Part shown: piece after piece, positions 1-38,992 of the stretch | Numbering within the stretch: the first letter of the stretch is position 1 | How the letters are laid out: every line of letters begins with the position of its first letter | Origin: Marinifilum sp. | GTDB lineage: Bacteria > UBA9089 > CG2-30-40-21 | Direction: 5' to 3' | DNA: 38,992 nt | NCBI GenBank assembly: GCA_020717845.1 | Contig: DYDG01000014.1 | Coordinates: 1 to 38,992, forward strand | Position numbers and translations under genes: made by a program | Notes under the pieces: model-generated | What the model saw: the letters and a program-made list of their open reading frames with translations, nothing else | What the model was told of the DNA's origin: nothing | Database searches by the model: none

Positions 1-28
1 TTAGTGCCTTTGTGCCTTTGTGGCAAAC
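1..28. repeat. short tandem intergenic repeat (GTGCCTTT units)
   Basis: Two copies of the octamer GTGCCTTT followed by GTGGC lie at the window edge, upstream of the fliP promoter. A related stretch (CGTGCCTTCGTG) lies at about 18838. This is one of many short-unit intergenic repeats in the window; no coding potential was seen. Confidence 0.6.
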
Positions 29-84
29 CTTTAGCTAATTTCAGACACCACCGAAAATTCTATCTATGATTATCGAAAAAATAC

Positions 85-113
85 TTGACAAAACAAGAGT
101 TATCTGATATTAT
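85..113 (+). promoter_or_regulatory. sigma-70-type promoter for fliP
   Basis: A perfect -35 TTGACA at 85-90 is followed, after 17 nt, by TATTAT at 108-113 (5 of 6 to TATAAT). Transcription would start near 120, giving a leader of about 35 nt before the fliP start at 154. Because the -35 box lies on the TTG at 85, the longer in-frame extension of fliP from that TTG is unlikely to be translated. Confidence 0.7.
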
Positions 114-153
114 CTTATATGTAAAAATGTTTATAAAACTCTGGGAGGGGTTA

Positions 154-918
154 ATGATGCGCAAATGGTCTATTTGCTTACTATTTGTGATAGCTATTGT
201 TGTGTTCTCGTCTGCATGGTGTTTCAGCCAACCTGTGCCTATCGGTATTCCTAAGATCAATATCGGTGTGACAGAGGCAAAAACGCCTCAGGATGTTGCC
301 CTCTCTCTTCAAATCATATTCCTTCTAACCATTCTGACCTTAGTTCCAAGCATTGTCATGATGACTACCTCATTTATTCGAGTAGTAATTGTCCTCTCAT
401 TCATTAAACAAGCCTTAGCTACCCAGCAGGCTCCCCCTCAACAGGTCGTTGTCGGACTTGCTTTATTTATCACCTTTTTTATCATGGCACCAACTATATC
501 AAAGATCAATGAAACTGCTTTTCAGCCATACCTTGCCGGCAAGACGAACTTTCCAGAAACACTGAAAAAAGCATCCCTGCCATTAAGAGAATTTATGTTT
601 AAGCAAACCAGAGAAAAGGATATTGCCTTATTTATTGACTTGAGTAAGATGCCAAGACCTACAACAAGGAAGGATGTGCCTACCTATGTTCTTATCCCTG
701 CCTTTATGATTAGTGAATTAACCTCTGCCTTCTGGATGGGGATATTATTGTTTATTCCGTTCTTGATGATAGATATGATTGTTGCCAGTGTTTTAATGTC
801 TATGGGCATGATCATGCTGCCACCAGTAATGATATCATTGCCCTTTAAGATACTTTTGTTTGTTATGGTTGACGGCTGGAATCTATTGATCCACTCATTA
901 GTGGCAAGCTTTCATTAG
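154..918 (+). CDS. fliP: flagellar type III export gate protein FliP
   Basis: FliP is a core inner-membrane subunit of the flagellar type III export gate, assembling with FliQ and FliR. The product is about 254 residues, a normal FliP length. It has an N-terminal signal-like hydrophobic segment (about residues 5-25), a membrane region containing the family stretch TSFIRVVIVLSF, a periplasmic middle part (about residues 130-185) and two C-terminal membrane segments including the typical FLMIDMIVASVLMSMGM run. The start was placed at ATG 154 (or the adjacent ATG 157) because GGAGGGG at 144-150 precedes it and a promoter covers the upstream extension. fliO is not seen upstream in this window. 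fliQ, its usual neighbour, lies 685 bp downstream, separated by a four-helix-bundle gene. Confidence 0.95.
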   Translation: MMRKWSICLLFVIAIVVFSSAWCFSQPVPIGIPKINIGVTEAKTPQDVALSLQIIFLLTILTLVPSIVMMTTSFIRVVIVLSFIKQALATQQAPPQQVVVGLALFITFFIMAPTISKINETAFQPYLAGKTNFPETLKKASLPLREFMFKQTREKDIALFIDLSKMPRPTTRKDVPTYVLIPAFMISELTSAFWMGILLFIPFLMIDMIVASVLMSMGMIMLPPVMISLPFKILLFVMVDGWNLLIHSLVASFH

Positions 919-1113
919 CTGCAAAAGGTGGCGATGAATGTAGTTGTAAATCAAGGAGGTGAAACATAAACAAATGTTATTTAAGTTGTTGTATTGTGGT
1001 AAGGAATGTTGCAACTTAGGTAATAGCCGAAAATTAGGTATGGGTTGAGATGAATTTATGTAAAGACAAAAGATTTAATCCATACTGAAAATTAAAACTG
1101 GGAGGTAAGGGCT

Positions 1114-1497
1114 ATGCCGAGGTACGAAGAATTAGGGGTCTGGCAGTTAGCGAACAGACTGGTTATGGAAGTGTGCCGTATCGTTAACCGTTACCCGAGA
1201 GAGGTTGCCTACAATGACCTTGCAATTCAAATGAAGGGTTCATCTATGGGTGTGGCTATGAATATCGCTGAGGGACATTCTCAGCAAACCCTTCATGAAT
1301 ATAGGCATTTTCTTGAAGCAGCCATGAACTCTTTGAGGGATACTACCTTCTTTTTGAAGGTAAGTTATCAGAATCAGCTTGTAAATGAGGTTACCTATAA
1401 CTTTCTCTCTAAAGAGTATGAACGGGTGAGATGTCTGGTGCTGTCTATTCTTAAATGGATTGAAAGCGAGACAACCAGCAGTGTAGCGGCAGCATAA
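1114..1497 (+). CDS. four-helix-bundle protein (S23/23S rRNA intervening-sequence family)
   Basis: The 127-residue product matches the four-helix-bundle (S23, TIGR02436-type) family. Visible features are the N-terminal LGVWQLANRLVMEVCRIV helix, the central SSMGVAMNIAEGHS segment (canonical form: S..S...NIAEG) and the later LRDTTFFLKVS segment. The family is best known from ORFs inside intervening sequences of 23S rRNA genes, but free-standing copies are common in environmental genomes and their function is unknown. Start ATG 1114 follows GGGAGGT. It sits between fliP and fliQ, an order not expected for the export-gate operon, with about 195 bp of non-coding DNA upstream and a perfect 11-bp inverted repeat downstream (1520-1554). 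I infer insertion of a small selfish or RNA-associated element. A role in flagella is not supported. Confidence 0.85.
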   Translation: MPRYEELGVWQLANRLVMEVCRIVNRYPREVAYNDLAIQMKGSSMGVAMNIAEGHSQQTLHEYRHFLEAAMNSLRDTTFFLKVSYQNQLVNEVTYNFLSKEYERVRCLVLSILKWIESETTSSVAAA

Positions 1498-1519
1498 ATG
1501 AATGCGGTGCGAATTAAGT

Positions 1520-1554
1520 CATTGCAGGGGTGTGGAATATATGCCCCTGCAATG
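1520..1554. repeat. perfect 11-bp inverted repeat after four-helix-bundle gene
   Basis: CATTGCAGGGG at 1520-1530 is the exact reverse complement of CCCCTGCAATG at 1544-1554, with a 13-nt loop. No T-run follows, so it is not an intrinsic terminator. It lies between the inserted four-helix-bundle gene and fliQ and could be a boundary of the inserted segment or an mRNA processing site. Confidence 0.75.
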
Positions 1555-1603
1555 AATGCAAGAGGAAAGTGAAAAACACGAGAAATATAATCGAGGTAGC
1601 AAT

Positions 1604-1873
1604 ATGACTGAAGGGTTTGCTGTAAAATTAGTTCAAGAGGCATTATTCTATACCATCCTGATCTCAGCACCTATGTTGGCTGTGAGTATGCTTGTGGGTC
1701 TGGTAATCAGTATCCTCCAGACTGCAACATCTATTCAGGAACAGACACTGTCGTTTGTTCCTAAAATAATTGTTACCCTGTTGTCAATAATTGTCTTTGG
1801 AACATGGATGTTGAAAACATTGATGGAATATACTGTGCGATTGATAAATACATTTCCGGATTTGATTGGATAG
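1604..1873 (+). CDS. fliQ: flagellar type III export gate protein FliQ
   Basis: FliQ is a small two-helix inner-membrane subunit of the export gate. The product is 89 residues, the standard length. It has two hydrophobic hairpin helices (about 15-38 and 50-72) around the conserved ATSIQEQTLSFVPK loop. The start is ATG 1604 (MTEGFAVKL), preceded by GAGGT with a 6-nt spacer; the longer in-frame version from 1556 adds a charged, non-conserved leader and is rejected. The stop codon lies at the left border of a TATAGGAC-type repeat that fills the gap to fliR. Confidence 0.93.
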   Translation: MTEGFAVKLVQEALFYTILISAPMLAVSMLVGLVISILQTATSIQEQTLSFVPKIIVTLLSIIVFGTWMLKTLMEYTVRLINTFPDLIG

Positions 1874-1935
1874 GTCCTATAGGACTTATAGGTCCTATAT
1901 GACCTATGAGACATATAGGACATATAGGACATATA
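1873..1935. repeat. TATAGGAC-family 9-nt tandem/palindromic repeat, fliQ-fliR
   Basis: The gap contains AGGTCCTATAGGAC palindromes followed by tandem CATATAGGA units ending directly at the fliR ATG. The same family occurs at 28137-28174 (aroA/aroC) and 36467-36509 (ilvC/ilvN). The last AGGA (1926-1929 or so) is positioned as a Shine-Dalgarno for fliR, about 6 nt before ATG 1936. Confidence 0.85.
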
Positions 1936-2733
1936 ATGGAGCATTACGACTTATTTGTTACCCAGTTTCAAAGATTTTTATTGGTTTTCACAAGGATTTC
2001 AGGGATATTTGTCATAAGTCCGTTTTTTGGCAGTTTGAGTGTTCCGCTCCGAATAAAGGCAGGGCTTGCCATTTTTATGGCTCTGTTGATATTCCCTGTG
2101 GTAAATCATACGCTCCCCTCTTTGTCAGGAAACCTTGGTGAGTATTATAGCCTTGTTATCTCTGAGGTAGCAATAGGCATAATTATTGGTTTTCTTTGCA
2201 CTATTATTATGTCTACCTTTCAGGTTTCAGGCGAATTCTACAGTGTGCAGATGGGGTTTGGGTTTGTAAATACAGTAGACCCGCTTTCTCAGGTAGAGCA
2301 GCCAATTATTGGACAGCTTATTGGGCTTTTTGCCATGCTTATCTTTCTGGTTGCAGGCGGGCATCATCTTATGATTACAGCTGTTTTTAACAGCTACGAG
2401 GCAGTCCCGATATTTTCCTTAAAAGCCTCTAACCTTGTCTTTGATAAAACTGTTGCTGTTTTTTGCGGTATGTTTCTTACAGCTCTGAAAATAGCCATGC
2501 CAATCATGGGTGTATTATTTTTGGTAACTCTGGCTATGGGATTGATGGCAAAGGTTGCACCAGCAATGAATATCATGGCTTTGGGCTGGGCAATAACCAT
2601 TGTTGCGGGTATTGTCATCTTGATTCTGGTTATGCCATTGATTGGTCAGGCAGCACAAAATATATTTACCTGCGTGTTTTCTGATATAGATGAATTATTA
2701 CATGCTATGGGACGGGTGGTAGGGGCTGGATAG
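1936..2733 (+). CDS. fliR: flagellar type III export gate protein FliR
   Basis: FliR is a polytopic inner-membrane subunit of the export gate. From ATG 1936 the product is 265 residues, typical for FliR, beginning MEHYDLFVTQFQRF. It shows the family features RISGIFVISPFFG near the N-terminus, VPLRIKAGLA, and GFGFVNTVDPLSQVEQP in the middle, with about six hydrophobic segments. A longer in-frame start at 1906 would add ten residues encoded by the upstream repeat (RHIGHIGHI) and is rejected. The Shine-Dalgarno AGGA with a 6-nt spacer is itself part of the repeat. The gene follows fliQ and precedes flhB, the usual export-gate order. Confidence 0.93.
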   Translation: MEHYDLFVTQFQRFLLVFTRISGIFVISPFFGSLSVPLRIKAGLAIFMALLIFPVVNHTLPSLSGNLGEYYSLVISEVAIGIIIGFLCTIIMSTFQVSGEFYSVQMGFGFVNTVDPLSQVEQPIIGQLIGLFAMLIFLVAGGHHLMITAVFNSYEAVPIFSLKASNLVFDKTVAVFCGMFLTALKIAMPIMGVLFLVTLAMGLMAKVAPAMNIMALGWAITIVAGIVILILVMPLIGQAAQNIFTCVFSDIDELLHAMGRVVGAG

Positions 2734-2736
2734 AAG

Positions 2737-2767
2737 TTAGGGGTTAAGGGATAGGGGTTAGGGGTTT
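2737..2767. repeat. TAGGGGT short tandem repeat, fliR-flhB
   Basis: Repeats of TTAGGGGTTAAGGGATAGGGGTTAGGGG type begin just after the fliR stop. The same TAGGGGTTAG motif recurs within the larger repeat at 6362-6450. Confidence 0.65.
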
Positions 2768-2819
2768 CCCACCTTGATTGATCTTGTGTTATGCGAATGT
2801 TTGCAAGGGGTAACGAATT

Positions 2820-4052
2820 ATGATAGAACCATATGATACCCAATATATTGTTGGATATGCTGGCTATAATCCTGTATTGGCAGCAGACCTTCTGCCAGTA
2901 GGATTTTTGCGGCTTGAGCAGGAAGAATATAGGGAAAAGCAGATAGAGCCAGTAGATACCTTTGATATTCAGCTATTTGCTCGAGCTGAGGATGAAGGCC
3001 GAACCGAAGAGCCAACACCGAGAAAACGGCAGCAGGCAAGGGAAAGGGGACAGGTTGTCAAGAGCATGGAGATTACCTCTGCTTCCATTACCCTGATAAC
3101 CTGTCTGGCTATGTCCATGCTTGGATATTATATGTTTACCAGGATGATGAGCTATTTCATGTACTGTTTCTCTCATCTGCATGAGGTGGAATTTTCAGCA
3201 GATAATATCATGGGTCTTTTTCCGGTAATTATTATAGCATTTTTCAAGGTTACCCTGCCGATTATGTTGATTGCCGTATTGGTTGCTGTTATTGTTGAGG
3301 CATTACAGGTAGGGATATATTTTGCCCCAAAGGCACTAAGGTTTGATTTTGCGAGGATGAGGTTTAATGTTTCCAAGATATGGCAAAAACTTATCCCATC
3401 CAAAATTTCCATGATTGAATATGGCAAAACATTTTTTAAGATTGGGGTAATTATCTGGATCTCGTATGCTGTCATCCATAAGGAGTTTTTTTCTCTTCTC
3501 AATCTTCTGGATGTAGAATTGATAGTAGGGTTTACACTTATCGCCAGTTTGACGTTTAAGATAATTATTTATACCGCTATATTTTTATTGATCATAAGCC
3601 TGTTTGATTATCTTCATCAGAGGCATGAGTATAAACAGAGCTTGATGATGACCAAGCATGAATTAAAGGATGAGTGGAAACAGTTAGAGGGTGACCCTTC
3701 GGTTAAAAGAAGGATAAGACAAAGGCAGCGAGAAACAGCGGCAAAAAGGATGATAGCTGAGATTGCCACAGCAAATGTGGTTATTACCAACCCAACCCAT
3801 CTGGCTGTGGCTATAAAGTATGACGCTGCTTATATGGTTGCACCAACGGTGGTGGCCAAGGGTAAGGGATTGATGGCACAACGCATTATTGACATAGCTA
3901 AGGAAAATGATGTGCCTGTTATAGAGAATAAACCACTGGCTGCGGCATTGTTTGAAATAGTAGATATTGGGTCAGAGATTGCACCACAATTCTATCAAAC
4001 AGTAGCAGAGATACTGGCATTTGTCTATCGATTAAAACAAAAGGCAGCGTGA
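2820..4052 (+). CDS. flhB: flagellar export switch protein FlhB with N-terminal extension
   Basis: FlhB is the membrane protein that switches export specificity through autocleavage of its cytoplasmic domain. The NPTH cleavage motif is at residues 324-327, followed by the AIKYD, AKG and KPLA segments of the autocleaving domain. The family's charged RTEEPTPRKRQQARERGQV segment precedes four membrane helices. This segment starts only at about residue 61: the conserved DIQLFA start-like region is preceded by about 48 extra residues rich in aromatic and acidic residues. No start codon with a good ribosome site lies nearer the conserved region, and AAGGGGT lies 8 nt before ATG 2820, so the extension is probably real. 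At 410 residues it is longer than the usual 350-380. It sits between fliR and flhA as expected. Confidence 0.92.
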   Translation: MIEPYDTQYIVGYAGYNPVLAADLLPVGFLRLEQEEYREKQIEPVDTFDIQLFARAEDEGRTEEPTPRKRQQARERGQVVKSMEITSASITLITCLAMSMLGYYMFTRMMSYFMYCFSHLHEVEFSADNIMGLFPVIIIAFFKVTLPIMLIAVLVAVIVEALQVGIYFAPKALRFDFARMRFNVSKIWQKLIPSKISMIEYGKTFFKIGVIIWISYAVIHKEFFSLLNLLDVELIVGFTLIASLTFKIIIYTAIFLLIISLFDYLHQRHEYKQSLMMTKHELKDEWKQLEGDPSVKRRIRQRQRETAAKRMIAEIATANVVITNPTHLAVAIKYDAAYMVAPTVVAKGKGLMAQRIIDIAKENDVPVIENKPLAAALFEIVDIGSEIAPQFYQTVAEILAFVYRLKQKAA

Positions 4053-4065
4053 GAATGCGGGAATG

Positions 4066-4148
4066 GTAATCGGTGATTGGTAATCGGTAATCAGGAAAAG
4101 CGGTATTCTAATATTACCTGATCACTGATCACCGATCACCGATTACCT
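4066..4148. repeat. long inverted repeat of 7-nt GGTAATC units, flhB-flhA
   Basis: The left arm, 4066-4096, is made of GGTAATC/GGTGATT units. The right arm, 4118-4148, is its reverse complement at 27 of 31 positions, with a 21-nt loop. Two of the four differences would be G-U wobbles in RNA. No T-run follows. It is likely a strong mRNA hairpin between flhB and flhA. Confidence 0.85.
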
Positions 4149-4200
4149 CTTTGGTAATAAAAGGACCAAAAACTTGAGCATCGAGTAATAGGTGATACAT

Positions 4201-6273
4201 ATGGCAGATACAAAAGCAATGTTTGCGATTCCGCAACTACACTGGATGCAGAGGGCAGACTTAGGGATAGCCTCTTTCTTTTTGTGTGTGATTATCATGC
4301 TGGTCATGCCACTGCCGCCTGTGTTTATAGATCTGTCCATAGCCCTTAACCTTACCCTGGCAGTGATGGTTATCCTGACCGTCACCTATGTTGTTAAGGC
4401 TACAGAATTTTCTGTATTCCCATCGCTTTTGCTGGTTGCAACCCTGTTTCGTCTTGCCATTGAGGTTGCTACCTGCAAGCTCATCCTTGGCGGACGAGGG
4501 GAAGAGATAGGGATTGTCAAGACATTTGGGTCGTTTGTAGTTGGCGATAATATCGTTGTTGGGATTATTGTTTTTATTATCCTGACCGTTATTCAGCTTT
4601 TGGTTATTGTTCGTGGAACTATTCGGGTATCAGAAGTAGCGGCAAGGTTTACCCTTGATGCTATGCCAGGCAGACAGATGGCTGTTGATGCTGACCTGAA
4701 TGCCGGCTATATTACTGAAAAAGAGGCATCTGAAAAAAGGACTGAGATACGAAGAGAGGCGGATTTTTATGGCTCCATGGACGGTGCAACCAAGTTTGTT
4801 CAGGGAGATGTCATTGCTGGTATTGTGATTACAGTGATAAATATTATTGCCGGGCTTGGGATTGGGGTTTTTATGCGAGGCGAACCCATTGGGGTTGCCT
4901 TTGGAACATATACCACCTATACGGTTGGGGCTGCCTTAGCCGCTCAGATCCCGGCATTCCTTGTCTCAGTTGCCACTGGCTTGCTTGTTTCCCGGACAGC
5001 ATCAGACCATAACCTTGGGACAGATATTGTTCAGCAGATGACATCATCACCCAAGATATTATGGTTTGCAACAGGTATACTTGCTTTTTTTATGTTTACC
5101 CCTGTGCCCAAGGTTCCATTGTTTCTTCTCATGTGCGGTATGGGTGCTTTAGCTTATGTCATGACCGGTGCTCTTAAAATCAGTCAACAAAAGGCAAGCG
5201 AGGAAAAGAAACAGGATGAGAGGGAAAGGTTGAAAAAGCCTGAGAGTGTGGCTGAATTATTGCAAATGGACCAGATGGAACTGGAGGTTGGATATGGATT
5301 GATTCCCTTAATTGACCCGGAACAGGGCGGGGATTTGATTGACAGGGTGACTACTATAAGATGGCAATTAGCCCTTGACCTTGGAATTATTGTCCCTCCC
5401 ATAAGGATCAGGGATAATATCCAGTTGAGGCCAAATGGTTATAGCATAAAAATAAGGGGACTGAAGGTAGGAAAGGGTGAATTGAAGGTGGATAAGTTTC
5501 TGGCTATGGGGCAAGGTAATCAGGCTGAATCCATAAAGGGTGAGCCGACAAAGGATCCTGTATTTGGCGTTACAGCTTATTGGATAGACGCATCTGAACG
5601 GGAAAAGGCAGAGGCTCAAGGGTATACTGTAGCTGATTCACTTTCTATAGTAGCCACGCATGTAACTGCCTTAATAAGGGAAAATGCCTGCGATCTGCTT
5701 GGCCGTCAGGAGGTGCAAACCCTTGTTGAGACCCTGAAACAAAATTATCCGGCTGTGGTTAATGAACTAATCCCTGCAGTGCTTTCCCTTGGTGAGCTGC
5801 AAAAGGTTCTGCACTGCCTTCTGGCAGAGGGTGTCTCTATCAGGGATCTGTTAACCATACTTGAAACCCTTGCTGATTGGGCACCAAGAACAAAGGATAT
5901 TATCTTTTTATCTGAAAAGGTTCGCCAGAGCCTTGCCAGACATATCAATCAGCAATATCAATCAGAGGATGGCTTCCTTTCTGTCATCACCATTGATCCT
6001 CAGCTTGAGGAAAGGATAGCCGCTAGCATCAAAACTGGAAGTGAAGGGGAACAGCTTATTCTTGAACCAGATTTATCACAAAGAATACTGGCATCTATTC
6101 AGGAAATAGTTCGTTCTACAGCAAAACAACGGCCTGTTATCCTGTGCACATCAAGGATACGCAGACATGTCAAAATATTGCTTTTGCGAATATTGCCTAC
6201 TATAGGCGTGATTTCTTATAATGAGATTGGATCTGATGCTCAGGTGCGAGCCGTAGGAACTGTGGCAATATAA
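4201..6273 (+). CDS. flhA: flagellar export apparatus protein FlhA
   Basis: FlhA is the large integral-membrane export component whose cytoplasmic domain docks chaperone-substrate complexes. The product is 690 residues, the normal size. The N-terminal half has about eight membrane segments with the conserved FIPEP-region equivalent VSEVAARFTLDAMPGRQMAVDAD and the following R-x-E-ADFYGSMDGA segment (FHIPEP signature area). The C-terminal half is the soluble domain ending in VISYNEI. The start is ATG 4201, with TAGGTG 6 nt upstream; a GTG nine nucleotides earlier is a less likely start. The gene lies downstream of a long hairpin-forming repeat and upstream of flhF, consistent with one flagellar operon. 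Confidence 0.96.
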   Translation: MADTKAMFAIPQLHWMQRADLGIASFFLCVIIMLVMPLPPVFIDLSIALNLTLAVMVILTVTYVVKATEFSVFPSLLLVATLFRLAIEVATCKLILGGRGEEIGIVKTFGSFVVGDNIVVGIIVFIILTVIQLLVIVRGTIRVSEVAARFTLDAMPGRQMAVDADLNAGYITEKEASEKRTEIRREADFYGSMDGATKFVQGDVIAGIVITVINIIAGLGIGVFMRGEPIGVAFGTYTTYTVGAALAAQIPAFLVSVATGLLVSRTASDHNLGTDIVQQMTSSPKILWFATGILAFFMFTPVPKVPLFLLMCGMGALAYVMTGALKISQQKASEEKKQDERERLKKPESVAELLQMDQMELEVGYGLIPLIDPEQGGDLIDRVTTIRWQLALDLGIIVPPIRIRDNIQLRPNGYSIKIRGLKVGKGELKVDKFLAMGQGNQAESIKGEPTKDPVFGVTAYWIDASEREKAEAQGYTVADSLSIVATHVTALIRENACDLLGRQEVQTLVETLKQNYPAVVNELIPAVLSLGELQKVLHCLLAEGVSIRDLLTILETLADWAPRTKDIIFLSEKVRQSLARHINQQYQSEDGFLSVITIDPQLEERIAASIKTGSEGEQLILEPDLSQRILASIQEIVRSTAKQRPVILCTSRIRRHVKILLLRILPTIGVISYNEIGSDAQVRAVGTVAI

Positions 6274-6340
6274 TGCGGAATGCGGGAGGCAGAATGCGGA
6301 ATTGCGAAAGAGTAACACAATCATCCCTGCTTGTGTCTGT
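6272..6340. repeat. AATGCGG repeats and CACAA-CATCCCTG palindrome after flhA
   Basis: Tandem AATGCGG-like units start at the flhA stop codon (TAATGCGGAATGCGGG; a shorter AATGCGGGAATGG copy follows flhB at about 4055). A palindromic 20-mer at 6316-6335 (CACAA-T-CATCCCTGCTTGTG) matches 31268-31287 beside hslV at 19 of 20 positions. Together with 6362-6483 these fill the 241-bp gap before flhF. Confidence 0.65.
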
Positions 6341-6361
6341 ATTCCCCCTTATCAAAGGGGG

Positions 6362-6483
6362 TAGGGGTTAGTCCTCCTTAGTAAAGGGGGTTAGGGGTTA
6401 GTCCCCCTTAGTAAAGGGGGTAGGGGTTAGTCCCCCTTAGTAAAGGGGGTTAGGGGGTTGTTTCTCCCCTTGAAAAGGGGAGG
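6362..6483. repeat. three 29-30-bp tandem repeats plus degenerate fourth
   Basis: The units at 6362-6391, 6392-6420 and 6421-6450 share TAGGGGTTAGTCC.CCTTAGTAAAGGGGG and are followed by a degenerate copy to about 6483. Each unit contains its own CCCCTTAGTAAAGGGG hairpin. Units abut with no spacers, so this is not a CRISPR array. It lies immediately before the flhF ribosome site. Confidence 0.85.
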
Positions 6484-6514
6484 AATGCTCTGAATAAATG
6501 GAGGAAATAAAAAA

Positions 6515-7759
6515 ATGATGAGATATAAGACTTATGAGGCTGAAACATTGCAGCAAGCCATCCTCAAGATGACCATTGACCTGGGAAAGGATGCCCTGCT
6601 GATTGATCAACGCCAGGTTCGGCATGGCGGGTTATTTGGCTTGTTTGGAAAAAAAATGGTTGAGGTGACGGCTGCGCTGCCCATGAAACCAGTGATTAAA
6701 CAGGCACCAGCATCCCTGCCTTCATCTCCATCAGCTGGAATGACCAGAGCAGTAAACACTCCCTTGCCAAAACCAGGTATATCAGCCCGGCCTAATGCAG
6801 CAATTGTTGCCCCTCCAGCAAACAGGGTAGAGATTAAGCAGAGGGAAAACTTGCCAATAAGGGAAATTTCCCCTCTGTCAGAGATAGATGCCGTTAATCT
6901 GCTCCAGAAGGAGATGCGAGAGATAAAGACAAAGATGGATACCATGATCGGTGTAAACAGTAGTAAAATGAATGTGTATCCAGGAAAGTCAGGGAATCTT
7001 TATATGAAGCTTACTCAAAATGAGTTAAGTGAGGAATTAGCAGAACGGCTGATTAAACGAATAATTACCGAGTCACCAGGCGGATTAGTAGATGATGGGG
7101 ACTTTATAGAAATGAGGGCAAGAACCCATCTGGCAGGATTGATTCGAACCGCAGGGCCGATTCAGCTTGTATCAGGTGTGCCCAGGGTAGTCATCCTGAT
7201 TGGAACAACCGGCGTGGGCAAGACCACTACCATAGCCAAGCTGGCTGCTGATTTTGCCTTTGACAAAAACAAAAAGGTGGTCTTGATTACCGTAGATACA
7301 TACAGAATAGCTGCGGTAGAACAGCTGCGGGCTTATGCAGATATCCTGAGCATTCCTCTGGAGGTAGCCTTTTCTCAGCAAGAGTTTAGAGAAGCCATGA
7401 TAGCTTATGCTAATTATGACCTTATCCTTATTGATACAGCTGGCCGCTCACAAAAGAATAGCCTTCAAATGGCTGAGTTAAAGAGCTTTATCGATGCTGC
7501 AGGGTATAAAATGGATGTCCATCTATTGCTTAGTGCTACAACCAAATATCGAGAAATGATAGATATTATAGAAAATTTCAAGAAAGTAAACTTTCACAAG
7601 ATAATCTTTACCAAACTTGATGAAACCGTTGGTATGGGGACAATTATTAATGTCTTGAGCCAGATTCCTCAAGGCATATCTTACATAACTACAGGACAGA
7701 ATGTGCCTGAGGATATTGAGGTAGCTGATGCCAATAAACTGGCAAAGATGATTATTTAA
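6515..7759 (+). CDS. flhF: flagellar SRP-like GTPase FlhF
   Basis: FlhF is an SRP-family GTPase that controls position and number of flagella. The 414-residue product has the N-terminal B domain beginning KTYEAETLQQAILKM, a Pro/Ala-rich linker (about 55-115), an N helical domain and a C-terminal G domain. G-domain motifs are visible: P-loop GTTGVGKTT from residue 230, DTYRIAAVEQL, DTAGRS and TKLDET. Two consecutive ATGs (6515, 6518) follow GGAGGA at 6500-6505. The next gene, flhG, encodes its usual regulator. A perfect 13-bp inverted repeat separates the two genes. Confidence 0.95.
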   Translation: MMRYKTYEAETLQQAILKMTIDLGKDALLIDQRQVRHGGLFGLFGKKMVEVTAALPMKPVIKQAPASLPSSPSAGMTRAVNTPLPKPGISARPNAAIVAPPANRVEIKQRENLPIREISPLSEIDAVNLLQKEMREIKTKMDTMIGVNSSKMNVYPGKSGNLYMKLTQNELSEELAERLIKRIITESPGGLVDDGDFIEMRARTHLAGLIRTAGPIQLVSGVPRVVILIGTTGVGKTTTIAKLAADFAFDKNKKVVLITVDTYRIAAVEQLRAYADILSIPLEVAFSQQEFREAMIAYANYDLILIDTAGRSQKNSLQMAELKSFIDAAGYKMDVHLLLSATTKYREMIDIIENFKKVNFHKIIFTKLDETVGMGTIINVLSQIPQGISYITTGQNVPEDIEVADANKLAKMII

Positions 7760-7764
7760 GAAAG

Positions 7765-7807
7765 GTCAGGTATCAGCTCCTTCTTTAGCTGACTGCTGAT
7801 ACCTGAC
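7765..7807. repeat. perfect 13-bp inverted repeat, flhF-flhG
   Basis: GTCAGGTATCAGC at 7765-7777 is the exact reverse complement of GCTGATACCTGAC at 7795-7807, with a 17-nt loop that itself contains AGCTGACTG-like partial copies. No T-run follows on the plus strand; it is more likely a repeat element or RNA stability hairpin than a terminator. Confidence 0.8.
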
Positions 7808-7829
7808 AGCTTTCTTCAAGGGGTGTAAT

Positions 7830-8711
7830 ATGGCTGATCAAGCAGAGAGACTTAGAGAATTAGTTCGACAAAAACAGCAGGTAGTGACAGAGGATAATTC
7901 TAAGTGTAAGATAATAACCGTAACCAGCGGCAAGGGCGGGGTAGGAAAAACCAATATAGCCTCAAATCTGGCCATTTCCTTTTCCATGTTAGGGCAAAGG
8001 GTGCTGATAATGGATGCAGACCTGGGGCTTTCTAACGTAAATATTATTACAGGACTCATCCCACCCCCAAAATATAACCTCTCTCATGTAATTTCAGGGG
8101 AAAAAGACATTCTTGAGGTAATTGCCCATGGACCATGCGGGATAAAGGTAATCACTGGTGCAGTTGGAGTAACTAAGGTAGCCAATATGGGGACAAAAAA
8201 AAGGACTGACTTTATTGAAAGTTTAGATTCCTTGCTGCCATTGTTTGACCTGATATTTATTGATACATCTGCAGGATTGTCTGAGAATGTGCTGTCCTTT
8301 GTGCTGTCTGCAGATGAGGTTATTCTGGTGACCACTCCTGAGCCAACAGCCATTACCGATGCCTATGGCATGATCAAAGCCATAGCTGCTAAAAATGAGG
8401 CTATTAAGGTAGGGTTGGTGGTCAATCGTATTCAGAATATTATTGAAGGGAAAAAGGTTTCAGATAAAATAGTAAATATTGCCGAACAGTTCCTTGGGCT
8501 AAAGATAGAAAGGCTGGGATATATCATGGAGGATGCTCTGGTCCGAAAAGCGGTGAGTGAACAGGCTCCATTCTTTGTTACTTACCCAAATTGTAAAGCA
8601 GCAAGCTGCATTTCTCATATCAGAAACAAATTGGCAGAGATTCCAGAAGAAAATTATAGTGATAATGAAAAAGGCTTTTTTAGCCGGCTATTTCAGAGAT
8701 TTCAATCGTAG
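7830..8711 (+). CDS. flhG: MinD-like ATPase FlhG (FleN/YlxH)
   Basis: FlhG is a MinD/ParA-family ATPase that limits flagellar number and stimulates the FlhF GTPase. The 293-residue product has the deviant Walker A motif SGKGGVGKT at residues 33-41, the following DADLGLSN motif and the IDTSAG Walker B region. The N-terminus MADQAERLRELV matches the DQAxxLR activator helix described for FlhG-FlhF pairs. The C-terminus has a short charged and hydrophobic tail (FFSRLFQRF) that could serve as a MinD-type membrane-targeting helix. ATG 7830 follows AAGGGGTG. The gene directly follows flhF. Confidence 0.94.
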   Translation: MADQAERLRELVRQKQQVVTEDNSKCKIITVTSGKGGVGKTNIASNLAISFSMLGQRVLIMDADLGLSNVNIITGLIPPPKYNLSHVISGEKDILEVIAHGPCGIKVITGAVGVTKVANMGTKKRTDFIESLDSLLPLFDLIFIDTSAGLSENVLSFVLSADEVILVTTPEPTAITDAYGMIKAIAAKNEAIKVGLVVNRIQNIIEGKKVSDKIVNIAEQFLGLKIERLGYIMEDALVRKAVSEQAPFFVTYPNCKAASCISHIRNKLAEIPEENYSDNEKGFFSRLFQRFQS

Positions 8712-8733
8712 GGCAACACCCTTGCGATTTTTC

Positions 8734-8761
8734 TTGCGAATTACGAAAAATGTGGTATAAT
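8734..8761 (+). promoter_or_regulatory. extended -10 sigma-70-type promoter before the fliA group
   Basis: TTGCGA at 8734-8739 is followed after 16 nt by a perfect TATAAT at 8756-8761, and the TGG just before it makes an extended -10 element. It would drive the two-TM gene, fliA and possibly apbE, allowing sigma-28 to be made separately from the export-gate operon. Confidence 0.65.
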
Positions 8762-8770
8762 ATGAAGATA

Positions 8771-8819
8771 GGCTGAAGGCTGAAGGTTTTTAGTGATAAA
8801 TGATGATTGATCTTCAGCC
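8771..8819. repeat. GGCTGAAG-family repeat
   Basis: Tandem GGCTGAAGGCTGAAGG at 8771-8786 is matched by the inverse TCTTCAGCC at 8811-8819. The same family forms a much longer palindrome at 37003-37075 between ilvB and ilvN. Confidence 0.75.
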
Positions 8820-8850
8820 GTAGAGCTTAGACAACCCAAGGACATGATCC

Positions 8851-9306
8851 ATGCGGATTCTTATTATCTCAAGCCTGATCATTTCATTCTTTGCCGCTCT
8901 TTTTATGGGCGGGTTTACCTGTATGAAGTTTGCTGGGAGCATACAGGGTCCTGAGGTATTATTAGTTATCCTTGCACGGGCAATACTTACTTTTGGCACT
9001 TTTTTTTGCCTGTCGCTGATGCTTGGAGTAGTTTTAAAAACATATGTGCCTCAGTTAGCGTATCTTTTTATTGATAAGGAAGTAGATTATACTATGCCCA
9101 TGATTGTTCCAGGCGAGGCTAAAGAAGAAGAAGAATGGCCAAGCTTAAAGGTAGAAATAGAACCATTCGAGAAGAAATTCATGCTGCCATCTACGGCTCA
9201 GGAAGAGCCCTTTATTTATGGTATTGAACATGCTGAACAGATTGCCTTAGCCTTTCGCACATGGATGTCAGATGATGAGGATAATGAGGCACAACCTGAG
9301 ACTTAA
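8851..9306 (+). CDS. two-TM flagellar-locus protein with FliF-like C-terminal motif
   Basis: I do not recognise a named family. The 151-residue product has two predicted membrane helices (about 4-26 and 38-63) and a mainly acidic cytoplasmic or periplasmic tail. Residues 132-144 (ALAFRTWMSDDED) resemble the FliG-binding C-terminal helix of the MS-ring protein FliF; from memory, enterobacterial FliF ends in a very similar RQWMSND sequence. The gene has its own promoter (8734-8761), lies between flhG and fliA, and is 31 bp from fliA, so a flagellar role is likely. ATG 8851 follows AAGGAC. The FliG-binding idea is inference from a short motif only. Confidence 0.7.
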   Translation: MRILIISSLIISFFAALFMGGFTCMKFAGSIQGPEVLLVILARAILTFGTFFCLSLMLGVVLKTYVPQLAYLFIDKEVDYTMPMIVPGEAKEEEEWPSLKVEIEPFEKKFMLPSTAQEEPFIYGIEHAEQIALAFRTWMSDDEDNEAQPET

Positions 9307-9337
9307 GAAGATAGGGTAAAAAGAAGGAGACACGAAT

Positions 9338-10114
9338 ATGCCATTGCAGAAAACTGAAGAAGAATTATGGCAAGAATATAAACAAACAAAAAACCCAGGT
9401 ATTCGTGAAGAGCTGATACTAATGTATGCTTCGATAGTTAAATATATTGCTGGACGGGTTGCAATTAATATGCCTCCTAACGTTGATTTTGAGGATTTGC
9501 TCTCTTATGGGATTCTTGGCTTGATTGATGCCATTGAAAAGTTTGATGCCAAGCAGGGAATAAAATTTAAAACATATGCCTCAGCCAGAATCAGAGGAGC
9601 AATAATTGATGAAATCAGACATCTTGACTGGGTCCCAAGAACCTTGCGACAAAAAGCAAAGATGTTGCAAAATGCTTATGCCTCTCTGGAGTATAAACTT
9701 GAACGGCCAGCAACCGATACGGAAGTAGCAGAAGCAATGCATATTTCTATAGATGATCTTTATAAACTTATCCAGGAGGTAAATACCACGTCTATTGTCT
9801 CGTTAGAGGATGTATTATGCTCAAAGGATGACAGCGATGAAGTAACTATTATGGATATGGTTGAAAATCCTCAGGAACAAGGTCCAGATGTATTGGCAGA
9901 AAACGAGGATATAAAAGATATCCTTATTTGTGCCCTTAATAAGCTTCCAGAAAGAGAAAGAGAGATTATTGCCTTATATTATTATGACGAGTTAACCCTA
10001 AAAGAAATAGGAAAGGCTTTGAATGTTACTGAATCCAGAATCTCTCAGCTGCATAGCCAGGCAATTCTTCGCCTGCGGGGAAATTTAACCATGATGAAAG
10101 GGACTTTGTTGTAG
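9338..10114 (+). CDS. fliA: flagellar sigma factor sigma-28 (FliA/WhiG family)
   Basis: FliA directs RNA polymerase to late flagellar promoters. The 258-residue product has region 2 (FEDLLSYGILGLIDAIEKFD, then FKTYASARIRGAIIDEIR), region 3 (VPRTLRQKAK and TDTEVAEAM) and region 4 ending in the helix-turn-helix LTLKEIGKALNVTESRISQLHSQAILRLR. ATG 9338 follows AAGGAG. A near-perfect target promoter lies in the same window at 18886-18913, upstream of an flgM-like gene, supporting a complete FliA-FlgM circuit. The neighbours flhF and flhG match the usual arrangement. Confidence 0.95.
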   Translation: MPLQKTEEELWQEYKQTKNPGIREELILMYASIVKYIAGRVAINMPPNVDFEDLLSYGILGLIDAIEKFDAKQGIKFKTYASARIRGAIIDEIRHLDWVPRTLRQKAKMLQNAYASLEYKLERPATDTEVAEAMHISIDDLYKLIQEVNTTSIVSLEDVLCSKDDSDEVTIMDMVENPQEQGPDVLAENEDIKDILICALNKLPEREREIIALYYYDELTLKEIGKALNVTESRISQLHSQAILRLRGNLTMMKGTLL

Positions 10115-10153
10115 GGAACGATTGGGATCGTTTTCTGCCAGGAGTATTTTGGA

Positions 10154-11143
10154 ATGAAACAGCTTATAATCATAGGAATAATAGCTTGTTTGTCTGGTTG
10201 TATTGGGCAACAAAAGGTTTGTTACGAAAACTGTCTTTTAATGGGTACTATTGCCGAGATCAAGGTGGTTGGTGATGAAAAGGAAAAGGCAAAGAAGGCA
10301 ATAAATGCTGCCTTTAATCGAATGAAGAAGATAGAGAGGATTACAAGCTTTTGTGACCCTAAAAGTGAGCTTTCCAAAATAAACCAACAAGCAGATAAAT
10401 CTTTAGTTGAAGTATCCTATGAGATGTGTGAGATATTAAGGGAATCATTAAAGTATTCTAAGATTACAGATGGGGCATTTGATGTCAGCATTGGCAGCCT
10501 TTCTAAACTATGGGATTTTGGTTCAAATACTGTTCCGCCGCCAAGAATAAAGATAATAGATAGTGCCTTGTTGGTAGGGCATGAAGATGTGAAATTTGAT
10601 ATTAATAAAAGACAAATGCTGTTTGACAGGAAGGGGATGAAGATTGATTTAGACAGTGTAAATAAGGGGTATGCTGTTGAAGAGGCAGCTAAGGTTCTTA
10701 TGGATGCAGGGTTTCATAATTTTCTAATAAACCTTGATGGTAATATTAAGGCTATTGGCACAAATCCGTGGGGATTTCCATGGAAGGTTGGCATCAGACA
10801 TCCAAGATCAAAGAATAATATTCTGACTACATTAAAGCTTCATGACATGGCTGTGGCTACCTCTGGGGATTATGAACGCTATTTTATCTCTGATGGTCAG
10901 AGATACCATCATATCATAGACCCGCAAAGCGGGTATCCAGTCTCTAATGGATGTGTGTCTGTAACGATAGTCACCCCATCCGCTTTTGTCGCTGATATCC
11001 TTTCAAATGCGGTTTTTGTCCTTGGCCAAAAGGCAGGTATGGATATTATTGAAGATCTGGAACAGGTAGAAGGCATTATTATTACAGATAAAGATATCCT
11101 TGTTTCCTCGGGCCTGACAGAAAAGATTCATGTGAGGAAATAG
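10154..11143 (+). CDS. apbE: ApbE-family FAD:protein FMN transferase, lipoprotein
   Basis: ApbE proteins attach FMN to threonine of exported or membrane proteins using FAD and Mg2+. The 329-residue product has a lipoprotein signal with lipobox LSGC (Cys about 16), MGTIAEI, a DGAFDVSIGSLSKLWDFG segment, NKGYAVEEA, and the C-terminal HHIIDPQSGYPV motif followed by FVADILSNAVFVLG. Some usually conserved positions differ: DLGGxxKG reads DLDSVNKG, the NAGGD segment reads NLDGN, and the ADxLST threonine is Asn, while the preceding Asp is kept. It is therefore ApbE-fold, but its activity is less certain. Start ATG 10154 follows AGGAG. It lies 39 bp after fliA; no obvious flavinylation target was seen beside it. 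Confidence 0.85.
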   Translation: MKQLIIIGIIACLSGCIGQQKVCYENCLLMGTIAEIKVVGDEKEKAKKAINAAFNRMKKIERITSFCDPKSELSKINQQADKSLVEVSYEMCEILRESLKYSKITDGAFDVSIGSLSKLWDFGSNTVPPPRIKIIDSALLVGHEDVKFDINKRQMLFDRKGMKIDLDSVNKGYAVEEAAKVLMDAGFHNFLINLDGNIKAIGTNPWGFPWKVGIRHPRSKNNILTTLKLHDMAVATSGDYERYFISDGQRYHHIIDPQSGYPVSNGCVSVTIVTPSAFVADILSNAVFVLGQKAGMDIIEDLEQVEGIIITDKDILVSSGLTEKIHVRK

Positions 11144-11259
11144 CACTCTATGTAACTTGAACATCAAGCGATACTTCTTCTCTCTACAATATTACTGCTA
11201 TTTTTTCAATTCCAATGGCTTATTTTTGAAACTTAATTAACAAATACCAAAAATATTTA

Positions 11260-11288
11260 TTGACAAATATTGATGATTGGTATACAAT
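11260..11288 (+). promoter_or_regulatory. sigma-70-type promoter for the giant surface-protein gene
   Basis: A perfect TTGACA at 11260-11265 is followed after 17 nt by TACAAT at 11283-11288. The 184-bp gap after apbE is otherwise AT-rich with no other element recognised. The gene start (ATG 11328) is about 33 nt downstream of the expected transcription start. Confidence 0.75.
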
Positions 11289-11327
11289 ATCTAATTATCA
11301 ATAGAAAAATGGGGGGGAGTCTTGCCA

Positions 11328-14300
11328 ATGAAAAACCTCGTTCTGAGATCCTTCTTATCCTGCCTGTTAATTACCATGACAACTATGTCTTATGCTGGGA
11401 ATTATCTCCCTATCCTTACATGGCCAGGCACTGGCACATATAAGTCTGATGGACTTGATCCAGAGGTCGGTGTCCAGGGGACTACCTTTACCTTTCGGGT
11501 GAAGTATATTGATTATGATAATGAGGCACCGGCAGGGGATGTGATGATGGTGCTTAATATTCCCAATGAAGTACCTATGGGATTGGTTATGTCACCTGAA
11601 GGCTCAAATCAAGACTACCGAAAAGGTGTGATCTACCGCTACGCTACATCAACCCTTACGCCTTTATCATATAACTATTCCTTTGTAATAAAAATACCCG
11701 GTAATCCACCAGATGATCCATATGATATGATAATTAACACTGCAGAACGCTCTGGCACGAATGGAGCTACTTTTAACCTACAGGAAGCAGATGAGTTGTC
11801 TCCAATAATTACTCATCAAGGACCGAAAGTAGTATCTGACCAGATACTTGGCTGGCTTGGAAGCAAAAATTACGAGAGTGATGGACTTGATCCAGAAAAT
11901 GGTGGGACAAATACGGTATTTACATATAAGGTAAAATGCTTTGGAACACCTTCAAATGGATATCCAAAGCTGGTTATTAATTCACTTAATAATGATATGG
12001 TTCCCATCATTATGAAATCTGAGGCAGGTGGCAATTCTCTTAGTGGCACGGTATATTACGCTACATCTACCTTGCAAGTTGATACTATCTATACATATCG
12101 GTTTCAATTAACAGACGTTAATGAGACTCCTCCTACAGAGTCTCCACGTATTTATCCCACTCCCACTACATCTGACTCTGCTTTTTTTGACTGGACCGGT
12201 GGTTTGGGATACGAAAATGATGGGATTGATCCTGATATTGCCAGTTATGGCTCAACCTTTACCTGTAAAATCAAGTATGTGGACATAACAGGAATTCCAC
12301 CAGTGAATTCTCCAATAATACGTATTGATGGAAGAGACTATCCAATGGATTATGCATCTGGCACATCTATGACTGGCATTATTTATCAATATCAATATCC
12401 GACAACAGATTTATCATCGCTTGGTACGATTTCTTGTTCAATTCGTTATGTTGCAGAAAGCACTTATTTTCAAAAGGACTTTGATTTCTGGACAGCAAAC
12501 ATCCCTCCCCTTCTAACATGGACAGGTGAACCGGGTTATAAAGATGATGGTGTTCAGCCAAATGTTGGGACTGCAGGCACTGTATTTACCTTTCGCATAA
12601 AATATACAGATCCTGAGGGGAACTCTCCATGTGAGATATGGTTAAAGGGTGATAAGGAGATAGCCATGGAACCAAAAGGTTATAATGGAATATATGAATG
12701 TACGGGAACATTCAGCCTTGGCCAACACTACTATTGGTTTTCTGCTTGTGAGGAAGTTAGTGGTATGACTGTAATAAAAGTCAGTGCTGGTGGGAGTAAA
12801 ACAGTAGTCAATAAATCTGATCTTAGTCTACCCATACAACTTGCCTCCTTCATCGTATCCATTGGCAGCCTCACCTCAGTTGCCATCACTGGCACAAATG
12901 CTGTTGGGATAGACGAGACAGCAACCTTTACGGCTCAAGCCTTTGATGAGCTTGGTGAGGAGATTGAGGATAGCTATGTTACTTATTCCTGGTATATTAT
13001 TGAAGGGGTAGGTTTGCTTACCAACAAAAATAGTAAAACCGTTACCTTTACAGCAGGCACAAGCACAGGGACAATAACCTTAGAGGTTACTGCCCAACCT
13101 GCAAATGCAGATGGTGTCCTTCAAGGTGATGAGGTTACTGCCACAAAAACCATCACCATCAAGCCTGGCAAGCCTACAGCACTTTTTTTTTTAGAAACCG
13201 GAACAAATACCCTCACAGCTAACGTGCCTATCAAAGGCTCAAGATGCTTCTCAATTTTAGGGAAGGATAGATATGAAAATCCTACCCTGATTGGAAATTG
13301 TACCTGGTATGTTGAGGGAGCGATTGGGACGATTTCTTCCTCAAGTGGCAATAAGGCTACATTTACTGCAGGAGCTAATACTGGAACAGGTGCAGTAGTA
13401 GTTAGCACCATGGGTAACGACGGAACACTGACTGCAACCGTGAGCATTACGATTACTCATGGTGATTTTGATCATTTCGATATCCTGGTTGAAAACCCAC
13501 CAATTAGTGTTGATGGGAGCATAACCATCACCCTTTATCCAAAGGATGTAAGCGGCAATACTGTTGATTATAGCGGGACATCTTCGCCAATATTAAGGAT
13601 AATGGTTGACACTGATTCTGCAACTCTCGGCTCATGTGTTATTAATAGTCCTATAGAATTCCCCTGGCCACCAGGGTTAAAAGATAATCTTGGAACCGGC
13701 ACTATCTATGCCTCAATCAATGGAATCAACAAAGGCACAAGCAGCCCATTCCCGATTGTCTCGGGCTCGCCACACCATTTCAATATCAGCTCACCTGTAA
13801 CCAATAGTGCTGTCCAGGCTGGCGATGCAAGTATTCCAGTTACAGCTCAATTGCAGGACAGGTATAACAACCCATCCGCTCTGGGGACATCTGCCTGCGT
13901 GGTATTTCAATCTGACAGTTTTGGCACATTCACCATTGATAGCACAGGCATCACCTCACCTGGCACAATCACCGTTCAAACCAATGCCAGCGGACAGATA
14001 GTCGGCAGTTACCAGCCAAATTTTTCATCCGGCAGTAAGGCAACACTTGTCAGTATGTTTCTGGCAGCAGATGATACGGTAATGGGCACAAGCGGGGCAA
14101 TCATCCTCACCATCCCGGCTGCTCTGGCTACAATAGATGTTGTCCTGCCAGCAACATTTACCGCAGGTGTCCCGGCGACAATAAGTGTTGCTGTAAGGGA
14201 TAGCTACAATAATCCAGCCACAGCTACCCTTAGCTTCAGCAGCTCTCTGGGCACAATGACACCAAATGGATGTATAATTACTGGCAGTATAACCAATGGA

Positions 14301-17300
14301 TTTTCATGGCAGACTAATGGCACATGGACAGGGACAACCTCATTTACTAAGGCACAAATGCAGGCAACGTTGACTATCACCGCCCAAAATGGCAAGACAG
14401 CTACAACAACGTTTGCTGTTTTACCAGCAGAGCCACACAACCTGCAGGCTACAGGGACAACAACCTACAACGGTTCATCTGGGGATGAATGGACACTGGG
14501 TGTCAGGTTAAAGGATATGTATGGGAATCCAATCGAAGGGAGAAACATATTCTGGGAGTTTATCTCAAATCCATCCAATGCCATGCTTGCAAATACTGTT
14601 TCCACAACCAATCAAGCAGGAGAGGCAGGTGTTATTCTTACATTAGGCACCAAAACAGGGACATGCACCATCAAGGTATATCCTGAAGGGTTTTCTGGTA
14701 TCTCAGCGACATTTACAGCAACAACTATTGCCGGCTCCCCTACCATTTCATCTGGCAGCTATCCCTCAACAGCAACTGTTGACAACAAGATAGTCCTTGA
14801 GGCAGTACTCATGGATAATTCAGGCAATCCATTCCAGGGCAGGAATATTACGTGGCAGGTTTTGCAGCCATTACATGGAGCATTCATTAGCCCATCAACA
14901 AGCACCACCAATAGTTCAGGCATGGCTACAACAAGCCTTACCCTTGGGACAAAGACTGGTGTGTATATTGTAACAGCAAGATATGGATCATTAACTGCTA
15001 CATTTACCATTACCGCCATGCCTGATAACACGGCTACAATGACCACAACCATTACCCCGGGAACAGTGGCTGTGGTTAATAGCCAGATGATATTAGGTGT
15101 GGAGTTGACTGACCAATGGGGCAACCCTGCAGCTACAACAACTGTCAACTGGCAGCCACAGGGACTGGCAGCTACCACTACTCAAACCATAAATGGCAGC
15201 ACAACCCTTGAATTCATCCTTGGCACAAAAACTGGCGTGTATCTTGTTACCGCAACCTCTGGAGCATTAACCGCTACATTTACCATTACCGCTCTACCCG
15301 ATAAGCTTGGTGTAATAACCACAGCTATTACACCAGGGACAGTAGCTGTGGTAAGCAGCCAGCTGGTGTTGATGGCTGGATTGTATGACCAATGGGGTAA
15401 CCCTGCAGCTACAACAACCGTCAATTGGCAGCCACAGGGCATGGCAGCGACAACTACTCAAACCATAAATGGAATCGCAACCCTTGCATTTACCCTTGGG
15501 ACAAAGACGGGTGTGTCCATTATTACTTCCACCTCTGGAACATTAACCGCTACCTTCAGCATCACAGCCATAGCAGGCACGAGTGCCTTATCCCAGAATT
15601 TTACGCATGCCTCACGAACGGTGGGGAATAGTATAACCCTTGAGGTGTGCTTAAAAGATGAGTTTGGCAATCCAGGCTCAGGCACGGTATCATGGAGTCT
15701 GGTTGGATCATTGACTCAAGCAGCATCACTTACTGCTGCATCTACCCCTATTGATCAGACAGGCTCAGCAAGTGTTGTTTTAACCATTGGGACAAAAACA
15801 GGAGACTATGTTGTCCGGGCACAAGTTGATGGCTGGACAGCTACATGGACCATTACAGCTGAACCGGGTGTAGTAGGGACAATGTTGACCGGATACGTGC
15901 CCTCAACTGCTGCAGTTAATACTACCCTGCCACTAACCATTGGGTTATATGATTCATATGGCAACCCTGTCTCAGCAACTGTTGATTGGCCATCTACCAG
16001 CACTCAAACCATAAACGGAACCGCAACCCTTATGTTTACCCTTGGCACTCGTACCGGTATATATGAGATAACCGCCTCACATGATGGCAGGATTGCCACC
16101 TTTACCATTACAGCTACACCCGGCACACCAACCATATCCCAAAATCTTAGCCATGGCTATGGAACTGTGGGTGAGAATGTAACACTTGAGGTATACTTGA
16201 GGGACGAGTTTAGTAATCCATGCCCTGGCACAATAACATGGAATTTGATTGAGCCATTGCCTGCAGCAGCATCGCTTTCTGCTACATCTACCCCTATTGA
16301 CCTTCAAACAGGCTCAGCAAGCGTTGTCTTAACTATTGGCACCAAAACAGGAGACTATGTTGTGAGGGCACAGGTGGATGGTTATACTGCTACATGGACC
16401 ATTAGTGCACTATCAGGGAATCTGGCTACAGATACGGTCTCTGGCACATCTACCGGTGCAGCCGTAGTAAATGGGACAATGACATTTACCCTCAACATCT
16501 ATGATGAATATGGCAACCCTATTCAGAGCGGAAACGTTGATTGGACCGTAATCCGTGGAACCATAACCACAGCAACAAAAACAACCTCTATCTCAAATGG
16601 TCTAACTGAATATTCCTACAAGATAGACACGATTGCCGGGACATATACAATAAGTGCTAAGTTTGGGGCTATGCTGTTCAAGCCGTTCAATATCTGTGTG
16701 AGTCCTGGCAGCCCAACACTTACCCCAAGCGTTTCTGCAATATCCTGCCTGCCGGGTGGAAATATCATTCTGGAGGTATCTTCCAGGGATGAGTTTGGCA
16801 ATCCATGCCCTGGCACAGTAGAATGGAGTCTGATTGAGCCATCGTCTGCGACTGTGTCGTTTTCTGCTACATCTACTACTATTGATCAGACAGGCTTAGG
16901 GACAACTACATTTACCCCTGGAACAATGAGCGGGAATTATATCGTTAAGGCTGCAATTGCTGGACAGGAGGGACAGAAGAGGCAGGAGGCTACCTGGACT
17001 ATCACGGTTAGAACAATGGATTCCTCTAAGGAGTTGCTTATCTATCCCAACCCACTAAGGGTTCAGGAATGGAATTATAGCAAGTATCCTGATGGCCCAT
17101 GGGTAAGGTTTGGCAGTTTTAATAGCCATGTAACGATAAGGATATATGACATCTCAGGCAATTTGATAAGGATTATGGAGAATGTCCAACCAGCTCCGGA
17201 TGGATTTGTGAAATGGGACATGAAAAATGAAGGAAGCCCCTCTGACAAAGATGGGGTTGAGGTAAACTCAGGCGTCTATCTGTGTATTACCATATGCAAT

Positions 17301-17339
17301 GGAGAAAAAAGGATTGAACGGTTTGCTGTGATAAGGTAA
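11328..17339 (+). CDS. giant secreted Ig-repeat surface protein with FlgD/T9SS-like C-terminus
   Basis: The 2,003-residue product is an apparent extracellular adhesin or surface-layer protein. It has a signal peptide (cleavage expected after SYA, about residue 24). Four N-terminal repeats of roughly 110-150 residues follow, each opening with W-G..GY..DG..P and T.FTF..KY.D (about residues 30, 180, 290, 400). About five irregular Ig-like modules come next, then nine more regular Big_1-like modules (about 1040-1900) carrying GNP and LGTKTG.Y.VTA signatures. The last 100 residues (IYPNP, IRIYDISGNLIR, GVYLC) resemble the FlgD/type 9 secretion C-terminal fold. ATG 11328 follows GGGGGGGAG. It has its own promoter, and a PorV-like gene follows 20 bp later, suggesting outer-membrane delivery by that partner. 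The ligand is unknown; near-identical DNA repeats may change module number. Confidence 0.85.
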   Translation: MKNLVLRSFLSCLLITMTTMSYAGNYLPILTWPGTGTYKSDGLDPEVGVQGTTFTFRVKYIDYDNEAPAGDVMMVLNIPNEVPMGLVMSPEGSNQDYRKGVIYRYATSTLTPLSYNYSFVIKIPGNPPDDPYDMIINTAERSGTNGATFNLQEADELSPIITHQGPKVVSDQILGWLGSKNYESDGLDPENGGTNTVFTYKVKCFGTPSNGYPKLVINSLNNDMVPIIMKSEAGGNSLSGTVYYATSTLQVDTIYTYRFQLTDVNETPPTESPRIYPTPTTSDSAFFDWTGGLGYENDGIDPDIASYGSTFTCKIKYVDITGIPPVNSPIIRIDGRDYPMDYASGTSMTGIIYQYQYPTTDLSSLGTISCSIRYVAESTYFQKDFDFWTANIPPLLTWTGEPGYKDDGVQPNVGTAGTVFTFRIKYTDPEGNSPCEIWLKGDKEIAMEPKGYNGIYECTGTFSLGQHYYWFSACEEVSGMTVIKVSAGGSKTVVNKSDLSLPIQLASFIVSIGSLTSVAITGTNAVGIDETATFTAQAFDELGEEIEDSYVTYSWYIIEGVGLLTNKNSKTVTFTAGTSTGTITLEVTAQPANADGVLQGDEVTATKTITIKPGKPTALFFLETGTNTLTANVPIKGSRCFSILGKDRYENPTLIGNCTWYVEGAIGTISSSSGNKATFTAGANTGTGAVVVSTMGNDGTLTATVSITITHGDFDHFDILVENPPISVDGSITITLYPKDVSGNTVDYSGTSSPILRIMVDTDSATLGSCVINSPIEFPWPPGLKDNLGTGTIYASINGINKGTSSPFPIVSGSPHHFNISSPVTNSAVQAGDASIPVTAQLQDRYNNPSALGTSACVVFQSDSFGTFTIDSTGITSPGTITVQTNASGQIVGSYQPNFSSGSKATLVSMFLAADDTVMGTSGAIILTIPAALATIDVVLPATFTAGVPATISVAVRDSYNNPATATLSFSSSLGTMTPNGCIITGSITNGFSWQTNGTWTGTTSFTKAQMQATLTITAQNGKTATTTFAVLPAEPHNLQATGTTTYNGSSGDEWTLGVRLKDMYGNPIEGRNIFWEFISNPSNAMLANTVSTTNQAGEAGVILTLGTKTGTCTIKVYPEGFSGISATFTATTIAGSPTISSGSYPSTATVDNKIVLEAVLMDNSGNPFQGRNITWQVLQPLHGAFISPSTSTTNSSGMATTSLTLGTKTGVYIVTARYGSLTATFTITAMPDNTATMTTTITPGTVAVVNSQMILGVELTDQWGNPAATTTVNWQPQGLAATTTQTINGSTTLEFILGTKTGVYLVTATSGALTATFTITALPDKLGVITTAITPGTVAVVSSQLVLMAGLYDQWGNPAATTTVNWQPQGMAATTTQTINGIATLAFTLGTKTGVSIITSTSGTLTATFSITAIAGTSALSQNFTHASRTVGNSITLEVCLKDEFGNPGSGTVSWSLVGSLTQAASLTAASTPIDQTGSASVVLTIGTKTGDYVVRAQVDGWTATWTITAEPGVVGTMLTGYVPSTAAVNTTLPLTIGLYDSYGNPVSATVDWPSTSTQTINGTATLMFTLGTRTGIYEITASHDGRIATFTITATPGTPTISQNLSHGYGTVGENVTLEVYLRDEFSNPCPGTITWNLIEPLPAAASLSATSTPIDLQTGSASVVLTIGTKTGDYVVRAQVDGYTATWTISALSGNLATDTVSGTSTGAAVVNGTMTFTLNIYDEYGNPIQSGNVDWTVIRGTITTATKTTSISNGLTEYSYKIDTIAGTYTISAKFGAMLFKPFNICVSPGSPTLTPSVSAISCLPGGNIILEVSSRDEFGNPCPGTVEWSLIEPSSATVSFSATSTTIDQTGLGTTTFTPGTMSGNYIVKAAIAGQEGQKRQEATWTITVRTMDSSKELLIYPNPLRVQEWNYSKYPDGPWVRFGSFNSHVTIRIYDISGNLIRIMENVQPAPDGFVKWDMKNEGSPSDKDGVEVNSGVYLCITICNGEKRIERFAVIR
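15060..15560 (+). repeat. near-identical Ig-module coding repeats inside giant gene
   Basis: Two successive modules of about 240 bp share long matching DNA stretches (both encode GNPAATTTVNWQPQG and TTQTING). A second related pair encodes GTKTGDYVVRAQVDG at about 15790 and 16335. These are recent duplications within the reading frame and could expand or contract by recombination. Confidence 0.8.
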
Positions 17340-17359
17340 GATTAGATAAAGGTGAAACA

Positions 17360-18754
17360 ATGCGATACTTTCTACTGATAGTTCTAACAGGTATAATATT
17401 TCCATCCCTAACCACAGCTGCTCAAGAAATAGATAATAATGCTGCAATTAATCGCGGTGTTACTGGGGCTAATTTTCTAAAGATAGGCAGCAGCCCAAGG
17501 GCATTGGCATTGGGTGGGGCATATTGCAGCCTTGCCGATGATGCAGCTGCTATTTATTGGAACCCAGCCGGGCTTACCCAGGTAAAAGGATATGAGATAG
17601 CCATGATGCAAAATAATTGGCTGCCTGGAATAGAGACAGGGTTTCTGAGCTATGTCCATTCACCACAAGGTAGCACCTCTGGCAAAGGCAAATCATCCTA
17701 TGCCTGTTCTATAAGTCGAATGGGTGCAGATAGGATGCTGGAAACTAAAATTAATGCCAATGGTGAATACGAAGCAACAGGGAAAACCTTTGGTGCACAG
17801 GGGACAATGCTGATTGCCTCCTATGCAACATCACAATCCAAAGGAATATCTATTGGCAGTAATCTGAAGCTTATCAGTGAGAAAATCGCGGACAAAAAAT
17901 CATTTTCCATGGCAATAGATTCTGGGATTTTATACCAGATGGGATTCTTAAAATTAGGAATGACAGTCCAAAATCTTGGAACAGGCTTGAAACTTGCAGA
18001 GAAAAGGGCAAAACTGCCAATTGGTTATAGATGCGGCATCTGCGTCAATGGAACAATTAATGGTAAAAAATCAATAGGAACAATAGAAACAGCTACCTGG
18101 GTAAAGGAGGCAAGCGTTGTATCCTTTGGAATTGAGTCTTACTTAAATGAATGGCTTTCCCTAAGGCTTGGGTATCGTGATGAAAAGGATACTGATGATA
18201 AGCTATACCTGCACAAAAAAAGCATCTTAAAGGGGTTTTCCTGCGGATTTGGATTGTCTCCATCTCCAAACTACCGTCTGGATTATGCCCTTGTGCCTCA
18301 GGGCGATCTTGGTTTTACCCATATAGCCTCACTTCAGATGAGGTTTGTCCCAACGCCTGTGAAAAAAGAAGAGATACTGCCTACGGTTGAAAAGGTTGAG
18401 GAAATACCAGAGAAGAAGGTAGAAGAAAAACTTGAAAAGCCTTCGGTGACTGTATCAGAAAAACCAACGGTAAGGGAAGAAAAGGAAGAAAAAGCTAAAA
18501 AGCCTGAACCAGTTACACCAAAAGCTCCACCTAAAGAGGTCAAACAGCTTCTGGAGCCTAAGTATATAGCTGTCCTGTTGAGTGATAATATCACCCTCTG
18601 GTCAGGACCAGGGGTTACCTATCAAGCCGTTGCCAGTCTCAATAAAGGCACAAAGCTGCGGGTCATAGATGACTCAAAGAAGTGGTATTACCATGTTCAG
18701 CTTGAAGATGGAACAATGGGTTGGATCTCGTATGTGTTTGTCGGCAGGGAGTGA
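17360..18754 (+). CDS. PorV/UPF0164-like outer-membrane protein with C-terminal SH3 domain
   Basis: The 464-residue product has a signal peptide (about 1-20) and the PorV/PorQ/UPF0164 entry motif GANFLKIGSSPRALALGGA followed by SLADDAAAIYWNPAGL (about residues 34-75), then a beta-rich barrel region to about residue 325. A linker rich in Lys, Glu and Pro (about 330-398) leads to a bacterial SH3 domain (IAVLLSDNITLWSGPG through GWISYVFV, about 399-464). In the type 9 system PorV carries cargo with C-terminal signal domains to the cell surface; the upstream giant protein has such a C-terminus. The SH3 tail may bind peptidoglycan and the linker may span the periplasm. It is 20 bp after the giant gene and preceded by AAAGGTGA. 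The functional pairing is inference. Confidence 0.82.
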   Translation: MRYFLLIVLTGIIFPSLTTAAQEIDNNAAINRGVTGANFLKIGSSPRALALGGAYCSLADDAAAIYWNPAGLTQVKGYEIAMMQNNWLPGIETGFLSYVHSPQGSTSGKGKSSYACSISRMGADRMLETKINANGEYEATGKTFGAQGTMLIASYATSQSKGISIGSNLKLISEKIADKKSFSMAIDSGILYQMGFLKLGMTVQNLGTGLKLAEKRAKLPIGYRCGICVNGTINGKKSIGTIETATWVKEASVVSFGIESYLNEWLSLRLGYRDEKDTDDKLYLHKKSILKGFSCGFGLSPSPNYRLDYALVPQGDLGFTHIASLQMRFVPTPVKKEEILPTVEKVEEIPEKKVEEKLEKPSVTVSEKPTVREEKEEKAKKPEPVTPKAPPKEVKQLLEPKYIAVLLSDNITLWSGPGVTYQAVASLNKGTKLRVIDDSKKWYYHVQLEDGTMGWISYVFVGRE

Positions 18755-18761
18755 AGGGAAT

Positions 18762-18850
18762 AGAACACGGATTTGGACGGATTGGACGAATATTCACGGA
18801 TTTTTTATCTGGAAATTATCTGTGTTCTGTTTTTCTTCGTGCCTTCGTGA
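18762..18850. repeat. ACGGATT/ GTGCCTTCGTG short repeats before flgM promoter
   Basis: ACACGGATTTGGACGGATTGGACGAA-like units and TCACGGATT are followed by CGTGCCTTCGTGAT, the latter related to the repeat at positions 1-28. No open frame is supported. This fills the left half of the gap between the PorV-like gene and the sigma-28 promoter. Confidence 0.6.
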
Positions 18851-18885
18851 TAAATTTCTATTTGCAAAAAACTCAAAAATAATGC

Positions 18886-18913
18886 TAAAGTTTTTTAATC
18901 ATCCTGCCGATAA
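18886..18913 (+). promoter_or_regulatory. sigma-28 (FliA) promoter upstream of flgM
   Basis: TAAAGTTT at 18886-18893 and GCCGATAA at 18906-18913 both match the classical sigma-28 consensus at all 8 positions, with a 12-nt spacer (the consensus is 11). It lies 36 bp before the flgM-like start. This is the only near-consensus sigma-28 promoter I found in the window. Confidence 0.85.
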
Positions 18914-18949
18914 AAGAGATGAGGGAAAAATTTTAAGGAGATGATGAAG

Positions 18950-19261
18950 ATGCTGATTAATCCTGTTACCGGTACCCCAGAAATACAAAAGATGGATAAC
19001 AAAAATCTTGCAGTAAGGCAATTAGAAAGCAAGGTATTTCCAAAAGATAGGATTGAAATATCTTCTCACGCAAAAGAGGCACACCAGCTTCGTCTTTATG
19101 CTGGAGAAATGGCAAAAAAGATAGCAAACACTACCCCAGATAGGATAGAATTAGTAGCTCAGGCAGCCATCAAATTGAAGACCGGAGCTTACAATCAGCC
19201 AGATGTTACTGAAGAGATTGCCAAAAGACTTTCCAAAGTGTTAATGGGGATGGAGATTTAA
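18950..19261 (+). CDS. flgM: FlgM-like anti-sigma-28 factor
   Basis: FlgM binds FliA and holds late flagellar genes off until it is exported through the hook-basal body. The product is about 103 residues, typical in length, with an unstructured N-terminus. The C-terminal half matches the family pattern: DRIEISSHAKE, then RIELVAQAAIKLKTGAYNQP and VTEEIAKRLSKVL, as in FlgM's sigma-binding helices. The start was placed at ATG 18950 because AAGGAG (18935-18940) is 9 nt upstream; ATG 18941 and 18944 lie too close to it. A consensus sigma-28 promoter just upstream strongly supports the assignment. It is the last gene of the plus-strand block. Confidence 0.85.
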   Translation: MLINPVTGTPEIQKMDNKNLAVRQLESKVFPKDRIEISSHAKEAHQLRLYAGEMAKKIANTTPDRIELVAQAAIKLKTGAYNQPDVTEEIAKRLSKVLMGMEI

Positions 19262-19311
19262 ATATTTACCGTAGAGAACACAGAGGACAGTGGTTATTTC
19301 CATTCCACATT
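19262..19311. other. convergent junction with CAGAGGAC repeat
   Basis: The 50-bp gap between the stop codons of flgM and queF contains AGAACACAGAGGACAG (about 19275-19290), an inverted relative of the CTCTGTGTCCTCTGTGG repeat at 29476-29517. No terminator-like hairpin with a T-run was recognised. Confidence 0.55.
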
Positions 19312-19725
19312 TCATATAGAATACTCTCGTTCTACCTTGACATCAATTCCACCACGAGCATTCCATACTGTTTCAATCTTTGCCCATTTTGGTTTCACAC
19401 AGGCAATGAAATCTGTCAGTATCTTATTGGTAGCATGTTCTTGAAATATGCCAATGTTTCTATATCCAGTAAGATACAATTTCAGTGATTTTTGTTCAAC
19501 AAGATAAAGAGCAGGTTTGAACTGGATGGTTACAACAGCAAAGTCTGGAAGTCCTGTCTTTGGACAAACCGTAGTAAACTCATTTGTTTTTAGCTCTACC
19601 AGATAATCTTCACAGCTATACTGATTTTTCACTACCTCTAAACTCGGCGTAATCTTCAAGTCCCTGATATCGTCCTGTTTTTCTTGATACCCTGAGGTAT
19701 CCATAGAAAGAAAAGATTGTTGCAT
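19312..19725 (-). CDS. queF: NADPH-dependent 7-cyano-7-deazaguanine reductase QueF
   Basis: QueF reduces preQ0 to preQ1 in queuosine tRNA modification. The 137-residue product is of the short, unimodular type. The motif CPKTGLPDF contains the expected nucleophilic Cys and, seven residues later, the catalytic Asp. KSLKLYLTGYRN is the typical QueF segment after it. The following FQEHATNKIL keeps the substrate-binding Glu but has Gln where many QueF proteins have His in FHE. The C-terminus includes RGGIDVKV. AAGGAG lies 5 nt before the ATG. No other queuosine gene and no recognisable preQ1 riboswitch lies beside it. Confidence 0.92.
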   Translation of the reverse strand: MQQSFLSMDTSGYQEKQDDIRDLKITPSLEVVKNQYSCEDYLVELKTNEFTTVCPKTGLPDFAVVTIQFKPALYLVEQKSLKLYLTGYRNIGIFQEHATNKILTDFIACVKPKWAKIETVWNARGGIDVKVEREYSI

Positions 19726-19841
19726 GATTTCTCCTTTGTCTGTTATGTCTGTTAACTGTTAGCCCATTCCTCTTTATTGCTTTCCTGGGACGGTTCATTT
19801 TCACCATTTTTTGTGTGATTCCTTTATCTGTCCACAAATCA

Positions 19842-19871
19842 GGGCAGACACAGGGGTCTGCCCCTACAGTG
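19842..19871. repeat. GGGCAGAC...GTCTGCCCCTACAGTG dispersed palindrome
   Basis: GGGCAGAC (19842-19849) pairs exactly with GTCTGCCC (19856-19863). A related copy at 21847-21874 (GGCAGGG/CCCTGCC) shares the trailing CTGCCCCTAC.GTG, indicating one dispersed family. Confidence 0.75.
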
Positions 19872-19924
19872 TTTTTAGCCGCAAGCTTTCACACAATGGT
19901 GAACCATCCCGCTTTCCTTTATTC

Positions 19925-20032
19925 TGTAGCTGCGAGGCTTGTCCTCGCTTAAAAGCGACCACAAGGGGGTAGCACCCCTGGCAGAGGTAGCACCCCTGGC
20001 AGAGGTAGCACCTCTGCCAGGTCGCAGCTACA
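19925..20032. repeat. composite palindromic element with 18-bp tandem repeats
   Basis: Perfect 11-bp outer arms TGTAGCTGCGA (19925-19935) and TCGCAGCTACA (20022-20032) enclose three tandem GGTAGCACCCCTGGCAGA-type units (from 19968). The outer arms share GTAGCTGC with the element at 30534-30675. Confidence 0.8.
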
Positions 20033-20069
20033 TATTGTCAACTATTTTATTGGTTTCCATATAACAGCT

Positions 20070-21344
20070 TCAATGCACCGAGCATGAAATACAGGGGTCA
20101 TAAGCACGCAGCAACATACCTATCTTAGAGGTAATTGTTTCTGTAGAATTAGCAAGGACAGCATCTTGTTTATGTAATTCTACTATTCTTTTCACACCCT
20201 TTTCCATGCTGGCTATGTTAATAGCTGTTGGGGTAACAATATCTGTCCTGCTATTCTTCCCGCTTTCATCAAATTCATAGTGGTGGTATAATGTCCCTCT
20301 TGGCACCTCTAATGCAGCTGTTCCTGTCCCCTTGCCTGGTTGGAACACAGGCGATGCCTCATCCTCCATTTGGGTATCAAGAAGCTCATCGATAATCTCC
20401 ATGCATCTCTGGCTGGCATAAACCAATTCTATTGCCTGTGCCAGATTGTTATGAAGTGGATTCTTGGTTATCGCAGTCATGTCCATGGCTTCTTTTGCCT
20501 TGCCGTAAAGCATATGTCCAAACATTACCACCCTTGCCAGAGAGCCTACCATAAACGGCTTACCATTATAAAGGCTATGCTTTGCCGTAGAATGTTCAAC
20601 CACAGCCTCCTCACACACCCTTTTATAATCATTTATTGCAAATTCTTCAACCATATTTCCAGAAACACAGATACTTTCTCCAAAAAAACTAAATCTGTCA
20701 CCAACAGGTTTTAATGCTGAGAAATATTGAGGTTCATCCATTGGGAAGGCATCTATCTTAGAAAAAAAGCTGACAGCTTCAACCCCATCATTGACAGCTG
20801 TCTCCAGCTCTTTTTTTATGGCAAGCAGCTCATGTTTTTCAGGAATCCTCCCAAAGCCACCAATACATAGATTTATCGGATGGATAGGCCTTCCGCCGCC
20901 AATAAGCTCTTGGATCCGGTTGCCCAATTTCTTCAATCTAAGCCCAATACTTGCCAGCTCAGGCTTTTTAGCTGCCAGATCAATAACAGAATTACAATTA
21001 AGATAATCTGGTGCAGCAAGACAGAATAGATGCAGTCCATGGCTTTCTATCATTCCGCCACAATGGATAAGCTCCCTCAAAAGCATTGTTTGCCTGGATA
21101 TTCGTATCCCAAAGGCATTTTCAATGGCCATCAGTGATGTTATCATATGAGAGATACTGCAAATAGCGCATATTCGGCAAACAATCACCGGTATCTCATC
21201 ATATGACTTGCCAACAACAAGCATCTCGAAAAACCTTGAGCCCTCGAATATCTCAAGCTTAACAATATCCTTTTCCAGGTCAATGGTTACCCCGCCATGT
21301 CCCTCAACACGGCATACATGTTCAATCTTTATCTCTCTTGACAT
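20070..21344 (-). CDS. [NiFe]-hydrogenase large subunit, group 3-like, without C-terminal extension
   Basis: The 424-residue product is a [NiFe]-hydrogenase catalytic subunit. The N-terminal RVEGHGG (12-18) and the first ligand motif C-R-I-C-A-I-C-SIS-H (Cys59 and Cys62, His66) are present. ALEVPRGTLYHHYE and IVTPTAINIASME resemble group 3 (cytoplasmic, bidirectional) enzymes. The second ligand motif DPCISCSVH (Cys418, Cys421) ends exactly at the stop codon, so there is no C-terminal peptide for a maturation protease to remove. No small subunit, diaphorase or maturation gene is adjacent. It follows a winged-helix gene by 30 bp. It may be an enzyme whose partners lie elsewhere, a sensor, or an orphan remnant; all four metal ligands are intact. 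Confidence 0.9.
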   Translation of the reverse strand: MSREIKIEHVCRVEGHGGVTIDLEKDIVKLEIFEGSRFFEMLVVGKSYDEIPVIVCRICAICSISHMITSLMAIENAFGIRISRQTMLLRELIHCGGMIESHGLHLFCLAAPDYLNCNSVIDLAAKKPELASIGLRLKKLGNRIQELIGGGRPIHPINLCIGGFGRIPEKHELLAIKKELETAVNDGVEAVSFFSKIDAFPMDEPQYFSALKPVGDRFSFFGESICVSGNMVEEFAINDYKRVCEEAVVEHSTAKHSLYNGKPFMVGSLARVVMFGHMLYGKAKEAMDMTAITKNPLHNNLAQAIELVYASQRCMEIIDELLDTQMEDEASPVFQPGKGTGTAALEVPRGTLYHHYEFDESGKNSRTDIVTPTAINIASMEKGVKRIVELHKQDAVLANSTETITSKIGMLLRAYDPCISCSVH

Positions 21345-21374
21345 AATATTTTACTCCTATCAAAGCTCTTTTAG

Positions 21375-21809
21375 TTAAAAGGGTTTAATGGGTCGAGGGG
21401 GCAAGGCAAGAAAAAACTCTTCATCCTTCCCTTGAACCCTCAACCCATTGACACCTTGAACACTTCCCTTCCCCCATTGCCAATAAATTGCCGATAAAAC
21501 ATATGACCTTCCACGATTAGAAGAATCTGCCACAATCAGCCATTTATCCTCTGTCCATTTCTTCAAAAGTATTCTGACCATTCGTGTTGAAAGCCCAAGT
21601 GCAAATGCTGCATCCTGGGTTGTAATCCTATCCTTTTTAGCAAAGAGTGAAAGCACCACGCGTGCCCTATACCGCAATTCAGCTTCAACAGCAGGCGATA
21701 AAGGCGTATTCTTGACCACAGTATTAGCTGACTCAATATCCATCAATGCCCGGACAATTGCAGAATTGATGGTATAAATCGGTTTCCAGATACTCTGATT
21801 TTTATTCAT
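21375..21809 (-). CDS. winged-helix transcriptional regulator upstream of hydrogenase
   Basis: The 144-residue product has an N-terminal helical part (SAIVRALMDIESA, then LSPAVEAELRYRARVVLSL) similar to the helical regions of Fic-associated regulators. A helix-turn-helix follows at about residues 62-90 (ITTQDAAFALGLSTRMVRILLKKW). The last about 30 residues (from GKGSVQG) are encoded by repeat-like DNA (TTCAAGGTGTCAATGGGTTG-type units) and look like read-through into an intergenic repeat. AAGG lies 7 nt before the ATG. Its 30-bp spacing to the hydrogenase gene suggests one operon and a possible role in regulating it. I could not assign a named family. Confidence 0.7.
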   Translation of the reverse strand: MNKNQSIWKPIYTINSAIVRALMDIESANTVVKNTPLSPAVEAELRYRARVVLSLFAKKDRITTQDAAFALGLSTRMVRILLKKWTEDKWLIVADSSNRGRSYVLSAIYWQWGKGSVQGVNGLRVQGKDEEFFLALPPRPIKPF

Positions 21810-21846
21810 ACGGAACCTTCTTCAGTAATTGGTCAGTGAATCGCAT

Positions 21847-21874
21847 TGGCAGGGACAAGCCCTGCCCCTACTGT
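21847..21874. repeat. GGCAGGG/CCCTGCC palindrome
   Basis: GGCAGGG (21847-21853) pairs with CCCTGCC (21859-21865) and is followed by CCTACTGTG, the same tail as the element at 19842-19871. It lies in the 147-bp gap between the kinase and the winged-helix gene; the rest of the gap shows nothing I can name. Confidence 0.7.
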
Positions 21875-21956
21875 GGTTGACACGACACTATCCACTTTCC
21901 AGCCGTTTTCCTACCAATGACTGATCGATTACACTTATTTGCTGATAAGGATAAGC

Positions 21957-23957
21957 CTATTGAACGGGCAATCTAACCACAAACGTCGTCCCCTCACCCA
22001 TCTTGCTTGTAACCTCAATCCTGCCATTATGTGCCTCAACGATACGCTGACAGATGGCCAGTCCCAGTCCTGTGCCCTTGCCCTTTGTAGTAAAAAACGG
22101 ATCAAAGATATGTTTCAGGTTTTTCTCTGCTATCCCCTTGCCCATATCAGAAACGCTTATCTCGATAAACTCCCATCCTTTTTCACTTCTAACCACTAAC
22201 CCTTTACCACTACCCCCCATCGCCTCAGCAGCATTCTTGACCAGATTGGTTACCACCTGTTTAAGCCGTTCAAAATCAGCCAGAATCAATGGTGAACCAC
22301 TGAATAGCTCCTGCTGGACATCAATATTAGCAAATATCTCAGTTGGCAGTTCATCCAGTGCCTGTTGGATCACCTCGTTTATATTTATCTCACTCTTCTT
22401 TAATTCAATAGGCCTGGAAAAGTTCAACAGGTCATTAATGTAGATAACTGCCCTTTGTGTAGCCTGATCCATCTGGAAGATGGTTTTTTGAGCCTCATTA
22501 TTATCCTCATGCAAAATCTTTCCCAGATAATAAAGCCCAGCCTTGATAACCGTTAATGGATTTTTCACCTCATGGGCAGCCTCTGAGGCAATTTGAACTG
22601 CAGCAGCAAGCCTTTCTGTCTTTATAAGCTCCTTTTCCATCTGCTTGCGTTCAGTAATATCGCGAATAAATACTAAATCTGCCGAACGATTTTCATAAGT
22701 AATGATTCCAGCGTTTATTTCTACATCAATTGCCTGGCCATCCTTAGCCTTAAGCACAGACTCATATCTCTGTGGAACCTCCTCGCCAGCCATACGACGA
22801 TAATATCTGTCTGTAACCGCTATCAATTCATCCGGGTGAAGATATCTTACAAATGGTGTGTTAAGCATCTCCTCCACAGAATAACCAAGCATTGAACTAA
22901 ACTGTGGGTTGACATACTTAAACAGGCTATCCTGGATAATACATATTCCATCATTTGCTCGCTCAACCAGATTACGGTATTTCTCCTCACTTTCTACCAA
23001 CTCCTTGCTACGTTCTTTTACTAACTCCTCAAGATGATCACGGTGTTTTCTTAATTCTATCTCCATCAATTTACTCGCAGTAACATCCCTGGCAATGCCA
23101 ACCAGACCAATTATATTCCCTTGAGCATCAAATTGCGGCACCTTTATCGCCTGAAACCAGCGTTCACTTCCATCTGTTGCAGTCATATGTTTGGTGATTT
23201 CTACAGAATTGCCTATCTTAAAGACAATCTGGTCATCCTCAACATTCTTTTTTGCCTCTTCATGATCCGGCATCAATTCATAGTCATTTTTACCAATTAC
23301 CTCTTGATCAGACAATGCAAATGCCGCCAGGGTATTTTGATTGGCAATGATATAGTGGCTTTCTAAGTCCTTGAAAAATATAGCATCATGAGCCGAGTCA
23401 ACCATAAATTTATACAGCAATAGTTTTTCCTCTGCCCGTTTGACTGTAGCAAGTTCATGTAGTGTCTGTTGATATGATAAACAGCCTTCAATAGAGGTAG
23501 TAAACCTGGGGATCAGTGTTTTAAGTTGATTGATTTCTTCCTCAGATAATTTTGTAGGAAAAAAAAGTTTTAGCACACCTATGTCTCCCAGAGCAAAAAC
23601 AATCAATCCCCCTTTTGCCTCTACTTTTCTGTGAACAAGTAGTTGAGCAAAAGTATCCTCTTGCGATGAAACAAGGAGAGAATCCTTGCCTTTTAACAGC
23701 GAAAAGACAGGGTGAGCAACAGCAATCTGTTTTACACCTGTTTGAGCCATTGGATGAGCATAGACAAGGGTAGCCAGATTCTCATCTGTTTCATCTGGCA
23801 GAAATCTGTTTTTTATCCAGACAGCACCATAGGAGAGGTTTTTTCGAGACATAAGGGTTTTCACAAAGTCCTCACAGTTTGCCCTTAAATCCAGCGACCT
23901 GCCTATGGAAAGGGATACCTCATACATCCATAATAGATTCTCTGCTATTGCACTCAT
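21957..23957 (-). CDS. soluble PAS-PAS sensor histidine kinase
   Basis: The 666-residue product has no membrane segment, so it is a cytosolic sensor. A GAF-like domain spans about 1-160. PAS 1 (about 180-295, with the HDAIFFKDLE opening and a PAC end GLVGIARDVTASK) and PAS 2 (about 325-440, RDITERKQ) follow, joined by a coiled coil. The HisKA box SEAAHEVKNPL has the phospho-acceptor His at about 462. The ATPase domain has N (NLVKNAAEAM), G1 (DMGKGI), F (FDPFFTTK) and G2 (GTGLGLAI) boxes. AAGGAGG lies 7 nt before the ATG. Neighbouring FIST and double-receiver genes, separated by a PIN toxin pair, are plausible partners. Confidence 0.93.
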   Translation of the reverse strand: MSAIAENLLWMYEVSLSIGRSLDLRANCEDFVKTLMSRKNLSYGAVWIKNRFLPDETDENLATLVYAHPMAQTGVKQIAVAHPVFSLLKGKDSLLVSSQEDTFAQLLVHRKVEAKGGLIVFALGDIGVLKLFFPTKLSEEEINQLKTLIPRFTTSIEGCLSYQQTLHELATVKRAEEKLLLYKFMVDSAHDAIFFKDLESHYIIANQNTLAAFALSDQEVIGKNDYELMPDHEEAKKNVEDDQIVFKIGNSVEITKHMTATDGSERWFQAIKVPQFDAQGNIIGLVGIARDVTASKLMEIELRKHRDHLEELVKERSKELVESEEKYRNLVERANDGICIIQDSLFKYVNPQFSSMLGYSVEEMLNTPFVRYLHPDELIAVTDRYYRRMAGEEVPQRYESVLKAKDGQAIDVEINAGIITYENRSADLVFIRDITERKQMEKELIKTERLAAAVQIASEAAHEVKNPLTVIKAGLYYLGKILHEDNNEAQKTIFQMDQATQRAVIYINDLLNFSRPIELKKSEININEVIQQALDELPTEIFANIDVQQELFSGSPLILADFERLKQVVTNLVKNAAEAMGGSGKGLVVRSEKGWEFIEISVSDMGKGIAEKNLKHIFDPFFTTKGKGTGLGLAICQRIVEAHNGRIEVTSKMGEGTTFVVRLPVQ

Positions 23958-23972
23958 GACACAGCCTCCTTT

Positions 23973-24440
23973 TTATTTTTCAGGCATTTTATCCCCTCTA
24001 ACTTGATAAAGGAAATGTAGTCCGTCAAGAACTTCAAATTGTGGATATTTTCCTTTAAGACAATCAAAATGGGGGTCGTAAGTAACTAAATGTGTTGTTT
24101 CCCCCTTTAGAGCACAAGCAACAAAAATATCATCATCAGGGTCTTCAAGTATTATAGATTTAATATCGTCAGATGTAACATTAACATACTCTCCAAAAAG
24201 CTGTATATCACTTATTAAGGCGATAATATATCGGGCATCAATCCCTTTTTCAATAAACTTCCTGATAATTTCTCGGAGTATCATATCTGAATAAAGTATT
24301 ACAAACTCATTATTCCTCCATCTCTTGAGTAGTTCAACCGTTGGACTGAAAGGGTTTTGGCTAAGGTAGGCAGCCAGATAGACATTAATATCAAAAACAG
24401 CTTTTAGTTTCTTAATCTCCAACTGCAATCTCCTTTTCAT
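23973..24440 (-). CDS. PIN-domain toxin-like ribonuclease
   Basis: PIN-domain proteins are Mg2+-dependent ribonucleases, often the toxin of a toxin-antitoxin pair. The roughly 150-residue product has the N-terminal acidic motif VFDINVYLAA, a central EII segment with acid residue, LEDPDDDIFVACAL and the C-terminal LVTYDPHFDCLKG, all typical of the COG1569-type PIN family. The start is uncertain: ATG 24440 has no good ribosome site, while TTG 24422 has AAGGAG 7 nt upstream. Either way it overlaps the end of the preceding small gene (24412-24702), indicating translational coupling. It lies 15 bp before the histidine kinase gene. Confidence 0.82.
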   Translation of the reverse strand: MKRRLQLEIKKLKAVFDINVYLAAYLSQNPFSPTVELLKRWRNNEFVILYSDMILREIIRKFIEKGIDARYIIALISDIQLFGEYVNVTSDDIKSIILEDPDDDIFVACALKGETTHLVTYDPHFDCLKGKYPQFEVLDGLHFLYQVRGDKMPEK

Positions 24441-24702
24441 CTGAAATAGCAATTCCCTTATCTATTGCCTCAGCTCTACACTCTTCCATCAGTCGATTAC
24501 CCTGTTCGGCTATTATTTCCCTTGACCAATTTCCCCTTAATATATTTAATTTATCTGCTTGTTTTAAAATATTCTCAATCCTGCCTTCTTCATTAGTTTT
24601 TTCTAATTTGTCCACCCACTGATAGGCTTCTTTTACCTCAAATTCAATATGAACCAGTTTTTGTTTTAATGATTCCAGTTCTTGAAATTGCAAAACAGGC
24701 AT
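24412..24702 (-). CDS. putative antitoxin partner of PIN toxin
   Basis: I do not recognise the family of this 96-residue product. It is predicted to be almost entirely helical and charged, with a coiled-coil-like first half (LESLKQKLVHIEFEVKEAYQW) and no clear DNA-binding motif. A strong AAAGGAGG precedes ATG 24702. It overlaps the downstream PIN gene, the layout expected for an antitoxin preceding its toxin, which is the only basis for the proposed role. Confidence 0.65.
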   Translation of the reverse strand: MPVLQFQELESLKQKLVHIEFEVKEAYQWVDKLEKTNEEGRIENILKQADKLNILRGNWSREIIAEQGNRLMEECRAEAIDKGIAISDEKEIAVGD

Positions 24703-24783
24703 TTTTTCTTCCTCCTTTCTGATATTTTAGATTCTTCCGGCAGTTTACAGCAGGATTAAAATGACAGCTCCATCCCTTATTTC

Positions 24784-25884
24784 TCACTCATAACATCCTG
24801 CGACAACAATAGTTTTGTTAAAAAATTCAAGGAATGTTTCACCATAAGATGCGATTTCTCCTAAGGTCAGCATACCTGCGGGGATAGCTTGATCACCTAC
24901 CACTGCAAGATTTTCCTTTACTGCGGCTAATTCTCTGGAAAAATCATCTCCCAGAAAGAGTGTTCTTGAGATGCAATCCGCCACCATATTACAATGGATT
25001 CCTTTCCCGCAAGCCTCTTTAGCTGCATGGGCTGCGGCTTGAATAAGTGAGTCTGGCTCTCCCTTTAAGATATTTAGCAGGCTATTCTCAGGCACCTCAC
25101 CCACACAGACCAATTCACCCTTCTCATTTACCATAAGCGGGTCACGGACAATATCCTCTGCTCCTTCCTTGTATATCCCGAATGGATACCGCATAGCTGT
25201 CCCATAAAAATTTTCCACAGCCAATTTACACCCTGAATCATTCTCAACTATCTCTCGATACACCTCAAAGGCGTCTTTCCAATCTAATTCCATAACCACA
25301 TTTTTACAGGTTCTGGCAGCGACAATTGGTCCTGCAAGTTTTTTCCAGCCATGGCTAACACCAAGATTACATTCTAATTTGATAAACGTAACCACAGCAG
25401 CATCCTGAACAAATCCTTGTTTAGTAAAAAGGCAGGGTTGTTGTTTGAGGCTTAAGGAACCTGCCCCGCCGCCAAAATAATGGACAGAATTGCCCAGGCA
25501 GTCAAACAGTTGGGAAAGGAATAAGGCAATGTTTGAGGTCAGCCCATCTACAAGAACCATGGCTGTGTATTTTTTGTCTGGCTGGCTGATAAAATCAGGC
25601 AGCTCAATCCTGTCAGTATCAAGCCCATTGATCAGATATGGGCTATTTAATGCCGGCAAAACCTTAATCACTGCTCCCTGTTCGTATTTCCTGTCATCGT
25701 AAATGACCCCAGGAAACATGCCGCCAAAGAAATCAACCCCATTTTTATTAAGCCCTGAAATCATTTGCTCAACATCCGGCATATCCTTTTCGCCAAGTAG
25801 GATTAAGGCAACGTCCCCATCCTTCCTTTTCATGCGGCAAACTATTTCAACAAGCTCCTCTGCATTAGTCGTAGGGGAATACAT
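24784..25884 (-). CDS. FIST-domain sensory protein
   Basis: FIST proteins are soluble sensory modules thought to bind small ligands such as amino acids, and are often encoded beside histidine kinases or chemotaxis genes. The 366-residue product matches FIST-N (DVALILLGEK, FFGGMFPGVIYDDR, VDGLTSNIALFLSQLFDCLG, then YFGGGAGS at about 138-145) and FIST-C (from about 190, with YGTAMRYPFGI, RDPLMVNEKGELVCVGEVPENS and the C-terminal GMLTLGEIASYG). A GGAGGTG ribosome site precedes ATG 25884. It has no transmembrane or output domain and is flanked by a double-receiver protein and, beyond the PIN pair, a soluble kinase. Confidence 0.88.
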   Translation of the reverse strand: MYSPTTNAEELVEIVCRMKRKDGDVALILLGEKDMPDVEQMISGLNKNGVDFFGGMFPGVIYDDRKYEQGAVIKVLPALNSPYLINGLDTDRIELPDFISQPDKKYTAMVLVDGLTSNIALFLSQLFDCLGNSVHYFGGGAGSLSLKQQPCLFTKQGFVQDAAVVTFIKLECNLGVSHGWKKLAGPIVAARTCKNVVMELDWKDAFEVYREIVENDSGCKLAVENFYGTAMRYPFGIYKEGAEDIVRDPLMVNEKGELVCVGEVPENSLLNILKGEPDSLIQAAAHAAKEACGKGIHCNMVADCISRTLFLGDDFSRELAAVKENLAVVGDQAIPAGMLTLGEIASYGETFLEFFNKTIVVAGCYE

Positions 25885-25959
25885 TGTTGCACCTCCTCGT
25901 ATTTAACTAATATAACCGTTCAGCTAAAATTTCGCAGGAAACGGTCTCGAGACAATTCC

Positions 25960-26676
25960 CTACACATTCGCTTCCTTGAGAAGCATGATTAATGCATCAA
26001 TATCAACGGGTTTTTTGATATACCCATAGACAGACAATTGCCTTGCATCCATGATCATCTCAGGCAAATCACAATCTGCCATAACGATAATCACAACATT
26101 AGGGTATATTTTTTTTACCTCGTTTAATATTTTAAGTCCATTTATTCCAGGCAGTTGTAAGTTTAGCAAGATACAATGGCAGTGGTTATTTTTGAGGCTT
26201 ACATATACATTTTCAGCATTTAGTGCTGTAATAATGCAATAACCTTTTTCAGCAAGTGCCTTTCCTACAGCATCCCTTGTCTGGCTGTCACCATTAGCAA
26301 TCAATATCACTTTTTTATTTTCCATGAGAACCTGTTCTATTGTTCCTATCACCTTTTCCAGATCAAATGGCTTATGAATACAGGCATATGCCCCCTGTTG
26401 TATGGATTCTTCAATCAAATCCTCCACAGCAAACCCGGTCATCATCACCACCTTTGCTTTTGGGTCAATCTCTTTAATCTGAATAAATGCCTCCACCCCA
26501 TTTATCCCAGGTAATCTAATATCCATCATAATAAGGTCATAATGGGTAGTTTTTACCTCCTCAATGGCCTGATACCCATCAAAAACAGGGATAACCTCAT
26601 GCCCTTTAAGCTTGAGAATTGCCCCCAGCAGGTATCCCAGATCCCTTTCATCATCAACAACCAATATTTTCGCCAT
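25960..26676 (-). CDS. double-receiver response regulator, second receiver degenerate
   Basis: The 238-residue product consists only of two receiver domains. The first is complete: acidic pair Asp8-Asp9, phospho-acceptor Asp52 (IMMDIRLPG), Thr80 and Lys102. The second (about 122-238) keeps the fold and the Lys-Pro pair, but the acidic pair reads Asn-Gly, the acceptor Asp is Asn172 (LLNLQLPG) and the Thr is Ala200. It should therefore be phosphorylated only on the first domain. No output domain is present, so it probably acts by protein contact. It is next to the FIST gene and near the soluble kinase, its likely donor. Confidence 0.9.
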   Translation of the reverse strand: MAKILVVDDERDLGYLLGAILKLKGHEVIPVFDGYQAIEEVKTTHYDLIMMDIRLPGINGVEAFIQIKEIDPKAKVVMMTGFAVEDLIEESIQQGAYACIHKPFDLEKVIGTIEQVLMENKKVILIANGDSQTRDAVGKALAEKGYCIITALNAENVYVSLKNNHCHCILLNLQLPGINGLKILNEVKKIYPNVVIIVMADCDLPEMIMDARQLSVYGYIKKPVDIDALIMLLKEANV

Positions 26677-26696
26677 GTTACAGCCTCCTATACAAC

Positions 26697-26776
26697 AATT
26701 AAAAATTATGAATTATGAATTAAAAATTTAGGCAGATTCTAATCCTTTTAATTTTTAACCTTTAATTTTTAATTTC
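26697..26776. repeat. ATGAATT/ TTTAATTTTTAA AT-rich inverted repeat
   Basis: AATTAAAAATTATGAATTATG-like 7-nt units at 26697-26729 are followed by the inverse TTTTAATTTTTAACC and TTTAATTTTTAATTT to 26775. The element fills the 108-bp gap between aroC and the receiver gene. Confidence 0.75.
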
Positions 26777-26784
26777 TCAGCCTC

Positions 26785-28116
26785 CTACATCCCCTGATAC
26801 GCTCGATGCTGCATATAGTGATCAAGCAAAATGATAGATACAAAAGCCTCAGCCACAGGCCAGACTCGCGGCACAATAGTTGGGTCTCGCCGGGTAACTG
26901 CATCCAGGATCATGGTTTCCCGGGTAATCTTATCAATAGTAGACTGCGGTTTGCCAATGGTTGGTGTAGGCTTTACCGCCAGACTGACCACAAGTGGCTG
27001 ACCAGTGGTTAGCCCGCCAACGATACCGCCTGCATGGTTTGACTTATAGAAAACCTCTGTTTTGCCAGAGACAGGAGCTATCTCGCCATACATCTGGTCA
27101 TTACATTCTGATCCCCGCTTATCCTTAACCCTGAACCCATCCCCAATCTCAACCGCCTTTACAGCGGCAATACTCATCATTTTCCCCAATTCACCATCTA
27201 ATTTTCTAAAGACTGGCTCACCCATACCTGCTGGCAGTCCTGTTGCCACAACCTCAACCAATCCACCGCTTGAATCACCATCCTGAGTAATTTCCATAAT
27301 CCGTCTATACATCTCATCCGCAGCCTCAATATCAGGGCAATTCAATTTTGGATGCACACCATATTCCTTGCGAATGGCTTCCTCATCCATGTTTTTGCCA
27401 CGGGCATAAAGCTCTGGGATTTGCGGCTCAAACTCAGCTAAAACAGCCATTTTTTCCAAAAGCCTCATCTCTGGTTTGATTCGTCCCTGCCCAAAGATAA
27501 TATCATACACAGGGTCATGCTTCTTTCGCATCGTTCTAAAGGCAGTCACCCTTTCCCTTATCGTTTCAATGGACATATCCCCTGCCCGGACACCGGCTGC
27601 CTCACGGATATAACCTGTAACCTCAATCCCATGCCTTTTCAATATCTCTTTTGCCACCACACCAGCAGCAACAATGGTACAGGTATACCTCCCGCTGAAT
27701 ATCCCGGCTCCAATAGCATCATCACACTCCCCATATTTTTGATATGAGGCATAAGAGGCATGACCTGGACGGGGTGTTCGATTTGTTTTCTGATACGCAT
27801 CAATATGCTCAAAGTGCCTGTCCATGTTAGGGATAAGGATAACCATGGGTGTGCCATTGGTCAACCCCTTATTTGAAAATCCAGGCATGGTATCAGCTGC
27901 ATTTATCCCGCTGTAAATAATAGGGATATCCGGCTCCCTTCTCGGAGAGGTCAACTCATCCTGACCCGGTTTTCTAAGCAAAAGGTCTGAGTATATCTGC
28001 TCCTCTGTAATCCTGATACCAGGTGGGATACCCTGAATATGCGTGGTGTTCCCATCCTGATAAGAACCACCAGCAACCGTTACCTTGAATAATACACCAA
28101 TATCGCAACCAAGCAT
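26785..28116 (-). CDS. aroC: divergent chorismate synthase
   Basis: Chorismate synthase converts EPSP to chorismate, the last shikimate step, using reduced FMN. The 443-residue product is longer than the usual 360-390 and divergent. It keeps the family core: HIQGIPPGIRI near the N-terminus, RPGHASY (His119), DSSGGLVEVVATGLPAGMGEPVF and FRVKDKRGSECND with SNHAGGIVGGLTTGQP. However, the strongly conserved N-terminal GESHG motif reads GGSYQ (residues 16-20), replacing the catalytic His by Tyr, and the SARET segment reads SGRYT. GAGG precedes the ATG. It directly follows aroA, which supports a real shikimate-pathway role. Confidence 0.88.
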   Translation of the reverse strand: MLGCDIGVLFKVTVAGGSYQDGNTTHIQGIPPGIRITEEQIYSDLLLRKPGQDELTSPRREPDIPIIYSGINAADTMPGFSNKGLTNGTPMVILIPNMDRHFEHIDAYQKTNRTPRPGHASYASYQKYGECDDAIGAGIFSGRYTCTIVAAGVVAKEILKRHGIEVTGYIREAAGVRAGDMSIETIRERVTAFRTMRKKHDPVYDIIFGQGRIKPEMRLLEKMAVLAEFEPQIPELYARGKNMDEEAIRKEYGVHPKLNCPDIEAADEMYRRIMEITQDGDSSGGLVEVVATGLPAGMGEPVFRKLDGELGKMMSIAAVKAVEIGDGFRVKDKRGSECNDQMYGEIAPVSGKTEVFYKSNHAGGIVGGLTTGQPLVVSLAVKPTPTIGKPQSTIDKITRETMILDAVTRRDPTIVPRVWPVAEAFVSIILLDHYMQHRAYQGM

Positions 28117-28136
28117 AACACAACCTCCTCTGGTTT

Positions 28137-28174
28137 ATATGACCTATAGGTCATATAGGACTTATATGACCTAT
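28137..28174. repeat. TATAGGAC-family palindrome, aroA-aroC
   Basis: A perfect 20-bp palindrome at 28137-28156 (ATATGACCTA/TAGGTCATAT) continues with AGGACTTATATGACCTAT, overlapping the end of aroA. It encodes the last residues GHISPI of AroA. Same family as 1873-1935 and 36467-36509. Confidence 0.85.
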
Positions 28175-29464
28175 TCTTCCCCCAATCTGCTGCATCAATT
28201 GCACAAAATTGGGAAAGGTTATTTGTATAGACTCTGCAGTATCAATAACAGTCTGCCCCTTTGCTGCCAATCCAGCAACAGACAGAGCCATGACCACCCT
28301 ATGGTCGCCATGCCCATGGACATAAGCACCATGAAGTGAGCTTTCCTCAATCACCAGACCATCTGGCAATTCCTTGATCTTAGCACCCATCAATGAAAGC
28401 TCTTTGCACATAACACTGATTCTATCTGTCTCCTTGAACCGTGCCTGAGGGACATTAACCAACCTTGTTTCACCCTTAGCAAAGCATCCTACCACAGCCA
28501 TAGCCGGCAAGGCATCGGGTGTGGCACTAAGATCAAACTCTGCACCATGCAGCTGCTTATTCTTGATTCTGATACCTTCTGGCACAATGCTTATCTCTGC
28601 ACCCATTGATGAGAGCATATCAACAACAGCCTTATCACCTTGAGAATCATTCATATCCAAGCCTATAAGCGTTATATCTGAATCAATAATTGCCCCAGCA
28701 CAGAGAAAGAATGTGGCTGAAGAAAAATCACCAGGCATCCTTTTTTTGAAATGGCGATACCCCTGCCCACCCTTTATAAAAAAATAGTCCATACCCTCAT
28801 GCGAGTATTCGATACCCTGCTCATCAAGCCAGTTCATGGTCATCTGGATATATGGCTTTTCAGTAACATTTATCACACGTATCGTTGTATCATTATCGGC
28901 TAAGGGGCAGGTTATAAGCAGGCTGGAGATATACTGGGATGTTTTGCTTCCATCAATGGTTACCTCTCCACCTTTTATTCGTCCACGAGCAACAATTGGC
29001 GCACAGGAATTCCCCCTTGTAGAAAACACATGAGCACCAAGCTCATTAAGGCTGTCAATCAAGGTTTGAGCAGGCCTTGTTCTGGTCTGGCTATCCCCTG
29101 TAAACACAGAATACCCATCACCCAGAGCAGCCATAGCCAGGGTAAGATACAGCGTTGTGCCAGAATTCCCCACATCAAGAACATCCTCTGGTGTTATCAC
29201 CCTTCCGCCTGTTCCATGAACGATCCAATTAGATGCAATGGTTATCCTTGCCCCAAGCCCCTGACAGACATGGACAGCTGACATGGTATCGCTTGAATGA
29301 AGCGGATTGATAATCTCTGAGCTGCCATTGCCAGAGGTGCCCCCTTCAGCCAGAGAGCCGATGACAACAGCCCGGATAGTATGTGATTTTGAAGCAGGGA
29401 TCTCAATACTGCCATTTAATGCTCTTGTCCCTCTGCTGCTGGATGATTCTACCATAAGTTCCAT
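28151..29464 (-). CDS. aroA: 3-phosphoshikimate 1-carboxyvinyltransferase (EPSP synthase)
   Basis: AroA joins shikimate-3-phosphate and PEP to form EPSP. The 437-residue product has the N-terminal PASKSHTIRA motif (Lys, Ser, Arg of the substrate site), GNSGTTLYL, RTRPAQTLIDSLNELG, DGSKTSQYISSLL, the Asp-containing TPDALPAMAV and RFKETDRI, and DHRVVMALSVAGL near the end. GAGGGG lies about 7 nt before ATG 29464 and belongs to a CTCTGTGTCC-type intergenic repeat on the opposite strand. The last seven residues (IGHISPI) are encoded by a TATAGGAC-family palindrome. It is followed at 34 bp by aroC. Confidence 0.94.
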   Translation of the reverse strand: MELMVESSSSRGTRALNGSIEIPASKSHTIRAVVIGSLAEGGTSGNGSSEIINPLHSSDTMSAVHVCQGLGARITIASNWIVHGTGGRVITPEDVLDVGNSGTTLYLTLAMAALGDGYSVFTGDSQTRTRPAQTLIDSLNELGAHVFSTRGNSCAPIVARGRIKGGEVTIDGSKTSQYISSLLITCPLADNDTTIRVINVTEKPYIQMTMNWLDEQGIEYSHEGMDYFFIKGGQGYRHFKKRMPGDFSSATFFLCAGAIIDSDITLIGLDMNDSQGDKAVVDMLSSMGAEISIVPEGIRIKNKQLHGAEFDLSATPDALPAMAVVGCFAKGETRLVNVPQARFKETDRISVMCKELSLMGAKIKELPDGLVIEESSLHGAYVHGHGDHRVVMALSVAGLAAKGQTVIDTAESIQITFPNFVQLMQQIGGRIGHISPI

Positions 29465-29475
29465 TGTGTTTCCCC

Positions 29476-29517
29476 TCTGTGTCCTCTGTGGTTTTCCTTT
29501 GTGTCCTCTGTGGTTAA
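29476..29517. repeat. CTCTGTGTCCTCTGTGG tandem repeat
   Basis: CTCTGTGTCCTCTGTGG and TTTGTGTCCTCTGTGG are two copies in tandem. On the minus strand they place a purine-rich AGAGG.GA stretch in front of aroA. A related inverse copy lies at about 19275-19290. Confidence 0.75.
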
Positions 29518-29524
29518 TCTTTCT

Positions 29525-30421
29525 TCAATCATTATCCCTTGTCGAAAAAACAGCATATACCGGCAGATGGTCTGATACTAAGGTAATCCCATCTGGTGGC
29601 ACAGGGGTATCATAATCAGGATATTTTCGGCTGTAATCCTTCAACAGAGAAATGCTTCCAGCCTTATATTCCTCAAAAGCACCACCCTTGCCCTTATAGA
29701 GGATAATATGATCGATCAATGATTGATACCTGCGATTTCCTTTCTTGCCTATATACGAAATATTGCCAGGTGGAAGATCCCCGGTTAATACCTTCATATC
29801 CTTTCTGGAGATAAGTGGAGCAAATGGATCACGTTCCAACGACTCATTAAAATCACCAACAATAATAATATCCCGTTCCTTAGGATTTGCCAGAAGTTCC
29901 TTATCCATCCAGTCAGACAAACACTGGACCTGCTGCCTGCGATACAAATCGGTTTCCTCCTCCATGCCGCCGCCCTTTGACTTTAGGTGCACCACTGCCA
30001 TGGTGAAATCAAACCCATCCGGCTTAACCTTTGCCCGTATACTCAAACCCGGTCTGAACGTATTCGGCTTATTCAGGGTAAGGGATGTTATCTGCCTTGC
30101 TTGAGAGACATCTATGGTAGAGCTATTATAGATTATCCCTACACGGATAGGTGCATTTCCGCTGGTTATCTTATACTTAAAACCGTCAAGACAGCCAACC
30201 AATTTCTCAAGTGCTGCCACTTCTTCAATCTCTTCAATACCAACCACATCCAGCCCAAGATCCTTGATCACCCTGGCAATCTGCTTTATGTTTTTACCAT
30301 TAGTAGTAAGATGTTCGATATTGAATGTCCCTATCTCAATATACCTATCCTTTGCTGCCTCAGATGGTAAATGCAAGATAGTTAGGAGAAGCAGGACTGA
30401 GAGTATCGATGTCAGTTGCAT
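29525..30421 (-). CDS. secreted endonuclease/exonuclease/phosphatase-family protein
   Basis: The product, about 298 residues, has a signal peptide (cleavage near SEA, about residue 22) and the EEP metal-dependent phosphoesterase fold. Visible motifs are GTFNIEHL, the metal-binding Glu in VVGIEEIEE, VVHLKSKGGG, IIVGDFNES and LVSDHLPVYAVF with LIDHIILY before it. The start was placed at ATG 30421, where GGAGGG lies 5 nt upstream; ATG 30433 is upstream of that site. Substrate (nucleic acid, lipid or inositol phosphate) cannot be told from sequence. It sits between hslV and aroA with no evident functional link. Confidence 0.85.
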   Translation of the reverse strand: MQLTSILSVLLLLTILHLPSEAAKDRYIEIGTFNIEHLTTNGKNIKQIARVIKDLGLDVVGIEEIEEVAALEKLVGCLDGFKYKITSGNAPIRVGIIYNSSTIDVSQARQITSLTLNKPNTFRPGLSIRAKVKPDGFDFTMAVVHLKSKGGGMEEETDLYRRQQVQCLSDWMDKELLANPKERDIIIVGDFNESLERDPFAPLISRKDMKVLTGDLPPGNISYIGKKGNRRYQSLIDHIILYKGKGGAFEEYKAGSISLLKDYSRKYPDYDTPVPPDGITLVSDHLPVYAVFSTRDND

Positions 30422-30470
30422 AATTCCCTCCATTAGTTAGTTGTCATTTCGACTTCGCTCAATGACCACA

Positions 30471-30487
30471 TTTCGACAGGCTCAACA
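30471..30487. repeat. TTTCGACAGGCTCAACA repeat, left of hslV
   Basis: This 17-mer occurs as an exact reverse complement at 31336-31352, on the other side of hslV. Nearby CGACTTCGCTCAATGACC is also repeated in inverse form (about 31289-31306) with two differences. Confidence 0.8.
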
Positions 30488-30533
30488 GCCATAAAAGCAT
30501 GGGACGCACCTAAAGGTACTCACGACTACTATC

Positions 30534-30675
30534 TCATGACATTTGAATTTATGGGCTACCCTTACAGGCAACCACAAGGGTTGCAGCTACTCATGACATT
30601 TGAATTTATGGGCTTACCCTTACAGGCAACCACAAGGGTTGCAGCTACATTGTAGCTGCAACCCTTGTGGTTGCC
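30534..30675. repeat. 57/58-bp tandem duplication ending in a 25-bp palindrome
   Basis: TCATGACATTTGAATTTATG...GTTGCAGCTAC is present twice, at 30534-30590 and 30591-30648. The end of copy two (30625-30649) is an exact reverse complement of 30651-30675 with a single central base. Smaller GCAACC/GGTTGC hairpins are nested inside. It fills most of the gap between hslV and the EEP gene. Confidence 0.9.
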
Positions 30676-30712
30676 CCTTTGCGTAACTCACAAAAACAAA
30701 TGGCATGGTGTA

Positions 30713-31240
30713 CTACAACGTTTCCACCGTTATCTGATCATTGGTATAAACACATATCTTCGAGGCAATCAAGAGTGATTCTCTGACAATTTGTTCGGCA
30801 TTCATATCTGTATGGCTGATTAATGCCCGAGCTGCTGACAGGGCATACGCTCCGCCAGAGCCTATGGCCACAATCCCATCATCAGGTTCAATCACATCAC
30901 CATTTCCAGAGATAATAAAGGCATTTTTCTTATCTATCACCGCCAGCAATGCCTCTAAACGGCGAAGATACTTATCTGTCCGCCACTCTTTGGCAAGTTC
31001 AACGGCTGACCTTGAAAGATTTCCATGGTATTCCTCAAGTTTTGCTTCAAATCGTTCAAACAGGGTAAAGGCATCAGCTGCTGCCCCGGCAAATCCGCCC
31101 AGCACCTTATCCTTATACATCCGTCTAACCTTTTTTGCCCCTGATTTCATAATGGTCTGGTTCAGGCTTACCTGCCCATCTCCGCCAATCGCAACCTCAG
31201 AGTTGCGGGAAACGCCTATAATTGTTGTTGCATGAATCAT
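30713..31240 (-). CDS. hslV: ATP-dependent protease peptidase subunit HslV
   Basis: HslV is the threonine peptidase core of the HslUV (ClpQY) protease. The 175-residue product is standard length: a short propeptide MIHA precedes TTIIGV, whose first Thr would be the catalytic N-terminus. [77 protein letters not shown] and [16 protein letters not shown] are all present. AAGGAG lies 9 nt before the ATG. The ATPase gene hslU is not adjacent. Inverted copies of a 17-bp repeat flank the gene (30471 and 31336). Confidence 0.95.
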
Positions 31241-31267
31241 TGTAATTACTCCTTAACTGGTAGGTAG

Positions 31268-31352
31268 CACAAGCATCCCTGCTTGTGGTCGTTGAGCGAA
31301 ATCGCCCTTCGACAAGCTCAGGGAACGAACACGGTTGTTGAGCCTGTCGAAA
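31268..31352. repeat. repeat cluster right of hslV
   Basis: This cluster contains the CACAAGCATCCCTGCTTGTG palindrome (31268-31287; near-copy at 6316-6335), a CTTCGACAAGCTCAGGGAACGAAC segment, and the inverse copy of the hslV-left repeat at 31336-31352. It occupies nearly the whole gap between glyA and hslV. Confidence 0.8.
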
Positions 31353-31360
31353 CATAATAC

Positions 31361-32629
31361 TCAAGCTGGAAGATGCGAGTTATACCTCCACATCCACTCA
31401 TATATTGGGAACCTTTCTGTCAATGCAAGCACCTGATGTTTTATATCCATAAGCACCTCTTCATTTGTCGGCTCTGCGATTACCTGCTCTATCCAGTGGC
31501 CAATCATGATTATTTCTTCCCCTTTCATTCCACGAGTAGTCAGGCTGGGGGTGCCAATGCGGATACCACTGGTTAAAACAGGACCATTGGTATCATAAGG
31601 GATAGTATTTTTATTGACAATGATGTTTGCTCTGGACAGGCTATCCTCCACTACCTTACCTGTCAATCCCTGCGGAGTAAGATTGATCAGCAGAAGATGG
31701 GTGTCTGTTCCGCCAGAGACAAGGCTTAACCCATAGTGCATAAACTCATCCGCCAGAACCCTTGCATTCTTAACAACCTGCTGCTGATACAGGACAAATT
31801 CCGGGCTGAGTGCTTCCTTAAAACAAACTGCCTTAGCAGCAATAACATGCATCAGTGGCCCACCCTGAATGCCTGGAAATATCATCTTATCAATAGCTGC
31901 GGCATGCTTTTCTTTGCACATAATCATACCGCCGCGTGGACCACGAAGGGTCTTATGGGTAGTGGTAGTCACGAAATCACAGATATTCACTGGTGATGGG
32001 TGAACCTTAGCTGCAACCATGCCGGCAATATGAGCAATATCAGCCAGCAGATATGCCCCAACCTCATCGGCTATCTTTCGAAACATCTCAAAATCGATAA
32101 CCCTTGGATAGGCACTTGCCCCGCAGATAATCATTTTTGGCTTATGGGTTTTTGCCAGAGAAAGCAGCTCGTCATAATCAAAGACATGAGTAGTTTTATC
32201 TACCCCATACCCAACAGCATTATAGATACTGCCTGAAAAGCTCACTCGGCTGCCGTGGGTTAAATGACCGCCGCAGCTCAAATCAAGCCCCATAATCGTA
32301 TCCCCTGGTTTAAGCATAGCCATATAAACAGCCATATTTGCCTGAGAGCCAGAATGCGGCTGAACATTAACATGCTCACACCCAAACAATTCCTTTGCCC
32401 GCATGATTGCCAGATCCTCAACCACATCCGCCATCTCACACCCGCCATAATACCGCTTGTGCGGATAGCCCTCGGCATATTTATTTGTCAGAACACACCC
32501 TTGAGCCTCAAGCACCGCTTGCGAGACATGATTCTCTGAAGCAATCATTACCAATCGGTTTGATTCGTTAAATGCCTCCTGCTGGATAGCATTATAAATA
32601 TCAGGGTCAAATTCATGTAAACATTTCAT
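31361..32629 (-). CDS. glyA: serine hydroxymethyltransferase
   Basis: GlyA is a PLP enzyme interconverting serine and glycine while loading one-carbon units on tetrahydrofolate. The 422-residue product is standard length. [71 protein letters not shown], the PLP lysine at residue 226 in [14 protein letters not shown] and [14 protein letters not shown] are all visible. AAGGAG precedes the ATG. Two tiny membrane-protein genes lie immediately upstream in the same direction, with only 20 bp between. Confidence 0.97.
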
Positions 32630-32649
32630 ATCTTCTCCTTTCTACAATC

Positions 32650-32763
32650 TTATTTTGATGCCGTATACTGCTGCTTTTTGTGCCTTGCATCATAGGTTCT
32701 TATACAAATAAGAGCAACAAAACCAACAATAGAAATCATTCCAAAAAGTATAATTGCTTCCAT
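32650..32763 (-). CDS. 37-residue single-TM small protein
   Basis: This short frame encodes one hydrophobic helix (IILFGMISIVGFVALICI) followed by a basic tail (RTYDARHKKQQ). AGGAGGG lies 7 nt before the ATG, a strong ribosome site for so small a frame. It starts 3 nt after the stop of the 58-residue two-TM gene, suggesting translational coupling. Function unknown; a small accessory membrane peptide or type I toxin-like peptide is possible. Confidence 0.6.
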   Translation of the reverse strand: MEAIILFGMISIVGFVALICIRTYDARHKKQQYTASK

Positions 32764-32766
32764 TAG

Positions 32767-32943
32767 TTAACCCTCCTTTTCTAAAGAAAATCCAACCAAT
32801 GCTGTAATTAAAGTTGCCAGACTTCCTAACATTAGTACCAGTAACTTGGGGACATCTTCAAAGCCTAAAATACTGCTCAAGACTACTCCAGCAAAAATAA
32901 GTTTTGAGACATCTAATAAATAATTCCCTACTTTCTGCCTCAT
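32767..32943 (-). CDS. 58-residue two-TM small protein (DUF6722-like appearance)
   Basis: The product from ATG 32943 has an N-terminal amphipathic segment (MRQKVGNYLLDVSKLIFAGVV) and two membrane helices (about 12-30 and 33-51) ending in a charged tail. It resembles small two-TM proteins of the DUF6722 type, judged from memory only. AAGGAGA lies 8 nt upstream of this ATG; a longer version from TTG 32991 is less likely. It lies between the aminotransferase and the 37-residue gene in one direction. Confidence 0.65.
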   Translation of the reverse strand: MRQKVGNYLLDVSKLIFAGVVLSSILGFEDVPKLLVLMLGSLATLITALVGFSLEKEG

Positions 32944-33020
32944 TTGACTGCTCTCCTTATTACCCATGGCAAGTGCATCTAAATCCCACAATTGCCTCTA
33001 TCAATAAATTTTTTGTGAGG

Positions 33021-34172
33021 TTATCTCTTGACAAATCGCTCAATCCTTTTCAACGCCTCTTCAATATTCTCCAAAGAGGTAGCATACGAACACCGAATAT
33101 AGCCGCTGCCACACTCGCCAAAAACATCCCCAGGCACAACAGCCACCTTTTCTTCAAAAAGCAGCCTTTCTGCAAACTCCTCAGAGCTCAAACCGGTAGA
33201 CATTATAGAGGGAAAGGCATAGAATGCACCCTCTGGCATGAGGCACTTAAGCCCCATACGATTAAACCCATCAACAATCAACCTTCGCCGCTGGTTGTAT
33301 TCATTTCTCATCTCATCCATGGCTGCCCTGCCATTTTTAATTGCCTCTACAGCTGCCATCTGGCTGACAATAGAGGCACAAAGCATACTGTATTGATGGA
33401 TCTTACACATTGCCCCAATAATATCCTTATGACCTGCTGCATATCCCACCCGCCAGCCAGTCATGGCATATGCCTTGGAAAAGCCATCTAAAAGAACGGT
33501 CATATCCCTCATCCCGGGCAAAGAGGCAATAGTCGTATGAGGCTGATCATAGCTAAGAAGGCTGTATATCTCATCAGAAATAACCAACAGATTATGTCTC
33601 TTTACTACCTCTGCAATAGCCATAAGCTCATCCCTGTTTAATGATGCACCAGTAGGATTGGATGGATATGAAAGAAGGACAGCCTTTGTTTTTGGTGTAA
33701 TTGCCAACTCTATCGCCTCTGGTGTAACCTTACCCCCTGTATCCATTGTAGGGATAACTACTGGAATCCCGCCAGCAAGAACAGTGCACGACTTGTATGA
33801 AACATAGCATGGCTCAGGAATGATTATCTCATCCTCTGGATTAATGATTGCCCGTAGCACTAAGTCAAGAGCCTCACTCACCCCAACCGTAATAAGCACC
33901 TCATCCTCAGGGGAATAGGTAAGGCTGTAATCATCATAAAGCTTTTGGCTGATTGTTCTTCGCAATTGAGGTGAACCAGCGTTTGAGGTATAAGATGTAT
34001 ACCCCTGCTCAATAGCATAAACAGCTGCCTCACGGATATGCCATGGTGTAACAAAATCAGGCTCTCCCACCCCAAGCGAGACAACCCCTTCCATTGATGC
34101 AATCAAGTCAAAAAACCGCCGTATTCCAGATGGCGGGATACTGTTAACCTTGTGTGAAATTAATTCTTTCAT
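33021..34172 (-). CDS. class I/II PLP-dependent aminotransferase
   Basis: A fold-type I aminotransferase, probably acting on aspartate, alanine or aromatic/branched amino acids. From ATG 34172 it has 383 residues, the normal size. Motifs include SLGVGEPDF, YTSNAGSPQLRR, the PSNPTG substrate-binding segment, the DEIYS segment and the PLP lysine in LLDGFSKAYAMTGWRVGY, with the C-terminal Arg in YIRCSYATS. The longer frame from 34331 overlaps the antitoxin gene and encodes a non-conserved leader. Its usual partner in many genomes, an Lrp/AsnC regulator, is two genes upstream, separated by a toxin-antitoxin pair. Exact substrate is unknown. Confidence 0.92.
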   Translation of the reverse strand: MKELISHKVNSIPPSGIRRFFDLIASMEGVVSLGVGEPDFVTPWHIREAAVYAIEQGYTSYTSNAGSPQLRRTISQKLYDDYSLTYSPEDEVLITVGVSEALDLVLRAIINPEDEIIIPEPCYVSYKSCTVLAGGIPVVIPTMDTGGKVTPEAIELAITPKTKAVLLSYPSNPTGASLNRDELMAIAEVVKRHNLLVISDEIYSLLSYDQPHTTIASLPGMRDMTVLLDGFSKAYAMTGWRVGYAAGHKDIIGAMCKIHQYSMLCASIVSQMAAVEAIKNGRAAMDEMRNEYNQRRRLIVDGFNRMGLKCLMPEGAFYAFPSIMSTGLSSEEFAERLLFEEKVAVVPGDVFGECGSGYIRCSYATSLENIEEALKRIERFVKR

Positions 34173-34221
34173 CTTTCCTGCCTCTTTCTTGCTTCCTTCT
34201 TTAACTGCTACTACTTTCCGT

Positions 34222-34491
34222 TTATCCTGCCATTTGGAGCCGTTCAGCCAACCATAGGTTAACCAGGGTTTCAAGTAGAATGCCACGTGTATGTGCCTGA
34301 GATTCGAGCCGTGAATAAACTTCCTGGTCAAGTGTTACACGCCGTCTATGCTTGGCTCTAATTTCAAATTCAACTTCATGGGTCTCATTCCAATAGTCGG
34401 ACAGACTATGAGTATCCCAAAAGTCAGCAATCTCTTCCAGTGTGCCTGCTTTTGAGATGCTGGAAAGTTGCAAGTTATTATTTTTGTTCAT
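34222..34491 (-). CDS. BrnA/CopG-type antitoxin
   Basis: The 89-residue product has an N-terminal region with SLSDYWNETHEVEFEI, typical of antitoxins of this group, and a C-terminal ribbon-helix-helix-like segment RRRVTLDQEVYSRLESQAHTRG. ATG 34491 was chosen because the conserved family region starts after it and AAGGAG lies 10 nt upstream; a start at 34527 would extend deeper into the toxin gene. It overlaps the end of the toxin gene by 14 bp and lies 49 bp before the aminotransferase start. Confidence 0.85.
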   Translation of the reverse strand: MNKNNNLQLSSISKAGTLEEIADFWDTHSLSDYWNETHEVEFEIRAKHRRRVTLDQEVYSRLESQAHTRGILLETLVNLWLAERLQMAG

Positions 34492-34762
34492 AACGTTTTC
34501 GCTCCTTTTTATCCATATCTCTTGCACTCAATATCAAAGCAGTACTGTCTGCTTTGTGGATAAAAAATACAATCAGATATCGGCCTGCATCAGTTTGTCC
34601 ACTAACTGAATACACATCTTCACCCAGCCTATACCCTGATTCAACAAAATAATATCGTGGACAGTCAAAAAATACCTCCTCAGTCTCATCCTGGGTGACA
34701 TGGTGCTTAATAGCCAGTTTCTCAAGAATATCCGGCAGCCAAATAAAATCATCAATACTCAT
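34478..34762 (-). CDS. BrnT-type ribonuclease toxin
   Basis: BrnT toxins are small RelE-fold ribonucleases that inhibit translation and are neutralised by the antitoxin encoded just downstream. The 94-residue product matches the family in its central GEDVYSVSGQTDAGRYLIVFF segment and in the C-terminal ILSARDMDKKERKRYEQ, including the conserved SAR and the charged tail. AAAGGA precedes the ATG. Toxin-first order with overlap is characteristic of BrnT-BrnA. It sits between lrp and the aminotransferase. Confidence 0.85.
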   Translation of the reverse strand: MSIDDFIWLPDILEKLAIKHHVTQDETEEVFFDCPRYYFVESGYRLGEDVYSVSGQTDAGRYLIVFFIHKADSTALILSARDMDKKERKRYEQK

Positions 34763-34812
34763 GAATAACTTTCCTTTTGTTTAATGACACCAAAGTTTCT
34801 CTCGCCCCTTTA

Positions 34813-35310
34813 TTACAGCGTCATCAATAGCCTTTTATCCGACATTTCCTCCTCGATAATCTTGCCATCGAGCTTATATTTTTTGAGTAAAAAGTGTGTC
34901 CCTGTGCTCTGGATATGGGGCAATGGAGCCAATTTCTCAGCTACAAAATAGGCCAATTCCTTCATACTCCTCCCCTCAACAACCACAGCAAAATCATAAT
35001 CCCCAGCCATAAGATACAGAGAATGAACCTCTGGAAAACTATATATCCTTTTAGCAATGGCATCAAACCCAGTATCCCTTTCAGGGATCACCCTAACCTC
35101 AATAAAGGCATAAACCTTCTCCTCATCCGCTTTTTCCCAATTAATAATCGTTTTATACTGTAGAATAATTCCCTTTTCCTCAAGATTCTTGATTCTTAAT
35201 TCCACATCCTTTTCAATCAGATCAACCATAACCGCAATCTTTGACAGAGGCATCTTTGCATTCTTTTCCAATATCCCCAGTATTTCCTTATCTTTTGCAT
35301 CCAGACTCAT
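34813..35310 (-). CDS. Lrp/AsnC-family transcriptional regulator
   Basis: The 165-residue product has an N-terminal helix-turn-helix (DKEILGILEKNAKMPLSKIAVMV, then VELRIKNLEEKGII) and a C-terminal RAM/ACT-like ligand domain (VYAFIEVRVIPERDTGFDAIAKRI, FPEVHSLYLMAGDYDFAVVVEG). It probably senses an amino acid and regulates the neighbouring aminotransferase or ilv genes; that is inference from position. GGAGGG lies before the ATG. A 22-bp-arm dyad (35327-35378) lies 17 bp upstream and is a candidate autoregulatory operator. Confidence 0.93.
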   Translation of the reverse strand: MSLDAKDKEILGILEKNAKMPLSKIAVMVDLIEKDVELRIKNLEEKGIILQYKTIINWEKADEEKVYAFIEVRVIPERDTGFDAIAKRIYSFPEVHSLYLMAGDYDFAVVVEGRSMKELAYFVAEKLAPLPHIQSTGTHFLLKKYKLDGKIIEEEMSDKRLLMTL

Positions 35311-35326
35311 CTTAACCCTCCTTTTC

Positions 35327-35378
35327 CGTGATCATTTAACATAACCGTCTCCTTTTACGGTCATGTTAAATGATCACG
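35327..35378 (-). promoter_or_regulatory. 22-bp-arm dyad upstream of lrp, candidate operator
   Basis: CGTGATCATTTAACATAACCGT at 35327-35348 (first 20 bases shown by position) matches the inverse of 35357-35378 at 21 of 22 positions, with an 8-nt centre. The arms contain GTGATCATTTAACAT. No T-run follows on the minus strand, so it is not a terminator. Lrp autoregulation is a plausible function; it could also be one of the intergenic repeats. Confidence 0.6.
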
Positions 35379-35385
35379 CACCACG

Positions 35386-35427
35386 AATAAAAACAGAAGG
35401 GGCAAGTTCAGCACCTGCCCCTTCTGT
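35386..35427 (-). terminator. intrinsic terminator of ilvBNC
   Basis: On the minus strand ACAGAAGGGGCA pairs exactly with TGCCCCTTCTGT (12-bp stem, 11-nt loop) and is followed by TTTTTATT. It lies 14 bp after the ilvC stop codon, in the correct position and direction. Confidence 0.85.
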
Positions 35428-35440
35428 CTCTTCCATTATC

Positions 35441-36442
35441 TTAGCGTTTCTCTTCCTTTAACCAGCCCATCATATCCCTCAAATCTTTCCCAACATCCTC
35501 TATCAAATGTTCAGCATCATTTCTCATAAGGGCATTAAGGACTGGCCGATTTGCCTGATTTTCAAGTATCCATTCCTTAGCAAACTCACCGGTCTGGATA
35601 TCTGCCAGAATTTCCTGCATAGTTTCCCTTGTTTCATCATTGATAATCCATCTGCCACGCGTAACATCACCATACTTGGCTGTATCGCTTATTGCCTGTC
35701 TCATGCCAGTGATACCTTTCTCATAGACAAGGTCTACGATCAACTTCAACTCATGGCAGCACTCAAAATAAGCTATCTCAGGCTGATAACCTGCATCTAC
35801 CAATGTGTCAAAACCTGCTCTAATCAATTCTGTAACGCCGCCACACAAGACAACCTGCTCACCAAAGAGATCGGTCTCTGTTTCCTCTTCAAAGGTTGTT
35901 TCAATAATACCAGCTCTGGTACCGCCAACCCCTTTGCCATATGCCAGGGCAAGCTCCAGGGCATTACCGGATGCATCCTGATAGACAGCCACAACGCATG
36001 GCACACCGCCACCCTCAGTATAAACACGTCTGACAAGTTTACCAGGCCCCTTAGGAGCAATCATCACCACATCAACATCAGGAGGGGGAACAATCTGACC
36101 AAAGTGGATATTGAACCCATGTGAAAAACCAAGCACCTTGCCAGCCTTCAAATTTGGCTTTATGGCTGACTCATAGACCTTTTGTTGAGTCTGATCCGGC
36201 ACCAGCATCTGGATATAATCAGCCTGTGCAGCGGCCTCATTGGCAGAAACAGGGGTAAACCCATCCTGTTTTGCCATAGCATAATTTGGTGTGCCCTCCA
36301 GCTCTGCAATAATAACCTCACACCCGCTATCCCTCAGGTTTTGTGCCTGAGCATGTCCCTGAGCACCATAGCCAATAATGGCTATCTTTTTACCCTTCAA
36401 CAGGGTAATGTCCGCATCCCCTTCATAATAAATCGTTGCCAT
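35441..36442 (-). CDS. ilvC: ketol-acid reductoisomerase (class I), NADH-type cofactor loop
   Basis: IlvC isomerises and reduces 2-acetolactate or 2-aceto-2-hydroxybutyrate in valine and isoleucine synthesis. The 333-residue product is the short class I form. The Rossmann motif [17 protein letters not shown], metal-ligand segment [28 protein letters not shown] and SDTAKYGD are present. In the cofactor loop [11 protein letters not shown], an acidic Glu47 stands at the end of beta-strand 2 and the Arg and Ser residues normally contacting the NADPH 2'-phosphate are missing, which points to NADH use. It is the last gene of ilvB-ilvN-ilvC, followed by a terminator. Confidence 0.95.
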
Positions 36443-36466
36443 TCCTCGAACCTCCTTTATGATTTT

Positions 36467-36509
36467 ATAGGTCTTATGAGACCTATAAATAAGTCCTATA
36501 GGACTTATT
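36467..36509. repeat. TATAGGAC-family palindromes, ilvC-ilvN
   Basis: ATAGGTCT/AGACCTAT (36467-36486) is followed by a perfect 22-bp palindrome (AATAAGTCCTA/TAGGACTTATT, 36488-36509) that overlaps the ilvN stop codon. Same family as the fliQ-fliR and aroA-aroC gaps. Confidence 0.88.
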
Positions 36510-36987
36510 ATTTCTCTCCTCTCACCACAGCCACCTTGCCTGTGCGCATCAGCTCTTTGATGCCAAACGGCTTAAGCATCTCAATAATTCCATTTATCTT
36601 GCCTTCATCGCCGGTTATCTCCACAGTCATTGTTTTTTGAGAAACATCAATAACCTTTGCCCTGAATATCTCTATTATCTCCAGCACCCTTGTCCTCTGT
36701 CCCTCATCTGCGGCAACCTTAATCAAAACCAGTTCCCTTTCGACATGATCCTCTTTGGTTACATCCATAACCTTAATTACATCAATAAGTTTATTGAGCT
36801 GCTTCTCTATTTGTTCAATAATCCGGTTATCACCATTGGTAACAATAGTCATCCTTGATATTGTTGGGTCATCTGTTTCACCAACGCACAGGCTATCGAT
36901 ATTATACCCCCTGCCAGAGAATAGACCAGCTACCCGTGCCAGCACCCCGAACCTATTTTCAACCAATACAGATATTGTATGTCTCAT
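36508..36987 (-). CDS. ilvN: acetolactate synthase small (regulatory) subunit
   Basis: IlvN/IlvH binds the catalytic IlvB subunit and usually confers valine feedback inhibition. The 159-residue product has the N-terminal ACT domain ([31 protein letters not shown], then [10 protein letters not shown]) and the C-terminal domain ([25 protein letters not shown]), standard length. Two ATGs are adjacent; ATG 36987 is preferred because the AGGAGG would be only 1 nt from ATG 36990. It is second in the ilvB-N-C operon. Confidence 0.95.
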
Positions 36988-37002
36988 CATGCCTCCTGTT
37001 TT

Positions 37003-37075
37003 AGGTAGGAAGACTGAAGGCTGAAGGTCAATTCATTTGCTATCCTTCAGCCTTCAGTCTTCAGCCTTCCTACCT
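37003..37075. repeat. GGCTGAAG-family long palindrome, ilvN-ilvB
   Basis: The left arm (37003-37027, AGGTAGGAAGACTGAAGGCTGAAGG by position) matches the inverse of 37044-37075, which has one additional 7-nt unit. It fills the 93-bp gap and shares units with 8771-8819 after flhG. Confidence 0.88.
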
Positions 37076-37080
37076 GTTTT

Positions 37081-38763
37081 TCACGCCATTCCCTCAAGCA
37101 TCTGGGTTAATGATGCCCCAGCCGGCACCATTGGAAACACATTCTCCTCTTCTTCCACCCAAAAATCAAGCACCACCGGCTTTTTAGAGGCTATCGCCTT
37201 TTTCAGGGCAGGAACAACCTCTTCCTCTGTTTCCACTCGAATCCCTTCTGCACCATAAGCCTCAGCCACCTTGACAAAATCAGGCTGAACAGCCATAGAT
37301 GTATAGGAATATCTCTTATTAAAGAAAAGCTCCTGCCACTGCCTGACCATACCCAGGTTATGATTATTCAATATGGCCACATTGACTGGCAGATTATACT
37401 GGATAGCGGTTGCCAGCTCTTGAATATTCATCTGAAAGCTGCCATCACCGGCAATATCAAAAACAACCATATCAGGATTAGCCACCTGAGCACCAATTGC
37501 TGCCGGAAATCCATAACCCATTGTCCCCAATCCACCAGAGGACAGAAAACTCTTTGGGTAATCAAACTTATAATACTGGGCTGCCCACATCTGGTTCTGT
37601 CCAACCTCTGTAGTGATGATTGCATCCCCGCTTGTAACCTCATATATCTTTTCAATAACAAACTGTGGCTTTAATTTCCCACCTTTTTCACCTTTTTTAT
37701 ATCCAAGTGGACAATCCTTTTTCCATTGATTAATCTGCCCTATCCACTCATCAATCTTTGGTGCGATTGCCTCTTTATTTATCTGCTGCAAAATATGTCG
37801 AGCATCACCAACAATAGGGATATGAACCAGAACATTCTTACTGATAGATGACGGATCAATATCAATATGAATAATTGTGGCTGCTGGAGCAAACTCATCT
37901 ATCTTCCCGGTTACCCGGTCATCAAACCTGGCACCAATAGCAATAACCAGGTCAGCATGGCTAATGGCATAATTTGCATACTTTGTTCCATGCATACCCA
38001 GCATCCCAAGGAATAATGGATGCGTTCCCGGAAAACCACCAAGCCCCAACAGGGTAGATGTTACCGGAATACCGGTAATATCGACAAACTTTTGAAGCTC
38101 CTCAGCAGCGTTGGATGACATTATCCCGCCTCCGGAATAGATAACCGGTCTTTTACTGGAGGCAATAGCAGCAGTAGCCTTTTTTATCTGCATTGGATGT
38201 CCTTGGCAGGTTGGATTATAGCTTCGAATATCCACCTTTTGAGGATACTTAGGGTTAGTCATGACCGCTGTACTTATATCCTTTGGTATATCTATAAGCA
38301 CAGGACCCGGCCGTCCGGTATTAGCAATCCAGAAAGCCTCTTTAACCACCCTTGGAATATCAGCAACATTCTTGAGTAAGTAGCTATGTTTAACAATTGG
38401 TCGGGTAATACCAATGATATCTGCCTCCTGGAAGGCATCATTTCCAATCATTGTTGTTGGCACCTGTCCAGTAATAACAACCATTGGTATAGAATCCATA
38501 TAAGCTGTAGCAATACCTGTAATCAGGTTCGTTGCACCGGGTCCAGAGGTAGCCATACACACCCCAACCTTATTGGTAGAACGGCTATAGCCATCAGCCG
38601 CATGAGCTGCCCCCTGTTCGTGTCGAACAAGAATAAAGTTTATCTTAGCATCATACAAAACATCAAAAATGGGCAACAATACCCCTCCAGGATACCCAAA
38701 GATAGTATCTGCCCCTTCCCTTATCAAAGCCTCAATTAATATTTGTGCACCTGTATACTTCAA
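37081..38763 (-). CDS. ilvB: acetolactate synthase large (catalytic) subunit
   Basis: IlvB is a ThDP- and FAD-dependent enzyme that forms acetolactate or acetohydroxybutyrate, the first common step of branched-chain amino acid synthesis. The 560-residue product has the catalytic Glu in [35 protein letters not shown], the FAD/linker domain ([27 protein letters not shown]) and the ThDP motif [15 protein letters not shown] with [12 protein letters not shown]. The start is TTG 38763, 6 nt after GGAGGG; no nearby ATG fits. A consensus-like promoter is just upstream. First gene of the ilvB-N-C operon. Confidence 0.96.
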
Positions 38764-38800
38764 GAGAAACCCTCCTCATAATTTAGCTACATAGAGTATT

Positions 38801-38829
38801 ATGATACCATTTATTCAGCCTTGTGTCAA
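38801..38829 (-). promoter_or_regulatory. sigma-70-type promoter for ilvBNC
   Basis: On the minus strand a perfect TTGACA (38829-38824) is followed after 17 nt by TATCAT (38806-38801), 5 of 6 to TATAAT. The expected start leaves only about a 30-nt leader before ilvB, too short for a T-box or leader-peptide attenuator. Confidence 0.75.
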
Positions 38830-38877
38830 CTACAATTTTTATCATTTTGTAATAGGTCACCAGTGAACGGTAGAAAG

Positions 38878-38935
38878 AATTCACGCAAAGGTCGCAAAGG
38901 TCGCGCAAAGAAAAGTAAAGGGAAATCTTAATCTC
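38878..38935. repeat. CGCAAAGGT 9-nt tandem repeat upstream of ilv promoter
   Basis: CACGCAAAGGTCGCAAAGGT and CGCGCAAAG units lie at 38882-38910, followed by AATCTCTGCGAAATCTGC. The remainder of the window to 38992 shows no gene I can support. Confidence 0.65.
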
Positions 38936-38992
38936 TGCGAAATCTGCATGAAAGAATTGTGCTGCTTCAGACGGAATCATAATTTTCTTCCA

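Follow-up and report, generated by a model that had tools for sequence, protein, structure and literature searches.

The intergenic gaps of the window, a contig of 38,992 nt from an uncultured bacterium of Candidatus Desantisbacteria, probably hold many families of small non-autonomous mobile foldback hairpins, in which arms of 7–9 bp units surround a loop. The architecture common to these unrelated families is real, and it resembles that of eukaryotic foldback transposons. Genome-wide counts refer to 970 kb of the host genome (about 38%), sampled by stretches; dispersed repeats in the window gaps were sought against about 20% of the genome; and 30 gaps were compared with their orthologs within the genus. 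Genes were called by a greedy longest-ORF procedure, so that gap limits are approximate, and all genomes are fragmented metagenome assemblies, in which contig breaks tend to fall at these repeats.

Abundance and architecture of the repeats

Comparison of 30 window gaps with dinucleotide shuffles revealed a tandem array in seven of them (p ≤ 0.01) and a hairpin in eight (p ≤ 0.016), and 13 gaps were significant in either test. Sequence common to other sites of the genome, within the fraction compared, was present in 18 of the 24 gaps longer than 50 bp. The preliminary description had reported tandem units in nearly every gap above about 50 bp, commonly with an inverse copy. Both statements are too strong, since 13 of the 30 gaps pass the test and several of the dispersed repeats are ordinary short palindromes without 7–9 nt units; the CTCTGTGTC and CGCAAAGGT units, moreover, have no inverse arm. 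The named families themselves were found in the window within a few bases of the places given for them (Table 1).

In the host genome sample, a strong hairpin occurred in 60 of 269 gaps and in none of 269 shuffled gaps. This puts the genome-wide excess over shuffled DNA beyond doubt and bears out the earlier claim that families of different sequence have one architecture in common, here seen as 7–9 bp units, inverted arms and a loop. Intergenic tandem arrays in the 970 kb were concentrated at periods of 7 bp (29 arrays), 8 bp (13) and 9 bp (33), which amount to 75, with eight at 10 bp, three in total at 4–6 bp and three at 11–13 bp. Telomere-like GGGGTTA units are also present. The hairpins follow a stop codon and precede the start of the next gene, mainly in co-directional gaps.

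Table 1. Repeat elements of the window and their counterparts at the same sites or elsewhere (TIR, terminal inverted repeat; TSD, target-site duplication)
Positions	Feature	Context	Counterparts
1–52	Right end of IS1-like-framed element, TTTGTGCCTTTGTGG cargo then GCTAATTTCAGACACCACC	Truncated by contig start; TIR at 40–52	92% to L049 17487–17536; intact copy in own genome, L049 17492–17694, 8-bp TSD
1870–1936	TATAGGAC 9-bp tandem array, inverted units	Overlaps upstream ORF's stop and start of fliR-type gene	G002: TATAGGAC family too
2736–2766	GTTAGGG 7-bp tandem array	3′ of stop codon	G001: GAAGTCA/GAATTCA hairpin; G003: GTGAAAA heptamers
4065–4147	GGTAATC heptamer foldback hairpin, inverse arm present	Arms 4065–4095 and 4117–4147 (31 bp); loop 21 nt	Loop type common to 7/7 comparable copies in sample; G001 and G002: unrelated hairpins
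6272–6302	GAATGCG heptamers	From stop codon of flhA-type gene	
6343–6463	CCCCCTTAGTAAAGGGGGTTAGGGG palindrome array, dispersed family		Matches elsewhere in genome; G001: TTAGTAG hairpin instead
7764–7818	Hairpin insertion	Directly 3′ of stop codon	G001 and G003: site empty
8770–8819	GGCTGAAG (GCTGAAG) heptamer hairpin, inverse arm	In leader	G001: unrelated GTTAGC hairpin behind same −10-like TATAAT
18767–18803	ACGGATTTGG 9–10 bp tandem units	Not significant alone in shuffle test	Gap sequence common to other genome sites
26697–26775	AATTATG (ATGAATT) heptamer hairpin, inverse arm	Upstream of response-regulator gene	
28136–28174	TATAGGAC 9-bp array	Extends into 3′ end of EPSP synthase gene	G002: AATTATG element instead
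29474–29522	CCTCTGTG (CTCTGTGTC) 9-bp units, dispersed family	No inverse arm in gap	
30526–30675	GGCAACCACAAGGGTTGCAGCTAC palindromic repeat family, duplicated and inverted	No 7–9 nt units	
31264–31353	TTCGACAAGCTCAGGG...TTGAGCCTGTCGAA palindromic family	No 7–9 nt units	88% to L041 2696–2783
36453–36507	TATAGGAC 9-bp family hairpin	Between ilvC and ilvN	G001 and G003: TATAGGAC family too
37009–37069	GAAGGCTG (GCTGAAG) heptamer hairpin, inverse arm	Between ilvN and ilvB	
38884–38904	CGCAAAGGT 9-bp units, 2.3 copies	No inverse arm; p = 0.015	

Family spread and turnover between sister species

Families and loops recur at many sites, and sites filled in one species are vacant in its sisters, which argues against one generating process in place of many transposons, as the preliminary description had proposed. 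Copies share loops in the CACNNAG (12 of 21), AATTATG (3 of 4) and GGTAATC (7 of 7) families. The AATTATG family is expanded in genomes G002 and G005, and its copies in G002 have near-constant arms and shared loops. Three consecutive AATTAYG units were found in 11 of 290 genomes, nine of them outside the phylum; these 7-bp intergenic units are thus common to different phyla, as in heptamer repeats of the cyanobacterial type.

The GAAGNCTG family has matching arms, yet a recognisable loop sister exists for just two of the 13 copies, a pattern not expected from plain copy-and-paste. That arms are rebuilt around unrelated loops as a general rule was first suggested by 0 of 28 GAAGNCTG loop matches; the rule was dropped when a larger sample revealed shared loops in most GGTAATC, CACNNAG and AATTATG copies, and one strict loop pair in the GAAGNCTG family.

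Among the 30 gaps compared within the genus, the elements were unrelated in all 12 comparisons where both orthologous sites were filled, and in 11 comparisons a gap filled in one species corresponded to at most 30 bp in another. The ilvB/ilvN gap illustrates both situations, since three of the four species have hairpins, unrelated to one another, and the fourth has none: beyond the hairpin of the window, G001 has a CACAGAGG-type hairpin, G002 has an AATTATG hairpin, and the site is empty in G003, where the stop codon overlaps the Shine-Dalgarno sequence. Two clean filled/empty pairs were obtained between G004 and G007, one with a 174-bp element containing a GGTTATC hairpin (TSD TAT) and one with a GGTGGTGTCTGAA element containing a GTTTATA hairpin (TSD GAAAATTA). 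Between close relatives, arrays differ by whole units, with indels of 7, 7, 7 and 24 (3 × 8) nt, as the slippage invoked in the preliminary description predicts.

Transposon frames and transposases

In related genomes, hairpins are found inside terminal inverted repeats of the IS66 type (frame 1, GTAA[CG]...TTCAG, more fully GTAA[CG][CT][AG]TTCA[GC]) or of an IS1-like type (frame 2, GGTGGTGTCTGAA). The inverted repeats of IS66 start with GTAAGCG and are associated with 8-bp repeats (PMC11946415), and the frame-1 repeats of the relatives have a GTAAGCG-like start, as expected for IS66-family MITEs. Exact 8-bp direct repeats flank 13 of 37 framed copies, counted over the two frames together, against a permuted mean of 0.5, and no direct repeats of 4–7 or 9–12 bp were detected at these 37 copies.

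Transposase-bearing elements with matching ends are also present, the one for frame 2 as a candidate. An IS66 transposase is bounded by frame-1 ends in G002 (NCBIfam, 2.3e-84), as well as in G001 and G004; the autonomous IS66 elements with these ends in related genomes are L272, L273 and L274. The host genome itself presented a partial IS66 match only. For frame 2, the IS1-like element L281 has the corresponding ends, the TSD CAATATTT and two ORFs that may be InsA/InsB-like, with matches to PF03400 (5e-4) and NF033558 (1.8e-4) that are both below the curated cut-offs. These frames, duplications and transposases speak against the phrase "rather than many transposons" of the preliminary description.

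Most hairpins of the window's own genus, on the other hand, are naked, and at 84 of them no target duplication above chance was detected for any length from 3 to 10. The inverted tandem-repeat arms around a loop that define a foldback are present; a target duplication and a terminal domain outside the tandem part occur in the framed copies of relatives and in L049 of the host genome, and are absent at naked hairpins. The preliminary description had named, as fatal to its own idea, the case of known elements each with its own mobility signature. This case applies to some families, because their hairpins lie in frames with 8-bp duplications, but not to the naked hairpins that dominate the genus.

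Similar arms occur in frame 1, in frame 2 and in naked copies. Insertion solely into the loops of other hairpins was considered and rejected, since, although L206 sits within a loop, the insertion in G007 falls in an arm. Derivation of the array units from the end of the frame was also set aside: it is exact in L235, whose unit ATTCACC is identical to the inner end of that element's inverted repeat GTAACTATTCACC, but not in other elements.

Alternative explanations

Local slippage with inversion could generate each array in place, independently of the others and without transposition. The architecture shared by unrelated units, with its sharp 7–9 bp period, the whole-unit indels, the unrelated loops of most GAAGNCTG copies and the unit of L235 agree with such a process, but one unit, and often one loop, recurs at many loci, the sites are empty in sisters, and framed copies bear target duplications. 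This explanation is already weakened, and we regard it as improbable. The naked hairpins could also belong to a REP-like class whose movement depends on Y1 (REP-associated tyrosine) transposases, enzymes that use single-stranded hairpins as substrates and create no target duplication. The 84 hairpins devoid of duplications, the Y1_Tnp matches in all eight genomes of the order (four in G000) and the GTAG-ended palindromes of the host genome are consistent with this. However, G005 has 68 TATAGGAC and 39 AATTATG matches with a weak, interrupted Y1 match, and G018 has nine TATAGGAC matches with no Y1 match. Nor do the heptamer hairpins have a constant end tag; inspection found no GTAG/CGTC tag on them, GTAG being carried only by GTAGAGACGCAA-type palindromes. 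Mobilization of the naked class by Y1 enzymes is therefore unlikely, and a Y1 (RAYT) transposase driving all families was discarded because abundance does not track the presence of Y1_Tnp.

Selection for functional RNA structures, such as terminators or mRNA stabilisers whose sequence is merely replaced, would fit the placement between stop and start codons in co-directional gaps, but arm mismatches on the sense strand revealed no G-U preference (G-T 22, A-C 24), and in sister species the corresponding site contains no element. We rejected RNA-level selection on account of the mismatches and consider this reading very improbable. That the repeats are written by a template-directed enzyme, either a reverse transcriptase or a telomerase-like one, appears extremely improbable: the narrow unit length and the telomere-like units are all that favors it, whereas dozens of unrelated units per genome need as many templates, and transposition is indicated by the target duplications and by the copying of entire elements.

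Mobile foldback hairpins therefore remain our preferred explanation. The comparisons show that the hairpins reach many sites as whole units, insert into compact junctions from a stop codon to the following ribosome-binding site and are replaced fast enough to leave unrelated families at one site in sister species; in relatives, some are seen to be carried within IS66-type or IS1-like ends with 8-bp duplications. The framed copies would be moved in trans by the matching transposases, the 7–9 bp arrays may grow and shrink through replication slippage in the hairpin arms, and nested insertion or template switching might allow the frames to exchange arm modules.

Relation to known systems and significance

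The eukaryotic foldback transposons FB, TU, Galileo and Tetris have long inverted repeats of internal tandem units and are usually non-coding; their mobilization in trans is likely, and their structure is thought to be independently derived from different transposon lineages (PMC4079207). The hairpins described here share the tandem-unit inverted arms, the usual lack of coding capacity and the likely trans mobilization. They differ in being bacterial, in their units of 7–9 bp instead of tens to hundreds, in a total size of about 60–500 bp, in their IS66 and IS1-like ends, and in the occurrence of similar arm modules within frames that are unrelated. As in IS66- and IS1-type MITEs, the TIRs match transposase-bearing elements of the same genomes, a candidate one in the case of the IS1-like ends, and 8-bp duplications occur, but the interior consists of a swappable tandem-unit hairpin rather than of IS sequence left over after deletion. 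With REP/REPIN sequences and their RAYTs (PMC3733652, PMC3116915) they have in common short, dispersed intergenic palindromes without target duplication; unlike these, the heptamer hairpins have arms that are tandem arrays, no GTAG/CGTC tag and an abundance that does not track the Y1 transposase.

Heptameric tandem repeats are known in cyanobacteria and Xanthomonas (PMC4692102), and TAACTGA repeats in Beggiatoaceae (PMC4679880). These are likewise intergenic arrays, sometimes inverted, patchy across phyla, of unknown mechanism and variable between close strains at one gene pair; in the consulted portions, each report deals with one unit family, and frames, target duplications and same-site replacement are not described (PMC4692102, PMC4679880). 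A literature search found no paper on bacterial foldbacks, a weak indication, as subscription journals were outside its coverage. We suggest tentatively, as a possibility that is still doubtful, that foldback arms are a distinct mobile cargo crossing phyla: one slippage step of 7–9 nt, set by the replication machinery, might make and remake the arms, unrelated transposon ends might pick them up, and the long-known heptamer repeats seen in cyanobacteria and further phyla might be what is visible of a single foldback system of prokaryotes.

Reports of heptamer repeats between bacterial genes go back decades, with no mechanism offered. Some of these repeats, at least, can now be placed in recognisable transposon frames with target duplications, and unrelated families are shown to replace one another at one junction within a genus. 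Since whole units distinguish close relatives, the puzzle of the 7–9 bp period is opened to testing, and bacteria gain a counterpart of the eukaryotic foldback transposons.

Genome sample and gene content

The window is contig C16 of a metagenome assembly of 2.55 Mb in 181 contigs, and its genus includes three genomes besides its own: Yes70-11 (G001), Modern_marine.mb.176 (G002) and Candidatus Desantisbacteria bacterium CG2_30_40_21 (G003). Among the window's genes is an operon for flagellar export (FliP, FliR, FlhB, FlhA), followed by an SRP54-type GTPase, which fits FlhF; chorismate synthase, EPSP synthase, ilvC, ilvN and ilvB are also present. An ORF of 2,005 codons with an internal tandem repeat probably encodes a repetitive surface protein. 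A short gene missed by the ORF caller is likely in one 240-bp stretch called intergenic, since it contains start codons and the counterpart gap is missing from G001.

Coordinates of repeat elements and associated features
Feature	Sequence	Position	Remark
End of second frame-2 copy	window	1-52	
TATAGGAC arrays (9 bp)	window	1874, 28117, 36443	position common to at least two species
Hairpin of about 60 bp after stop codon	window	7760	none in G001 or G003
2,005-codon ORF	window	11322-17339	
Internal repeat of 276 bp	window	14940-15572	
Likely short gene	window	32781-33020	
Intact frame-2 copy	L049 (own genome)	17492-17694	duplication GTTTTTTG
GTAG-ended palindromes	L032	3048-3392	
	L039	6584-7106	
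	L061	6212-6438	
	L076	1281-1414	
	L077	13571-13625	
Two AATTATG hairpins	L202 (G002:C229)	397-700	flank GGCAGAT repeated
REP-like linker mosaics (G004/G007)	L228	5664-6025	
	L247	1420-1878	
IS66-framed element	L228/L250 (G004:C10)	around 33423	TSD CTATTTTT

Abundance of tandem arrays and hairpins

Every repeat family named in the preliminary description was located at its position in the window. Its claim that nearly every gap contains such repeats was too broad: against dinucleotide shuffles, a tandem array was significant in 7 of 30 window gaps, a hairpin in 8 and either in 13, and some gaps contain none. Of the 24 window gaps above 50 bp, 18 have sequence in common with other sites in the one fifth of the genome searched. 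In 970 kb of the own genome, intergenic arrays peak at periods 7 (29 arrays), 8 (13) and 9 (33), with 8 at period 10 and totals of 3 at periods 4-6 and 3 at periods 11-13; their density exceeds that of coding sequence 12-fold at period 7 and 7-fold at period 9. Strong hairpins occur in 60 of 269 real gaps of this genome and in 0 of 269 shuffled ones, and 14 of 42 arms of at least 16 bp are periodic (7, 8, 9 or 14), while about 3% of shuffled arms attain any period. The unit length and inverted arrangement are therefore real and commoner than in shuffled DNA, but not present in every gap.

Turnover at orthologous gaps

Thirty orthologous gaps were compared between collinear genes of the genus (roughly 70-94% DNA identity). 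A tandem or hairpin element was present in both species in 12 pairwise comparisons and similar in none of them; in 11 others the gap was filled in one species and 30 bp or shorter in the other. The ilvB/ilvN gap contains a GAAGGCTG hairpin in the window, a CACAGAGGCACTAAAGG hairpin in G001, an AATTATG hairpin in G002 and no element in G003, where the stop codon overlaps the Shine-Dalgarno sequence. The hairpins 3' of one shared TATAAT box (near 8756) also differ: GGCTGAAG in the window, GTTAGC in G001. The TATAGGAC family is the exception to this turnover, its site-conserved arrays lying below the element threshold of the 30-gap comparison. In G003, the gap orthologous to window 919-1113 (L180, G003:C113), which separates two genes of flagellar export, holds one GTTCTCTCCCCGTATGGGAGCGTGGATTGAAATA stretch that resembles a lone type I-C-like CRISPR repeat.

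Transposon frames and target duplications

Genomes G004 and G007, which represent a different family of the same order, align collinearly at about 90-98% identity, and insertion events can be seen directly between them. A GGTTATC heptamer hairpin forms the middle of one, a 174-bp insert of G007 that has terminal repeats of its own (ATACTTCAGTGGGGTATA...) and a TAT duplication; in another, 422 bp long and found in G004, a GTTTATA heptamer hairpin lies between GGTGGTGTCTGAA ends, and the duplication is the 8-bp GAAAATTA. Opposite the framed element of G004:C10, the matching site of G007:C7 (L251) holds a TGGTAAC heptamer hairpin instead, so that close relatives carry different elements.

Two end types frame 37 copies in all sequence examined. 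Exact 8-bp direct repeats flank 13 of these against 0.5 expected, a count slightly favoured because, where several right ends were possible, the pair was picked by flank match; no direct repeats were found at other lengths within 4 to 12. At least nine different tandem-unit cargoes occur in frame 1 (consensus GTAA[CG][CT][AG]TTCA[GC]), which also encloses genes for IS66 transposase in G002, G001 and G004 (NCBIfam IS66, 2.3e-84); IS66 inverted repeats begin GTAAGCG, with 8-bp repeats (PMC11946415). Frame 2 encloses a 1,270-bp element with an 8-bp duplication and two ORFs resembling InsA and InsB; since the family matches are weak, an IS1-like identity is no more than likely.

Similar arms were found in frame 1, in frame 2 and without a frame. 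Nested insertion is demonstrated once, by a frame-1 element (duplication TAATTTTT) inside the loop of an AATTATG hairpin in L206. The same arm module might enter unrelated frames by nested insertion or, conjecturally, by template switching. At most hairpins of the window's own genus neither frame nor target duplication was found. Only a partial match to IS66 was found in the own genome; Y1 transposases are present, and hairpin abundance does not follow them. These naked hairpins may be moved by a different enzyme, or may be decayed or excised cargo.

Dispersal of families

Copies with a loop sister in the own genome number 7 of 7 for GGTAATC, 12 of 21 for CACNNAG, 3 of 4 for AATTATG and only 2 of 13 for GAAGNCTG. 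In G002, the outer arms of the AATTATG hairpin (AATTAAAAATTATGAATTATGAATTAAAAATT) are near-constant at many sites and loops are shared within subfamilies. AATTAYG triplets were found in 11 of 290 genomes, of which 9 lie outside the phylum, and the reversed control pattern is nearly absent. TATAGGAC pairs number 30 in the own genome and about 70 in each of two sister-family genomes of the order. Within genus g3, AATTATG triplets have 39 matches in G005 and none in G006, and TATAGGAC is abundant in both (68 and 74); families therefore expand independently in sister species.

In L202, tRNA-like sequences alternate with two AATTATG hairpins whose loops are almost identical; the arrangement looks like the duplication of a segment made up of tRNA and hairpin. 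The GTAGAGACGCAA...TTGCGTCTCTAC palindromes with GTAG ends, dispersed in the own genome, are a candidate true REP family. In G004 and G007, a REP-like linker (ATTTTCATCC.CCTTTGTGTCCAC..GTGGACATG...CTCCTGAAAAT) separates successive tandem-unit hairpins, and these mosaics resemble BIMEs or REPINs.

Array growth

Where G004 and G007 align, their arrays have gained or lost complete units: single copies of TGGTAAC, CTTCAGC and TAGTYAG, three 8-mers (24 bp), and CCCGAGY about five times. Such steps fit replication slippage. A possible reason for the 7-9 nt length is the proposal, cited in PMC4692102, that a heptamer corresponds to the DNA segment in the polymerase active site. Sense-strand arm mismatches showed no G-U preference (22 G-T, 24 A-C), and there is thus no sign of RNA-level selection.

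Nature of the elements

The shared architecture seen in the preliminary description is real; its proposal of one generating process instead of transposons was not borne out. The best description is a prokaryotic equivalent of foldback transposons, comprising numerous families of small mobile hairpins whose 7-9 bp tandem arms slip; some of these hairpins ride on IS66 and IS1-like ends. Seen side by side in several species, their architecture is more striking than was at first reported.

Follow-up and report, generated by a model that had tools for sequence, protein, structure and literature searches.

The small gene between flhG and fliA in this DNA raises two questions: what protein it encodes, and what the helix predicted at the end of that protein may bind. 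The window (the whole stretch of DNA that was analysed, 38,992 nucleotides) contains at positions 8851-9306 of the forward strand a complete ORF with an ATG start, encoding 151 amino acids. An earlier note had described it as an unassigned membrane protein with two transmembrane helices and, at residues 132-144, a motif like the FliG-binding helix of FliF. Both the ORF and the motif (ALAFRTWMSDDED) are present in the translation as described, and the gene is indeed flanked by flhG and fliA. The features of the locus are listed below.

6515-7759, forward strand: flhF, neighbour upstream of flhG (TIGR03499 over cut-off)
7830-8711, forward strand: flhG, neighbour (MinD-like ATPase match and position)
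8704-8729, forward strand: possible terminator-like hairpin after flhG (pattern only)
8734-8761, forward strand: possible sigma-70-like promoter site TTGCGA-16-TATAAT (pattern, not clearly above chance)
8851-9306, forward strand: flgV (Type-1), 151 amino acids (ORF, family anatomy and synteny)
8854-8940, forward strand: predicted membrane helix 1, residues 2-30 (AlphaFold2, low confidence)
8950-9081, forward strand: predicted membrane helix 2 with cytoplasmic extension, residues 34-77, E35 at its start and R43 inside (AlphaFold2, conservation)
9082-9222, forward strand: polar linker, residues 78-124, fast-evolving past a Y80-P83-P87 motif (pLDDT mostly below 50, comparison with L082)
9226-9276, forward strand: FliF-like tail, a predicted helix, residues 126-142, EHAEQIALAFRTWMSDD (matrix, profile and conservation comparisons)
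9338-10114, forward strand: fliA (sigma-28), neighbour (TIGR02479 over cut-off)

A Type-1 FlgV of Desantisbacteria

No Pfam or NCBIfam model fits the 151-aa protein, and its Pfam matches are below cut-off. Neither the protein nor its family could be tied to a named family by Pfam, NCBIfam and PDB searches, and all the listed matches looked unrelated. The YscJ/FliF periplasmic domains have no Pfam match in the protein; the sole FliF match of the window's genome is on contig C181. An AlphaFold2 model built from an alignment of three sequences has low confidence (mean pLDDT 56.7) and predicts two long N-terminal helices (residues 2-30 and 34-77), disorder over 78-124 and a C-terminal helix (125-145). 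The two transmembrane helices are supported by hydrophobic stretches in the sequence and by the two N-terminal helices of this low-confidence model.

The gene is almost certainly a Type-1 flgV of Candidatus Desantisbacteria, because its anatomy (two N-terminal helices, an arginine, a linker and a C-terminal peptide) and its position next to flhG and fliA match those of the FlgV family. The published FlgV work names Desantisbacteria, the phylum of this genome, among the carriers, with members recovered at e < 1e-5 (PMC11607428). R43, the arginine of helix 2, is invariant in all ten rows of alignment A1, and the two f5 rows added in alignment A2 both have lysine at this position (the homologue groups f1 to f6 are described in the next section). 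E35, the acidic residue at the start of helix 2, is invariant in the seven rows of f1 and f2 and absent from f3, f5 and f6. Type-1 FlgVs also have a conserved polar residue towards the close of helix 2; T47 is conserved in f1 and f2, but lies in the middle of the helix. The C-terminal peptide is IALAFRTWM with R136, and such a tail is found in eight of the 12 homologues.

The proposal of a new flagellar-number factor was therefore dropped: position and anatomy match a family already published with Desantisbacteria among its members. In Helicobacter pylori flgV is also found between flhG and fliA, its protein forms a ring near the MS/C-ring junction, and its loss lowers the flagellar number with no misplaced flagella (PMC10655999). 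A role in flagellar placement together with FlhF and FlhG, which the earlier note had suggested, is not favoured because the H. pylori authors saw no such misplacement. FlgV of Campylobacter jejuni co-precipitates FliF (PMC10655999), and a Borrelia burgdorferi flgV mutant makes fewer and shorter filaments with an unchanged number of basal bodies (PMC11607428).

The gene had also been called promoter-equipped. A TTGCGA-16-TATAAT site and a hairpin do precede it, but promoter-like sites number 4 here against 2.0 (sd 1.5) in shuffled sequence, which is not clearly over chance. Two other ORFs of the window are of separate interest. At 1114-1497 (forward strand) a 23S_rRNA_IVP four-helix protein (Pfam E 7.3e-18) is encoded amid genes for flagellar export; the ORFs on either side of it were read as fliP (85-918) and fliQ (1556-1873). 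At 18941-19261 (forward strand) a 106-aa ORF has a weak, below-cut-off match to FlgM (Pfam E 0.019) and is perhaps an anti-sigma-28 factor.

Homologues within the phylum

Of the phylum's 19 genomes, 12 have a homologue that was found by searching with the protein or its alignment. These form the groups f1 (G000, which is the genome of the window FlgV, G001 and G003), f2 (G004-G007), f3 (G008 and G013), f5 (G010 and G015) and f6 (G011). The same searches of the 19 genomes found no homologue in G002, G009, G012, G014, G016, G017 and G018. The region is interrupted in G002, where fliA begins 255 bases from a contig end and flhG was not found. Across 386 genomes, the 19 of the phylum included, the alignment search gave no clear member outside the phylum.

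Synteny in relatives, proposed earlier as a check, holds for part of the family. Besides the window's own genome, G001, G003, G006 and G007 have the gene between flhG and fliA, but the f5 and f6 copies are located elsewhere. On two short contigs only one neighbour is present (flhG without fliA in G004, fliA without flhG in G005), and in f3 an extra ORF of about 353-362 aa separates the gene from fliA. The f6 homologue adjoins an ORF read from its sequence as pdxJ-like. Both f5 homologues (L055:1489-1797 in G010 and L056:838-1158 in G015) lie outside the flagellar cluster after an iscS-like ORF, and G015 also has an iscU-like ORF nearby, these gene names again being readings of the sequences. 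The published account puts every FlgV in a flagellar superoperon (PMC11607428), and the f5 locations disagree with it.

A FliF-like tail is present in all of f1 (EHAEQIALAFRTWMSDD in the window FlgV, EQAEQIALALRTWMSDD in G001, EQAEQIALALRTWIVND in G003), in the four f2 genomes (consensus AEALAM(V/T/S)I(R/K)TM(M/L)A(E/Q)E) and in G011 (QKPEEVAKAVRTLLQE). Homologues that lack the motif while keeping the rest of the protein had been named beforehand as an outcome that would count against the motif. This was found in part: the four f3 and f5 homologues have no tail, and the other eight have it.

The tail is a conserved island beyond a fast-evolving linker. Compared with L082, linker residues 98-125 are identical in 6 of 29 columns only, and the tail that follows is identical at 14 of 19 positions. 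Its conservation is about that of the membrane part, unlike the linker. A second short motif, DYxxPxxxP, follows helix 2 (residues 79-87) in f1 and f2 and partly in f5.

Resemblance of the tail to the C-terminus of FliF

FliF of the window's genome ends in AIQHPDAVANLFRTWLEKDTEEAEVVAT, and the window FlgV tail is identical to it at seven of 17 aligned residues. FliF tails were collected from 60 genomes, 18 of the phylum and 42 outside it, and a 17-column matrix was built solely from the 42 FliFs of other phyla. The comparison set consisted of 2837 C-termini of other ORFs of at least 80 codons, non-gene ORFs included. Two of these exceed 27 bits and are FliF-tail paralogues from f3 (mini-FliFs, described below), which leaves 2835 unrelated ORFs. 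Residues 126-142 of the window FlgV score 20.4 bits, against 16.2 bits for the best of the 2835, of which three reach 12.0. None of 2000 shuffles of the last 40 residues reaches 20.4 bits. On the same matrix the eight tailed FlgVs score 12.3-22.3 bits and the 18 FliFs of the phylum 15.8-34.8 bits.

In an HMM built from the 60 FliF tails together, the window FlgV scores 7.9 bits and the best unrelated ORF 5.3; the FlgV tails of G005 and G006 score as background in this model. A profile of seven FlgV tails from f1, f2 and f6 (with a single entry for the identical tails of G004 and G007) was searched blindly against 177,635 PDB sequences. The top match was FliF (12dr_A, residues 549-565 of 569), in register and with an E-value of 0.062; the runner-up was an unrelated protein with 0.13. 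The FliF-tail alignment searched against the PDB found two FliF sequences under E 0.01, and 5TDY was not among the 12 matches listed. When whole genome G000 was searched with the FliF-tail profile at E <= 10, FliF was listed and the window FlgV was not, so the match of this sequence alone falls short of genome-wide significance. In G001 FlgV came second (E 1.81). The support for a FliF-like tail comes from the homologues and from position, not from the single-sequence match; together with the matrix statistics and the PDB search, the homologues uphold the likeness that the earlier note had seen.

The likeness is limited in extent. Matrix and profile matches span only the last 17 or so residues, and the first FliF-tail helix, before the hinge, has no counterpart; in 5TDY two helices with a hinge extend over 36 residues (PMC6079021). 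The FliF tryptophan, present in 54 of 60 FliFs, is kept by just three tailed FlgVs, those of f1. An origin as a recent copy from the genome's own FliF tail was considered and dropped, as FlgV tails are not specially close to own-genome FliF: in 13 genomes the own FliF ranked 2, 12, 24, 43, 18, 14, 43, 6, 35, 24, 11, 30 and 56 among the 60.

The family itself is known, and the window gene is a member. Within the FlgV passages covered, from open-licence literature, no mention was found of a likeness between the C-terminal peptide and the FliG-binding helix of FliF.

Two-helix proteins next to flhG in other phyla

flhG was found in 118 of the 386 genomes (E <= 1e-40), and 100 of the 111 listed flhG regions from outside the phylum were examined. 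By a plain hydropathy rule, two-helix ORFs up to 3.5 kb downstream of flhG were picked by position and not by motif. This gave 40 ORFs, 37 of them within 700 bases of flhG, some of which may not be FlgV. Four of the 40 score at least 13.9 bits on the 42-FliF matrix (G321 22.0, G373 14.4, G086 13.9 and G036 13.9), versus one of the 2835 unrelated ORFs; the other 36 are below 12 bits. The contrast in helix-2 arginine is weak: 24 of 37 synteny-found proteins have it, and so do 37 of 85 further two-helix ORFs. The two-helix ORF of G373 (L128) is directly upstream of fliA, and its VDYVLPEDLP resembles the DYxxPxxxP motif of the window FlgV family.

Mini-FliF and FliG-N proteins in related genomes

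In both f3 genomes, where FlgV is tail-less, a mini-FliF ORF directly follows fliF (L255:6181-6492 in G008, L256:4746-5156 in G013). The predicted proteins combine a single hydrophobic helix with a tail strongly of the FliF type, which scores 27.2 and 27.6 bits on the 42-FliF matrix. In a two-sequence comparison the 103-aa mini-FliF of G008 is identical to FliF of its own genome at 14 of 35 residues (E 1e-9). The fliG-bearing contig of G008 opens with a 129-aa ORF (L278:144-530, contig G008:C104) that contains only a FliG-N domain (E 1.4e-27) and lies directly before full fliG; the mini-FliF is on another G008 contig. This lone FliG-N protein is possibly the partner of mini-FliF. A FliG-N search in G013 did not find one, so the lone domain rests on one genome.

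Group f4 (G016, G009 and G014), in which FlgV was not detected, has a frame of 61-75 codons between fliF and fliG in all three genomes (G016:C127:5307-5441, G009:C56:3424-3519 and G014:C41:7839-7937). Their likeness is to the beginning of FliG-N, over a third to a half of the domain (E 2e-5 to 0.004).

G011 possesses a tailed FlgV homologue (L257:5244-5606) and a lone FlhA cytoplasmic part (L302:202-1206, E 1.5e-94), while genome searches detected no FliF, FliG-N, FlhG or FliA in it. That G011 merely lost its flagellar contigs was considered; the FlhA piece, however, is a separate 334-aa ORF, not cut by a contig end, and an unrelated long ORF lies upstream of it.

Possible docking of the tail on FliG-N

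The C-terminal tail through which FliF grips FliG folds together with FliG-N. The FliF-FliG co-evolution signal lies in the last twenty residues of FliF (PMC6079021). The FlgV tail matches about these residues, and docking on FliG-N is therefore the simplest reading of it. FlgV would be a ring subunit, sited by published work at the MS/C-ring joint (PMC11607428), whose tail helix docks on FliG-N; the docked tails might act as extra membrane tethers for the C ring, or might modulate FliG capture. As the first FliF-tail helix is missing, binding might be weaker or transient. That the tail binds FliG-N, judged from sequence, is a possibility falling just short of even, and the whole explanation, a Type-1 FlgV ring subunit with such a tail, is held equally tentatively, the balance tipping slightly against it.

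Counted in favour of docking were the family features (synteny, R43, E35 and the naming of Desantisbacteria), the likeness itself (20.4 bits, eight tailed homologues of 12, the top PDB match and four of 40 ORFs outside the phylum), the conservation of the tail (14/19) over the linker (6/29), and the published FliF co-evolution, FliF co-precipitation and MS/C-ring position. Counted against it were the four homologues and 36 outside two-helix ORFs without a tail, the absence of the window FlgV from the genome-wide list, the PDB match at an E-value of 0.062 with an unrelated protein next at 0.13, the background scores of G005 and G006, a tryptophan confined to f1, the failure to track the own FliF, the match to only the second FliF helix, and G011, which has a tailed homologue with no detected FliF, FliG-N, FlhG or FliA. 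The f3 mini-FliF and lone FliG-N fit the docking view.

The main alternative is that the tail binds a partner other than FliG (FlhF, FlhG, sigma-28, an export part or FliF itself) and that the likeness to FliF is one between two short amphipathic helices of similar composition. This is distinctly possible, while remaining well short of probable. The neighbours of the gene are flhF, flhG and fliA, not fliG; the FliF match is weak per single sequence, does not track the own FliF and lacks the tryptophan in most FlgVs; and in the H. pylori model FlgV and FliF touch through the membrane helices (PMC10655999). A composition effect should recur in shuffles and at other ORF ends and did not, and the top PDB match of the tail profile is a FliF C-terminus, in register.

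Among the top unrelated scorers on the FliF matrix are FlhG C-termini from f5 and f7 (L078 in G010, L079 in G015 and L080 in G012, with 16.2, 12.0 and 11.2 bits). Proteins of the FlhG/MinD type end in a membrane-targeting helix, and the FlgV tail could likewise be an amphipathic helix folded back on the membrane. This is improbable: the protein already has two membrane helices, and the tail has few basic residues and is followed by the acidic stretch SDDEDNE, unlike typical membrane-targeting helices. Just as unlikely is a tail that binds nothing in particular, or something outside the flagellum, in a protein that works by way of its membrane helices (sensing the membrane or acting on FliF) or serves as an RNA chaperone on the side. 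Tail-less homologues exist and G011 keeps the protein with no detected FliF or FliG-N, the B. burgdorferi authors proposed an intramembrane sensor role (PMC11607428), and Borrelia FlgV was reported in a 2026 paper to act as an RNA chaperone in vitro (PMC13285594). Against this, conservation is about equal in the tail and the membrane part, a level that the linker does not share.

FlgV is widespread, and its authors name possible interacting partners as a future direction (PMC11607428). The FliF-like tail suggests FliG-N as such a partner, together with a binding mode and specific residues; docking, if true, would bear on the way in which motors with wide C rings connect them to the MS ring. 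A broader proposal makes FlgV another membrane anchor of FliG besides FliF. Given the FliF-type helix at the end of tailed FlgVs in several phyla, two kinds of membrane protein, FliF and FlgV, would build the MS/C-ring joint of these motors, and in f3 the function would have passed to a split-off mini-FliF working with a lone FliG-N protein. If true, this would explain the exact site of the FlgV ring at the joint and the tethering of C rings larger than the FliF ring. As a whole it is doubtful.

Comparison with known systems

With the C-terminal tail of FliF the window FlgV shares its last 17 or so residues, at the C-terminus of a membrane protein: a start of small and acidic residues, alanine at the fourth to fifth turn, (R/K)T, a bulky residue and an acidic end. 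It differs in that FliF domains are absent, that of the paired tail helices it has just the second, and that the tryptophan is confined to f1.

FipA (DUF2802) is an FlhF-binding polar membrane protein with one membrane helix and a DUF2802 domain. The 151-aa protein has no DUF2802 match in Pfam. Both are small membrane proteins tied to flagellar assembly (for the name FipA see PMC11236974).

Type-2 FlgV of H. pylori and C. jejuni is of the same size class, with two membrane helices and the same flhG/fliA position (PMC10655999), but has neither the arginine in helix 2 nor the acidic residue at its start (PMC11607428), both of which the window protein possesses. From Type-1 FlgV (the B. burgdorferi BB0268 family) no distinguishing feature was found in the window protein. 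The two have in common the paired N-terminal membrane helices with arginine and acidic start in helix 2, the polar linker, a short C-terminal peptide with hydrophobic and basic residues, and a gene between flhG and the sigma-28 module, in a phylum named by the description of the type (PMC11607428).

Follow-up and report, generated by a model that had tools for sequence, protein, structure and literature searches.

Nearly all that has been described of type 9 secretion comes from Bacteroidota, in which a single PorV handles every type A cargo, as documented for Flavobacterium johnsoniae (PMC12618676). Type B cargos use a carrier that is encoded directly downstream of them, and a separate PorE-like protein has been proposed to link type B cargo and carrier to the wall in Bacteroidota (PMC12618676). 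In Porphyromonas gingivalis, PorZ stays on the cell surface through PorQ: a protein with a C-terminal sorting domain (CTD) is held by a barrel of the PorV/PorQ family at about 1:1 (PMC5562754). Here we analyze a window (a stretch of 38,992 nucleotides, taken at its full length) from the 2.55 Mb, 94% complete assembly of an uncultured, flagellated bacterium, in which a giant cargo gene is followed after 20 nt by the gene for a PorV/PorQ-family barrel. It is well supported that this pair really belongs to a type 9-like display system, and its point of interest is the private carrier, rather than its address among flagellar genes. We give a probability of roughly two in three to the reading that the pair is one transcription unit for a cargo and its private carrier, which would form a lasting surface complex with an SH3 domain as its wall anchor.

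A giant cargo protein and the barrel encoded behind it

The open reading frames, together with matches to Big_1, NF033709 and SH3_3, bear out an earlier sequence-only reading of this locus as a 2,003-residue Ig-repeat protein with a PorV-like, SH3-bearing barrel close behind. The gene order between fliA and flgM was likewise read correctly, an ApbE gene being the sole omission (Table 1). The start codon of the giant gene is preceded by the Shine-Dalgarno sequence GGGGGGAG, and the N-terminus of the protein reads as a Sec-type signal peptide, MKNLVLRSFLSCLLITMTTMSYA. The cargo and barrel pair is kept in six genomes from two families, and in genome G002 a flgM-like gene, 67% identical, also comes directly after it.

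Table 1. Features of the locus, in window coordinates.
Feature	Position	Strand	Remarks
fliA	9338-10114		upstream of the pair; FliA/WhiG family match
ApbE gene	10154-11143		between fliA and the giant gene
Putative sigma-70 promoter of the pair	11260..11288	+	TTGACA-17-TACAAT; 11/12 consensus positions
Giant cargo gene	11328..17339 (ORF 11322-17339)	+	2,003 aa; ATG at 11328; N-terminal Sec signal peptide
Four W-G..GY..DG..P repeats, beta-sandwich modules	11409..12842	+	profile, AlphaFold2, VIA-align
Ig-like Big_1/Invasin_D3 repeat stalk	13000..17020 (approximate limits)	+	Pfam and DNA repeats
Putative T9SS type A-like sorting domain	17022..17336	+	ends exactly at the stop codon (..RFAVIR)
PorV/PorQ-family barrel gene	17360..18754	+	464 aa; barrel, Pro/Lys/Glu linker, C-terminal SH3
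flgM sigma-28 promoter	18886..18913	+	TAAA-16-GCCGATAA; exact match; starts the next transcription unit
flgM-like anti-sigma-28 gene	18941..19261	+	neighbor, not part of the pair; PF04316 15.6 bits, cut-off 25

The four N-terminal repeats (107-147 aa, n=4) are real, each scoring 92-139 bits on a profile of the same repeats and their orthologues. Pfam and NCBIfam have no family name for them, and the sequence-only reading had left the module unnamed. A profile search of the PDB matches the repeats to the GH9 xanthanase PspXan9 (PDB 6fhj, residues 820-924) with E values of 1.4e-10 to 1.8e-13. From an alignment of 80 repeats, AlphaFold2 predicts a confident beta-sandwich for repeat 1 (pLDDT 82), and VIA-align ranks the PspXan9 module first for this model (Z 11.4, rmsd 2.6 over 101 residues), ahead of a second-ranked fold at Z 8.5. 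By both sequence and fold the repeats are homologues of the PspXan9 beta-sandwich module, and an otherwise unannotated, adhesion-type module can in this way be named by homology to a xanthanase domain. From this kinship, carbohydrate contact by the repeats is a fair guess. Proteins of at least 4,000 aa that bear dozens of these repeats occur in related genomes. Behind the repeats lies a stalk with Pfam matches to Big_1 (107 bits over 8 stretches) and to Invasin_D3; at the DNA level it has repeats spaced at 276 nt and about 546 nt.

The C-terminus had been described as FlgD/T9SS-like, and the second half of that description holds while the first does not. Scanned alone, the last 105 residues score best on the PorZ tail (24.1 bits), reach 20.5 bits on TIGR04183, which is 2.5 bits short of the type A cut-off of 23, and score about 13 bits on FlgD models; FlgD_ig gives the window protein 14.8 bits against a cut-off of 27. 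We also scanned four orthologous CTDs, two from the same family and two from a sister family. Three of them pass the TIGR04183 cut-off (27.7, 40.4 and 34.7 bits), the remaining one has a type A tail at 20.5 bits, about level with the FlgD model at 21.2 bits, and the PorZ tail is the best model in all four. In nearly all CTD paralogues this domain runs right up to the stop codon. We read the window CTD as a T9SS type A-like sorting domain that stays short of formal type A.

The barrel protein scores 125.7 bits on NF033709 over residues 35-329 (cut-off 90), and SH3_3 is found at residues 414-460 with 31.5 bits (cut-off 27). It lies below the equivalog cut-offs for both PorQ (NF033711, 99.5 bits against 220) and PorV (NF033710, 27.4 against 250); the PorV2 model, at 88 bits, falls between these two and is likewise below its cut-off, and the FadL model is well below its own. 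A profile of seven family members finds the solved PorV 6h3i_F, from the F. johnsoniae translocon structure, with an E value of 1.5e-14, and this is the only strong relative of known structure. AlphaFold2 models the barrel poorly from seven sequences (mean pLDDT 45.7), and its predicted strands are not trustworthy. Because the equivalog cut-offs are missed, we class the barrel by its model scores as a member of the PorV/PorQ family and file it as neither PorQ nor PorV itself. Both ends of outer-membrane barrels of this type face the periplasm, so the Pro/Lys/Glu linker and the SH3 domain would sit on the inside.

Type 9 components and genome-wide pairing

The sequence-only reading had proposed searching the genome for sprA and for other proteins with the same C-terminal domain, and both are present. 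The SprA/Sov homologue is a 2,167-aa ORF (C79) that scores 201 bits on TIGR04189, just above the equivalog cut-off of 200; we base the call on this NCBIfam model because a phmmer query with the SprA-like sequence gave no match among solved structures. Relatives of SprA occur throughout the phylum. The genome further holds 40 type A CTD tail matches, 32 PorV-family matches (22 over cut-off), and a PorU-like C25 peptidase of 809 aa with a CTD tail of its own, which scores 78.3 bits against a PorU cut-off of 420. PorM (TIGR03517, PF12081) has no match in this genome, and none over cut-off in its relatives or in MAGs presumed to carry a T9SS. The earlier reading had named a lack of any type 9 component, together with a periplasmic or flagellar place for the protein, as its refutation; type 9 components are present, and nothing points to a flagellar part.

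Cargo and barrel are paired well beyond the window. Directly upstream of a PorV-family match (at most 600 nt away, on the same strand) lie 15 of the 40 tails, where 0.14 are expected by chance and 20,000 random placements gave a maximum of 3. Counting the window pair and two genes with weaker tails, the genome has 18 pairs, and the paired cargos are varied, including beta-propellers, M6 peptidase-like, FG-GAP and fibronectin-type proteins. We also collected 80 PorV loci from other genomes (by record title Elusimicrobia, Firestonebacteria, KSB1, Ignavibacteriales, Eisenbacteria and others), 64 of which were readable. A CTD gene stands upstream in 55 of these 64, across many phyla, as against 24 of 475 other genes. 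Some, in Bacteroidota-like records where the upstream gene encodes about 1,100-1,250 aa, are probably the known porU-porV neighbors. Searches of the open-license literature turned up no account of a PorV-family barrel being paired with a type A cargo in organisms other than Bacteroidota. The earlier proposal of a cargo-carrier pair in a type 9-like display route is borne out by the SprA-family translocon, the CTD tails, some 30 PorV-family matches and this systematic pairing.

Divergence of CTD and of barrel is correlated within the genome (Mantel r 0.43, p 0.0004), a correlation that becomes weak when two recent duplicates are left out (r 0.23, p 0.03). The co-divergence is suggestive of cognate pairs. 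Other PorV-family barrels of the genome end in OmpA (C172), SH3 (C15), LpoB/CsgG-like (C42), FlgD_ig or TPR domains, and a PorV-OmpA fusion also occurs in L226, a MAG labeled Clostridia, probably wrongly. OmpA-type domains bind peptidoglycan, and the fused OmpA, SH3 and LpoB/CsgG-type tails are consistent with anchoring to the wall or envelope.

Promoters and flagellar neighborhood

The sequence-only reading also tied the pair to motility control, and this tie is not supported. The sigma-70 hexamers upstream of the pair are conserved in G002 along with the ribosome-binding site, where the DNA upstream has diverged, and the pair appears to start from this promoter of its own. The exact sigma-28 promoter of flgM, for which 0.01 matches are expected by chance, is also conserved in G002. 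Near the pair, sigma-28-like sites occur only with three mismatches; that is chance level, in a window that holds some 60 such sites with at most three mismatches per strand. By sequence, sigma-28 co-regulation of the pair finds no support, given these chance-level sites and the pair's own sigma-70 promoter.

The wider comparison of genomes points the same way. In the sister family, which is also flagellated, orthologous pairs do not lie beside flagellar genes on their contigs. The neighbors of a sister-family pair include a XerC-like recombinase, named from its sequence. G003, a non-flagellate genome of the same genus, is without FlhA and without an orthologue of the window barrel, and keeps SprA, 32 tails and 26 PorV-family matches; because these persist in the absence of FlhA, the display system is independent of flagella. 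The place of the pair among flagellar genes looks incidental, a neighborhood and not a regulon.

A proposed private carrier among known systems

The mechanism we propose starts from the gene order, the protein families, the translocon homologue, the genome-wide pairing and a promoter separate by its sequence. The giant protein would reach the periplasm by Sec, given its signal peptide, and would cross the outer membrane through the SprA/Sov-like translocon. Its CTD would then be captured by the barrel encoded just behind it. Most probably, cargo and barrel would stay together on the surface as a lasting 1:1 complex, because the two are made as a pair and because CTD and barrel resemble PorZ and PorQ at least as much as a cargo and PorV. 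On its long linker, the SH3 domain could extend from the barrel's periplasmic side as far as the cell wall and serve as the anchor, while the Ig stalk would project the four xanthanase-type beta-sandwich modules outwards, where they probably serve adhesion or glycan contact.

A different fate for the cargo is conceivable, in which the barrel is an ordinary T9SS shuttle that ferries any cargo from translocon to sortase, the CTD is cut off, the protein is attached or released, the barrel is recycled, and the pairing is an operon habit without specificity. Bacteroidota PorV works in this manner (PMC5562754), a C25 peptidase that bears a CTD tail and scores 78 bits on PorU is encoded in the genome, and the co-divergence of CTDs and barrels is modest. 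We nevertheless consider this unlikely: some 18 cargo-linked copies would be needless for a common, recycled shuttle, barrels fused to OmpA or SH3 look like anchors rather than mobile shuttles, and the C25 protein is far below the PorU cut-off. Much less probable still is a periplasmic giant protein whose CTD is a FlgD-type Ig fold without any part in sorting, next to a barrel that is an unrelated FadL-like porin. Ig folds are alike and FlgD_ig does match weakly, but FlgD models are outscored by the PorZ tail in all orthologues and by the T9SS tail in 4 of 5 cases, nearly all paralogues have the domain directly before the stop codon, PorV/PorQ models are over cut-off where FadL is well below, and SprA is present. 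We give this reading very little credence.

The flagellar surroundings invite a further explanation, that the pair works in flagellar motility or helps to control it, for instance as a surface adhesin deployed by sigma-28 and coupled to swimming. Its position between fliA-apbE and flgM, the flgM adjacency kept in G002, and the joint absence of FlhA and of the PorV-SH3 orthologue from G003 would all fit. A single deletion may, however, have cost G003 both the locus and the pair; a conserved sigma-70 promoter of its own precedes the pair, the perfect sigma-28 promoter belongs to flgM behind it, the sites nearer by are at chance level, and the flagellated sister family keeps its pairs away from flagellar genes on their contigs. 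We regard such a role as improbable, and prefer the wall-anchored complex of cargo and private carrier.

A broader proposal we offer tentatively and hold to be less likely than its converse. In this candidate phylum, and probably in others, each type A-like cargo may have a private PorV/PorQ-family barrel that keeps it permanently and uncut, the barrel itself being tied to the wall by a fused SH3, OmpA or LpoB-like domain, in place of one shared PorV and a sortase. This would be a branch of type 9 secretion with one barrel per cargo, possibly without a PorL/M motor. That a genome of a flagellated candidate phylum holds a SprA homologue, about 40 CTDs and about 18 pairs suggests that paired carriers are an old or common alternative, and these pairs are a ready test set for CTD recognition and for what retains cargo on the surface.

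Compared with canonical T9SS, the window genome shares the SprA/Sov homologue, the CTD cargos and the PorV-family barrels, but its sortase homologue is weak (78 against 420 bits), its lineage has flagella, and the nearest named records lie outside Bacteroidota. With the intimin and invasin inverse autotransporters the giant protein shares Big_1/Invasin_D3 Ig repeats. An intimin-type identity was considered and dropped, as Pfam gives no barrel domain anywhere along the 2,003 residues: the N-terminus consists of the four beta-sandwich repeats where an inverse autotransporter has its translocation barrel, and transport would need the CTD and a separate barrel. Those repeats are homologous to the PspXan9 module, though the giant protein, unlike that xanthanase, is without a catalytic domain.

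The arrangement of a large adhesin gene followed by its own carrier gene recalls SprB-SprF of F. johnsoniae, in which a type B CTD is served by a PorP/SprF-like carrier. The window CTD is instead type A-like and its carrier belongs to the PorV/PorQ family; moreover, the window barrel carries the possible wall anchor as a fused domain, and the link to the wall, for which a separate PorE-like protein is proposed in Bacteroidota, may here be built into the barrel itself. The PorZ-PorQ and PorU-PorV couples of P. gingivalis differ in that their partners are a sortase or an A-LPS delivery protein where the window has a giant adhesin-like one, and the window proteins score far below the PorZ and PorQ equivalog cut-offs; the window barrel also has an SH3 tail and is one of about 18 such couples in its genome. 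The PorZ tail is nonetheless the best-scoring model for the window CTD, the barrel is nearer to the PorQ than to the PorV equivalog, and we take PorQ-PorZ as the closest working analogy for the pair.

Flagella and the display system within the genus

G003, a comparison genome of the same genus, lacks both FlhA and a PorV-SH3 orthologue, but retains an SprA homologue along with 32 matches to the C-terminal sorting domain (CTD) and 26 to PorV. Flagella have apparently been lost in this lineage while the display system has been kept.

Surroundings of the cargo-barrel pair

The ApbE (FAD:protein FMN transferase) gene sits between fliA and the pair, and the flgM-like gene is preceded by a perfect sigma-28 promoter. 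This promoter is also kept in a related genome, and would serve well as a starting point for delineating which genes FliA controls (the FliA regulon) in the window lineage.

Positions of features in the window and on two other contigs of its genome
Feature	Record	Positions
ApbE gene	window	10154-11143
sigma-28 promoter	window	18886-18913
PEP-CTERM-like protein	L167 (G000:C79)	12450-13169
shorter SprA-like protein	L169 (G000:C39)	772-4236

Possible further sorting and translocon components

A second, shorter SprA-like protein (1,154 aa), adjoined by gmk- and coaBC-like genes, matches SprA best at SprA positions 604-713 and has relatives of equal size in the genus and in the comparison genomes G006 and G008; it may represent either another translocon or a paralogue with a specialised role. 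G006, which shares its order with the window genome, is a public MAG (L182 / SBAY01 record) whose label, Nitrospira sp., is probably wrong.

Downstream of the SprA homologue, a PEP-CTERM-like protein is flanked by two CTD proteins, which suggests that two sorting systems coexist. Elsewhere, two PorV-family barrels on contigs G000:C22 and G000:C17 are almost identical while the cargo tails upstream of them are dissimilar, a naturally occurring case for testing if two cargos can share a single type of barrel.
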